Below, piece after piece: positions 1 to 64,000 of a stretch of DNA of 64,000 nt. The stretch's first letter is position 1. Each line of letters opens with the position of its first letter. Origin of the DNA: Halichondria panicea (taxonomy: Eukaryota > Porifera > Demospongiae > Suberitida > Halichondriidae); the NCBI RefSeq assembly GCF_963675165.1, contig NC_087377.1, positions 15,000,198 through 15,064,197 on the forward strand, written 5' to 3'. The translations under genes and the position numbers were made by a program. A model generated the notes under the pieces. That model was not told where the DNA came from and ran no database searches. It saw nothing but the letters and a program-made list of their open reading frames with translations.

Positions 1-483
1 TTTAATGAGCTATTTAATGAGCTACAGAATTGCTACTCTGGACCATGACATAATCACGATATAAAAGTGTGCATTCGAACCATACCAATATCAAACCATA
101 AAACATCAAAGCCAACCAATCTTGTTTTCGTGTGTGTGTGTGTGTGTGTTTCCCCACTTTGAACCAACTAATTGCATGGATACAAACATTTTCAAGCAGT
201 TTCATCTTTATTGCTATCTAGTCAGACACATTCAGCTTGTACCATTAGCTAGGCCTCAGGAAACCTACACTCTAATGCAAGTACCTAAAATGAAGATGAA
301 GTGTGTTATTGTCACTCCTACTTGTATTGAGTGACATGCCTCACATACCTTCCAGGAACTAGCTATCATTTATTATTGCATGTGGTAGACCTCTACAAGA
401 AACTGTAATTTATAGCTCATCTAGTGAGTATTGTTTGTCTCACTGAATAGACAGTTAATCAGTAACTAGATCTAGCTGCTAAA
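1..483 (+). promoter_or_regulatory. Class A upstream region of gene 1
   Basis: Non-coding sequence before the first start codon. It is nearly identical to 21460-21957 (before gene 3) and 35540-36124 (before gene 4), so it was copied together with those genes. It holds a (TG)n run of about 10 units at 130-149, roughly 335 bp before the ATG. I see no convincing TATA box or transcription start, so calling it the promoter region is inference from position and co-duplication. Confidence 0.45.
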
Positions 484-3400
484 ATGAGACACAGAATTGC
501 TACTCTGATCCTGACAATAATCGTAATCACATTTGTTCACAAGAAAGCATCCTGCAATACCCAAATCACAGGTAGGACGAAAAACAAATAGGCCTTAAAT
601 TTAAATTTGAATTGTCTATTGATCCTATAGATGTGACCCCATCAAGTGCTGGCAATAGATTTGTGGTCGGTTTCCCCATAAATTTTGCTCTTGCAGAACA
701 GTTGTTCTTATTCATCACAAATCCAGAGTCAAGTGCTGTTAGCTTCACAATCACTCCAATTGATTTTAGCGGTAGTGTTTCAGCATCTTCTGCTACTGTA
801 AACATCCCATCCAGTTTTGAAGTTGTATCTATTAATGAAAGGGACAAGGGGATCCTTGTTGAAGCTAACGGAAACATCAATGTGTATGGGCTGTCTTATG
901 ATTCAGGTTCTGCAGATGCCTATTTAGCATTACCATGTACTGTAATGGCAGTGGATGAATACGAATATTATGGAATCTCCTATGGAACCTTTTGTAGTAT
1001 TATTTTGGTGGTGGCTTGTGAAAATGAAACTGTTATCAAATTCAATTCCTCAACAATAACACTCAATAGTATGGAAACCTATCAGATGGAAAGTAGTGAT
1101 AATGATCTCACAGGAACAAGAATAACAAGCTCCAAACCTTTGTCTGTATTTAGCGGACATGATTGTGCTAATATTCCTCAAGGTAACCAAGCTTGTGATC
1201 ACCTGGTTGAACAAGTGCCTCCGACTGTGACATGGGGCTCAAAATTCTTCGTAGCATCTCTTGAGGGTAGATCTTCTGGTGAACGTATTCGTGTTCTTAG
1301 TGCCCGAGCAGCAAGTGTAGCTGTGAATTGCAACACTAATGTATCAGTCAGTCAATTCCAGTTACAGAGTGGAGGGAGCTACCGAGAATTTGAAATACTT
1401 ATTAACAGTTTCTGTAGCATTGAATCCACTTCACCAGTACTGGTCGCACAGTATGCATATGGTGGTGCGAGTGATGGCGTGGGAGACCCATTCATGATGA
1501 TAATCCCTCCAATTGAGCAGTTTACAAATAACTATTTAGTCGAGAGTTTCACTAATTTCATATCCAACTATGTCACGGTGTATGTTTCTTCTGAGTTTTT
1601 TCAAACTGAACAGATATTATTAGACAATTCCATTGTTACTGGGTGGCAGAATGTTGTCTGTTCAAATGGAGAAGTTTGTGGCCACATAAGTAGAACAAAT
1701 GTGTCTACTGGAGCTCATTCTATCCGCCATCAAAACAGCTCAGCCGTTTTAGGTGTTTCAGTGTACGGATTCAACTCTCTTAACTCTCATGGTTACCCTG
1801 GAGGCATGAGGTTGTCTCCCATACAATGTAACTGTGGTCAAAATTCTATTTGTTTGAATAACATGGGACAGTTTAATTGTAGCTGCTTGATTGGATTTGG
1901 TGCTAAATTGACTGGAACTGATGGATTCACCTGTAATGGTAAGTTGAGTGTTTCTATAGTAATAGAAGAGGTCATGTCACTGTTTCTTTCTTTTCATTGC
2001 AGCCATAACTTGTCCTCTCTCGACTGATCCTACCAATGGCTCTGTGACATACAGTGCCACTGCTGATGAAAACAACACCTATGCCTTTGATGTGGTAGTT
2101 ACTTACAGCTGTTTCGCTGGATTTTCTCTTGTCGGCGACAATACAAGGAACTGCACTGGAGATGGCAGTAGCACTACTGGTGCTTTTGCTGGTATAGCTC
2201 CAATCTGTGCAGGTAGGAACTTACACAATATTTCAGGAGTTGTTATATTATAGGCTTCTCTACTACAGCTATAACATGCCCACCACTTTCCAATCTAACC
2301 AATGGCTCTCTGTCTTATTCGAATGTGCCTGGTCAAAACAACAGCTATGCTTTCAATGTAATGGCTACCTACAGTTGCGATACTGGATTTTCACTAGTTG
2401 ATAACAACACAAGGACTTGCACTGGAGATGGAAGTAGCACTAATGGTTCTTTTGATGGAGAATCACCAACTTGTGAAGGTGAGTCCATGAAAAATGCTAA
2501 ACTGTGCTCTAATATTCTATAACAGTCATTACCTGCCCTCCCCTGAGTGATCCTTCCAATGGCTCTGTGGTTTACAACAGTGATTTAGAATTTGGATCGC
2601 AAGCGATCTACAATTGTAACACTGGGTTTTTTCTAGTTGGTAATACGACCAGGACTTGTAGTGGAGATAGCAGTAACACTACTGGTTATTTTGATGGAGA
2701 AGCACCAACTTGTGAAGGTGAGCGTATGAAAAAAGTTTAAACCGTATAATTATAATATATACAGTCATTACCTGCCCTCCCCTGAATGATCCATCCAATG
2801 GCTCTGTGGTTTACAACATTGATTTAGAGTTTGGAACACCAGCAATGTACAGTTGTGACAATGGATTTTCTTTGGTTGGTAATACGACCAGGACTTGTAC
2901 TGGAGATGGCAGTAGTATTACTGGTTCTTTTGATGGAGAAGCACCAACTTGTGAAGGTGAGTGTCCATGCATGCAGTTAATTACATTCTGCAATAAATAG
3001 CATGTGTCTTGTGACTCAAGGTGCACTCCATCATTCCATATGCAGCCATAACCTGCCTTGCCCTAAGTGACCCTATGAACGGCCATGTAGACTATGAAGG
3101 TATTTCTGCTAATAACAACCAATTCCAAATTCCTTTTGGTACGATGGTCACCTACACTTGTGTCATTGGGTTTGCTCTGATTGGTAATGACATAAGATTT
3201 TGCACTGGAGATGGTAGTAGCACTACTGGTGCATTTAGTGGAATTGATCCAACTTGTGAACGTAAGTGACACCAACATGTTTTGTTTTAGCTTACACTAA
3301 TTTTCCTATGTAGCCATAACCTGTCCTCCTTTGATGAGCCCAACCAATGGCACTGTGTCCTACGGCGGAGTTGCTACTGATGTAAATGGCAACTTATCGT

Positions 3401-6400
3401 TCAATGTAATGGCTACCTACAGTTGTGACACTGGGTTTTCTCTGGTTGATAACAGCTCAAGGATTTGCACTGGAGATGGGATGAGTGTCAACGGTGGTTT
3501 TAATGGAACAGCTCCAACTTGTGACCGTGAGTGCTCTTCACACACTTAACTTGCAACTGTAAACCCTCTCCTCTCTCCAACTGTCTACAGCTATAACCTG
3601 CCCTGCTGTGGCAGCGTCGAGTAGTGGCAGTATTGACTTTGGTGGAGCCTCATCTGATGGAAACAGCAACTATGCCTTTGATGTGGTAGCTAATTACAAT
3701 TGTGATAATGGATTTTCTCTGGTTGGTAATAGCTCGAGAACGTGTACTGGAGACGGCAGTAGCACTACTGGTGCTTTCGATGGAGCAGCTCCAACTTGTG
3801 AACGTAAGTGCATATGCTTCTGTTATTGGACATTTTTAACTCCCCTAACAATCCACCCCCACCAGCTATAACTTGCCCTGGTGTGCCCATACCAAACAAC
3901 GGTACTATTGACTTTGGTGGCGCCTCACGTGATGAAAATGGCACCTATATTTTTGCTGTGGTGGCTACCTACAGTTGTGATACTGGGTTTTCTCTTGTCG
4001 GGAATAACACAAGAACTTGCACCGGAGATGGCAGTAGCACTACTGGTGTTTTTGATGGTATAGCTCCAATCTGTGCAGGTAGGAACTTACACAATATTTC
4101 AGGAGTTGTATATTATAGGCTTCTCTGCTACAGCTATAACATGCCCACCACTTTCCAATCTAACCAACGGCTCTCTGTCTTATTCGAATGTGCCTGGTCA
4201 AAACAACAGCTATGCTTTCAATGTCAAGGTTACCTACAGTTGTGATACTGGATTTTCACTAGTTGACAACAACACAAGGACTTGCACTGGAGATGGAAGT
4301 AGCACCACTGGTTCTTTTAATGGAGAAGCACCAACTTGTGAAGGTGAGTTAATGAAAACGCTAAACTGTATACTCTATTTATAATTATATATACAGTTAT
4401 TACCTGCCCTCCTCTGAACGATCCTTCCAACGGCACTGTGACTTACAATGTTGACAGTGATAATTTAGAGTTTGGAACACAGGCAATATACAGTTGTGAC
4501 AATGGATTTTCTCTGGTTGGTAATACGACTAGGACTTGTACTGGAGATGGCAGTAGCACTACTGGTGCTTTTGATGGAGCAGCTCCAACTTGTGAACGTA
4601 AGTGCATATGTTTCTGTTATTGGACATTTTTAACTCCCCTAACAATCCACTCCCACCAGCCATAACTTGCCCTGGTGTGCCCATACCAAACAACGGTACT
4701 ATTGACTTTGGTGGCGCCTCACGTGATGAAAATGGCACCTATATTTTTGCTGTGGTGGCTACCTACAGTTGTGACACTGGGTTTTCTCTTGTCGGGGATA
4801 ACACAAGAACTTGCACCGGAGATGGCAGTAGCACTACTGGTGTTTTTGATGGTATAGCTACAATCTGTGCAGGTAGGAACTTACACAATATTCGAGGAGT
4901 TGTATATTATAGGCTCTTCTCTACTACAGCTATAACATGCCCACCACTTTCCAATCTAACCAACGGCTCTGTTTCTTATTCGAATGTGCCTGGTCAAAAC
5001 AACAGCTATGCTTTCAATGTCGAGGCTACCTACAGTTGTGATACTGGGTTTTCACTAGTTGACAACAACACAAGGACTTGCACTGGAGATGGAAGTAGCA
5101 CCACTGGTTCTTTTAATGGAGAAGCACCAACTTGTGAAGGTGAGTTAATGAAAACGCTAAACTGTATATATACTCTATTTATAATTATATACAGTTATTA
5201 CCTGCCCTCCTCTGAACGATCCTTGCAACGGGACTGTGACTTACAATGTTGACAGTGATAATTTAGAGTTTGGAACGCAGGCAATATACAGTTGTGACAA
5301 TGGATTTTCTCTGGTTGGTAATACGACCAGGACTTGTACTGGAGATGGCAGTATCACTACTGGTTCTTTTGATGAAGAAGCACCAACTTGTGAAAGTGAG
5401 TATCCAGTTAACATTCTGCATAAATATTGTGTGTGTCTTTGTGACTCAAGGTGCACTCTATCATTCCATGCAGCCATAATTTGCCCTGCTCTAAGTGACC
5501 CAATAAATGGTAAAATAGAGTATGATGGTGGAGATACATCTACTAACAACAACCAACTCCAAATTCCTTTCGATACGATGGCCACCTACACTTGTGTCAT
5601 TGGTTTTGCTCTGATTGGTAATGACATAAGAACATGTACTGGAGATGGCAGTAGCACTACTGGTGCATTTAGTGGAATTGATCCAACTTGTGAACGTGAG
5701 TGAGACCAAATAATTATGTTTGTTTCAGCTTACTAACCTAAATTTAATTATGCAGCCATAACCTGTCCTCCTTTGATTAGCCCAACTAATGGCACTGTGT
5801 CTTATGGTGGAGTTGCTACTGATGTAAATGGCAACTTTACGTTCAATGTAATGGCTACCTACAGTTGTGACACTGGGTTTGCTCTGGTTGATAACAGCTC
5901 AAGGATTTGCACTGGAGATGGGATGAGTGTCAATGGTGGCTTTAATGGAACAGCTCCAACTTGTGACCGTGAGTGTACTCTTCACACACTTAATTTGCAA
6001 CTATTAACCCTCTCCTCTCCAACTGTCTACAGCTATAACCTGCCCTGCTGTGGCAGCGCCGAGTAATGGCAGTATTGACTTTGGTGGAGCCTCATCTGAT
6101 GGAAACAGCAACTATGCCTTTGATGTGGTAGCTAATTACAATTGTGATAATGGATTTTCTCTGGTTGGTAATAGCTCGAGGACGTGTACTGGACTTGGCA
6201 GTAGCACTACTGGTGCTTTTGATGGAGCAGCTCCATCTTGTGAACGTAAGTGCATATGCTTCTGTTATTGGACATTTTAACTCCCCTCCTATTCCACCCC
6301 ACCCACCAGCCATAACTTGCCCTGGTGTGCTCATACCGAACAACGGCAATATTGACTTTGGTGGCGCCTCACTTGATGAAAATGGCACATATATTTTTGC

Positions 6401-7657
6401 TGTGGTGGCTACCTACAGTTGTGACACTGGGTTTTATCTGGTTGGTAACGACTCACGGACTTGCACTGGAGATGGCAGCAGTATTATTGGTACTTTTGAT
6501 GGGTCGGCTTCAACTTGTCAGCGTGAGTTACATGCATGGCTTTAAATTACATGCCGAATCACATGCACCTATTCTTTTTCAAAAGTTATCACCTGCCCTC
6601 CGTTGACTATTCCTTATAATGGTGCTGTGACATACAATTCTACTGCTGATGAAAACGGCAACTATGATTTTTATGTGATGGCTACCTACAATTGTGACAC
6701 TGGCTTTTTTCTGGTTGGTGACAACTCAACAACTTGCACTGGAAACGGCAGTAGCATTACTGGTACCTTCGATGGCCTAGTTCCTATCTGTGAAGGTAAG
6801 CTATAATAACAATTTTAGGGACTCAATTTGAATAAGCATTTCTGCTACATACAGCTATAACATGCCCACCACTTTCCAATCTATCCAACGGCTCTCTGTC
6901 TTATTCGAATGTGCCTGATCAAAACAACAGCTATGCTTTCAATGTAATGGCTACCTACAGCTGCAACTCTGGGTTTTCTCTGGTTGGTAACAAGACAAGG
7001 AATTGCTCTGGAGATGGCAGTAGTACTACTGGTTCATTTGATGCCTCTGCTCCAACTTGCAAAGGTAAATACTATAATACTTCTGTGTTTGGAAACAAAC
7101 TAATTTTTCAGCAATAACATGTTCTCCGATTGCCGACCCAATTAATGGGACTGTAATCTATTCTTCTGACGTTGATGGTTTGGGAAATTATGCCTTCAAT
7201 GTGACGGCTAACCACAGTTGTGACACTGGCTTTGATCTGGTTGGTAACAATCCAAGGACTTGCAATGGAGATGGAAGTAGCATTACCGGTGCATTTGATG
7301 GAGAGGATCTGAAATGTGAAGGTGCAAACAGTATGAGTGTGTACAGATTATAATGACAATAAGGCAAACCCTACATAATTCCTTTAACGACCAAAAAAAC
7401 ATTGATACAATTTTAAGTACTCCATAATTATAGGCTCTCGTAAGTAATGAAAAACAATGAATTTGTGTTTTTACTCATGCACAGTTTTAGTTGCCTCTTC
7501 TGCATCACTTATCCTCGGTGTTGTCATACCTGTTGTGAGTGTGGTGGCTGTACTAGCTCTAGTTGTGCTGGGTGGAGCTGTCTATGGATATATTCAAGTG
7601 ATAAGCCATCTGTTGAAGTTAAAAAAGCCTGAAACTGGGACTGCTAAACTACTGTAA
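484..7657 (+). CDS. Gene 1: IgGFc-EGF-CCP(x20)-TM surface protein
   Basis: Predicted type I membrane protein, 22 introns, 1917 residues. Exons: signal peptide 484-571; IgGFc-binding plus EGF 631-1938; CCPs 2003-2212, 2269-2478, 2526-2717, 2765-2956, 3046-3261, 3314-3526, 3591-3803, 3866-4078, 4134-4343, 4397-4597, 4660-4872, 4930-5139, 5195-5395, 5474-5695, 5756-5968, 6033-6245, 6310-6522, 6586-6795, 6855-7064, 7112-7321; TM 7485-7657. All introns are phase 1 and the summed exons are a multiple of three. The signal peptide is MRHRIATL plus a hydrophobic core. The IgGFc part (residues 30 to about 428) has SSKPLSVFSG and EQVPPTVTWGSKF. The six-Cys EGF is about residues 429-465. Each CCP has four Cys (ITC, YSC, RTC, PTC). 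The tail is KLKKPETGTAKLL. The last CCP may end at 7330 instead (GTATGA donor). Cassettes h-b-d are duplicated and CCP10 is chimeric. Family assignment is firm; adhesion or recognition function is inferred. Confidence 0.9.
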
Positions 7658-8305
7658 TCTTTAATGGTTTTCAGTCTGTGCAAAACTAATAATTATCACT
7701 GTCAACAGTACGTCATTTATATTTAAGTAGATAGAGGTCTTTGGGTATGAAACACTAACTTATCGTTTAATTTGTGATTCTATAATGCTCTATACCAATG
7801 AGCTCAATTTTATGTTGGTTTCGATCGAGATAAAAAAAATTTTTCATATACGTCTTGTCCACGTCCACTGACAACACTATAAGTCTGTAGTCTGTATGGA
7901 TGTCATTAATTTCACATTTTAAAGAATTTATTACCAGCAAAATGTGCTAAACAGTGCAAAATCTAGACCTGTGAACACCTTGAACACTAATGTGCACTTA
8001 CAACTAGATCTAGCTATAATTATATAAAAGTAGGGAGCATTGATATTGTGGCGTAAGAAGATTGACAAAGGGGAGCTTTTACATGCATGCATGGCCTTGG
8101 AGGGGGAGCTGAGACATATGCACCACGAAATTATCTAAGCATAAGCATTGCAAGATTACTAGTCACCAAAAATAAAAGCCTAGGGGACTCCAGCACTCTG
8201 CTTCTGACTGGTCTAAGCATATTATTATAGATAGAACTCTTCCTTTTCTATCTGTGGTCTAAGTCAGTGACAATGCAGTTAAATGAGCTATATAATACTA
8301 CTTTA
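7658..8305. other. 3' flank of gene 1, no gene seen
   Basis: About 650 bp after the stop codon, presumably 3' UTR then intergenic DNA. It is closely repeated after gene 3 (28337-29000), gene 4 (43016-43233 continued at 44801-45230) and gene 5 (55929-56565), so it was copied with the C-terminal exons. No open frame or clear AATAAA close to the stop is visible. Confidence 0.5.
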
Positions 8306-8580
8306 GGCCACTCCAAGTGATACTCTGGTTTCTGGTCCACCGCCCGCATCAGATTTTATTCTTGGATTTCTATCTCATTATTGGATTTCTATCTCATTAT
8401 TTCTACTACGCATGCGCAGAATGGTCATGCGGTACAAAAATAGTGTGATAATGATATTCATTTGCAAAATAATGAGATTCATAAGGTGAAATTGATAATG
8501 ACATAATGAGAAAAGCCGCCCGCCCGCATGCAATTAGAAAAACTTCAGGACCAGAAACCAGAGTGTCACTTGGAGTGGCC
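8306..8580. mobile_element. 275-bp PIF/Harbinger-type MITE
   Basis: The ends are inverted repeats of 33 bp with one mismatch, starting GGCCACTCCAAGTGA at 8306 and ending with its complement at 8580. The flanks are TTA (8303-8305 and 8581-8583). The paralogous sites near 28995, 45228 and 56565 read ACTTTAAC without the insert, so this is a real insertion with a 3-bp TTA duplication. TTA duplication and GGCC-type ends are hallmarks of PIF/Harbinger non-autonomous elements. Inside, a 19-bp unit beginning TTGGATTTCTATC is tandemly doubled (8362-8399). There is no coding capacity. Confidence 0.85.
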
Positions 8581-8610
8581 TTAACTATGGACTCATAATT
8601 ATAATTATAC

Positions 8611-10475
8611 ATTTGCTCACAAGAATGTGTAATACCCAAATCACAAGTAGAATTCTTGAATTGTCCATTGCTTCATCTTATAGATGTGAAGTGCTGGCAA
8701 CAACTCTCTCGTTGACTTCCCTAGTTAGTGGTCAATTGCAATGGGATAAAATTTCTTATTCATCCACAAACCTAAAGTTAAGTAATATTTTCCCGGTCAC
8801 AATTGATCGTGGGAGCATTTCAATCATCCAGTTTTTGGGGGGATCTTTGTTGAAGCTGATGTAAATGAAAGCACTGCAGGTGCTGATGCCTCGGTGGAGA
8901 TGCCAAAGCTACATAACATAAAGCTACTAATAGCATTTATACGCATGACATGTTGAACTTAATTGCTGCATGCAAACTCAAGGAGTGGGTAATGATCAAC
9001 CTTGATTGTTGTTAAAAACGATCGATGCCAAAAGTTCAAGTCTAAAATTAATTAGGCTGCATGCATTAGCAGAGCCTTGCAGTTCTCTTCTCACTCTTGC
9101 AGTTACCAATAGCTAGCGTTCTAGTACAGAGTTTACTACTAAGTAGAATAGCAACACTCAGTAAACAAATTTGGCTACGTGCTCTTCTGAAAAGGCTGCA
9201 ATGGCATTCCAAGTAAGCAAAACTAGGCATAACTCGAGAACGAAGCATTATTTTGCAAATCCACGAATTAAAATCCAAGTAAACATGACTAGAAGCCTAT
9301 AGAAACTCTTACTTGCACTTGATTCATCCTTGAGCAGCTGTAGCAGTCTACACACACATACAGACACACATGCACACACACACACAGACACACAAACACA
9401 CTACCGTATACCTCGCTTGCGCATGCGCACTGAGGCATAATTATAAGATCAAGGATGTATACTATTTTCTGCGGACATGTTACAGTGTATATACTATGAT
9501 GGCAGTGGATGAACGAATTATTATGGAGTCTCGTATGATGCCGGGATCATTGGTATAATCTCCTATGTATACCCTTTTGTAGTGTTATTTTGTTGGTGGC
9601 TTGTGAAAATGAAACTGTTGTCAAATTCAATTCTTCCTCAACAATAGTATGGAAACGTATCAGTTTGAAGGGATGTGATGATCTCACACGAATAAGAATA
9701 ACTATAGCTCCAAACCTTTGTCTGTGTTTAGTGGATCTGATTGTGCTAATGTTTCTCGAGATATAAACTACTGTGACCACGTGGTTGAACAAGTCTTTCC
9801 GACTGTGACATGCATGGGGTTCAAAATTTCTCGTACCATCTCTCGAGGGTAGATCTTCTGGTGAACGTATTCGTGTTCTTAGTGCCCGAGCATGCAATTG
9901 TGAACTGCAACACTGACATATCAGTCAGTGAATTCCAGTTACAGAGTAGAGGGAGCTTTAGAGAATTTGAAGTTGAAAGTTTCTGTTGCATTGAATCCAC
10001 TTCTCCAGTACTGGTCGCCCAGTATGCATATGGTGGTACGAGTGATGGCGTGGAAGACCCATGCATCCATGATGATAATCCCTCCAATTGAGCAGTTTAC
10101 AAATAACTATTTAGTCGAGAATTTCACTAATTTCTCATCCAACTATGTCACGACGTTCAGACAATTCTGTAGTTACTGGATGGCAGAAAGTTGTCTGTTC
10201 AAATGGAGAAGTTTGTGGCCTCATAAGTAGAACAAAATATGTTTACTGGAGATCATTCTGTTCGCCATTAAAACAACTCAGCTGTTCTAGGTGTTTCGGT
10301 GTACAGATTCGCTATACAGCCAGTTCTAGTTACCCTGGAGGCATGAGATTATCTCCCATACAATGCAACTGTGCATGGTCAAAAATCTATTTGTTTAAAT
10401 AACATGAGACAGTTTAATTGTAGCTGCGCTAGCTTGAATGGATTTGGTGCTAAACAGATGGATTCACCTGTAATG
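8611..10475 (+). pseudogene. Decayed IgGFc-EGF gene copy (relic 1)
   Basis: The end of a signal-peptide exon is recognisable at 8611-8648 (CTCACAAGAATGTGTAATAC, start codon lost, donor damaged). IgGFc-like sequence follows at about 8684-8862. A stretch of unrelated DNA (8863-9490) is followed by the C-terminal two thirds of the IgGFc exon and a broken EGF, about 9495-10475, still ending at a GTAAGTTG donor. Many small insertions, deletions and in-frame stops break the reading frame. No CCP exon follows. Near-copies lie at 45256-48060 and 56590-57907, so the decay predates duplication of the block. Confidence 0.85.
9352..9403. repeat. CA-rich simple repeat
   Basis: Imperfect (CA)n interspersed with CACATACAGACA variants. 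It lies in the non-homologous spacer inside IgGFc relic 1. The paralogous position in relic 3 (about 45971-46003) has a shorter version. Confidence 0.8.
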
Positions 10476-11744
10476 GTAAGTTGAGTGTTTAAGTTTATAT
10501 AGATGTATATCAAGTAGAACAAATATACGTGGTAGCAGCCACCTAGTTTCTACTGCACTCTATAGTAAGAGCTATCTTTTGGGTTTACAGATAAAAGACA
10601 CTAGTCTATCAGTATGTGTGTGAAGAGCACTCTTGTACGATCTCAAGTTGCATGTAGCTGTTTCATTAAAGCCACCATTCACAAAAAATAAAATGACCAC
10701 GTGCAGTAAGCATACAAATCACGTTTGTTAGCATTAAAGTTGCTGTGATCAGAGCTAGAATGAGTTCACACCAAATATCAACCTTTTCTTCAAGTTTTAA
10801 TCTCACTAAGAGTTTTCTTTTAATACCATGTTGCTTTCTACAACTTGGTATTGGAGGCTGTATTTAACTATGGGTGAGTGTAAGTCATACCTATAGATAG
10901 TAACCATGGTAATGGTGGAAGGGATCAATACATTTTGAAGATGCGTGAACAGTTATTCAAGTTACAAGAAATGATAGAGTAAGTCGCCTAACCTTGTCAG
11001 ACATCAATGCATCATAAAAGTGTGTAATGCACGAACAAAACAAATCAATTATTGCACACTCTATAATAGATGGCTGTAACCAGTATATATACATCTATTT
11101 TACTGCTAAAAATCTTTCTCCTTCATTGAAGAGAAACGAGAGTTCTCTGATACAGCGTAGATACAAGATGCAGTTTCTATCACCTTCACAACAGCCTTGT
11201 GGTGGAAACCTTGGTGGGCAGCCGCGTGAACTTCTTCATGCACAGGCAGGACACAATGAGCTTCACATAGCACACAGCGCTTAGCACATCGCGCATGACC
11301 CATTGAAAATTGTTACATAGCTATAGCGCATATATAGCACATCACACATGGCGTATCGGACATCTTCGCATATAGCGCATATAGCACTTAGCACATAATC
11401 TGAGTTGTAAACACAAACACATGGCAAGTTGTATATATGCAGCTAGAAGTCTAGCTATAGATCTAGTTTTTACTGTGTATACGTCTTTCTCCCTCCTTCG
11501 GCGCATAGTACATCACACGTGGCGTATTGGAAATCTTTGCATATAGTGCATAGCACATAGCGCGACCTTCTGTTAGAGTGTACAATTAGTCTTGTGCATT
11601 ACACAACCTTTTACTGACGCACTTTGATGTCTGACAGAGTTCGGCAACTTACTCTAAGTAAGTTTTGTTTATCTTATCAGTGTGAGTTACATGGCTATAA
11701 GTTCTGTAGTATAACTGAATCACCTCATTCGTATTTTTCAAAAG
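10476..11744. other. Duplicated spacer after IgGFc relic 1
   Basis: No gene recognised. The segment recurs at 48061-49324 and, in reverse orientation, inside 29498-30510. It contains a run of AGCGCATA / GCACATAG-like words at 11275-11420. A 65-codon reverse frame at 11106-11303 (begins MGHARCAKRC) recurs in the other copies, but I see no known family. The last 100 bp resemble the intron before a type-j CCP exon (GTGAGTTACATGGCTATAAG ... TTCAAAAG). Confidence 0.55.
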
Positions 11745-12330
11745 CTATCATCTGCCCTCCCTTGACTATTTCTTTTAATGGTTTTGTGACGCACAATATT
11801 CTACTGCTGATGAAAACGGCAACTATTTTATATGCTTTTTATATGAGGGCTATACCTATACTGGATTTTTCCTGGTTGGTAACAACTCAACAACTTGCAC
11901 TGGAAACGGCATTACTGGTGCCTTAATTATGCTTAGTCGTAAGACATGCAATTTATAGTTGCAGTTGCACAATATTCTACTGCTGATGAAAACGGCAACT
12001 ATTTTATATGCTTTTTATATGAGGGCTACTTATACAATTGGGACACTGGGTTTTTCCTGGTTGGTAACAACTCAACAACTTGCACTGGAAACGGCATTAC
12101 TGGTGCCTTAATTATGCTTAGAGATTCTAATAGTAAGACATGCAATTTACAGTTGCAGTTGCCTCATCTTCATTACTTATCCTCGATGTTGTCATACCTG
12201 TTGTGAGTGTGGTGGCTGTACTAGCTCTAGTTGTACTGGGTGTTTGCTCATCTGTTGATTTTAAAAGATCCACAAACTGGAATTTCCAAACTATGGAACA
12301 GTATAGGAACCATGGAATGCTACAAGACCA
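11745..12330 (+). pseudogene. Relic: type-j CCP exon plus TM exon, with internal duplication
   Basis: A decayed type-j CCP exon starts after the TTCAAAAG acceptor at 11745. Part of it is tandemly doubled (see 11792-12143). A TM exon follows from about 12152, beginning with the codons for VAVASSS-like sequence and keeping VVIPVVSVVAVLALVVLG, but it is damaged after VVLG so that the GGAVYGY segment is lost. Sister copies at 49325-49734 and 58333-58779 keep the TM exon intact. No signal peptide or IgGFc exon is attached, so it is not expected to be a working gene. Confidence 0.8.
11792..12143. repeat. 176-bp tandem duplication in relic
   Basis: The block starting CACAATATTCTACTGCTGA at 11792 is repeated starting at 11968, two copies with a period of 176 bp. 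It covers most of the type-j CCP relic and the intron start. The sister relics at 49325 and 58333 have a single copy, so the duplication is local and recent. Confidence 0.8.
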
Positions 12331-12947
12331 TGAAAACCATGCATGGACCATAACAGTAGGAACTATATTAAGGTGTTTCAGACCGTAAAAACTGATCGCT
12401 GTCAACATTATTAATAGGTATTTAAAGAATTATCATTTTGCTAATGAAATTATTACTTTTACTCGATTGTCGATCACTAAACTCACTTTTAGCACAACAA
12501 TAAGAAGCACAACAATAATAAGCACAACAATAATAATTGCCTTTATTGACATCTGGGGTATTAAGATCGAATTTTCGTATGTGCATGGCATTGCATGGCA
12601 TGGATGGTATGAATATTGTAACGAAGTGATTATCAGAGACATCTGGACTCAATATTGAGATCAAATTACTATTATAACCGGAGACTGAGTAGTTCAACAA
12701 CAAAATATTGATCTTGTAATGCCCACATCACAGGTAACACTGCATGACTTCTTGTATGTTTTAAATTAACTATAGACTGATGTGACAATGTTAATAAGTG
12801 ATAAAATAATTTGTAGTGGTTCCCCATAAAAGAGAAAGACATGCAGTTGTTCTTGTGTATCACAAATTCAGAGCTAAGTGCAATTCAGTGGGAATGTTTT
12901 CACTCTTTAACTGTATAGTAAGCATATTTTGGTTGGAACACCAAAAA

Positions 12948-13140
12948 ACTGAGGACACCATAGACACCACGGGCACTACTGAACGCCACTGAGAAACTTT
13001 TGGACACCATAGACACCACGGGCACTACAGAACACCACTGAAAAACTGTAGGACACCATAGACACCACGGGCACTGAACGCCACTGAGAAACTGTAACAC
13101 ACCGTAGATACTATAGTACACCATGGGGCACTACTAAAAT
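12948..13140. repeat. 49-bp minisatellite, 3 units
   Basis: The unit contains ACCATAGACACCACGGGCAC followed by an ACTGAGAAACTG part; period 49 bp. Three units are followed by a degenerate terminal unit (ACACCGTAGATACTATAG). The same array has 5 units at 50291-50590 and 13 at 59321-60010. Confidence 0.9.
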
Positions 13141-13204
13141 AATAGTGTTGATAGACACTATTGGACACTATTGGACACTACAAAAGACACCATGTTGGAC
13201 ACTA

Positions 13205-13810
13205 GAGATACCAAGGCCGTAAGATGATTTTTTAGGTGGGGGGGGGGCAGAGAAAATGAATGGACTCTCTCCTTGCGATGCAGGGGGTGGGTCCGGGAGG
13301 GGAAACCGTCCCGCCGGAGGCGAACTTTTTACATTTGTATGTTCTCAGAGATAAACAGGAGAAAGATACATAAATGAAATAATCTGCATGTGAGAGCTAT
13401 AGCAAAATAGTTTATTCAATGTGGAAGCAAAGTCACGAGCAACTGCTTCCAAGCGACTCAGTTAGCGACTTGTATATATATATAGTAAGAATAAACGCTG
13501 AGGATTCATCAAGCTTCGTAAGAAGTAGGTCTTAATTAGTTCGCCTACCTTCTCATCATGGGCAGGCTGAGGTACTGAAGAGAAAAAAGAATGAATGCTC
13601 CTTGTGCCATAGTGAGCTCTATAGCTATATAAATTTCAGCTGCATTGGATCAACTTACTTTAGTTACTGTACAGTTTTGTTGCAACAAACCACATGCATT
13701 TAACCAATGTGGTTAGATTAAAAGGCACTAAATATATATTATCAGGACTGTGATCTGCTGGACTCTGCAGAGGAGCCCCACCCCATTTCACTGTCTGAAC
13801 ACCAGGGGGC
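13205..13810. mobile_element. Unclassified insertion, G-rich left end
   Basis: Relative to 50650-50690 and 60070-60090, about 600 extra bases are present between GATAC and GACACAGCTT. The left part (GGCCGTAAGATG, a poly-G run, CCGCCGGAGGCGAACTTTTT) is related to 20368-20555, which ends with the complementary GGTTCTTACGGCC. So it is a dispersed repeat. I find no clear terminal inverted repeat or target duplication, and no gene. Confidence 0.5.
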
Positions 13811-14010
13811 TCAGACACAGCTTATTTCGTGGTTCTTACATCCAGTACTACTAACCCATATTTTCCTAAAATTAATATTCTCTATAATTATGGAATGCAA
13901 GGAAAAGGGATTCTTGTTGAAGTCTACTTTATAAACTGTCAGATGCCTATTTAGCACTACCGTACACGTGTACCAGAATGGCAGTACAAATATTCCAGTA
14001 TTATAAAGAC

Positions 14011-14546
14011 CTCTCTCATAATTATATACCGTATAATAAATTATGTGTATTACAGAATATTTGCAAGAGGGCTGTTCTATATTATATGCGAATTTTGCAT
14101 TTGGTTGTATTTAGGCCCCATTGCACTCTTCTGCCATGCACTCATGATAATAATGTTTATGCTATTTGCTTTCCTCAAGAAACCTTGTATATCCTTTCAA
14201 TTCGAGTTTGTTGTGGTGAAGGTACAAGGTAGACCCAACCAAATATGATTTGACAACCAAGCTAACGTAATACTATTCCTTAGGAAGCCATACTCCCTTA
14301 GACTCATGTTGCATAATAAAGTGTACATCTACTGACAGTGTTATGCAACAGAGCATGTTAGGAGTTTGTGTAATTGCAACAGTGTTAGGAGTTGCATGCA
14401 TTGGGGACAATAACATATGCCTTCCTTGCCAGGAAATGGGTAACTATAGCTATAGACATGTCTTAAAGCCTATACTGTGTGCTGATAGAACTACTATAGC
14501 TATAATAATAATTATAGCTTAGGTATAGTTAATCAGTTGCTATATA
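14011..14546 (+). promoter_or_regulatory. Class B upstream region of gene 2
   Basis: Strongly similar to 50880-51201 (gene 5) and 61120-61675 (gene 6), and unlike the class A regions of genes 1, 3 and 4. It contains an inverted pair GTTGCATAA (14308-14316) and TTATGCAAC (14341-14349), conserved in all three copies. Promoter role is inferred from position only. Confidence 0.4.
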
Positions 14547-17500
14547 ATGATGAGCTACAGAATTGCTACTTTGACCCTGTCAATAGTCATAATCACATTT
14601 GCTCACAAGAAAGCATTCTGTAATGCCCAAATCACAGGTAGACCCAAATTTCTAAGAAAACCAACGGCGAATTTGTTTCCAGCACTTGATGAGGGCGCAT
14701 CTAGGATCAATGGACAATTTAAGACTACTACATACATAGATCTATAATTATACAAAAAACTCAGTCCCCAAATGATTTGTTTTTGTTCATCACAAACCCA
14801 AAGTCAAGTGATGTTAGTTTCACAGTCACTCCAATTAATCTTAGTGGTAGTGTTTCAACATCTTCTACTATTGTAAACATCCCTTCTAGTTTTGAAGTTT
14901 TATCTGTCATTGAAAGAAACAAGGGAATCATAGTTGAAGCTGGCGGAAGTGTCAATGTGTATGGGATTTCTTCCCATATTTTTAGTGCAGATGCCTATTT
15001 AGCATTACCCTGTACTGTAATGGAAGTGGATGAATATGAATATTATGGAATCTCCTATGTCAATGTTAATAGCCGTCCTAGTGTGATTTTGTTGGTGGCT
15101 TGTGAAAATGAAACTATTGTCAAATTTGATTCCTCAACAATAACACTCAATAGTATGGAGACGTATCAGATGGAAAGTGTTAATGATATCACAGGAACAA
15201 GAATAACTAGCTCCAAACCTTTGTCTGTGTTTAGTGGATCTGAGTGTGCTAATGTTCCTCAAGTTGTAGGAGCTTGTGACCACCTGGTTGAACAAGTGCC
15301 TCCGACTGTGACATGGGGCTTAAATTCCTCGTGGCATCTCTCGAGGGTAGATCTTCTGGTGAACGTATTCGTGTTCTTAGTGCCCGAGCAACAAGTGTAG
15401 CTGTGAACTGTAACACTGACATATTAGTCAGTGAATTCCAGTTACAGAGTGGAGGGAGCTTCAGAGAATTTGAATTACCTATTAGCAGTTTCTGTAGCAT
15501 TGAATCCACTTCTCCAGTACTGGTCGCCCAGTATGCATATGGTGGTATGAGTGATGGCATGGGAGACCCATTCATGATGATAATCCCTCCAATTGAGCAG
15601 TTTACAAATAACTATTTAGTTGAGAGTTTCACTATTTTCACATCCAACTATGTCACGATGTATGTTTCTTCTGAGTTTTCAAGCTGCACAAATATTGTTA
15701 GACAATTCCGTTGTTTCTGGGTGGCAGAAAGTTTTTTGTTCAAACGGAGAAGTTTGTGGCCACATAAGTCGAACAAGTGTGTCTACTGGAGCACATTCTA
15801 TCAGCCATCAAAACAGCTCAGCTGTTCTAGGTGTTTCAGTGTACGGATTCGGCTCTTTCAGTTCTTACGGTTACCCTGGAGGCATGAGATTATCTCCCAT
15901 ACAATGCAACTGTGGTCAAAATTCTATTTGTTTGAATAACATGGGACAGTTCAACTGTAGCTGCTTGAATGGATTTGTGGCTTCATTGTCTGAAACAGAT
16001 GAAATTGTCTGTACCAGTAAGTTGAGTATTTAATTGAAGATGTCATTCACTTTTTCTTTCTTTTCATTGCAGCCATAACCTGTCCTCCCTTGACTACTCC
16101 TTCCAATGGCTCTGTGACATACAGTGCCATTGCTAATCAAAATGACACCTATGCCTTTGATGTGGTAGCTACCTACAACTGTTTCGCTGGGTTTTCTCTT
16201 GTCAGCGACAATACAAGGAACTGCACTGGAGATGGCAGTAGCACTACTGGTGCTTTTGCTGGTATAGCTCCAATCTGTGCAGGTAGGCTTACACAATATT
16301 TCAGGACTTGTGTATACAGGCTTCTCTACTACAGCTATAACATGCCCTCCACTTTCAAACCCAACGAACGGCTCTGTGTCATATTCAAATGTGCCTGGTC
16401 AAGGCAACAGCTATGATTTCAATGTCGAGGCTACCTACAGTTGTGATACTGGATATTCACTAGTTGATAACAACACAAGGACTTGCACTGGAGATGGAAG
16501 TAGCACTACTGGTTCTTTTGATGGAGAATCACCAATTAACTTGTGTAGGTGAGTCAATGAAAAACACCAAACTGTACTCCATTTTATTTATATACAGTCA
16601 TTACCTGCCCTCCCCTGAATGATCCTTCCAATGGTACTGTGACTTACAATGTTGAGAGTGATAATTTAGAGTTTGGAACGCAGGCAATATATAGTTGTGA
16701 CAATGGATTTTCTCTGGTTGGTAATACGACCAGAACTTGCACTGGAGATGGCAGTAGCACTACTAGTTCTTTTGATGGAGAAGCACCAACTTGTGAAGGT
16801 GAGTATCCAGTTAACATTCTGCAATAAGAATAATGTGTGTGTCTTGTGACTCAAGGTGTACTCCATCTTTTTGATTATTCCATGCAGCCATAATGTGCCC
16901 TGCTCTAAGTGACCCAATTAATGGTGAAATAGACTATGATGGTGGAGATACTTCTACTAACAACAACCAAATTCCTTTTGGTACGATGGCCACCTACACT
17001 TGTGTCATTGGTTTTGCTCTGATTGGTAATGACATAAGAACGTGTACTGGAGATGGCAGTAGCACTACTGGTGCATTTAGTGGAATTGATCCAACTTGTG
17101 AACGTGAGTGACACCAAATAATTTTAAGCTTACTAATCAATTTTCAATTATGCAGCCATAACCTGTCCTCCTTTGATGACCCCAACCAATGGCACTGTGT
17201 CTTATGGCGGAGTTCCTACTGATGTAAATGGTAACTTGTCGTTCAATGTAATGGCTACTTACAGTTGTGACACTGGGTTTGCACTGGTTGGTAACAGCTC
17301 AAGGATTTGCACCGGAGACGGGATGAGTGTCAATGGTGGCTTTAATGGAACAGCTCCAACTTGTGACCGTGAGTGCTCTTCACACACTTAACTTGCAACT
17401 GTAAACCCTCTCTCCTCTCCAACTGTCTACAGCTATAACCTGCCCTGCTGTGGCAGCGCCGAGTAGTGGCAGTGTTGACTTTGGTGGAGCCTCATCTGAT

Positions 17501-20095
17501 GGAAACAGCAACTATATGCCTTTGATGTGATAACTAATTACAATTGTGATAATGGATTTTCTCTGGTTGGTAATAGCTCGAGGACGTGTACTGGAGATGG
17601 CAGTAGCAATACTGGTGCTTTTGATGGAGCAGCTCCAACTTGTGAACGTAAGTGCATAATTATGCTTCTGTTATTGGACATTTTAACTCCCCTCCCACCC
17701 TACTCACCAGCTATAACTTTCCCTGGTGTTCCCACACCAAACAACGGCAATATTGACTTTGGTGGAGCCTCACTTGATGAAAATGGCACATATATTTTTG
17801 CTGTGGTGGCTACCTACGTATGTGACACTGGGTTTTATCTTGTTGGTAACGACTCAAGGATTTGCACTGGAGATGGGATGAGTGTCAATGGTGGCTTTAA
17901 TGGAACAGCTCCAACTTGTGACCGTGAGTGCTCTTCACACACAACGTTTAATTTGTAACTGTCAACCCTTTCCCCTCTCCAGCCATTACCTGCTTAACTG
18001 TAGCCATTCCGAACAACGGCAGTCTGGACTTTGGTGGAGCCTCACCTGATGTAAGGAACAACTATGCATTAAATGTAGTGGCTACCTACAACTGTGACAT
18101 TGGATTTTCTCTGGTTGGGGACCGAACAAGGATGTGCACTGGAGAAGGAAGTAGCAGCTCCGTTGGTACATTTGATGGGGTGGATCCAACTTGTGAACGT
18201 AAATGCATCATTATTTGATAGTAATTGTGTTAATTTTTAACTCCCCCCTCCAGCTATAACTTGCCCCAGTATTCCCTCAACAAACAACGGCAGTATTGAT
18301 TTTGGTAGAGCCTCGCCTAATGAAAACAGCACCTATGCGTTTAATGTGGTGGCTACCTACAACTGTGACACTGGATTTTCTCTGGTTGGGGACAACACAA
18401 GAAATTGCACTGGAGATGGCAACAGTATTATTGGTGCCTTTGATGGGTCAGCTCCAAATTGTCAGCGTGAGTTATAGGGCTATTATATTATATCGCTAAA
18501 TCACTCTTATTCTCTTTTTAACAGTGATTACCTGTTTTCCGTTGACTGATCCTTTCAATGGTTTTGTAACATACAGTTCTACTGTAAATAGCAATTACGT
18601 CTTTGATGTGGTGGCTACCTACAGTTGTGACACTGGCTTTTTTCTGGTTGGTAACGACTCAAGGACTTGCACTGGAGATGGCAGCAGCATTACTGGTGCC
18701 TTTGATGGCCTAGTTCCAAGCTGCGAAGGTAGACTATAATCAAAAAAATATGGGCATACATTTTTGTTTTAAGATTTGGATTATCATTTACGCTACAGCT
18801 ATAACATGCCCACCACTTTCCAATCCAACCAACGGCTCTGTTTCTTATTCGAATGTGTCCGGTCAAAACAACAGTTACCCTTTCAATGTAACAGCTACCT
18901 ACAGCTGCAACTCTGGGTTTACTCTGGTTGGTAACAAGATAAGGAATTGCTTTGGAGATGGCAGTAGTACTATTGGTTCATTTGATGGGTTGGCTCCAGC
19001 ATGCAAAGGTATACTATATATATACATGCACTTCTAATGAAACCACTTACTTGTATTTACAGCAACAACTTGTTCTCCTCTTGCCGACCTACTTAACGGG
19101 ACTATATCATATTCTGCTGCCGCTGATGGTTTGGGAAATTATGTATTCAATGTGACGGCTAACCACAGTTGTGACACTGGGTTTGATCTGGTTGGTAACA
19201 ACCGAAGGACTTGCAGTGGAGATGGCAGTATTATTACGGGTACTTTTGACGGAGAAGCTCCATCTTGTGAACGTGAGAATAATTAATGCATGATGGCATT
19301 ATCTACAAAAATCAATCCCTCACTGACAAGATTATAGTCGATACGCCCTCGATAATAGTTAAATTACGAGCATGAGATATGTTTTTGGTGTTAATATTAT
19401 ATAGTGTCCCAATGGACCCCTTAATTGAGGGTAATCCGTATAGCCCTGAGTCAGAAGGAAAACTATAACATTAATGCTGGCACATGATCTCCAACCAATA
19501 AAGTTAGTCACATGACCATGCTTTAAGTGTGTCTTACATTAATATTTCCTGCAATACAAAAAAACTGAGACATTGATAAAATGGATTCAAACGTAGCCAG
19601 GTACAAGCTGCATAAATGGCAGGCTGTGCAAGGCTAGAGGTCACATGACTAGCACTGATCCTTTATAGAATACACCTAGCCAAGATCATGTGTTTTAATG
19701 CTGGTGTACAGTAGCTATATACTTGAATAGATTATGTGGTGCACAGGCAAACACAGATTACAATACCTAATTTTATAGTGTGTTCTAATAATTATTATGC
19801 CTAGAGCTTTGGCTAAATCTATAGAGGTAGCTAGCTAGCAAAATGTGTTATAGTTTCAAAACAACTGATATATATGTTACTGTACCTATTTTCAATGTGT
19901 TTTTCTTATTAAAATGTCACAGCTGCAGTTGCCTCATCTTCATCACTTATCCGAGATGTTGTCATACCTGTTGTGAGTGTGATGGCTGTACTAGCTCTAG
20001 TTGTACTGGGTGGAGCTGTTTATGGATACATTAAAGTGATAAGCCATCTGTTCAAGTTACAAAAGGCTGAAACTGGGACTGCTAAACTGTTGTAA
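14547..20095 (+). pseudogene. Gene 2: IgGFc-EGF-CCP(x12)-TM, broken
   Basis: Same architecture as gene 1. Exons: signal peptide 14547-14637 (MMSYRIATLTLSIVII); IgGFc-EGF about 14770-16016; CCPs 16073-16282, 16335-16548, 16598-16798, 16888-17103, 17156-17368, 17433-17647, 17711-17923, 17983-18198, 18254-18466, 18525-18728, 18799-19008, 19063-19272; TM 19923-20095 after a 650-bp intron. Lesions: a microinversion over the IgGFc exon start and its acceptor (14646-14767); a 1-base deletion at 15322-15324 and a 2-base deletion at 15676-15679; a 4-base insertion near the end of CCP2; a 2-base insertion in CCP6 (about 17515). CCP7 has lost its first Cys (ITF for ITC) and is an i/f chimera. CCP8 and CCP9 are cassette types not seen in the other full-length genes. 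The TM exon is intact. Most likely a recent pseudogene or donor copy. The homopolymer deletions could be sequence errors, but the inversion is hard to explain that way. Confidence 0.8.
14646..14767 (-). other. Microinversion in gene 2 intron 1 / exon 2
   Basis: These 122 bp match the reverse complement of gene 6 at about 61769-61900. The inverted part holds most of intron 1, its acceptor and the first codons of the IgGFc exon: the reverse frame reads FLRKPTANLFPALDE, which in gene 6 is the antisense of the same place. After 14768 the forward homology resumes (AATGATTTGTTTTTG). Confidence 0.9.
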
Positions 20096-21459
20096 TCAAA
20101 ACATTATGTGCATCTGATTACAATCAACTGCAAGCTAGCCATTTTGATATAAGTCACCAGTTTCAGTGATGCTAATAATTATATGTTTTATCAGTAATTG
20201 CTTAAGATAAAAGCTTCTTCTATACGTAAGTAGCTAGTTGACAACATAATTGTAATATAGAGTCTACTATAGTCGACATAATAACACTTCATTGATGTTA
20301 TATTTTAATTATAAGTTGTACGGTACAGTAGAGTTAGCATTGATCAAGTTCTTTTGTTTGTATTTAGTAGGGGGGCACAGCTGATAAATGGTATTCATTC
20401 AGAGGGGGGGTGTTCTCCCCCGCCAGAGACGAACTTTTTTTATATTCTCAGAGATTTTAGTGAAAGATACATATTAAACTGCATGTCTGCATGAAATAAT
20501 CTGTAGGTTAGTTTGAGCAGGTGAGCCCCCTAGCCTCCCTGGTTCTTACGGCCATGTTAAAGGTACAGATAAAATTCAACGTGTGTTTTGTGCTCTGCGC
20601 ATGGTATTATTAAATGTTTATATGGTATAAGGTTTCCCTCTCCTGTTCCATGAAAACAAGCAAAGTTAATAAGGGGTTTTCTTAGAAGTTGTGGACAATC
20701 ATAATCATTAGTGAATAAAGGAAGTCAGGGCTTGTACAAATGTACTTGTTTATATCACTTGTTAGGACTCAGGAAACCTTGTAGAAGCAACTACCTAGAA
20801 TGAAGCTAATGAGGTGTGTATTAATTATGCGGCAACATGGTCATTACTACCTGTGCATGCATGCATATCAAAGTTATTGGGCACCTTCCTGTGAGACTGA
20901 GTGACTGAGTGACTGAGTGTACACAATTTTATAGTGCTGATTGCTATCTTTTAAATCTGGGCTGCTGTAAATTGTATTGTGTACATCATCATGGAAGAGG
21001 AGTAAAGATCTATAGGTAAAGCCTGTAAAGATGGTCGAGCCCTAGGCCTTTTTTCTTTCTTAATCAGTTTAGCAACAACATTATTAAGTAACTTCCAATA
21101 TTGTCACGGGGAACGATTTACTTTCATACATATGCATGCATGTGGTGCCCTAAAATTAACACACAAGCACAAAATAGATTAATAAGACCACACTGGCTGG
21201 TGCAGCTACAGCCTAACTCTGCTCTTAGACTATATATAGCCGTAGTCTGTAGCAAATTGTGATAATTGATCTCACAACCTTTTCTTTGGCATCATACTAT
21301 CTAAAACATGCATTAATAGCTTTTACGGTTGGCTTCTTGGTCTTGTTTACTTTGATGGGCTCAAAAAGCCTTATACTCTTATTGGATGTGTTAGTGATTT
21401 GCAACAAAGTCACTCCTACCTACATAATGGCATGGCTCGCATACCTTGCACAGGTGTAT
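20096..21459. other. Intergenic region after gene 2, no gene seen
   Basis: No supportable gene. The part from about 21060 (AACATTATTAAGTAAC, GTCACGGGGAACGATT) onwards is duplicated at 35162-35540 upstream of gene 4. At 20368-20555 is a fragment related to the G-rich insertion at 13205-13810. Confidence 0.5.
20368..20555. repeat. Dispersed repeat fragment
   Basis: Poly-G stretches, CTCCCCCGCCAGAGACGAAC and the following AGATTTTAGTGAAAGATACA resemble 13240-13375. The right end GGTTCTTACGGCC is complementary to the left end of the 13205 insertion. Possibly another copy of the same unclassified element. Confidence 0.5.
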
Positions 21460-21957
21460 GTATGAGCTATTTAATGAGCTACAGAATTGCTACTCTGGAC
21501 CATGACATAATCACGATATCAAAGTGTGCATGCACCTCATTCGAACCATACCAATATCAAACCATAAAACATCAAAGCCAACCAATCTTGTTTTCGTGTC
21601 TGTGTGTGTGTGTGTGTGTTTCCCCACTTTGAACCAGCTAATTACATGGATACAAACATTTTCAAGCAGTTTCATCTTTATTGCTATCTAGTCAGACACA
21701 TTCGAGCTTGTACCATTAGCTAGGCCTCAGGAAACCTACACTCTAATGCAAGTACCTAGAATGAAGCTAATGAAGTGTGTTATTGTCACTCTTACTTGTA
21801 TTGAGTGACAAACCTCACATACCTTCCAGGAACTAGCTATCATTTATTATTGCATGTGGTAGACCTCTACAAGAAACTGTAATTTATAGCTAATCTAGTG
21901 AGCATTGTTTGTCTCACTGAATAGACAGTTAATCAGTAACTAGATCTAGCTGCTAAA
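21460..21957 (+). promoter_or_regulatory. Class A upstream region of gene 3
   Basis: Near-identical to 1-483 and 35540-36124, beginning GAGCTATTTAATGAGCTACA. It holds a (TG)n run of about 10 units at 21601-21619, 338 bp before the ATG. Position and co-duplication with the gene suggest promoter and 5' UTR; no core element is evident. Confidence 0.45.
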
Positions 21958-24900
21958 ATGAGACACAGAATTGCTACTCTGATCCTGACAATAATCGTAA
22001 TCACATTTGTTCACAAGAAAGCATCCTGCAATACCCAAATCACAGGTAGGACGAAAAACATGTATAGGCCTTAAATTTAAATTTGAATTGTCTATTGATC
22101 CTAGATGTGACCCCATCAAGTGCTGGCAATAGATTTGTGGTCGGTTTCCCCATAAATTTTGCTGAAGCAGAACAGTTGTTCTTATTCATCACAAACCCAG
22201 AGTCAAGTGCTGTTAGCTTCACAGTCACTCCAATTGATTTTAGCGGTAGTGTTTCAGCATCTTCTGCTACTGTAAACATCCCATCCAGTTTTGAAGTTGT
22301 ATCTATTAATGAAAGGGACAAGGGGATCCTTGTTGAAGCTAACGGAAACATCAATGTGTATGGGCTGTCTTATGATTCAGGTTCTGCAGATGCCTATTTA
22401 GCATTACCATGTACTGTAATGGCAGTGGATGAATACGAATATTATGGAATCTCCTATGGAACCTTTTGTAGTATTATTTTGGTGGTGGCTTGTGAAAATG
22501 AAACTGTTATCAAATTCAATTCCTCAACAATAACACTCAATAGTATGGAAACCTATCAGATGGAAAGTAGTGATAATGATCTCACAGGAACAAGAATAAC
22601 AAGCTCCAAACCTTTGTCTGTATTTAGCGGACATGATTGTGCTAATATTCCTCAAGGTAACCAAGCTTGTGATCACCTGGTTGAACAAGTGCCTCCGACT
22701 GTGACATGGGGCTCAAAATTCTTCGTAGCATCTCTTGAGGGTAGATCTTCTGGTGAACGTATTCGTGTTCTTAGTGCCCGAGCAGCAAGTGTAGCTGTGA
22801 ATTGCAACACTAACGTATCAGTCAGTGAATTCCAGTTACAGAGTGGAGGGAGCTACAGAGAATTTGAAATACTTATTAACAGTTTCTGTAGCATTGAATC
22901 CACTTCACCAGTACTGGTCGCACAGTATGCATATGGTGGTGAGAGTGATGGCGTGGGAGACCCATTCATGATGATAATCCCTCCAATTGAGCAGTTTACA
23001 AATAACTATTTAGTTGAGAGTTTCACTAATTTCATATCCAACCATGTCACGGTGTATGTTTCTTTTGAGTTTTTTCAAACTGCACAAATATTTTTAGACA
23101 ATTCCATTGTTACTGACTGGAGGAATGTTGTCTGTGCAAGTGGAGAGATTTGTGGCCATATAAGTAGAACAAATGTGTCTACTGGAGCTCATTCTGTCCG
23201 CCATCAAAACAGCTCAGCTGTTCTAGGTGTTTCAGTGTATGGATTCGATATAGACAATTCTTATGGCTACCCTGGAGGGATGAGATTATCTCCCATACAT
23301 TGCAACTGTGGTCAAAATTCTATTTGTTTGAATAACATGGGACAGTTTAACTGTAGCTGTTTGATTGGATTTGGTGCTAAATTGACTGGAACTGATGGAT
23401 TCACCTGTAATGGTAAGTTGATATAGTAATAGAAGAGGTAATTTACTGTTTCATTGCAGCCATAAGTTGTCCTCTCTCGACTGCTCCTACCAATGGCTCC
23501 GTGACATACAGTGCCACTGCTGATGAAAACGACACCTATGCCTTTGATGTGGTAGTTACTTACAGCTGTTTCGTTGGATTTTCTCTTGTCGGGGACAATA
23601 CAAGAACTTGCACTGGAGATGGCAGTAGCACTACTGGTGCATTTAGTGGAATTGATCCAACTTGTGAACGTGAGTGACACCAACATGTTTTGTTTTAGCT
23701 TACACTAGTTTTCCTATGCAGCCATAACCTGTTCTCCTTTGATGAGCCCAACCAATGGCACTGTGTCTTATGGCGGAGTTGCTACTGATGTAAATGGCAA
23801 CTTTACGTTCAATGTAATAGCTACCTACAGTTGTGAGACTGGGTTTGCTCTGGTTGATAACAGCTCAAGGATTTGCACCGGAGATGGGATGAGTGTCAAT
23901 GGTGACTTTAATGGAACAGCTCCAACTTGTGACCGTGAGTGCTCTTCACACACTTAACTTGCAACTGTAAACCCTCTCTCCAACTGTCTACAGCTATAAC
24001 CTGTCCTGCTGTGGCAGCGCTGAGTAGTGGCAGTATTGACTTTAGTGGAGCCTCATCTGATGGAAACAGCAACTATGCCTTTGATGTGGTAGCTAATTAC
24101 AATTGTGATAATGGATTTTCTCTGGTTGGTAATAGCTCGAGAACGTGTACTGGAGATGGCAGTAGCACTACTGGTGTTTTTGATGGTATAGCTCCAATAT
24201 GTGCAGGTACGAAAACTTACACTATATACTACGAGTAGTATAGGATCTTCTCTGCTACAGCTATAACATGCCCACCACTTTCCAATCTAACCAACGGCTC
24301 TCTGTCTTATTCGAATGTGCCTGGTCAAAACAACAGCTATGCTTTCAATGTCGATGTTACATACAGTTGTGACACTGGGTTTGCTCTGGTGGGTAACAAC
24401 ACAAGGACTTGCACTGGAGATGGAAGTAGCACCACTGGTTCTTTTGATGGAGAAGCACCAACTTGTGAAGGTGAGTCCATGAAAAACGCTAAACTGTGCT
24501 CTAATATTCTATATACAGTCATTACCTGCCCTCCCTTGAGTGATCCTTCCAATGGCTCTGTGGTTCATAACATTGATTTAGAGTTTGGATCGCAAGCTAT
24601 CTACAACTGTAACACTGGGTTTTTTCTAGTTGGTAATACGATCAGGACTTGTACTGGAGACGGCAGTAACACTACCGGTTATTTTGATGGAGAAGCACCA
24701 ACTTGTGAAGGTAAGCGTATTAAAAGAGTTTGTTTACAAGAAAGCATCCTGTAGTGCCCAAATAACTACAGGTATAGGATAAAAAGTGCATGTTTATAAA
24801 CGAATTGTTTATTGATCCTAGATGTGACTCTATCAAGTTCTGGCAACACATATGTGGTCGGTTTCCCCAGAAATTTTGCTGATGCAGAACAGTTGTTCTT

Positions 24901-27900
24901 ATTCATTACAAACCCAGAGTCAAGTGCTGTTAGTTTCCTAGTCACTCCAATCAATTTTAGCTGTAGCGTTTCGACATCTTCAACTACTGTAAACATCCCA
25001 TCAAGTTTTGAAGTTGTATCTGTCGATGAAAGGAACAAGGGGATCCTTGTTGAAGCTAACGGAAACGTCCGTGTGTATGGGCTGTCTTATGATTCGGGTT
25101 CTGCAGATGCCTATTTAGCATTACCCTGTACTGTAATGGCGGTGGATGAATACGAATATTATGGAATCTCCTATGGAACCTTTTGTAGTATTATTTTGGT
25201 GGTGGCTTGTGAAAATGAAACTGTTGTCAAATTCAATAATTCTGTAACAATAACACTCAATAGTTTGGAAACGTATCAGTTTGAAAGTAGTAGTCAGGAT
25301 CTCACAGGAACAAGAATAACTAGCTCTAAACCTTTGTCTGTATTTAGCGGACATGATTGTGCTGCGGTTCCTCAAGATATTAACTTCTGTGACCACCTGG
25401 TTGAACAAGTGCCTCCGACTGTGACATGGGGCTCAAAATTCTTTGTAGCATCTCTTGAGGGTAGATCTTCTGGTGAACGTATTCGTGTTCTTAGTGCCCG
25501 AGCAGCAAGTGTAGCTGTGAATTGCAACACTAACGTATCAGTCAGTGAATTCCAGTTACAGAGTGGAGGGAGCTATCGAGAATTTGAAATACTTATTAAC
25601 AGTTTCTGTAGCATTGAATCCACTTCACCAGTACTGGTCGCACAGTATGCATATGGTGGTGAGAGTGATGGCGTGGGAGACCCATTCATGATGATAATCC
25701 CTCCAATTGAGCAGTTTACAAATAACTATTTAGTTGAGAGTTTCACTAATTTCATATCCAACCATGTCACGGTGTATGTTTCTTTTGAGTTTTTTCAAAC
25801 TGCACAAATATTTTTAGACAATTCCATTGTTACTGACTGGAGGAATGTTGTCTGTGCAAGTGGAGAGATTTGTGGCCACATAAGTAGAACAAATGTGTCT
25901 ACTGGAGCTCATTCTGTCCGCCATCAAAACAGCTCAGCTGTTCTAGGTGTTTCAGTGTATGGATTCGGTATAGACAATTCTTATGGCTACCCTGGAGGGA
26001 TGAGATTATCTCCCATACATTGCAACTGTGGTCAAAATTCTATTTGTTTGAATAACATGGGACAGTTTAACTGTAGCTGCTTGATTGGGTTTGGTGCTAA
26101 ATTGACTGGAACTGATGGATTCACCTGTAATGGTAAGTTGATATAGTAATAGAAGAGGTAATTTACTGTTTCATTGCAGCCATAACTTGTCCTCTCTCGA
26201 CTGCTCCTACCAATGGCTCTGTGACATACAGTGCCACTGCTGATGAAAACGACACATATGCCTTTGATGTGGTAGTTACTTACAGCTGTTTCGTTGGATT
26301 TTTTCTTGTCGGGGACAATACAAGAACTTGCACTGGAGATGGCAGTAGCACTACTGGTGCATTTAGTGGAATTGATCCAACTTGTGAACGTGAGTGACAC
26401 CAATATGTTTTGTTTTAGCTTACACTAATTTTCCTATGTAGCCATAACCTGTTCTCCTTTGATGAGCCCAACCAATGGCACTGTGTCTTACGGTGGAGTT
26501 GCTACTGATGTAAATGGCAACTTTACGTTCAATGTAATGGCTACCTACAGTTGTAACACTGGGTTTGCTCTGGTTGATAACAGCTCAAGGATTTGCACTG
26601 GAGGTGGGATGAGTGTCAATGGTGGTTTTAATGGAACAGCTCCAACATGTGACCGTGAGTGTACTCTTCCACACACTTAATTTGCAACTATTAACCCTAT
26701 CCTCTCTCCAACTGTCTACAGCTATAACCTGCCCTGCTGTGGCAGCGCCGAGTAGTGGCAGTATTGATTTTGGTGGAGCCTCATCTGATGGAAACAGCAA
26801 CTATGCCTTTGATGTGGTAGCTAATTACAATTGTGATAATGGATTTTCTCTGGTTGGTAATAGCTCGAGGACGTGTACTGGACTTGGCAGTAGCACTGCT
26901 GGTGCTTTTGATGGAGCAGCTCCATCTTGTGAACGTAAGTGCATATGTTTCTGTTATTGGACATTTTAACTCCCCTAACAATCCACCTCACCCACCAGCC
27001 ATAACTTGCCCTGGAGTGCTCATACCGAACAACGGCAATATTGACTTTGGTGGAGCCTCACGTGATGAAAATGGCACATATATTTTTGCTGTGGTGGCTA
27101 CCTACGTATGTGACACTGGGTTTTATCTGGTTGGTAACGACTCACGGACTTGCACTGGAGATGGCAGCAGTATTATTGGTACTTTTGATGGGTCGGCTTC
27201 AACTTGTCAGCGTGAGTTACATGCATGGCTTTATATGACATACCGAATCACACCTATTCTTTTTTCAAAAGTTATCACCTGCCCTCCGTTGACTATTCCT
27301 TCTAATGGTGCTGTGACATACAATTCTACTGCTGATGAAAACGGCAACTATGATTTTTATGTGATGGCTACCTACAATTGTGACACTGGCTTTTTTCTGG
27401 TTGGTGACAACTCAACAACTTGCACTGGAAATGGCAGTAGCATTACTGGTGCCTTCGATGGCCTAGTTCCAATATGTGAATGTAAGTTATAATAATTTTA
27501 GGGACTCAATTTGAATAAGCATTTCTGTTACATACAGCTATAACATGCCCACCACTTTCCAATCTAACCAACGGCTCTCTGTCTTATTCGAATGTGCCTG
27601 ATCAAAACAACAGCTATGCTTTCAATGTAACAGCTACCTACAGATGCAACTCTGGGTTTGCTCTGGTTGGTAACAAGACAAGGAATTGCTCTGGAGATGG
27701 CAGTAGTACTACTGGTTCATTTGATGCGTCTGCTCCAACTTGCAAAGGTAAATACTATAATACTTCTGTGTTTGGAAACAAACTAATTTTTCAGCAATAA
27801 CATGTTCTCCGATTGCTGACCCAATTAATGGGACTGTAATCTATTCTTCTGACGTTGATGGTTTGGGAAATTATGTCTTCAATGTGACGGCTAACCACAG

Positions 27901-28336
27901 TTGTGACACTGGCTTTGATCTGGTTGGTAACAATCCAAGGACTTGCAGTGGAGATGGAAGTAGCATTACCGGTGCATTTGATGGAGAGGATCTGAAATGT
28001 GAAGGTGCAAACAGTATGAGTGTGTACAGATTATAATGACAATAAGGCAAACTCTACTGTACATAATGCCTTTAACGACCAAAATACAATTTTAAGTACT
28101 CCATAATTATAGGCTCTCGTAAGTAATGAAAAACAGTGAATTTATGTTTTTACTCATGCACAGTTTTAGTTGCCTCTTCTGCATCACTTATCCGAGATGT
28201 TGTCATACCTGTTGTGAGTGTGGTGGCTGTACTAGCTCTAGTTGTACTGGGTGGAGCTGTCTATGGATATATTCAAGTGATAAGCCATCTGTTGAAGTTA
28301 AAAAAGTCTGAAACCGGGACTGCTAAACTACTGTAA
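21958..28336 (+). CDS. Gene 3: double IgGFc-EGF, CCP(5+7), TM
   Basis: Predicted 1798-residue surface protein (1801 with the alternative last donor). Exons: signal peptide 21958-22045; first IgGFc-EGF 22105-23412; CCPs 23460-23669, 23722-23934, 23994-24206, 24261-24470, 24519-24710; second IgGFc-EGF 24822-26132; CCPs 26180-26389, 26442-26654, 26722-26934, 26999-27211, 27272-27481, 27538-27747, 27795-28004 (or 28013); TM 28164-28336. All exon joins are phase 1 and total 5397 nt, so the fusion is in frame. The second IgGFc exon has no signal peptide of its own; a decayed signal exon sits in the preceding intron. Both blocks start with an a/e chimeric CCP, and CCP3 is a g/h chimera. The tail is conserved (KLKKSETGTAKLL). 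This looks like a fusion of two neighbouring paralogs. Splicing across 24711-24821 is inferred; separate transcription of the second half without a signal peptide is the alternative. Confidence 0.85.
24732..24771 (+). pseudogene. Relic signal-peptide exon inside gene 3
   Basis: The sequence ACAAGAAAGCATCCTGTAGT followed by GCCCAAAT and a GGTATAGG donor matches the 3' half of the signal-peptide exons (compare 22010-22045). The start codon and hydrophobic core are gone and the Cys codon is followed by changed bases. It marks where a second gene once began. Confidence 0.8.
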
Positions 28337-29060
28337 TCTTTAATATGGTTTTCAGTCTGTGCAAAACTAATAATTATCACTGTTAACAGTACGTCATTTA
28401 TATTTAAGTAGATAGAGGTCTTTGGGTATGAAACACCAACTTATCGTTTAATTTGTGATTCTATATTCGAATAATGCTTTATACCAATGAGCTCACTTTT
28501 ATGTTGGTTTCGATCGAGATAAAAATTTTTGTTCATGTACGTCTTGTCCACGTCCACTGACAACACTATAAGGCTCTTCTCTGTAGTCTGTATGGATGTC
28601 ATTAATTTCACATTTTGAAGAATTTATTACCAGCAAAATGTGCTAAACAGTGCAAAATCTATAGACTTGTGAACACCTTGAACATTAATGTGCACTTACA
28701 ACTAGATCTAGAGATCTAGCTATAATTATATAAAAGTAGGGAGCATTGATATTGTGGCGTAAGAAGATGGTTTGACAAAGGGGAGCTTTTACTTGCATGC
28801 ATGGCCTTGGAGGGGGAGCTGAGACATATGCACCACGAAATTATCTATAAGCATAGCATTGCAAGATTATCACCAAAAATAAAAGGGGACTCCAGCACTC
28901 TGCTTCTGACTGGTCTAAGCATATTATAGATAGAACTCTTCCTTTTCTATCTATGGTCTAAGTCAGTGACAATGCAGTTAAATGAGCTATATAATACTAC
29001 TTTAACTACGGACTCATAATTATAATTATACATTTGCTCACAAGAATGTGTAATGCCCAA
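28337..29060. other. 3' flank of gene 3
   Basis: Paralogous to 7658-8610 but without the Harbinger-type MITE, so it serves as that element's empty site (near 28995). No gene seen. Confidence 0.5.
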
Positions 29061-29497
29061 ATCACAAGTAGAATTCTTGAATTGTCCATTGCTTGATCTT
29101 ATAGATGTGAAGTGCTGGCAACAACTCTCTCGTTGACTTCCCTAGTTAGTGGTCAATTACAATGGGATAAAATTTCTTATTCATCCACACAAACCCAAAG
29201 TTAAGTAATATTTTCCCGGTCACAATTGATCGTGGGAGCATTTCAATTTCTTTAATCATCCAGTTTTTGGGGGGATCTTTGTTGAAGCTGATATAAATTA
29301 TAAGATCAAGGATGTATATTAACTATTTTCTGCGGACATGTTACAGTGTATGTACTATATGATGGCAGTAGATGAACGAATTATTATGGAGTCTCGTATG
29401 ATGCCGGGATCCTTTGTATAATCTCCTATGTACCCTTTTGTAGTGTTATTTTGTTGGTGGCTTGTGAAAATGAAACTGTTGTCAAATTCAATTCTCA
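29061..29497 (+). pseudogene. Truncated IgGFc relic after gene 3
   Basis: It has the same signal-exon end and IgGFc start relic as 8611-8862 (29061-29300), followed directly by the ATGATGGCAGTAGATGAACG part (about 29360-29497). It stops at CAAATTCAATTCTC, where the sequence switches abruptly to an inverted copy of the spacer. It has multiple stops and is non-functional. Confidence 0.8.
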
Positions 29498-30978
29498 AGG
29501 AAGACGTATACACAGTACAAACTAGATTATCTATAGCTAGACTTCTAGCTGCATGCAACTTACCACGTGTTTGTGTTTACAACTCAGATTATGTGCTAAG
29601 TGCCATGTGCTATGCGAAGATGTCTGATATACGCCATGTGTGATGTGCTATGCGCTCTGTACCAATGTTCAATGGGTCATGCGCGATGTACTAAGCGCTG
29701 TGTGCTATGTGAAGCTCATTGTGTCCTGCCTGTGCATGAAGAAGTTCACGCGGCTGCCCCCATCAATCAAGGTTTCCATCACAAGGCTGTTGTGAAGGTG
29801 ATAGAAACTGCATCTTGTATCTACGCTGTATCAGAGAACTCACGTTTCTCTTCAATGAAGGAGAAAGATTTTAGCAGTAAAATAGATGTTACTGGTTACA
29901 GCCATCTATTATAGAGTGTGCAATAATTGATTTGTTTTGTTTGTGCATTACACACTTTATGATGCATTGATGTCTGACAGGGTTTGGTGACTTACTCTAT
30001 CATTTCTTGTAACTTGAATAACTGTTCACGCATCTTCAAAATGTATTGATACCTTCCACCATTACCATGGTTACTATGTATAGGTATGACTTACATTCAC
30101 CCATAGTTAAATGCAGCCTCCAATACCAAGTTGTAGAAAGCAACATGGTATTAAAAGAAAACTCTTAGTGAGATTAAAACTTGAAGAAAAGGTTGATATT
30201 TGGTGTGAACTCATTCTAGCTCGATCTGATCACAGCAACTTGCTAACAAACGTGATTTGTATGCTTACTGCATGTGGTCACTTTATTTTTTTGTGAATGG
30301 TGGAACAGCTCCATGCAACTTGAGATCGTACAAGAGTGCTCTTCACACACATACTGATAGACTAGTGTCTTTTATCTGTAAACCCAAAAGATAGCTCTTA
30401 CTATAGAGTGCAGTAGAAACTATGTGGATTTAGGCTGCTACCACGTATATTTGTTCTATATAATTATATCTATATATATAAACTTAAACACTCAACTTAC
30501 TATTACAGGTGAATCCATCTGTTTAGCACCAAATTCATTCAAGCTAGTGCAGCTACAATTAAACTGTCTCTTAAACAAATAGATTTTTGACCATGCACAG
30601 TTACATTGTATGGGAGATAATCTCATGCCTCCAGGATAATTAGAACTGGCTGTAGCGAATCTGTACACCGAAACACCTAGAACAGCTGAGTTGTTTTAAT
30701 GGCGAACAGAATGATCTCCAGTAAACACATTTTGTTCTACTTATGAGGCCACAAACTTCTCCATTTGAACAGACACCTTTCTGCCATCCAGTAACTACAG
30801 AATTGTCTGAATGTCGTGACATAGTTGGATGAGAAATTAGTGAAATTCTCGACTAAATAGTTATTTGTAAACTGCTCAATTGGAGGGATTATCATCATGG
30901 ATGCATGGGTCTTCCACGCCATCACTCGTACCACCATATGCATACTGGGCGACCAGAAGTGGACTTTCAACTTCAAAA
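29498..30978 (-). pseudogene. Inverted spacer plus IgGFc-EGF relic
   Basis: Read on the minus strand, this block reproduces about 9965-11510: the C-terminal IgGFc and EGF relic (30510-30978, reverse frames such as SNYVTTFRQFCSYWMAE and SVVTGWQKGVCSNGEVCG) followed by the spacer (29498-30510). It is the only inverted member of the family in the window. An internal deletion near 30955 removes part of the IgGFc piece relative to 9975-10010. Confidence 0.8.
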
Positions 30979-31315
30979 ACATCTATTTTACTGCTAAAAT
31001 CTGTCTCCTTCATTGAAGAGAAACGAGAGTTCTCTGATACAGCGTAGATACAAGATGTATCACCTTCACAACAGCCTTGTGATGGAAATCTTGATTGATT
31101 GGGGCAACCGCGTGAACTTCTTCATGCACAGGCAGGACACAATGAGCTTCACATAGCACACAGCGCTTAGCACATCGCGCATGACCCATTGAAAATTGGT
31201 ACAGAGCGCATAGCACATCACACATGGTGTATCGGACATCTTCGCATAGCACATGGCACTTAGCACATAATCTGAGTTGTAAACACAAACACATGGCAGG
31301 ATCCCTGCAGCTAGA
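30979..31315 (+). repeat. Forward spacer copy, inverted partner of 29590-29915
   Basis: This piece matches 11092-11447 in forward orientation. It forms an inverted repeat with 29590-29915 across a spacer of about 1 kb. Both arms share an extra CAATCAA-type insertion (29761-29768 and 31090-31100) that is missing at 11215 and 48793, so one arm was copied from the other. Confidence 0.75.
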
Positions 31316-31574
31316 TAGTCTCGATTTCCAGCCTCTTTGCAAGAGTCTGGTGAACTTCACTATCACCACTCGTGTCAGGCCCTAAGTGCCGCGGTTAGAT
31401 AACCTAGTAGTGATAATTGGGTGTTAACCAAATAGTGTAGGTGTAGTGGTGGGTGTACCCACTGTGTGGTGAAATTCATGCAATCACTGAATGGGTACAG
31501 GTGTGGCCAAAAATCAGTGTGGAACATTTAGTTTATGACTTTCAAGATTTAGTACATAATTATAGTGCAAGACT

Positions 31575-32319
31575 ATGGAAAGACACATGAAGATGCAAGA
31601 CGTGATAATTGAGAGTGCTAGAGCAATTGGGATCCATTATTTAAAGCCAGAGCAAATGAAAGCAATGTATTCAATCATTGGAGGAAAGGACACATTTGTG
31701 TCACTGCCAACCGGCTATGGAAAGTCAGTAATCTTTGCTGCATTACCTATGGCCTTTGACCAATTGAAAGGTGAACTAAAATTGCTGTATGAGTGTACCT
31801 ATATATACGCCTTTTTCTGTTTTGCAGGAACATCTGGAAGCATTGTACTTTGTATTAGTCCCCTCACTTCGCTGATGATGGATCAACAAAAAAAGTATGC
31901 AGCTGGAGGATTGACAGTGGAATACGTTGGAGAAGCTCAGACAGACCGTAGTGCTATTAACAGAGTACTGAAAGGAGAAGCTCAGTCGGTGTTCATCTCC
32001 CCAGAGAGCATATTAGCGAAGGGTATTTTTCGAAATATGCTTCTGTCACCACCGTATATAAAGAATCTCGTTGCAGTAGTAGTTGATGAAGCCCATTGTG
32101 TTAAAACCTGGGGAGATGATTTTCGAGTCGCGAGATTGGAGATTTAAGGAGCCTCATTCCAGACAATGTGTCGGTGTTCACGCACTTACTGCTACCTCTA
32201 CAACAGAAACATTTTACATTGTCAGTAGAAGGTTATGTATAGACGATCCTACTTTAATTGCCTCCCCTCCTTTCCGAGACAATATTTCTTATGGTTCTTA
32301 TTTTAATGGTTGCTGCTGA
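31575..32319 (+). pseudogene. RecQ-like SF2 helicase fragment
   Basis: From ATG 31575 the frame shows LKPEQMKAMYSII (Q-motif region), Walker A PTGYGKS, CISPLTSLMMDQ (Ia), VFISPESIL and DEAH box VVVDEAHC, then TWGDDFR. A 57-bp intron at 31771-31827 (GTGAAC...TTTTGCAG) would join QLKG to TSGSIVLC. After 32130 the frame shifts: GDLRSLIPDNV is in one frame and ALTATST (motif III) plus CIDDPTLIASPPFRDN in another, so at least two indels. The second helicase lobe is missing. RecQ-family helicases unwind DNA with ATP; this copy cannot. Its place inside an inverted-repeat element suggests it is transposon cargo, not a host gene. Confidence 0.8.
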
Positions 32320-32416
32320 CACGTACACCGGTGGAATGGTTGCTGCTGACACTGGTGAAATGGTTGGTACTGAAACAGATAATGGAATGGGTGGTGTGGG
32401 GGGTTCCTGCATAACT

Positions 32417-32725
32417 CTACTTCTTTTTGGCGGTGGTGGTTAAGTTATCTTCTGCATGTCTTGAAAGCAGACCATTTATTAGCTCTGTTGCTTCCTTCTT
32501 TACCTTGCATAGCTTTTCTTGTTGAGCATGGACATTCTTCAGTTGTTTCTCGCACTGGTGACACAATATACTGTCACTAGCACTAGTTTCAGGGATGCAA
32601 TGCAGAGGTACTGGAAGGAGCTGCACAAGTACTTCTCTTGCTTCAGAACAGCTATGACCATTGAGCTTCTTTCGCCTTCGGTTGTCCAGAGACTCATTCG
32701 CACACAAACAGCAGTAGAGGCCCAC
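32417..32725 (-). CDS. Cys-rich zinc-finger-like ORF of the transposon
   Basis: A 102-codon reverse frame starting MGLYCCLCANES, with further Cys at HSCSEA, LHCIPE, LCHQCEKQLKN and KLCKVKKE: eight Cys in all, in CxxC pairs, followed by a Lys/Glu-rich helix. This resembles zinc-binding N-terminal domains of DNA transposases. I cannot name the family. It lies tail-to-tail with the helicase relic. It may be a first exon or the remains of a longer transposase, since nothing catalytic is attached. Confidence 0.5.
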   Translation of the reverse strand: MGLYCCLCANESLDNRRRKKLNGHSCSEAREVLVQLLPVPLHCIPETSASDSILCHQCEKQLKNVHAQQEKLCKVKKEATELINGLLSRHAEDNLTTTAKKK

Positions 32726-32814
32726 ATCTAGCTACTTTTTCGTGATGCAATAGCTTACGTAACAGTTTACACAACAGGCCACAACGGCCCACAAGGCACT
32801 TGACAAGCGGTTTC

Positions 32815-32839
32815 ACACCCCAAGAAAATCTTGGGGTGT
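32815..32839. repeat. Perfect 11-bp stem hairpin
   Basis: ACACCCCAAGA and its complement are separated by AAA, inside the right end of the 31316-32906 element. It may be a subterminal structure of the transposon. Confidence 0.7.
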
Positions 32840-33028
32840 CTGCACGAACTGTTCATTGCAAGTTCACCCGACCATATACGAAGTATGGGAGGGCGTGGCC
32901 AGACTAGCAGCTAGAAGTCTAGCTATAGATATCTAGTTTGCACTGTGTATACGTCTTCCTCCCTCCTTCAGGCGCATAGTACATCACACGTGGTGTATTG
33001 TAAATCTTTGCATATAGCGCATAGCACA

Positions 33029-33575
33029 CAGGGCCGGCGGAACCGGTCAGGTTGGTCAGGCCAAAACCTGACCACTTTTCTTATGTTCACTTATTTATTT
33101 GGTAACGGTCGTTAACATTAAAAACGAAACATTTATCAGTTTGGTAATAATCGTTACTCAACGGTGCTGGTAATAGCTAGATACTGTAATAGACTAGTAG
33201 TACTGCAGTATCAGACTATCTAGTGTCAGATCTAGCTGCAAGCCAGAAGAAAATGTCTCTCTCCAAACTGCAATCGAGTTCCTTTCAGTGTCCTCACATT
33301 GGTGCCTCTCCAAACCAGTGGAAGAACATCTCCTTCCTAAGGTATCATTCATCGTCTCAGGAAAGTTTTAGGTGCAACCTCATATACCTGTACCAATATT
33401 AATTTTTGTGATTGTCTCAATTAAAATGTTAATTTTCAAATTCATTAAATATTACTCAAAATGCACCAGAATGCACCAGCAAGCACCATTTAAAAAAAAT
33501 TTCCCAGGGGAGGACCCCCGGACCCCCCTTTATGGGTCTGGCCTGACCACTTCTATTTTGCTTCCTCCGGCTCTG
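33029..33575. mobile_element. 547-bp non-autonomous DNA transposon
   Basis: The left end CAGGGCCGGCGGAACC pairs imperfectly with the right end (complement CAGAGCCGGAGGAAGC). Both ends also carry a GTCAGGCC-like word. GCACA flanks each side (33024-33028 and 33576-33580). The paralogous site at about 49130-49140 reads AGCACATAGCGCG without the insert. The CAGGG-type ends recall hAT elements, but the duplication appears to be 5 bp and the site is itself repetitive, so class is open. No transposase frame. Confidence 0.6.
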
Positions 33576-33653
33576 GCACATAGCGCAACCTTCAGTACCA
33601 TGTGTTAGAGTGTACAATTAGCCTTGTGCATTACACAACCTTTTACTGACACA

Positions 33654-35162
33654 CTTTGATGTCTGACAGAGTTCGGAAACTTACTCTAAGTTGTTTATCT
33701 TATCAGCGTGAGTTACATGGCTATAAATTCTGCAATATAACTGAATCACCTCATTCATATTTTTCAAAAGCTATCACTATACTGTGTGGAATTCAATTCT
33801 GTCAACAATTGCAATCAACAATAATAACAAAATATTGAATTACTCCTACTCCAATAACAAGAAAAATGCATCTTGTAATGCCCACACATCACAGGTAACA
33901 CTTCTTGTATAATTATTATAATTATGTATAATGAATTGTTCTGCCTCTTATTATATATAGACTGATGTGACAATGTTAATAAGTGCTGGCAGTAAAGGTG
34001 GTTCCCTGTATCACAAATCCAGAGCTAAGTGCAATTTTTTTGTCGGTGGAAATGTTTTCAACTCTTCAACTAAGCATTTCCCCCAATTTTAAAGTGTTCT
34101 ATGAAAAGAATAAAGGGATTCTTGTTAAAGCCAACGGAAACGTCAATATGTATGGGATATGTAACTGTATACACTGTCAGATGCCTATTAGCACTACCGT
34201 ACGAAAGTACCAGAATGGCAGTTGATGAATACGAATAAAAAAACCTCTCTCATAATTATATACCGTAATGTGTATTGCATAACGTCAACATCACACTTGC
34301 CATTCTTCACTAGATATTTCACGTTGGTGACAAACAAGAACTTGCACTGGAAATAGAAACAGCAATGTTGGTGCATTTAATGGACTATCTCCAAATTGTG
34401 AAGGTACAATAGCATAGATACTCACACATAAATTCCTTTATATGATCATTTCTGCTACAGCTATAACATGCCCTCCACTTTCTAATCCAACCAACGGCTC
34501 CGTTTCTTATTCGAATGTGCCTGGTCAAAATAACAGCTACGATTTCAATGTAATGGCTACCTACAATTGTGACACTGGGTTTTCTCTGGTTGGTGATCAA
34601 ACAAGGACATGTACTGGAGATGGCAACAGTACTACAGGTGCTTTTAATGAAGTGCCTCCAACTTGTGAACGTAAGTGCATACTTCAATTTTGAAATCTAA
34701 AAACTCCCTTCAACCTCCTTCCAGCTATAACATGCCCTACTCTGCTCTTCCCAAACAATGGCAGTATTGACTTTGGTGGAGCCTCACCAGAAGAAAACAG
34801 CACCTATGCTTTTAATGTGGTTGCTACCTACAATTGTGACACTGGATTTTCTCTGGTAGGTGACCAAACAAGGACGTGTACTGGAGATGGCAACAGCACT
34901 ACTGGAGCTTTTGATAGATTGTCTCCAACTTGTGAACGTAAGTGCATACTTCTATTTTAAAATCTAAAAACTTTCTTCAATCTCCTTCCAGCCATAATGT
35001 GCCCCGCTCTGCTCTTCCCAAACAACGGCAGTATTGACTTTGGTGGAGCCTCACCAGAAGAAAACAGCACCTATTCTTTTAATGTGGTTGCTACCTACAA
35101 TTGTGACACTGGATTTTCTCTGGTTGGTGATCAAACAAGGACATGTACTGGAGATGGCAATA
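33654..35162 (+). pseudogene. Truncated IgGFc-CCP relic with unusual CCP cassettes
   Basis: Order: a spacer piece like 11628-11744; a signal-exon end (33858-33893); a strongly decayed IgGFc start (33965-34240); a half CCP (about 34328-34403); two complete open CCP exons (34461-34670 and 34725-34937) with good splice sites; and a CCP cut off at about 35162. The last two are a type absent from the full-length genes (PTLLFPNNGSIDFGGASPEE). The break at 35155-35175 joins directly to the duplicated upstream region of gene 4. No TM exon. It is probably the remnant of a further gene whose 3' end was lost when the gene 3/gene 4 duplication formed. Confidence 0.8.
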
Positions 35163-35571
35163 ACATTATTAAGTAACTTCCATTATTGTCACGGGGAACG
35201 ATTAACTTTATTCATGTATGCATGCATGTGGTGCCCTAAAATTAACACAAGCACAAAATAGATCACACCGACTGGTACAGCCACAGCCTAACTCTGCTTT
35301 AGCCGTAGTCTGTAGCAAAATTAATTGTGATAATTATTGATCTCACAACCTTTTCTTAGGCATCATACTACGTAAAACATGCATTAATAGCTTTTACGGA
35401 TGACTTCATGGTCTTGTTTACTTTGATGGGCTCAAGAAACCTTATGCCCTTATTGGATGTGTTAGTGATTCGCAACAAAGTCACTCCTACCTACATAATA
35501 GCATGGCTCGCATACCTTGCACAGGTGTACATGTATGAATTTAATGAGCTATTTAATGAGGTACAGAATTG

Positions 35572-35591
35572 GGCTATACCAAGGTATAGCC
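35572..35591. repeat. 20-bp palindrome flanked by 8-bp duplication
   Basis: GGCTATACC-AA-GGTATAGCC sits between two copies of CAGAATTG (35564-35571 and 35592-35599). The paralogs near 30 and 21485 have a single CAGAATTG and no palindrome. It looks like the footprint or extreme internal deletion of a transposon with an 8-bp target duplication. Confidence 0.7.
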
Positions 35592-35695
35592 CAGAATTGC
35601 TACTCTGGACCATGACAATATTCACTGATATATCAAAGTGTGCATGCACCTCATTCGAACCATACCGATATCAAACCAATCTTGTTTTCGTGTGT

Positions 35696-35696
<1 letters not shown>

Positions 35697-35783
<87 letters not shown>
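35697..35783. repeat. (TG)n microsatellite, about 43 units
   Basis: A nearly perfect TG run, 341 bp before the gene 4 start codon. The same place has about 10 units before genes 1 and 3. The apparent CVCVCV / THTHTH reading frames here are repeat artefacts. Confidence 0.95.
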
Positions 35784-35785
<2 letters not shown>

Positions 35786-36124
35786 CCCCACTTTGAACCA
35801 ACTACTAATTGCATGGATACAAACATTTACAAACATTTTCATCTTTATTGCTATCTAGTCAGACACATTCGAGCTTGTATCATTAGCTAGGCCTCAGGAA
35901 ACCTACACTCTAATGCAAGTACCTAGAATGAAGCCAATGAAGTGTGTTATTGTCACTCCTACTTGTATTGAGTGACATACCTCACATACCTTCCAGGAAC
36001 TAGCTATCATTTATTAGTGCATGTGGTAGACCTCTACAAGAAATTGTAATTTATAGCTAATCTAGTGAGCATTGTTTGTCTCACTGAATAGACAGTTAAT
36101 CAGTAACTAGATCTAGCTGCTAAA

Positions 36125-39100
36125 ATGAGACACAGAATTGCTACTCTGATCCTGACAATAATCGCGATCACATTTGTTCACAAGAAAGCATCCTGCAGTA
36201 CTCAAATCACAGGTAGGACGAAAAAATTTAGGCCTTAAATTTAAATTTGAATTGTCTATTGATCCTAGATGTGACCCCATCAAGTGCTGGCAATAGATTT
36301 GTGGTCGGTTTCCCCATAAATTTTGCTGAAGCAGAACAGTTGTTCTTATCCATCACAAACCCAGAGTCAAGTGCTGTTAGCTTCACAGTCACTCCAATTG
36401 ATTTTAGCGGTAGTGTTTCAGCATCTTCTGCTACTGTAAACATCCCATCCAGTTTTGAAGTTGTATCTATTAATGAAAGGGACAAGGGGATCCTTGTTGA
36501 AGCTAACGGAAACATCAATGTGTATGGGCTGTCTTATGATTCAGGTTCTGCAGATGCCTATTTAGCATTACCATGTACTGTAATGGCAGTGGATGAATAC
36601 GAATATTATGGAATCTCCTATGGAACCTTTTGTAGTATTATTTTGGTGGTGGCTTGTGAAAATGAAACTGTTATCAAATTCAATTCCTCAACAATAACAC
36701 TCAATAGTATGGAAACCTATCAGATGGAAAGTAGTGATAATGATCTCACAGGAACAAGAATAACAAGCTCCAAACCTTTGTCTGTATTTAGCGGACATGA
36801 TTGTGCTAATATTCCTCAAGGTAACGAAGCTTGTGATCACCTGGTTGAACAAGTGCCTCCGACTGTGACATGGGGCTCAAAATTCTTCGTAGCATCTCTT
36901 GAGGGTAGATCTTCTGGTGAACGTATTCGTGTTCTTAGTGCCCGAGCAGCAAGTGTAGCTGTGAATTGCAACACTAATGTATCAGTCAGTGAATTCCAGT
37001 TACAGAGTGGAGGGAGCTACCGAGAATTTGAAATACTTATTAACAGTTTCTGTAGCATTGAATCCACTTCACCAGTACTGGTCGCACAGTATGCATATGG
37101 TGGTGAGAGTGATGGCGTGGGAGACCCATTCATGATGATAATCCCTCCAATTGAGCAGTTTACAAATAACTATTTAGTCGAGAGTTTCACTAATTTCATA
37201 TCCAACCATGTCACGGTGTATGTTTCTTCTGAGTTTTTTCAAACTGCACAAATATTTTTAGACAATTCCATTGTTACTGACTGGAGGAATGTTGTCTGTG
37301 CAAGTGGAGAGATTTGTGGCCATATAAGTAGAACAAATGTGTCTACTGGAGCTCATTCTGTCCGCCATCAAAACAGCTCAGCTGTTCTAGGTGTTTCAGT
37401 GTATGGATTCGGTATAGACAATTCTTATGGCTACCCTGGAGGGATGAGATTATCTCCCATACATTGCAACTGTGGTCAAAATTCTATTTGTTTGAATAAC
37501 ATGGGACAGTTTAACTGTAGCTGTTTGATTGGATTTGGTGCTAAATGGACTGGAACTGATGGATTCACCTGTAATGGTAAGTTGATATAGTAATAGAAGA
37601 GGTAATTTACTGTTTCATTGCAGCCATAACTTGTCCTCTCTCAACTGCTCCCACCAATGGCTCCGTGACATACAGTGCCACTGCTGATGAAAACGACACC
37701 TATGCCTTTGATGTGGTAGTTACTTACAGCTGTTTCGTGGGATTTTCTCTTGTCGGGGACAATACAAGAACTTGCACTGGAGATGGCAGTAGCACTACTG
37801 GTGCATTTAGTGGAATTGATCCAACTTGTGAACGTGAGTGACACCATTGTTTTAGCTTACACTAATTTTCCTATGCAGCCGTAACCTGTTCTCCTTTGAT
37901 GAGCCCAACCAATGGCACTGTGTCTTATGGCGGAGTTGCTACTGATGTAAATGGCAACTTTACGTTCAATGTAACGGCTACTTACAGTTGTGACACTGGG
38001 TTTGCTCTGGTTGATAACAGCTCAAGGATTTGCACCGGAGACGGGATGAGTGTCAATGGTGGCTTTAATGGAACAGCTCCAACTTGTGACCGTGAGTGCT
38101 CTTCACACACTTAAACTTGCAACTGTAAACCCTCTCTCCAACTGTCTACAGCTATAACCTGCCCTGCTGTGGCAGCGCCAAGTAGTGGCAGCGTTGAATT
38201 TGGTGGAGCCTCATCTGATGGAAACAGCAACTATGCCTTTGATGTGGTAGCTAATTACAATTGTGATAATGGATTTTCTCTGGTTGGTAATAGCTCGAAG
38301 ACGTGTACTGGAGATGGCAGTAGCACTACTGGTGCTTTTGATGGAGCAGCTCCAACTTGTGAACGTAAGTGCATATGCTTCTGTTAACAACTCCCGTAAC
38401 AGTCCACCCACCTACCAGCTATAACCTGCCCTGGTGTTCCCATACCAAACAACGGTACTATTGACTTTGGTGGCGCCTCACGTGAGGAAAATGGCACCTA
38501 TATTTTTGCTGTGGTGGCTACCTACAGTTGTGACACTGGGTTTTCTCTTGTCGGGGATAGCACAAGAACTTGCACCGGAGATGGCAGTAGCACTACTGGT
38601 GTTTTTGATGGTATAGCTCCAATATGTGCAGGTAAGAAAACTTACACTATATTCTACGAGTTGTATAGGCTCTTCTCTACTACAGCTATAACATGCCCAC
38701 CACTTTCCAACCTAATCAATGGCTCTCTGTCTTATTCGAATGTGCCTGGTCAAGGCAACAGCCATGCTTTCAATGCCGAGGCTACCTACAGTTGTGATAC
38801 TGGATTTTCACTAGTTGATAACAGCACAAGGACTTGCACTGGAGATGGAAGTAGCACTAATGGTTCTTTTGATGGAGAAGCACCAACTTGTGAAGGTGAG
38901 TGCATAAAAATCGCTAAACTGTGCTCTAATATTCTATATACAGTCATTACCTGCTCTCCTCTGAGCGATCCTTCCAATGGCACTGTGGCTTACAACGTTG
39001 AGAGTTTAGAGTTTGGATCGCAAGCTATCTACAATTGTATCACTGGGTTTTTTCTAGTTGGTAATACGATCAGGACTTGTACTGGAGACGGCAGTAACAC

Positions 39101-42100
39101 TACTGGTTATTTTGATGGAGAAGCACCAACTTGTGAAGGTGAGCATATGAAAGCACTAAACTGTACTCTATTATTCTATATACAGTCATAACTTGCCCTC
39201 CGCTGAACGATCCTTCCAATGGCTCTGTGACTTACAATGTTGATTTAGAGTTTGGATCACAAGCTATCTACAATTGTAACACTAGATTTTTTCTAGTTGG
39301 TAATACGACCAGGACTTGTACTGGAGACGGCAGTAACACTACCGGTTATTTTGATGGAGAAGCACCAACTTGTGAAGGTAAGCGTATTATAAAAGTTTGT
39401 TTAAAAGAAAGCATCCTGTAGTGCCCAAATAACAACAGGTATAGGATAAAAAGTGCATGTTTAAAGCTTTAAACGAATTGTTTATTGATCCTAGATGTGA
39501 CTCTATCAAGTTCTGGCAACACATATGTAGTCGGTTTCCCCAGAAATGTTGCTGAAGCAGAACAGTTGTTCTTATTCATCACAAATCCAGAGTCAAGTGC
39601 TGTTAGTTTCATAGTCACTCCAATCAATTTTAGCGGTAGCGTTTCGACATCTTCAACTACTGTAAACATCCCATCAAGTTTTGAAGTTGTATCTATTAAT
39701 GAAAGGGACAAGGGGATCCTTGTTGAAGCTAATGGAAACATCAATGTGTATGGGCTGTCTTCTGCTTCAGGTTCTGCAGATGCCTATTTAGCATTACCAT
39801 GTACTGTAATGGCAGTGGATGAATACGAATATTATGGAATCTCGTATGATATACGTGGTAGTAGCTTTCCTAGCGTGATATTGTTGGTGGCTTGTGAAAA
39901 TGAAACTGTTGTCAAATTCAATCCTTCAACAATAATAACACTCAATAGTTTGGAAACGTATCAGCTTGAAAGTAGTACTCAGGATCTCACAGGAACAAGA
40001 ATAACAAGCTCCAAACCTTTGTCTGTGTTTAGTGGATCTGATTGTGCTAATGTTCCTCAAGATATAAACTACTGTGACCACCTGGGTGAACAAGTGCCTC
40101 CGACTGTGACATGGGGCTCAAAATTCCTCGTAGCATCTCTTGAGGGTAGATCTTCTGGTGAACGTATTCGTGTTCTTAGTGCCCGAGCAGCAAGTGTAGC
40201 TGTGAATTGCAACACTAACGTATCAGTCAGTGAATTCCAGTTACAGAGTGGAGGGAGCTACCGAGAATTTGAAATACTTATTAACAGTTTCTGTAGCATT
40301 GAATCCACTTCACCAGTACTGGTCGCACAGTATGCATATGGTAGTACGAGTGATGGCGTGGGAGACCCGTTCATGATGATAATCCCTCCAATTGAGCAGT
40401 TTACAAATAATTATTTAGTCGAGAGTTTAACTAATTTCATATCCAACCATGTCACGGTGTATGTTTCTTCTGAGTTTTTTCAAACTGCACAAATATTTTT
40501 AGACAATTCCATTGTTACTGACTGGAGGAATGTTGTCTGTGCAAGTGGAGAGATTTGTGGCCATATAAGTAGAACAAATGTGTCTACTGGAGCTCATTCT
40601 GTCAGCCATCAAAACAGCTCAGCTGTTCTAGGTGTTTCAGTGTATGGATTCGGTATAGACAACTCTTATGGCTACCCAGGAGGGATGAGATTATCTCCCA
40701 TACATTGCAACTGTGGTCAAAATTCTATTTGTTTGAATAACATGGGACAGTTTAACTGTAGCTGCTTGATTGGATTTGGTGCTAAATGGACTGGAACTGA
40801 TGAATTCACCTGTAATGGTAAGTTGATATAGTAATAGAAGAGGTAATTTACTGTTTCATTGCAGCCATAACTTGTCCTCTCTCAACTGCTCCCACCAATG
40901 GCTCCGTGACATACAGTGCCACTGCTGATGAAAACGACACCTATGCCTTTGATGTGGTAGTTACTTACAGCTGTTTCGTTGGATTTTCTCTTGTCGGGGA
41001 CAATACAAGAACTTGCACTGGAGATGGCAGTAGCACTACTGGTGCATTTAGTGGAATTGATCCAACTTGTGAACGTGAGTGACACCATTGTTTTAGCTTA
41101 CACTAATTTTCCTATGCAGCCGTAACCTGTTCTCCTTTGATGAGCCCAACCAATGGCACTGTGTCTTATGGCGGAGTTGCTACTGATGTAAATGGCAACT
41201 TTACGTTCAATGTAACGGCTACTTACAGTTGTGACACTGGGTTTGCTCTGGTTGATAACAGCTCAAGGATTTGCACCGGAGATGGGATGAGTGTCCACGG
41301 TAGTTTTAATGGAACAGCTCCAACTTGTGACCGTGAGTGTACTCTTCACACACTTAATTTGCAACTATTAACCCTCTCCAACTGTCTACAGCTATAACCT
41401 GCCCTGCTGTGGCAGCGCCTAGTAGTGGATTTTTTAGTAGTGGAGCCTCATCTGATGGAAACAGCAACTATGCTTTTAATGTGGTAGTTAATTACAATTG
41501 TATTAATGGATTTTCTCTGGTTGGTAATAGCTCGAGGATGTGTACTGGAGATGGCAGTAGCACTACTGGTGCTTTTGATGGAGCAACTCCAACTTGTGAA
41601 CGTAAGTGCATAATTATGCTTCTGTTATTGGATATTTTAACTCCCCTCCCACCTCACCCCACCAGCTATAACTTGCCCTGGTGTTCCCACACCAAACAAC
41701 GGCAATATTGACTTTGGTGGAGCCTCACTTGATGAAAATGGCACATATATTTTTGCTGTGGTGGCTACCTACAGTTGTGACACTGGGTTTTATCTGGTTG
41801 GTAACGACTCACGGACTTGCACTGGAGATGGCAGCAGTATTATTGGTACTTTTGATGGGTCGGCTTCAATTTGTCAGCGTGAGTTACATGCATGGCTTTA
41901 AATTACATGCCGAATCACACCTATTCTTTTTTCAAAAGTTATCACCTGCCCTCCGTTGACTATTCCTTCTAATGGTGCTGTGACATACAATTCTACTGCT
42001 GATGAAAACGGCAACTATGATTTTTCTGTGATGGCTACCTACAATTGTGACACTGGCTTTTTTCTGGTTGGTGACAACTCAACAACTTGCACTGGAAACG

Positions 42101-43015
42101 GCAGTAGCATTACTGGTGCCTTCAATGGCCTAGTTCCAATCTGTGAAGGTAAGCTATAATAACAATTTTAGGGATTCAATTTGAATAAGCATTTCTGCTA
42201 CATACAGCTATAACATGCCCACCACTTTCCAATCCAACCAACGGCTCTCTGTCTTATTCAAATGTGCCTGATCAAAACAACAGCTATGCTTTCAATGTAA
42301 TGGCTACCTACAGCTGCAACTCTGGGTTTTCTCTGGTTGGTAACAAGACAAGGAATTGCTCTGGAGATGGCAGTAGTACTATTGGTTCATTTGATGTGTC
42401 TGCTCCAACTTGCAAAGGTAAATACTATAATACTTCTGTGTTTGGAAACAAACTAATTTTGCAGCAATAACATGTTCTCCTATTGCCGACCCAATTAATG
42501 GGACTGTAATCTATTCTACTGAGGCTGATGGTTTGGGAAATTATGTCTTCAATGTGACGGCTAATCATAGTTGTGACACTGAGTTTACTCTGGTTGGTAA
42601 CAACCCAAGGACTTGCAGTGGAGATGGAAGTAGCATTACCGGTGCATTTGATGGAGAGGATCTGAAATGTGAAGGTGCAAACAGTATGAGTGTGTACAGA
42701 TTATAATGACAATAAGGCAAACCCTACTGTACATAATTCCTTTAACGACAAAAAAAACATTGATACAATTTTAAGTACTTCATAATTATAGGCTCTCGTA
42801 AGTAATGAAAAACAATGAATTTGTGTTTTTACTCATGCACAGTTTTAGTTGCCTCTTCTGCATCACTTATCCGAGATGTTGTCATACCTGTTGTGAGTGT
42901 GGTGGCTGTACTAGCTCTAGTTGTACTGGGTGGAGCTGTCTATGGATATATTCAAGTGATAAGTCATCTGTTGAAGTTAAAAAAGCCTGAAACTGGGACT
43001 GCTAAACTACTGTAA
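36125..43015 (+). CDS. Gene 4: double IgGFc-EGF, CCP(7+7), TM
   Basis: Predicted 1937-residue surface protein (1940 with the alternative donor). Exons: signal peptide 36125-36212; first IgGFc-EGF 36269-37576; CCPs 37624-37833, 37879-38091, 38152-38364, 38419-38631, 38686-38895, 38944-39138, 39186-39377; second IgGFc-EGF 39495-40817; CCPs 40865-41074, 41120-41332, 41392-41601, 41666-41878, 41939-42148, 42208-42417, 42465-42674 (or 42683); TM 42843-43015. All joins are phase 1 and sum to 5814 nt. It is the closest relative of gene 3, with h, b, c, c cassettes kept where gene 3 has a g/h fusion. The second IgGFc copy carries a short insertion (DIRGSSFPSV) also found in gene 6. CCP7 has CNTRFF where others have CNTGFF. 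No lesion seen; the fused form is expected to be expressed as one protein. Confidence 0.85.
39396..39438 (+). pseudogene. Relic signal-peptide exon inside gene 4
   Basis: AAAAGAAAGCATCCTGTAGT and the GGTATAGG donor match 24732-24771 in gene 3. The same decayed exon at the same place in both genes shows that the fusion happened before genes 3 and 4 separated. Confidence 0.8.
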
Positions 43016-43233
43016 TCTTTAACAGTCTGTGCAAAACTAATAATTATCACTGTCAACAGTACGTCATTTATATTTAAGTAGATAGAGGTCTTTGGGTATG
43101 AAACACTAACTTATCGTTTAATTTGTGATTCTATAATGCTCTATACCAATGAGCTCAATTTTATGTTGGTTTCGATCGAATAAAATTTGTTTTTCATATA
43201 CGTCTTGTCCACGTCCACTGACAATACTATAAG

Positions 43234-44800
43234 CATAGATAGTGTAGTAAGAGGGATTGGAAACGGGATCACGTGGGCTTATCAATGCAATGTAATGAAC
43301 TTGGGGCCTTGCGGACAATCCAGGCTGCGCGTAACGCAGCTATAAGCGCTAAATCACGCCCGTCCAGAGATACAAAGACAAGGTTTTCTCCTGTTCTAGG
43401 ACAAAGGTAAAGCACTAAAACTAGTAGCAGTATTTATTAGAGCCTCTCTTACCATGTAGGTACTTATTATTTATTGGGACCTTATTTACCAGTCTTATAT
43501 CAGAAATTGGCGGCATTTTCAAACTGGAATGACTTTCTGTACCTATATCTTTTTTGTTATACAAGCAATATTAAAGATTGATGATGTTGTTGATAAAGAA
43601 TTAGGTAAGGAATGAAATGGTGTGAGTTGGCCCTGCTAAGTACTAAGAAAAGTTCACAACATGGTGATAAAATGACAAATTGACCTAAATTTATGTCCAC
43701 TTTTCCGTACCTCTCTTTGGCATATAATTTGTCGTGAGTATTTCTAAATGCCTTTATATTATAGTGAGTGCTGTATATTGTGCAATAGACACCTTCATTT
43801 GACTGAACAAAGCCTTATTTTGGCAGTAGCTGTGATGTTTAGTCTACATGTATATTTACAAATTGACGTACGTACATGTATATACTGGTCATACGTTATT
43901 ATGTTACTACCGTCTTGTTTACTTACCCATGGGTGATATATACTATAGGGTTGGAGAATGAATACCTGGACAACTGGGATACTGGGAAAAATCTGTTTCT
44001 AGCCGTAAGGAGCTTAAGATGCTGTAGTGATGCCACAAGGACTGAAGTTTACAGTCAGGTACGTATATATACAATGTGTATTGTAAACCTAAAACTCCCC
44101 TCGTCCCTTTGCAGTCAAATCATTCATTGACATGGTAGGGGACCTGTTCATCCTCCCTGACGCAAGTGCCTTTCTGAGTGAGCGAATCGGCTAGAACCCT
44201 CTCGAAATGTTTAACTACATTTCTATTTGATGCACATAATTATTTTTTTATGTGTGATCAAACAACCATAATTATAATTATGAATCGAATCAACTAAATC
44301 AACTCTATAATACTAAGAGTATAAGAGTGTGAATACACAATACGCTAAAGTGATCAAGCTATTAAATTGTATTTCCCTCGTAAATCATCCATTCATAGCT
44401 ACAACTTTGTTGCTAAAGTCAGTGCAGTTACATGATGCTGGCACTGCTAAATATCTTGAATCCTTCGTCTTCACAAACAGAGGCTTAGTGGCTTCTCTCG
44501 ATCTCAGTAGAGTGTTTCTCTGTATTAATATTAATTAAAAGGGACAATATTAAATTGGACAAGCAAGCTATACAAATGTAGACTGGTATTTTGGACTTAT
44601 ACCTTCAATGCTCATCACTGCTTTTTAGCTCTAGCTCTTCTCAAGTCTCATATGCTGTCTGTCTGCTCTGTAATCTGTGCTGCCATCCCATATATCCCAA
44701 GGTGTATTATTAGCTTCCGGTGCAGTGAATTAACTTCCTGCGCAGCCTGGACTGGCTGACGATTGCCATCCGTTTCCAATCCCTTTCTACACTATCTATG
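43234..44800. mobile_element. 1567-bp DNA transposon with inverted ends
   Basis: Left end CATAGATAGTGTAG...GGATTGGAAACGG (33 bp) and right end complementary over 31 bp with small differences. The target duplication is CTATAAG (43227-43233 and 44801-44807). The paralogous sites at about 7880 and 28570 read ACTATAAG once, without the insert. CA...TG ends and a 7-8 bp duplication fit a hAT-like non-autonomous element. Inside I see no recognisable transposase; the longest frames (43748-43936, 44329-44538) resemble nothing I know. Confidence 0.8.
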
Positions 44801-46166
44801 CTATAAGTCTGTAGTCTGTATGGATGTCATTAATTTCACATTTTAAAGAATTTATTACCAGCAAAATGTGCTAAACAGTGCAAAATCTAGACCTGCATGT
44901 GAACACCTTGAAAATTAATGTGCACTTACAACTAGATCTAGCTATAATTATATAAAAGTAGGGAGCATTGATATTGTGGCGTAAGAAGATAGTTTGACAA
45001 AGAGGAGCTTTTACTTGCATACATGGCCTTGGAGGGGGAGCTGAGACATATGCACCACGAAATTATCTAAGCATAAGCATTGCAAGATTATCACCAAAAA
45101 TAAAAGGGGACCCCAGCACTCTGCTTCTGACTGGTCTAAGCATATTATTATAGATAGAACTCTTCCTTTTCTATCTATGGTCTAAGTCAGTGACAATGCA
45201 GTTAAATGAGCTATATAATACTACTTTAACTATGGACTCATAATTATAATTATACATTTGCTCACAAGAATGTGTAATACCCAAATCACAAGTAGAATTC
45301 TTGAATTGTCCATTGCTTCATCTTATAGATGTGAAGTGCTGGCAACAACTCTCTCGTTGACTTCCCTAGTTAGTGGTCAATTGCAATGGGATAATTTCTT
45401 ATTCATCTACAAACCTAATATTTTCCCGGTCACAATTGATCGTGGGAGCATTTCAATTTCTTCAATCATCCAGTTTTTGGGGGGATCTTTGTTGAAGCTG
45501 ATGTAAATGAAAGCACCGCAGGTGCTGATGCCTCGGTGGAGATGCTAAGCTACATAACATAAAGCTACTAATAGCTTTTATACGCACGACATGTTGAACT
45601 TGCTGCATGCAAACTCAAGGAGTGGGTAATGATCAACCATGATTGTTGTTAAAAACGATCGATGCCAAAAGTTCAAGTCTAAAATTAACTGTCCTAATGG
45701 CTGCATTAGCAGAGCCTTGCAGTTCTCTTCTCACTCTTGCAGCTACCAATAGCTAGCGTTCTAGTACAGAGTTAACTACTAAGTAGAATAGCAACACTCG
45801 GTAAACAAGTTTGGCTACGTGCTCTTCTGAAAAGGCTGCAATGGCATTCCAAGTAAGGCATAACTCGAGAACGAAGCATTATTCACGAATTAAAATCCAA
45901 GTAAACATGACTAGAAGCCTATAGAAACTCTTACTTGCACTTGATTCATCCTTGAGCAGCTGTAGCAGTCTACACACACACACACACAGACACACAAACA
46001 CACTACCGTATACCTCGCTTGCGCATGCGCACTGAGGCATAATTATAAGATCAAGGATGTATACTATTTTCTGCAGACATGTTACAGTGTATATACTATG
46101 ATGGCAGTGGATGAACGAATTATTATGGAGTCTCATATGATGCCGGGATCATTGGTATAAGTTATA

Positions 46167-46302
46167 GTTAAACAATGGCCTCGAGTGGTATATTTGATTT
46201 ACACGCGAGAGTAATCTGATAAACCACGAGGCGCAGCCGAGTTGGTTTATCTGATTACTCGAGCGTGTAAAGCAAATATACCACGAGAGGCCATAGTTTA
46301 AC
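46167..46302. repeat. 136-bp hairpin (palindromic MITE-like)
   Basis: Arms of about 62 bp, starting GTTAAACAATGGCCTCGAG and ending CTCTCGTGG-complement to GTTTAAC, with a few mismatches around a short GC-rich centre (AGGCGCAGCCGAGT). It is a typical foldback element. Confidence 0.8.
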
Positions 46303-46803
46303 TGGCTTGTACTATGTTTAGAACTGTACTACTATGTTTAGCTACTTCCTGTCATGCTTCTTCAATGAATATGCTTATAACTACTGTTTGACGTCACTGT
46401 TGCTATAGCTATGCAATGAATTTGCTATCTTTTTAAAAAGCGATGGCTGATTCAAGCAAGTGTCTATGATTCAAGCAAGCAATTGTGAAGGCTGTGTTTC
46501 TGCATCTTTATAGAAGGCACTTCAAGAAAGTACACTGGTGCTACTTGTCTACAAAGAGTGCAAATGTACCCGAAAATATCATTCCACAAGCCTACTGTAC
46601 TGGCCCAGTGCAGTGCAGTCTCTTTAGTCTGAGAAACACTTGGCAGTCTGGACCCTTCTTACTGCTCCTGGTCCCATGCAGCAATGTAATAAGCAGGTTG
46701 TGACAACCAATGTTGAAAGTTGAAAAAAAGCAACACAAACAAACCAGTATCGTTCGGTTCACGGAGTTCTTCCAAATTTGCCTCCTTTTTGGAACTATTC
46801 ATC

Positions 46804-46863
46804 GCTCGAACTTGGCTCTTTTTATGTTGACTAGCTCGAACTTGGCTCTTTTTATGTTGACTA
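46804..46863. repeat. 30-bp tandem duplication
   Basis: The unit GCTCGAACTTGGCTCTTTTT plus ATGTTGACTA occurs twice without mismatch. Confidence 0.9.
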
Positions 46864-47013
46864 AAATCATTAGTAGTCTGTTTTGTATTGAATTCTCTAA
46901 TATTGCTAATATTGATTGAATTGAGTAGTGTGTCATTGTTTTAATTGAAACAGTGTGTCAATTTTGTTGCAAAGGTGGGATACTGTATTCAGTTCTAGCT
47001 GTACATGTAGTTT

Positions 47014-47080
47014 GACCACAAGCCATGGTATATGGCTGTTATACACTAGGGTATAACAGCCATATACCATGGCTGTGGTC
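47014..47080. repeat. 67-bp hairpin
   Basis: GACCACAAGCCATGGTATAT continuing to GTTATAC forms an arm of about 31 bp whose complement follows after ACTAG, with one extra base in the left arm. Confidence 0.85.
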
Positions 47081-48060
47081 AGACAGGTTGTATAAGTAGT
47101 ATAAACTACAACTGAAGCCTTTGATCTTTGGTGCAACCATAGTACAATCTCCTATGTATACCCTTTTGTAGTGTTATTTTGTTGGTGGCTTGTGAAAATG
47201 AAACTGTTGTCAAATTCAATTCTTCCTCAACAATAGTATGGAAACGTATCAGTTTGAAGAGATGATGATCTCACACGAATAAGAATAACTATAGCTCCAA
47301 ACCTTTGTCTGTGTTTAGTGGATCTGATTGTGCTAATGTTTCTCGAGATATAAACTACTGTGACCACGTGGTTGAACAAGTCTTTCCGACTGTGACATGC
47401 ATGGGGTTCAAAATTTCTCGTACCATCTCTCGAGGGTAGATCTTCTGGTGAACGTATTCGTGTTCTTAGTGCCCGAGCATGCAATTGTGAACTGCAACAC
47501 TGACATATCAGTCAGTGAATTCCAGTTACAGAGTGGAGGGAGCTTTAGAGAATTTGAAGTTGAAAGTTTCTGTTGCATTGAATCCACTTCTCCAGTACTG
47601 GTCTCCCAGTATGCATATGGTGGTACGAGTGATGGCGTGGAAGACCTATGCATCCATGATGATAATCCCTCCAATTGAGCAGTTTACAAATAACTATTTA
47701 GTCGAGAATTTCACTAATTTCTCATCCAACTATGTCATGACGTTCAGACAATTCTGTAGTTACTGGATGGCAGAAAGGTGTCTGTTCAAATGGAGAAGTT
47801 TGTGGCCTCATAAGTAGAACAAAATATGTTTACTGGAGATCATTCTGTTTGCCATTAAAACAACTCAGCTGTTCTAGGTGTTTCGGTGTACAGATTCGCT
47901 ACAGCCAGTTCTAGTTACCCTGGAGGCATGAGATTATCTCCCATACAATGCAACTGTGCATGGTCAAAAATCTATTTGTTTAAATAACATGAGACAGTTT
48001 AATTGTAGCTGCGCTAGCTTGAATGGATTTGGTGCTAAACAGATGGATTCACCTGTTATT

Positions 48061-49203
48061 GTAAGTTGAGTGTTTAAGTTTATATAGATGTATATCAAGT
48101 AGAACAAATATACGTGGTAGCAGCCACCTAGTTTCTACTGCACTCTATAGTAAGAGCTATCTTTTGGGTTTACAGATAAAAGACACTAGTCTATCAGTAT
48201 GTGTGTGAAGAGCACTCTTGTACGATCTCAAGTTGCATGTAGCTGTTTCATTAAAGCCACCATTCACAAAAAAATAAAATGACCACGTGCAGTAAGCATA
48301 CAAATCACGTTTGTTAGCATTAAAGTTGCTGCGATCAGAGCTAGAATGAGTTCACACCAAATATCAACCTTTTCTTCAAGTTTTAATCTCACTAAGAGTT
48401 TTCTTTTAATACCATGTTGCTTTCTACAACTTGGTATTGGAGGCTGTATTTAACTATGGGTGAGTGTAAGTCATACCTATAGATAGTAACCATGGTAATA
48501 GTGGAAGGGATCAATACATTTTGAAGATGCGTGAACAGTTATTCAAGTTACAAGAAATGATAGAGTAAGTCGCCTAACCTTGTCAGACATCAATGCATCA
48601 TAAAAGTGCGAACAAAACAAATCAATTATTGCACACTCTATAATAGATGGCTGTAACCAGTATATATACATCTATTTTACTGCTAAAAATCTTTCTCCTT
48701 CATTGAAAAGAAACGAGAGTTCTCTGATACAGCGTAGATACAAGATGCAGTTTCTATCACCTTCACAACAGCCTTGTGGTGGAAACCTTGATGGGCAGCC
48801 GCGTGAGCTTCTTCATGCACAGGCAGGACACAATGAGCTTCACATAGCACACAGCGCTTAGCACATCGCGCATGACCCATTGAAAATTGTTACATAGCTA
48901 TAGCGCATATATAGCACATCACACATTGCGTATCGGACATCTTCGCATATAGCGCATATAGCACTTAGCACATAATCTGAGTTGTAAACACAAACACATG
49001 GCAAGTTGTATATATGCAGTTAGAAGTCTAGCTATATAGATCTAGTTTTTACTGTGTATACGTCTTTCTCCCTCCTTCAGGCGCATAGTACATCACACGT
49101 GGCGTATTGGAAATCTTTGCATATAGTACATAGCACATAGCGCGACCTTCTGTTAGAGTGTACAATTAGTCTTGTGCATTACACAACCTTTTACTGACGC
49201 ACT
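48061..49203. other. Duplicated spacer after relic 3
   Basis: Near-identical to 10476-11627, again with the AGCGCATA words and the reverse MGHARCAKRC frame (48683-48880). No gene supported. Confidence 0.55.
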
Positions 49204-49734
49204 TTGATGTCTGACAGAGTTCGGCAACTTACTCCAAGTAAGTTTTGTTTATCTTATCAGTGTGAGTTATATGGCTATAAGTTCTGTAGTATAACTGAAT
49301 CACCTCATTTGTATTTTTCAAAAGCTATCACCTGCCCTCCCTTGACTATTCCTTTTAATGGTTTTGTGACGCACAATTCTACTGCTGATGAAAACGGCAA
49401 CTATGCTTTTTATATGGGGGCTACCTAAAATTGTGACACTGGGTTTTTCCTGGTTGGTAACAACTCAAAACGGCATTACTGGTGCCTTAATTATGCTTAA
49501 AGATTCTAATAGTAAGACATGCAATTTTTATTTTCTATAGTTGCAGTTGCCTCATCTTCATCACTTATCCGAGATGTTGTCATACCTGTTGTGAGTGTGG
49601 TGGCTGTACTAGCTCTAGTTGTACTGGGTGGAGCTGTCTATGGATACATTCAAGTGATAAGCCATCTGTTCAAGTTAAAAGATCCACAAACTGGAACTGC
49701 CAAACTATGGAACATAGGAACCATGGAATGCTGA
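49204..49734 (+). pseudogene. Relic: type-j CCP exon (stop) plus intact TM exon
   Basis: A CCP exon starts at 49325 and has a TAA at 49426-49428 where others encode the Tyr of ATYNC. It then lacks the CTG/Cys region. The TM exon 49541-49734 is open and encodes VAVASSSSLIRDVVIPVV and the whole membrane helix, ending in KDPQTGTAKLWNIGTMEC. The tail differs from the full genes. No 5' exons are attached. Confidence 0.8.
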
Positions 49735-50065
49735 GAACCATGCATGCATGGAACCATAACATATTAAGGTATTTCAGTCCATGAAAAACTGATCACTGTC
49801 AACATATCAATAGGTATTTAAAGAATTATCATTTTGCTAATGACGTTTACTCGATTGTCGATCACTAAACTCACTTTTAGCACAACAATAATAATTGCCT
49901 TTATGGACATCTGGAGAATTAAGACCGAATATTCGTATGTGCATGGTATTGCATGGTATGAATATTTTAACGAAGTGATTATCAGAGACATCTGGACTCA
50001 ATACAATTAACTGAGATCTAATAGTATATAACCGGAGACTGAGTAGCTCAACAACAAAATATTGA

Positions 50066-50870
50066 TCTTGTAATGCCCACATCACAGGTAACACTGCATG
50101 ACTTCTTGTATGTTTTATAGACTGATGTGACAATGTTAATAAGTGATAAAATAATTTGTAGTGGTTCCCCATAAAAGAGAAAGACATGCAGTTGTTCTTG
50201 TGTATCACAAATCCAGAGCTAAGTGCAATTCAGTGGGAATGTTTTCACTCTTCAACTGTATAGTAAGCATATTTTGGTTGGAACACCAAAAAACTGAGAA
50301 ACTGTTGGACACCATAGACACCACGGGCACTACAGAACACCACTGAGAAACTGTAGGACACCATAGACATCACGGGCACTACAGAACACCACTGAGAAAC
50401 TGTAGGACACCATAGACACCACGGGCACTACAAAACACCACTGAGAAACTGTAGGACACCATAGACATCACGGGCACTACAGAACACCACTGAGAAACTG
50501 TAGGACACCATAGACACCACAGGCACTACTGAACGCCACTGAGAAACTGTAATACACCGTAGATACTATAGTACACCACGGGGCACTACTAAATAGTGTT
50601 GATAGACACTATTTGACACTACAAAAGACACCATGTTGGACATTATAGATACTATACTATAAATTATAGTTAAAACGCTGACACAGCTTATTTCGTGGTT
50701 CTTACATCCAGTACTAATCCATATTTTCCTAAAATTAATATTCTCTATAATTATGGAGTGCAAGGAAAAGGGATTCTTGTTGAAGCCTACTTTATAAACT
50801 GTCAGATGCCTATTTAGCACTACCGTACACGTGTACCAGAATGGCAGTACGAATATTCCAGTATTATAAA
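50066..50870 (+). pseudogene. IgGFc relic interrupted by minisatellite (relic 4)
   Basis: Copy of 12713-14010: signal-exon end 50066-50088, IgGFc start about 50161-50265, minisatellite, then the second IgGFc piece at about 50750-50870 (GGGATTCTTGTTGAAGCC, GATGCCTATTTAGCACTACC). It lacks the G-rich insertion present in the first copy. Confidence 0.75.
50291..50590. repeat. 49-bp minisatellite, 5 units
   Basis: ACCATAGACAC starts at about 50311, 50360, 50409, 50458 and 50507, an exact 49-bp period, plus degenerate ends. Same unit as 12948-13140. Confidence 0.92.
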
Positions 50871-51201
50871 GACCTCTCTCATAATTATATACCGTATAAA
50901 TATGATTTGACAACCAAGCTAACGTAATACTATTCCTTAGGAAGCCATACTCCCTTAGATTCATGTTGCATAATAAAGTGTGCATCTACTGACAGTGTTA
51001 TGCAACAGAGCATGCATGTTAGGAGTTTGTGTAATTGCAACAGTGTTAGGAGTTGCATTCATTGGGGACGATAACATATGCCTTCCTTGCCAGGAAATGG
51101 GTAACTAGCTATAGACATGTCTTAAAGCCTATACTGTGTGCTTATAGAACTATATACTAGCTAGCTATATAGCTTAGGTATAGTTAGTAACAGTTGCTAT
51201 A
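50871..51201 (+). promoter_or_regulatory. Class B upstream region of gene 5
   Basis: Matches the regions before genes 2 and 6 but lacks the TTACAGAATATTTGCAAGAGG segment they share. It has the conserved GTTGCATAA (50965-50973) / TTATGCAAC (50998-51006) pair. Promoter role inferred. Confidence 0.4.
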
Positions 51202-54200
51202 ATGACCTACAGAATTGTTACATTGACCCTGTCCATAGTCATAATCACATTTGCTCACAAGAAAGCATTCTGTAATGCCCAAATCACAGGTAGGACTGAG
51301 TTTTATATGTGTATGTAGTAGTCTGGAATTGTTCATTGATCGTAGATGTGACCCTATCAAGTGCTGGCAACAAATTTGTGGTCGGTTTCCCCAGAAATTT
51401 TGATCATGAAGCAGAACAGTTGTTCTTATTTATAACAAACCCAGAGTCAAGTGCTGTTAGCTTTACAGTCACTCCAATTGATAGCAGTGGGAACGTTTCA
51501 ACATCTTCAATTACTATAAACATACCATTAAATTTTGAAGTTGTATCTGTCGATGAAAGGAACAAGGGGATCCTTGTTGAAGCTAACGGAAACATCAGTG
51601 TGTATGGGCTGTCTTACGATTCTGGTTCTGCAGATGCCTATTTAGCATTACCATGTACTATAATGGCAGTGGATGAATACGAATATTATGGAATCTCCTA
51701 TGTACCCTTTTGTAGCGTTATTTTGTTGGTGGCTTGCGAAAATGAAACTGTTGTCAAATTCAATTCTGTAACAATAACACTCAATAGTTTGGAAACGTAT
51801 CAGTTTGAAAGTAGTACTCAGGATCTCACAGGAACAAGAATAACTAGCTCCAAACCTTTGTCTGTGTTTAGTGGATCTGATTGTGCTAATATTCCTCAAG
51901 ATATAAACTACTGTGATCACCTGGTTGAACAAGTGCCTCCGACTGTGACATGGGGCTCAAAATTCCTCGTAGCATCTCTCAAGGGTAGATCTTCTGGTGA
52001 ACGTATTCGTGTTCTTAGTGCCCGAGCAGCAAGTGTAGCTGTGAACTGCAACACTAACGTATCAGTCAGTGAATTCCAGTTACAGAGTGGAGGGAGCTAC
52101 CGAGAATTTGAAATACTTATTAACAGTTTCTGTAGCATCGAATCCACTTCACCAGTACTGGTCGCACAGTATGCATATGGTAGTGAGAGTGATGGCGTGG
52201 GAGACCCATTTATGATGATAATCCCTCCAATTGAGCAGTTTACAAATAACTATTTAGTCGAGAGTTTCACTAATTTCTCATCCAACCATGTCACGGTGTA
52301 TGTTTCTTCTGAGTTTTTTCAAACTGCACAAATATTTTTAGACAATTCCATTGTTACGGACTGGAGGAATGTTGTCTGTGCAAGTGGAGAGATTTGTGGC
52401 CATATAAGTAGAACAAATGTGCCTACTGGAGCTCATTCTGTCCGCCATCAAAACAGCTCAGCCGTTTTAGGTGTTTCAGTGTACGGATTCAGCTCTTCCA
52501 ACTCTTCAGATTCTTATGGTTACCCTGGAGCCATGAGGTTATCTCCCATACATTGCAACTGTGGTCAAAATTCTATTTGTTTGAATAACATGGGACAGTT
52601 TAATTGTAGCTGCTTGAATGGATTTGGTGCTCAATTGACTGGAACTGATGAATTCACCTGTAATGGTAAGTTGAGTGTTTCTACTAATAGAAGGGTCATG
52701 TCACTGTTTCTTTCTTTTCATTGCAGCCATAACCTGTCCTCCATCTACTGCTCCTTCCATTGGCTCTGTGACATACAGTGCCACAGCTGATGAAAATAAC
52801 ACCTATGCCTTTGATGTGGTAGCTACCTACAACTGTTTCGCTGGATTTTCTCTTGTCGGCGACAATACAAGGAACTGCACTGGAGATGGCAGTAGCACTA
52901 CTGGTGCTTTTGCTGGTATAGCTCCAATCTGTGCAGGTAGGAACTTACACAATATTTCAGGAGTTGTATATTATAGGCTTCTCTTCTACAGCTATAACAT
53001 GTCCTCCACTTTCTAATCCAACAAACGGCTCTCTGTCTTATTCGAATGTGCCTGGTCAAAACAACAGCTATGCTTTCAATGTCGAGGCTACCTACAGTTG
53101 TGATACTGGATTTTCACTAGTTGACAACAACACAAGGACTTGCACTGGAGATGGAAGTAGCACTAATGGTTCTTTTGATGGAGAAGCACCAACTTGTGAA
53201 GGTGACTCCATGAAAAACGCTGAACTGTGCTCTAACATTCTATATATACAGTCATTACCTGCCCTCCCCCGAGTGATCCTGTCAATGGCGCTGTGGTTTA
53301 CAACAGTGATTTAGAGTTTGGATCGCAAGCTATCTACAATTGTAACACTGGGTTTTTTCTAGTTGGTAATACGACCAGGACTTGTAGTGGAGATAGCAGT
53401 AACACTACTGGTTATTTTGATGGAGAAGCACCAACTTGTGAAGGTGAGCGTATGAAAAAAGTTTAAACCGTATAATTATAATATATACAGTCATTACCTG
53501 CCCTCCCCTGAACCATCCTTCCAATGGCTCTGTGCTTTACAACATTGATTTAGAGTTTGGAACACCAGCAATGTACAGTTGTGACAATGGATTTTCTCTG
53601 GTTGGTAATACGACCAGGACTTGTACTGGAGATGGCAGTAGTATTACTGGTTCTTTTGATGGAGAAGCACCAACTTGTGAAGGTGAGTGTCCATGCATGC
53701 AGTTAATTACATTCTGCAATAAATAGCATGTGTATTGTGACTCAAGGTGCACTCCATCATTCCATATGCAGCCATAACCTGCTTTGCCCTAAGTGACCCT
53801 ATGAACGGCCATGTAGACTATGAAGGTATTTCTTCTAATAACAACCAATTCCAAATTCCTTTTGGTACGATGGCCACCTACACTTGTGTCATTGGGTTTG
53901 CTCTGATTGGTAATGACATAAGATTTTGCACTGGAGATGGCAGTAGCACTACTGGTGCATTTAGTGGAATTGATCCAACTTGTGAACGTAAGTGACACCA
54001 ACATGTTTTGTTTTAGCTTACACTAATTTGTCCTATGTAGCTATAACCTGTCCTCCTTTGATGAGCCCAACCAATGGCACTGTGTCTTATGGCGGAGTTG
54101 CTACTGATGTAAATGGCAACTTTACGTTCAATGTAATGGCTACCTACAGTTGTGACACTGGGTTTTCTCTGATTGATAACAGCTCAAGGACTTGCACCGG

Positions 54201-55928
54201 AGATGGAATGAGTGTCAATGGTGGCTTTAATGGAACAGCTCCAACTTGTGACCGTGAGTGCTCTTCACACACTTAACTTGCAACTGTAAACCCTCTCCTC
54301 TCTCCAACTGTCTACAGCTATAACCTGCCCTGCTGTGGCAGCGTCAAGTAGTGGCAGTATTGATTTTGGTGGAGCCTCATCTGATGGAAACAGCAACTAT
54401 GCCTTTGATGTGGTAGCTAATTACAATTGTGATAATGGATTTTCTCTGGTTGGTAATAGCTCGAGGACGTGTACTGGAGATGGCAGTAGCACTACTGGTG
54501 CTTTTGATGGAGCAGCTCCAACTTGTGAACGTAAGTGCATATGTTTCTGTTATTTTTAACTCCCCTAACAATCCACCCCACCCACCAGCCATAACTTGCC
54601 CTGGTGTGCTCATACCGAACAACGGCAATATTGACTTTGATGGCGCCTCACTTGATGAAAATGGCACATATATTTTTGCTGTGGTGGCTACCTACAGTTG
54701 TGACACTGGGTTTTATCTGGTTGGTAACGACTCACGGACTTGCACTGGAGATGGCAGTAGTATTATTGGTACTTTTGATGGGTCGGCTTCAACTTGTCAG
54801 CGTGAGTTACATACATGGCTTTATATGACATACTGAATCACATATATTCTTTTTTCAAAAGTTATCACCTGCCCTCCGTTGACTATTCCTTTTAATGGTG
54901 CTGTGACGTACAATTCTACTGCTGATGAAAACGGCAACTATGATTTTTATGTGATGGCTACCTACAATTGTGACACTGGCTTTTTTCTGGTTGGTGACAA
55001 CTCAACAACTTGCATTGGAAATGGCAGTAGCATTACTGGTGCCTTCAAAGGCCTAGTTCCAATATGTGAATGTAAGTTATAATAATTTTAGGGACTCAAT
55101 TTGAATAAGCATTTCTGTTACATACAGCTATAACATGCCCATCACTTTCCAATCTATCCAACGGCTCTCTGTCTTATTCGAATGTGCCTGATCAAAACAA
55201 CAGCTATGCTTTCAAAGTCGAGGTTACCTACAGCTGCAACTCTGGGTTTGCTCTGGTTGGTAACAAGACAAGGAATTGCTCTGGAGATGGTAGTAGTACT
55301 ACTGGCTATTTTGATGCGTCTGCTCCAACTTGCAAAGGTAAATACTATAATACTTCTGTGTTTGGAAACAAACTGTTTTTGCAGCAATAACATGTTCTCC
55401 TATTGCCGACCCAATTAATGGGACTGTAATCTATTCTACTGAGGCTGATGGTTTGGGAAATTATGTGTTCAATGTGACGGCTAATCACAGTTGTGACACT
55501 GGGTTTGATCTGGTTGGTAACAACCCAAGGACTTGCAGTGGAGATGGAAGTAGCATTACCGGTGCATTTGATGGAGAGGATCTGAAATGTGAAGGTGCAA
55601 ACAGTATTAGTGTGTACAGATTATAATGACAATAAGGCAAACCCTACTGTACACAATTCATTAATTAATTTAACGACCAAAAATACATTGATACAATTTT
55701 AAGATTAATTATAGGCTTTCATAAGTAATGAATTTTTGTTTTTACTCATGCACAGTTTTAGTTGCCTCTTTTGCATCACTTATCCTCGGTGTTGTCATAC
55801 CTGTTGTGAGTGTGGTGGCTGTACTAGCTCTAGTTGTACTGGGTGGAGCTGTCTATGGATACATTCAAGTGATAAGCCATCTGTTGAAGTTAAAAAAGTC
55901 TGAAACCGGGACTGCTAAACTACTGTAA
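51202..55928 (+). CDS. Gene 5: IgGFc-EGF-CCP(x11)-TM surface protein
   Basis: Predicted 1289-residue type I membrane protein (1292 with the alternative donor). Exons: signal peptide 51202-51289 (MTYRIVTLTLSIVIITFAHK); IgGFc-EGF 51346-52665; CCPs 52727-52936, 52992-53201, 53252-53443, 53491-53682, 53772-53987, 54041-54253, 54318-54530, 54589-54801, 54862-55071, 55128-55337, 55385-55594 (or 55603); TM 55756-55928. The sum is 3870 nt and every intron is phase 1. The cassette order a-b-c-d-e-f-g-i-j-k-l is the simplest in the window; gene 1 has the same order with an inserted h-b-d, h-b-d, e-f-g stretch. So gene 5 is my reference for the basic domain plan. No lesions seen. Confidence 0.9.
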
Positions 55929-56589
55929 TCTTTAATATGGTTTTCAGTCTGTGCAAAACTAATAATTATCACTGTCAACAGTACGTCATTTACATTTAAG
56001 TAGATAGAGGTTTTTGGGTATGAAACACTAACTTATCGTTTAATTTGTGATTCTAAAGAATAATGCTCTATACCAATGAGCTCACTTTTATGTTCGTTTC
56101 GATCGAGATAAAAATGTTTGTTCATGTACGTCTTGTCCACGTCCACTGACAACACTATAAGGCTCTTCTCTGTAGTCTGTATGGAATGTCATTAATTTCA
56201 CATTTTGAAGAATTTATTATCAGAAAAATGTGCTAAACAATGCAACATCTAGACCTGTGTGAACACCTTGAACATTAATGTGCACATGCAACTAGATCTA
56301 GCTATAATTTATAAAAGTAGGGAGCATTGATATTTTGGCGTAAGAAGATGGTTTGACAAAGGGGAGCTTTTTCTTGTATGCATGCATGGCCTTGGAGGGG
56401 GAGCTGAGACATATGCAGCCCAAAATTATCTAAGCATAGCATTGCAAGATTATCACCAAAAATAAAAGGGGACTCCAGCACTCTGCTTCTGACTGGTCTA
56501 AGCATATTATAGATAGAACTCTTCCTTTTCTATCTATGGTCTAAGTCTATATAATACTACTTTAACCCTGTCTACTCGTAATTATAATT
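55929..56589. other. 3' flank of gene 5
   Basis: Paralogous to 7658-8610 without the MITE (empty site near 56565) and to the gene 4 flank without the 1567-bp transposon (near 56155). No gene seen. Confidence 0.5.
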
Positions 56590-57907
56590 ATACGTTTGCT
56601 CACAAGAATGTGTAATGCCCAAATCACAAGTAGAATTCTTGAATTGTCCATTGCTTCATCTTATAGATGTGAAGTGCTGGCAACAACTCTCTCGTTGACT
56701 TCCCTAGTTAGTGGTCAATTGCAATGGGATAAAATTTCTTATTCATCCACACAAACCCAAAGTTAAATAATATTTTCCCGGTCACAATTGATCGTGGGAG
56801 CATTTCAATTTCTTCAATCATCCAGTTTTTGGGGGATCTTTGTTGAAGCTGATGTATATTATAAGATCAAGGATGTATATTAACTATTTTCTGCGGACAT
56901 GTTACAGTGTATGTACTATGATGGCAGTGGATGAATGAATTATTATGGAGTCTCGTATGATGCTGGGATCCTTGGTATAATCTCCTATGTACCCTTTTGT
57001 AGTGTTATTTTTTGTTGGTGGCTTGTGAAAATGAAACTGTTGTCAAATTCAATTCTTCCTCAACAATAGTATGGAAACGTATCAGTTTGAAAGGGATGAT
57101 GATCTCACACGAATAAGAATAACTATAGCTCCAAACCTTTGTCTGTGTTTAGTGGATCTGATTGTGCTAATGTTCCTCGAGACATAAACTACTGTGATCA
57201 CCTGGTTGAACAGGTGCCTCCGACTGTGACATGGGGCTCAAAATTTCTCGTACCATCTCTCGAGGGTAGATCTTCTGGTGAACGTATTTGTGTTCTTAGT
57301 GCCCGAGCAGCAACTGTAGTTGTGAACTGCAACACTAACATAACAAATTACTATATCAGTCAGTGAATTCCAGTTACAGAGTGGAGGGAGCTTCAGAGAA
57401 TTTGAAGTTGAAAGTTTCTGTTGCATTGAATCCACTTCTCCAGTATTGGTAGCCCAGTATGCTATGGTGGTACGAGTGACGGCGTGGAAGACCCATGCAT
57501 CCATGATGATAATCCCTCCAATTGAGCAGTTTACAAATAACTATTTAGTTGAGAATTTCACTAATTTCTTATCCAACTATGTCACGACGTTCAGACAATT
57601 CTGTAGTTACTGGATGGCAGAAAGTTGTCTGTTCAAATGGAAAAGTTAGTGGCCTCATAAGTAGAACAAAATTTGTTTACTGGAGATCATTCTGTTCGCC
57701 ATTAAAACAACTCAGCTGTTCTAGGTGTTTCGGTGTACAGATTCGCTACAGCCAGTTCTAGTTACCCTGGAGGCATGAGATTATCTCAAATACAATGCAA
57801 CTGTGCATGGTCAAAAATCTATTTATTTAAATAACATGAGACACTTTAATTGTAGCTGCACTAGCTTGAATGAATTTGGTGCTAAACAGATGGATTCACC
57901 TGTAATG
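56590..57907 (+). pseudogene. Decayed IgGFc-EGF copy after gene 5 (relic 5)
   Basis: Signal-exon end 56590-56630, IgGFc start about 56665-56855, then directly ATGATGGCAGTGGATGAATG and the C-terminal IgGFc part to a GTAAGTTG donor at 57908. It is shorter than relics 1 and 3, because the spacer is missing, as in the copy after gene 3. Its central stretch (57139-57300) is less decayed than in the others, but frameshifts remain (for example at 57345 and 57465). Confidence 0.85.
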
Positions 57908-58267
57908 GTAAGTTGAGTGTTTAAATATATAGAACAAATATACGTGGTAGCAGCCTAGTTTCTACTGCACTCTATAGTAAGAGCTATCTTTTGGGTTTAC
58001 AGGTAAAAGACACTAGTCTATCAGTATGTGTGTGAAGAGCACTCTTGTACGATCTCAAGTTGCATGTAGCTGTTTCATTAAAGCCACCATTCACAAAATA
58101 ATAAAATGACCACATGCAGTAAGCATACAAATCACTTTTGTTAGCATTAAAGTTGCTGTGCATGATCAGAGCTAGAATGAGTTCACACCAAATATCAACC
58201 TTTTCTTCAAGTTTTAATCTCACTAAGAGTTTTCTTTTAATACCATGTTGCTTTCTACAACTTGGTA
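57908..58267. other. Shortened spacer after relic 5
   Basis: Like 10476-10850 up to ACAACTTGGTAT, then it jumps to the GAGTTAGTTACATGGCTATA sequence. About 800 bp present in the other spacers are deleted. No gene. Confidence 0.55.
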
Positions 58268-58779
58268 TGAGTTAGTTACATGGCTATAAGTTCTGAGTAT
58301 AACTGAATCACCTCATTTGTATTTTTCAAAAGCTATCACCTGCCCTCCCTTAACTATTCTGGTTTTGTGACGCACAATTCTACTGCTGATGAAAACGGCA
58401 ACTATGCTTTTTATATGAGGGCTACCTAAAATTGTGACACTGGGTTTTTCCTGGTTGGTAACAACTCAACAACTTGCACTGGAAACGGCATTACTGGTGC
58501 CTTAATTATGCTTAGAGATTCTAATAGTAAGACATGCAATTTTTATTTTCTACAGTTGCAGTTGCCTTATCTTCATCATTTATCCGAGATGTTGTCATAC
58601 CTGTTGTGAGTGTGATGGCTGTACTAGCTCTAGTTGTACTGGGTGGAGCTGTCTATGGATACATTCAAGTGATAAGCCATCTTTTAAAGTTAAAAGATCC
58701 ACAAACTGGAACTGCCAAACTATGGAACAGTAGGAACCATGGAATGCTGAGAACCATGCATGCATGCATGGAACCATAA
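58268..58779 (+). pseudogene. Relic: type-j CCP exon (stop) plus intact TM exon
   Basis: The CCP exon starts at 58333 with the same TAA (58427-58429) as the copy at 49426. The TM exon starts at 58556 and is open to 58779 (VIPVVSVMAVLALVVLGG, then KLKDPQTGTAKLWNSRNHG). It shares the altered tail with 49541-49734. Confidence 0.8.
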
Positions 58780-59320
58780 CATATTAAGGTATTTCAGTCC
58801 ATGAAAAACTGATCACTGTCAACATATCAATAGGTATTTAAAGAATTATCATTTTGCTAATGACTTTTACTCGATTGTTGATCACTAAACTCACTTTTAG
58901 CACAACAATAATAATTGCCTTTATGGACATCTGGGGAATTAAGACCGAATATTCGTATGTGCATGGTATTGCATGGTATGAATATTTTAACGAAGTGATT
59001 ATCAGAGACATCTGGACTCAATACAATTAACTGAGATCTAATAGTATATAACCGGAGACTGAGTAGCTCAACAATAAAATATTGATCTTGTAATGCCCAC
59101 ATCACAGGTAACACTGCATGACTTCTTGTATGTTTTAAATTAACTATAGACTGATGTGACAATGTTAATAAGTGATAAAATAATTTGTAGTGGTTCCCCA
59201 TAAAAGAGAAAGGCATGCAGTTGTTCTTGTGTATCACAAATCCAGAGCTAAGTGCAATTCAGTGGGAATGTTTTCACTCTTCAACTGTATAGTAAGCATA
59301 TTTTGGTTGGAACACCAAAA

Positions 59321-60010
59321 AACTGAGAAACTGTTGGACACCATAGACACCACGGGCACTACAGAACACCACTGAGAAACTGTAGGACACCATAGACACC
59401 ACGGGCACTACTGAACGCCACTGAGAAACTGTAATACACCATAGACACCACGGGCACTACAGAACGCCACTGAGAAACTGTAATACACCATAGACACCAC
59501 GGGCACTACTGAACGCCACTGAGAAACTGTAATACACCATAGACACCACGGGCACTACAGAACACCACTGAGAAACTGTAGGACACCATAGACACCACGG
59601 GCACTACTGAACGCCACTGAGAAACTGTAATACACCATAGACACCACGGGCACTACAGAACGCCACTGAGAAACTGTAATACACCATAGACACCACGGGC
59701 ACTACTGAACGCCACTGAGAAACTGTAATACACCATAGACACCACGGGCACTACTGAACGCCACTGAGAAACTGTAATACACCATAGACACCACGGGCAC
59801 TACAGAACGCCACTGAGAAACTGTAATACACCATAGACACCACGGGCACTACAGAACACCACTGAGAAACTGAGGACACCATAGACACCACGGGCACTAC
59901 TGAACGCCACTGAGAAACTGTAGGACACCATAGACACTACGGGCACTACTGAACGCCACTGAGAAACTGTAACACACCGTAGATACTATAGTACACCATA
60001 GGGCACTACT
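59321..60010. repeat. 49-bp minisatellite, 13 units
   Basis: CCATAGACAC recurs from 59341 every 49 bp to about 59928 (one unit is a base shorter). Units alternate between GAACACC and GAACGCC endings and between GGACACC and ATACACC starts, showing higher-order duplication. It is far longer than the arrays at 12948 (3) and 50291 (5). Confidence 0.93.
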
Positions 60011-60700
60011 AAAATAATAGTGTTGATAGACACTATTGGACACTACAAAAGACACCATGTTGGACACTATAGATACTAGTTAAAACGCTGACACAGCTTA
60101 TTTCGTGGTTCCTACATCCAGTACTAACCCATATTTTCCTAAAATTAATATTCTCTATAATTTATTATGGTTATGGAGTGCAAGGAAAAGGGATTCTTGT
60201 TGAAGCCTACTTTATAAACTGTCAGATGCCTATTTAGCATTATATCCCGTTGCTATGTTGTTGCCAAGTGCAATATGAAGCATATTGCACTGCTGAAAGT
60301 CATAATTATTGCACTGACCGCAAAGTCATATTGCACTGACCGCAAAACGCCCCTCTGGCAATTAGACAGACAATTAAATTAAAATTAAATTAATACGCAT
60401 GAGACATAACAAGTATCAAAGTATGTCCAGCCATGCAGGAATGAATATTCAGCACTGCTGGAGTTTCTTCTTGCAACCGTGCAGGTTTTAAAATTGTCCA
60501 AGATTTATTTTGTGGAAGATTCTGTGTTCCTAGATCGACCTAGTCCTCGACATCGTGATGCATGTCAATTCTGCTTCACCGTAGCACTAGAAGTGGCTCT
60601 TTTTGCTGGGGGCATGAGCTGTTTTGCAGCAGTGTAGAAGCGAGCTTTCTTGGCTTGGTTATGAGGCCGAGCGTAGACCAGCAGCTAGTATTCACTGAGT

Positions 60701-60784
60701 AGTGGGGTGGGGCTGTTTCTTTGCAGCAGTAAGTGGGGTGGGGCTGTTTTGCAGCACCAGAAGTGGGGTGGGGCTGTTTTGCAG
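60701..60784. repeat. G-rich tandem repeat, about 30-bp unit x3
   Basis: AGTGGGGTGGGGCTGTTT starts at 60701, 60732 and 60762, each followed by a TTGCAG(CA) tail. A weaker relative is at about 60595-60640. Confidence 0.85.
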
Positions 60785-60977
60785 ATTTCAGTTAAAACTC
60801 CAACAATTTTGTATCAAGCCATTTGTCGGTCATGCCAATCTTATACGCTGCAGATACTGGCGTCTAGAAGAGAGAAGAGATGGAGCTGTGTCTAGAGTTG
60901 TCTCTGTCTTTTTTTGTGCTGTTTATATTGTGTTACTAGGACAGTGTTATGTTGCTATGCCCTCGGGATATAAACTA

Positions 60978-61091
60978 GTTATAACACGTGAACTAGGGCT
61001 GCATGGCATATATTGCACTCAGCCCTTGGGGCTGGCGCCCTTGTGCTTCAGTGCAATATATTCCATACATCCCTTGTGCCCGTGTTATAAC
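60978..61091. repeat. 114-bp hairpin
   Basis: Arms of about 46 bp, starting GTTATAACACG and ending CGTGTTATAAC, both containing ATATTGCACT, with mismatches in the middle. It is a foldback element at the right end of the 60240-61095 insertion. Confidence 0.75.
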
Positions 61092-61095
61092 TATA

Positions 61096-61675
61096 ACCTA
61101 CTGTACGTACACGTGTACTAGAATGGCAGTACGAATATTCCAGTATTATAAAGACCTCTCTCATAATTATATACCGTATAATAAATTATGTGTATTACAG
61201 AATATTTGCAAGAGGGCTGTTCTATATTATATGCGAATTTTGCATTTGGTTGTATTTAGGCCCCCATGCACTCTTCTGCCACTCATGATAATAATGTTTT
61301 TATGCTATTTGCTTTCCTCAAGAAACCTTGTATATCCTTTCAATTCGAGTTTGTTGTGGTGAAGGTACAAGGTAGACCCAACCAAATATGATTTGACAAC
61401 CTGGAAGCTAACGTAATACTATTCCTTAGGAAGCCATACTCCCTTAGACTCATGTTGCATAATAAAGTGTACATCTACTGACAGTGTTATGCAACAGAGC
61501 ATGTTAGGAGTTTGTGTAATTGCAACAGTGTTAGGTGTTGCATGCATTGGGGACAATGCCTTGCCAGGAAATGGGTAACTAGCTATAGACATGTCTTAAA
61601 GCCTATACTGTGTGCTTATAGAACTACTATAGTTATAATAATATAGCTTAGGTATAGTTAATCAGTTGCTATATA
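61096..61675 (+). promoter_or_regulatory. Class B upstream region of gene 6
   Basis: Nearly the same as 13970-14546 before gene 2, with a few small deletions. It has GTTGCATAA (61454-61462) and TTATGCAAC (61487-61495). Promoter role inferred. Confidence 0.4.
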
Positions 61676-64000
61676 ATGATGAGCTACAGAATTGCTACTT
61701 TGACCCTGTCAATATTCATAATCACATTTGCTCACAAGAAAGCATTCTGTAATGCCCAAATCACAGGTATAGGACTGAGTTTTTTGTATAATTATAGATC
61801 TATGTATGTATAGTAGTCTTAAATAATAATTGTCCATTGATCCTAGATGTGACCTCATCAAGTGCTGGAAACAAATTCGCCGTTGGTTTTCTTAGAAATT
61901 TTGATCCAGGAGATAATGATTTGTTTTTGTTCATCACAAACCCAGAGTCAAGTACTGTTAGTTTCACAGTCACTCCAATTAATCTTAGTGGTAGTGTTTC
62001 AACATCTTCTACTATTGTAAACATCCCTTCCAGTTTTGAAGTTTTATCTGTCATTGAAAGAAACAAGGGAATCATAGTTGAAGCTGGCGGAAGTGTCAAT
62101 GTGTATGGGATTTCTTCCCATATTTTTAGTGCAGATGCCTATTTAGCATTACCATGTATAAAAATGGCAGTGGATGAGTACGAATATTATGGAATCTCGT
62201 ATGATATCCTTAGTAGTAGCTTTCCTAGTGTGATCTTGTTTGTGGCTTGTGAAAATGAAACTGTTGTCAAATTTGATTCCTTAACAATAACACTCGACAG
62301 TATGGAAACCTATCAGATGGAAAGTGTTAATGATATCACAGGAACAAGAATAACAAGCTCCAAACCTTTGTCTGTGTTTAGTGGATCTGAGTGTGCTAAT
62401 GTTCCTCAAGGTATAGGAGCTTGTGACCACCTGGTTGAACAAGTGCCTCCTACTGTGACATGGGGCTTAAAATTCCTCGTGGCATCTCTCGAGGGTAGAT
62501 ATTCTGGTGAACGTATTCGTGTTCTTAGTGCCCGAGCAACAAGTGTAGCTGTGAACTGTAACACTGACATATTAGTCAGTGAATTCCAGTTACAGAGTGG
62601 AGGGAGCTTCAGAGAATTTGAATTACCTATTAGCAGTTTCTGTAGTATTGAATCCACTTCTCCAGTACTGGTTGCCCAGTATGCATATGGTGGTGAGAGT
62701 GATGGCGTAGGAGACCCATTCATGATGATAATCCCTCCAATTGAGCAGTTTACAAATAACTATTTAGTCGAGAGTTTCACTATTTTCACATCCAACTATG
62801 TCACGATGTATGTTTCTTCTGAGTTTTTTCAAGCTGCACAAATATTGTTAGACAATTCCATTGTTTCTGGGTGGCAGAAAGTTGTTTGTTCAAACGGAGA
62901 AGTTTGTGGCCACATAAGTCGAACAAGTGTGTCTACTGGAGCACATTCTATCAGCCATCAAAACAGCTCAGCTGTTCTAGGTGTTTCAGTGTACGGATTC
63001 GGCTCTTTCAGTTCTTATGGTTACCCTGGAGGCATGAGATTATCTCCCATATACAATGCAACTGTGGTCAAAATTCTATTTGTTTAAATAACATGGGACA
63101 GTTCAACTGTATAGCTGCTTGAATGGATTTGTTGCTTCATTGTCTGAAACAGATGAAATTGTCTGTACCAGTAAGTTGAGTATTTAATTGAAGATATCAT
63201 TCACTTTTTCCTTCTTTTCATTGCAGTCATAACCTGTCCTCCCTCGACTACTCCTTCCAATGGCTCTGTGACATACAGTGCCATTGCTAATCAAAATGAC
63301 ACCTATGCTTTTGATGTGGTAGCTACCTACAACTGTTTCGCTGGGTTTTCTATTGTCGGCGACAATACAAGGAACTGCACTGGAGATGGCAGTAGCACTA
63401 CTGGTGCTTTTGCTGGTATAGCTCCAATCTGTGCAGGTAGGCTTACACAATATTTCAGGACTTGTGTATACAGGCTTCTCTACTACAGCTATAACATGCC
63501 CTCCACTTTCAAACCCAACAAACGGCTCTGTGTCATATTCAAATGTGCCTGGTCAAGGCAACAGCTATGATTTCAATGTCGAGGCTACCTACAGTTGTGA
63601 TATTGGATATTCACTAGTTGATAACAACACAAGGACTTGCACTGGAGATGGAAGTAGCACTACTGGTTCTTTTGATGGAGAATCACCAACTTGTGAAGGT
63701 GAGTCAATGAAAAACACCAAACTGTACTCCATTTTATTTATATACAGTCATTACCTGCCCTCGCCTGAGTGATCCTTCCAACGGCACTGTGACTTACAAT
63801 GTTGAGAGTGGTAATTTTGAGTTTGGAACGCAAGCAATATACAGTTGTGACAATGGATTTTCTCTGGTTGGTAATACGACCAGAACTTGTACTGGAGATG
63901 GCAGTAGCACTACTAGTTCTTTTGATGGAGAAGCACCAACTTGTGAAGGTGAGTATCCAGTTAACATTCTGCAATAAGAATAATGTATGTGTCTTGTGAC
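61676..64000 (+). pseudogene. Gene 6: IgGFc-EGF-CCP, 5' part, frame broken in EGF
   Basis: Start of another family member, cut by the window end. Exons: signal peptide 61676-61766 (MMSYRIATLTLSIFII); IgGFc-EGF 61847-63170; CCPs 63227-63436, 63489-63698, 63748-63948. It is the closest relative of gene 2, with the inverted segment in normal orientation. Two AT dinucleotides are inserted relative to gene 2, at about 63050-63053 and 63109-63112, a net shift of one frame. The IgGFc frame therefore ends at 63085-63087, before the EGF is complete. The IgGFc domain itself and the three CCPs are intact. If the insertions are sequence errors this is a normal gene; as read, it could only give a truncated soluble IgGFc-domain protein. 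Confidence 0.75.

Follow-up and report, generated by a model that had tools for sequence, protein, structure and literature searches.

The 64,000-nucleotide stretch of Halichondria panicea DNA analysed here (the window) contains part of a tandem gene array, for which we see about an even chance that it encodes a family of single-pass membrane adhesion proteins, laid out as head, EGF, CCP stalk, TM helix and short tail. The presence of the array at this place is confirmed and lies far above chance. An HMM made from the window's own CCP exons gave 81 matches on the + strand, 73 of them full length, and none on the - strand, and it matched nothing in any of 20 first-order Markov randomisations of the window. 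The IgGFc HMM found 25 pieces on the + strand and three on the - strand of the window and none in five randomisations. Rfam gave no match within the window, and for viral contigs 0 of 52 pattern stretches matched.

Six same-strand paralogs (A, B, C, D, E and G) are located in the window, with relics between them. The coding sequences of A, C, D and E are uninterrupted, and B and G are frameshifted. All 67 introns of the four intact genes have GT-AG boundaries and are 45-168 nt long; the internal exons are all multiples of three and phase-1 symmetric. The preliminary description had reported six paralogs in one orientation, four of them intact, with symmetric phase-1 exons and decayed partial copies in between, and all of this was recovered. 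The features are, in window coordinates:

484-7657, + strand: gene A, intact, 1917 aa, 23 exons, all 22 introns GT-AG, reading frame free of internal stops
484-571, 631-1938, 2003-7321 and 7485-7657, + strand: parts of A, namely signal exon, IgGFc-EGF exon, 20 CCP exons and TM/short-tail exon
631-1938, + strand: head of A, IgGFc_binding (PF17517, 1.2e-53) and EGF-like (EGF_CA under cut-off) in one phase 1-1 exon
3808-5394, + strand: block of three CCPs (types F-J-B) tandemly duplicated inside A, 3808-4596 vs 4602-5394, 96.1% over 795 bp
7485-7657, + strand: TM exon of A, coding for a single strongly hydrophobic helix (Kyte-Doolittle peak 3.11, residue 1870 of 1917) and a cytoplasmic tail of about 18 aa
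9551-12242 (approximate), + strand: old relic, broken, with IgGFc and CCP pieces spread over several frames, plus remains of a TM exon
14550-20095, + strand: gene B, pseudogene, with signal exon, IgGFc pieces over shifted frames, CCPs (13 matches, two being halves of one split CCP) and TM exon
21958-28336, + strand: gene C, intact, double-headed, 1798 aa, 16 exons, 15 of 15 introns GT-AG
21958-22045, 22105-23412 and 23460-24710, + strand: first half of C, signal exon, head and 5 CCPs
24729-24766, + strand: signal-peptide exon remnant in the intron between the halves of C, 86.8% to part of the signal exon of A
24822-26132, 26180-28004 and 28164-28336, + strand: second half of C, head, 7 CCPs and TM exon
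29418-30977, both orientations: head relics, a small piece on + and the main part inverted
34331-35170, + strand: CCP exons standing alone as a group (two complete, two partial), plus a weakly matching piece of a head at 34007
36125-43015, + strand: gene D, intact, double-headed, 1937 aa, 18 exons, 17 of 17 introns GT-AG
36125-36212, 36269-37576 and 37624-39377, + strand: first half of D, signal exon, head and 7 CCPs
39396-39434, + strand: signal-peptide exon remnant between the halves of D, 84.6% to part of the signal exon of A
39495-40817, 40865-42674 and 42843-43015, + strand: second half of D, head, 7 CCPs and TM exon
47149-49707, + strand: old relic, head broken, CCP piece, TM remnant
51202-55928, + strand: gene E, intact, 1289 aa, 14 exons, 13 of 13 introns GT-AG
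51202-51289, 51346-52665, 52727-55594 and 55756-55928, + strand: parts of E, signal exon, head, 11 CCPs and TM exon
56667-58722, + strand: old relic, head broken, CCP piece, TM remnant
61679-64000, + strand: 5' part of gene G, signal exon and head frameshifted near the EGF end, with the TM exon outside the window at 65758

Two of the old relics are 96% alike (9553-11968 vs 47142-49550). The array runs past the window on both sides: it starts about 19 kb upstream, the final TM exon is found some 62 kb downstream, and as a whole it covers C1:14980931-15125898 in contig coordinates, about 145 kb with 14 copies that start with a signal exon, all on the + strand. The search for further members elsewhere in the genome, suggested earlier, gave 122 IgGFc_binding matches genome-wide.

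The Pfam scan of ten ORFs from the window assigned the head to PF17517 (3.7e-51 to 1.1e-53 in the four long copies) and the repeats of the stalk to PF00084. The EGF match was under the Pfam cut-off (18-20 bits vs 27), and the six-cysteine pattern is present by eye. A, C, D and E each have one strong C-terminal hydrophobic helix according to Kyte-Doolittle, and weaker internal peaks (1.65-1.78) were found in A and C. The N-terminal hydrophobic peak exceeds 1.6 in A and C but stays below this value in D and E, and the signal peptide was judged by eye. No signalling motif was seen by eye in the cytoplasmic tail of about 18 residues, and a search for solved structural relatives of the head returned none at E up to 1.

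The order of the CCPs in the stalk is a conserved theme, in which blocks are duplicated or lost and the number varies. Across the seven stalks compared (one each from A, B and E, two each from C and D), 18 distinct neighbour pairs were found in 61 junctions; 2000 shuffles within genes gave 44 on average and never fewer than 37. The paralogs had been described as differing mainly in CCP number and order; the first part stands, but the second is contradicted by these neighbour pairs. Random exon shuffling of the CCPs is ruled out by the conserved order. C and D carry two IgGFc-EGF heads each, with 5+7 CCPs in C and 7+7 in D, and the signal-exon remnant between the heads of C may be read as a fusion scar.

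The heads are under purifying selection. Their dN/dS was 0.29-0.55 in 72 of 78 pairs (all but the six among K, L, M and N) and 0.43 on the tree, and the highest value among 29 sliding windows was 0.84. A counting test on 13 unbroken heads, with low power for single codons, revealed a synonymous excess at 32 of 456 codons and a nonsynonymous excess at one (p 0.039, uncorrected). For the CCPs, dN/dS was 0.36-0.49 in 10 of 18 types, the other eight having fewer than four usable members. Positive selection was sought by pairs, windows and codons of the heads and in the ten CCP types but was not found, and dN/dS above 1 was not found in any ectodomain region with the counting tests on 13 heads. The locus had been said to have the form of a diversifying one, and its tandem layout, common orientation, mixture of intact and decayed copies and phase-1 modules agree with this, but positive selection on the ectodomain was not found.

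In addition, the heads look homogenised in part by conversion-like tracts. Between A and the first head of C (head C1), 198 variable sites in a row are identical vs a permutation maximum of 96. This test carries no correction and takes the rate to be even over the whole exon; part of the run could be imitated by slow evolution in the middle, where the block starting near the CDHLVEQ motif is 94-100% to the nearest copy in each of 16 copies. Between C and D, dS is 0.010 for the first heads vs 0.100 for the second heads of the same genes, and the two heads of C agree at 99-100% in the last five of nine blocks vs 90% in the first. The broken copies B and G, together with J beyond the window, are 94-97% alike yet their frameshifts differ; a frameshift common to the three was looked for and not found. 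The pseudogenes assumed as reservoirs are present, and block-wise best matches are sometimes B, G or J. In block 6 of H, for example, B and K tie as best match at 95%. These matches are not proof of donation because shared ancestry explains them equally. The mode of evolution is best read as birth-and-death with homogenisation, not as hypervariability.

In an adhesion family of this shape, the head would bind a ligand at the cell surface, for which glycoconjugates of microbes, of mucus or of adjacent cells are the likeliest candidates, and the CCP stalk would set the distance of the head from the membrane. The tail would only anchor the protein, and therefore any signal would need a partner. 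The array may have grown by segmental duplication, with stalk length altered via duplication and deletion of CCP exon blocks and double-headed proteins made by fusion of neighbours. Purifying selection and gene conversion would keep the heads alike, and copies would be discarded through frameshift.

A small but real chance remains with an innate family of microbe-binding receptors, acting by dose and breadth and not by hypervariable sites. The legend of a figure on Halichondria panicea pattern-recognition receptors lists IgGFc-binding and Sushi domains, both found here (PMC8242945 Figure 1), although this legend contains neither the head-EGF-CCP-TM layout nor a genomic array. Large SRCR and Sushi complements are also present in the genome, and a review pictures bacteria being bound by complexes of FCGBP and TFF3 (PMC9354016), but the short tail without an evident signalling motif argues against a receptor of this kind. 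Microbe binding would itself be a special case of adhesion.

It is unlikely that the array serves allorecognition as a diversifying self/non-self locus, where compatibility would be set by differences between individuals in the number of copies and in the head sequences; we regard this as possible but unsupported. The tandem arrangement, the pseudogenes and the differing ages of the duplicates would be in line with it, and in Botryllus the fester proteins are likewise sushi-bearing membrane proteins, whose gene content differs between haplotypes (PMC12065747). However, no ratio above 1 occurs in the 72 of 78 head pairs or in any window, the single codon with nonsynonymous excess is uncorrected, and the heads are partly homogenised. 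Furthermore, the terms IgGFc, sushi, CCP, EGF and SRCR are absent from the main text of an Amphimedon grafting transcriptome (PMC5450542).

Rather unlikely are FCGBP-like structural or mucus-like coat proteins, of which many copies are kept for amount. Purifying selection and partly homogenised heads would suit them, and the mucus protein FCGBP has an N-terminal IgG Fc-binding domain (PMC9354016), as found here (E 1.2e-53 in A). According to the same review FCGBP is mucin-like with VWD-C8-TIL repeats, whereas the proteins here have a CCP stalk and a TM anchor; such repeats were found in none of the ten window ORFs scanned, and the C-terminal hydrophobic helix is strong. Quite unlikely, too, is a sponge recognition locus in which individuals would differ in their heads and stalk lengths, and in which head conversion, CCP block duplication and fusion into double heads would generate individual-specific sets of surface adhesins. 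If true, sponges would have solved the problem independently of cnidarian Alr and of fester in Botryllus, using a head whose domain family also occurs in adhesin-like proteins of bacteria. That the cluster is largely decaying, with A, C, D and E merely still unbroken, is most improbable: B, G and J each have their own frameshift at 94-97% likeness and several old relics exist, but four full-length genes of 1289-1937 codons are without lesion, dN/dS is well below 1 and 32 codons have a synonymous excess among 13 unbroken heads.

To our knowledge, the molecules of sponge self/non-self and microbe recognition are still poorly known. The surface proteins of the locus presented here form a defined set, are anchored to a chromosome and have a history that can be read: the grammar of the stalk is conserved, scars of fusion are present, and every broken copy has lesions of its own. 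The locus allows one to test whether a layout like that of selectins has arisen with another head, and whether receptor arrays are diversified between individuals or kept uniform; if uniform, these would be adhesion or capture genes, not identity genes.

The cnidarian Alr family has polymorphic Ig-like ectodomains, and the sponge aggregation factor has Calx-beta/Wreath core proteins. In the ten window ORFs scanned we found no Ig domain, unlike in fester and cnidarian Alr, and no Calx-beta. Botryllus fester/FcoR is a multigene locus of sushi-bearing membrane proteins, as is the array here, and fester is polymorphic and has been tested in histocompatibility (PMC12065747). As described there, fester combines an Ig domain with a single sushi domain and three TMs and is given no IgGFc head, whereas here the IgGFc head is followed by many CCPs and one TM. 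In the literature searched, no paper was found on a gene family combining IgGFc head, EGF and CCPs, in agreement with the earlier statement that no named system has exactly this domain combination.

Relatives of the head were also found in prokaryotes, at six loci from 6 of 75 stretches with the diverse alignment A1 (0 of 11 stretches with one query sequence). The architecture was examined at five of these loci, all except L038, which is open at both ends. In all five ORFs a long protein of extracellular type has the head close to its N terminus. Identity to the bacterial proteins within the head is 32-38%. It is accompanied by PKD repeats (two ORFs), Por_Secre_tail (three) or mucin-binding domains (one), where the sponge proteins have EGF, CCPs and TM instead. 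Judged by these domains, the bacterial relatives of the head appear to top adhesin-like proteins.

Vertebrate selectins encode head and EGF in separate exons, unlike the genes described here, in which one exon contains both. The double-headed C and D also differ from selectins, as does the head itself, which is PF17517 IgGFc_binding here and a C-type lectin there; Pfam gives no lectin in the head ORFs scanned. The stalks are longer, with 11-20 CCPs in the single-headed A and E vs 2-9 in the selectins E, L and P. Nevertheless, the parts follow in the same order as in these selectins (PMC7355470), with head, EGF (here recognised by its cysteine pattern and a sub-threshold match), CCPs, one TM and a short tail.

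The four intact paralogs of the window can be read from the ATG of the signal peptide, which was identified by eye, through to the stop codon in 23 (A), 16 (C), 18 (D) and 14 (E) exons, and they predict proteins of 1917, 1798, 1937 and 1289 residues, respectively. All 67 introns are of the GT-AG type and measure 45-168 nt. The first exon is 88 nt long in each of the four genes and the lengths of all internal exons are multiples of three; thus every junction lies in phase 1, and the gain or loss of an internal exon leaves the frame intact. A Pfam scan of ten window ORFs identified the recurring large exon as IgGFc_binding (PF17517), with an EGF match below the Pfam cut-off in the same exon (together called the head), and the small repeated exons as Sushi/CCP (PF00084). 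A profile made from the window's own CCP exons gave 81 matches on the + strand of the window (NC_087377.1:15000198-15064197, free of N, in a genome of 131,455,214 bases in 39 contigs) and 0 on the - strand, 73 of the 81 being full-length, and no match in 20 randomised sequences. In each of the four genes the last exon specifies a strongly hydrophobic helix (mean Kyte-Doolittle 2.85-3.11) followed by a tail of about 18 residues, in which no signalling motif, ITAM and ITIM included, was seen by eye. Comparing the four genes, a signal-peptide hydrophobic peak above 1.6 was present only in A and C, which also show weaker internal hydrophobic peaks (1.65-1.78).

A and E carry one head each, C and D two, with 5+7 CCPs in C and 7+7 in D. 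The two halves are separated by what remains of a signal-peptide exon (at 24729 in C and 39396 in D), so that both genes look like fusions of two neighbours. If the remnant in C (24729-24780) were spliced in via a cryptic AG, the sequence, as read by eye, would run into a stop within a few codons, and one might speculate that a soluble single-headed form would result. Short signal-exon-like remnants, at 17-55, 21474-21512 and 35592-35623, also precede the first exons of A, C and D by about 470-530 bases.

Clustering sorted the array's 172 full-length CCP exons into 18 types, in which the stalks read as follows.

CCP types along the stalks of the intact genes, from clustering
Gene A, 484-7657, + strand: L-JBB-MDEF-JB-FJB-MDEF-IJK
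Gene C, 21958-28336, + strand: L-DE-JB, then L-DEF-IJK
Gene D, 36125-43015, + strand: L-DEF-JBB, then L-DEF-IJK
Gene E, 51202-55928, + strand: L-JBB-MDEF-IJK

Across seven stalk strings from the window (A, B, E and the two halves each of C and D), the 61 junctions comprise 18 distinct neighbour pairs; in 2000 within-gene shuffles this number averaged 44 and never fell below 37. The preliminary description had stated that the paralogs differ mainly in CCP number and order; the number does vary, whereas the order keeps to a conserved theme. Stalk length changes arise by block duplication and deletion, and the F-J-B block of A is repeated with 96.1% identity.

With the adjacent sequence included, the array spans NC_087377.1:14980931-15125898 and holds 14 copies started by a signal exon, all on the + strand. 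Full gene models were built for A, C, D and E. In the remaining ten, the heads of B, G and J are frameshifted and one CCP of Z contains a stop; H, I, K, L, M and N were checked exon by exon, some of them having odd junctions or no matched transmembrane exon. Although 94-97% alike, B, G and J differ in their frameshifts, so they seem to have lost their frame independently. Judged by exon spacing, G and H (about 61.7-70.4 kb in window coordinates) seem to be related by segmental duplication to J and K (93.0-102.6 kb), about 31.3 kb further on. Older relics were duplicated themselves (9553-11968 and 47142-49550, 96%). A sequence repeated in tandem every 49 bases stands beside two old relics, at 50195-50664 (5 register steps) and 59224-59938 (10), and was perhaps copied together with them.

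Sequence exchange among the heads is likely. Shared runs of variable sites were found in 9 of 78 head pairs (p ≤0.001, uncorrected), the strongest between A and the first head of C (198 variable sites, permutation maximum 96). The first heads of C and D are near-identical (dS 0.010), whereas dS is 0.100 for the second heads of the same two genes, and within C the two heads are 99-100% alike in the last five of nine blocks but 90% in the first. A slowly evolving middle of the head could mimic some of this signal.

For the 13 unbroken head exons, dN/dS was 0.29-0.55 (72 of 78 pairs reported), the tree-based ratio was 0.43 and the highest of 29 sliding windows reached 0.84. Nonsynonymous changes were in excess at one of 456 codons (8 changes versus 0, p 0.039, uncorrected) and synonymous changes at 32. 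In the CCPs, pN/pS was 0.36-0.49 (10 types, each with 4 or more usable members).

A diverse profile found six prokaryote loci encoding relatives of the head, which show 32-38% identity to the first head in the window. All five open frames scanned encode a long protein with the relative close to its N terminus, together with PKD repeats (two), a type IX-type sorting tail (three) or mucin-binding domains (one). Invariant features of all 11 aligned sequences are two cysteines and a C-D-H..E-Q.P-P...W-G run. These architectures and invariant residues favour the head being an old extracellular binding or adhesion domain. A sequence search of solved structures (E up to 1) gave no match to the head.

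Genome-wide, PF17517 matched 122 times, on eight contigs. A gene at 16.5 Mb of the array's contig has a head and a Sushi domain within one open frame, showing that the combination is not limited to this array. Outside the array, too, there are CCP exons 80-85% like one of its own, about 165 kb past it (NC_087377.1:15290542-15292411, - strand) and, on another contig and beside a PF17517 match, at C11:5627628-5627726 (- strand). A divergent IgGFc gene on contig C5 (locus L034, C5:1956000-1963999) has a weak Calx-beta match below the cut-off near its head and, by eye, a CCP-like frame. The genome contains at least 213 SRCR matches (150 of 1364 first-look candidates scored) and at least 150 Sushi matches (150 of 4112 scored). 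Between C and D, 31566-32144 encodes a DEAD/DEAH-box helicase fragment (PF00270, E 1.4e-15; RecQ-like by eye), possibly derived from a mobile element. An open frame of 1937 codons with Ephrin_rec_like repeats lies upstream of the array (L029:3561-9371), and past the array a sequence encoding I-set/Ig_3 and Sushi domains (L032:3487-6448, about 15.138 Mb) is possibly another receptor gene. For COX1 a single match was reported in the assembly, a nuclear copy of part of the mitochondrial gene (locus L035, NC_087377.1:5280527-5280718). It has TGA at two tryptophan positions; this reading is common to all four animal mitochondrial codes tried, and thus the copy does not single out sponges. Taken together, the SRCR and Sushi complements, the very short introns and the genome size of 131 Mb are in keeping with a demosponge.

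In the open-licence literature, to which the search was confined (subscription papers and preprints lying outside it), we found no paper on an IgGFc-EGF-CCP-transmembrane family. The main text of an Amphimedon grafting transcriptome study does not contain the words IgGFc, sushi, CCP, EGF or SRCR (PMC5450542), and for H. panicea itself IgGFc-binding is named in the legend of a pattern-recognition receptor figure (PMC8242945). Membership in FCGBP, fester or Alr failed in each case on the features tested. Botryllus fester, the gene content of which is described as differing among haplotypes, is the closest functional precedent for a sushi-bearing membrane-protein array in self/non-self recognition (PMC12065747). 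A diversifying self/non-self or microbe receptor cluster had been proposed for this locus; the substitution ratios of heads and CCPs point the other way as far as fester-like self/non-self diversification is concerned.

The proteins are arranged like a selectin, with a different head where the lectin would stand; selectins are described as having a lectin at the N terminus, then EGF, 2-9 consensus repeats, a transmembrane segment and a short tail (PMC7355470). Since the array proteins lack the lectin domain that defines selectins, we reject placing them in that family, and our sole selectin claim is that the array proteins plausibly work in a similar way: the IgGFc head would grip a ligand, the CCP stalk would set the reach and the short tail would serve as an anchor, and double-headed forms may bridge or raise avidity.
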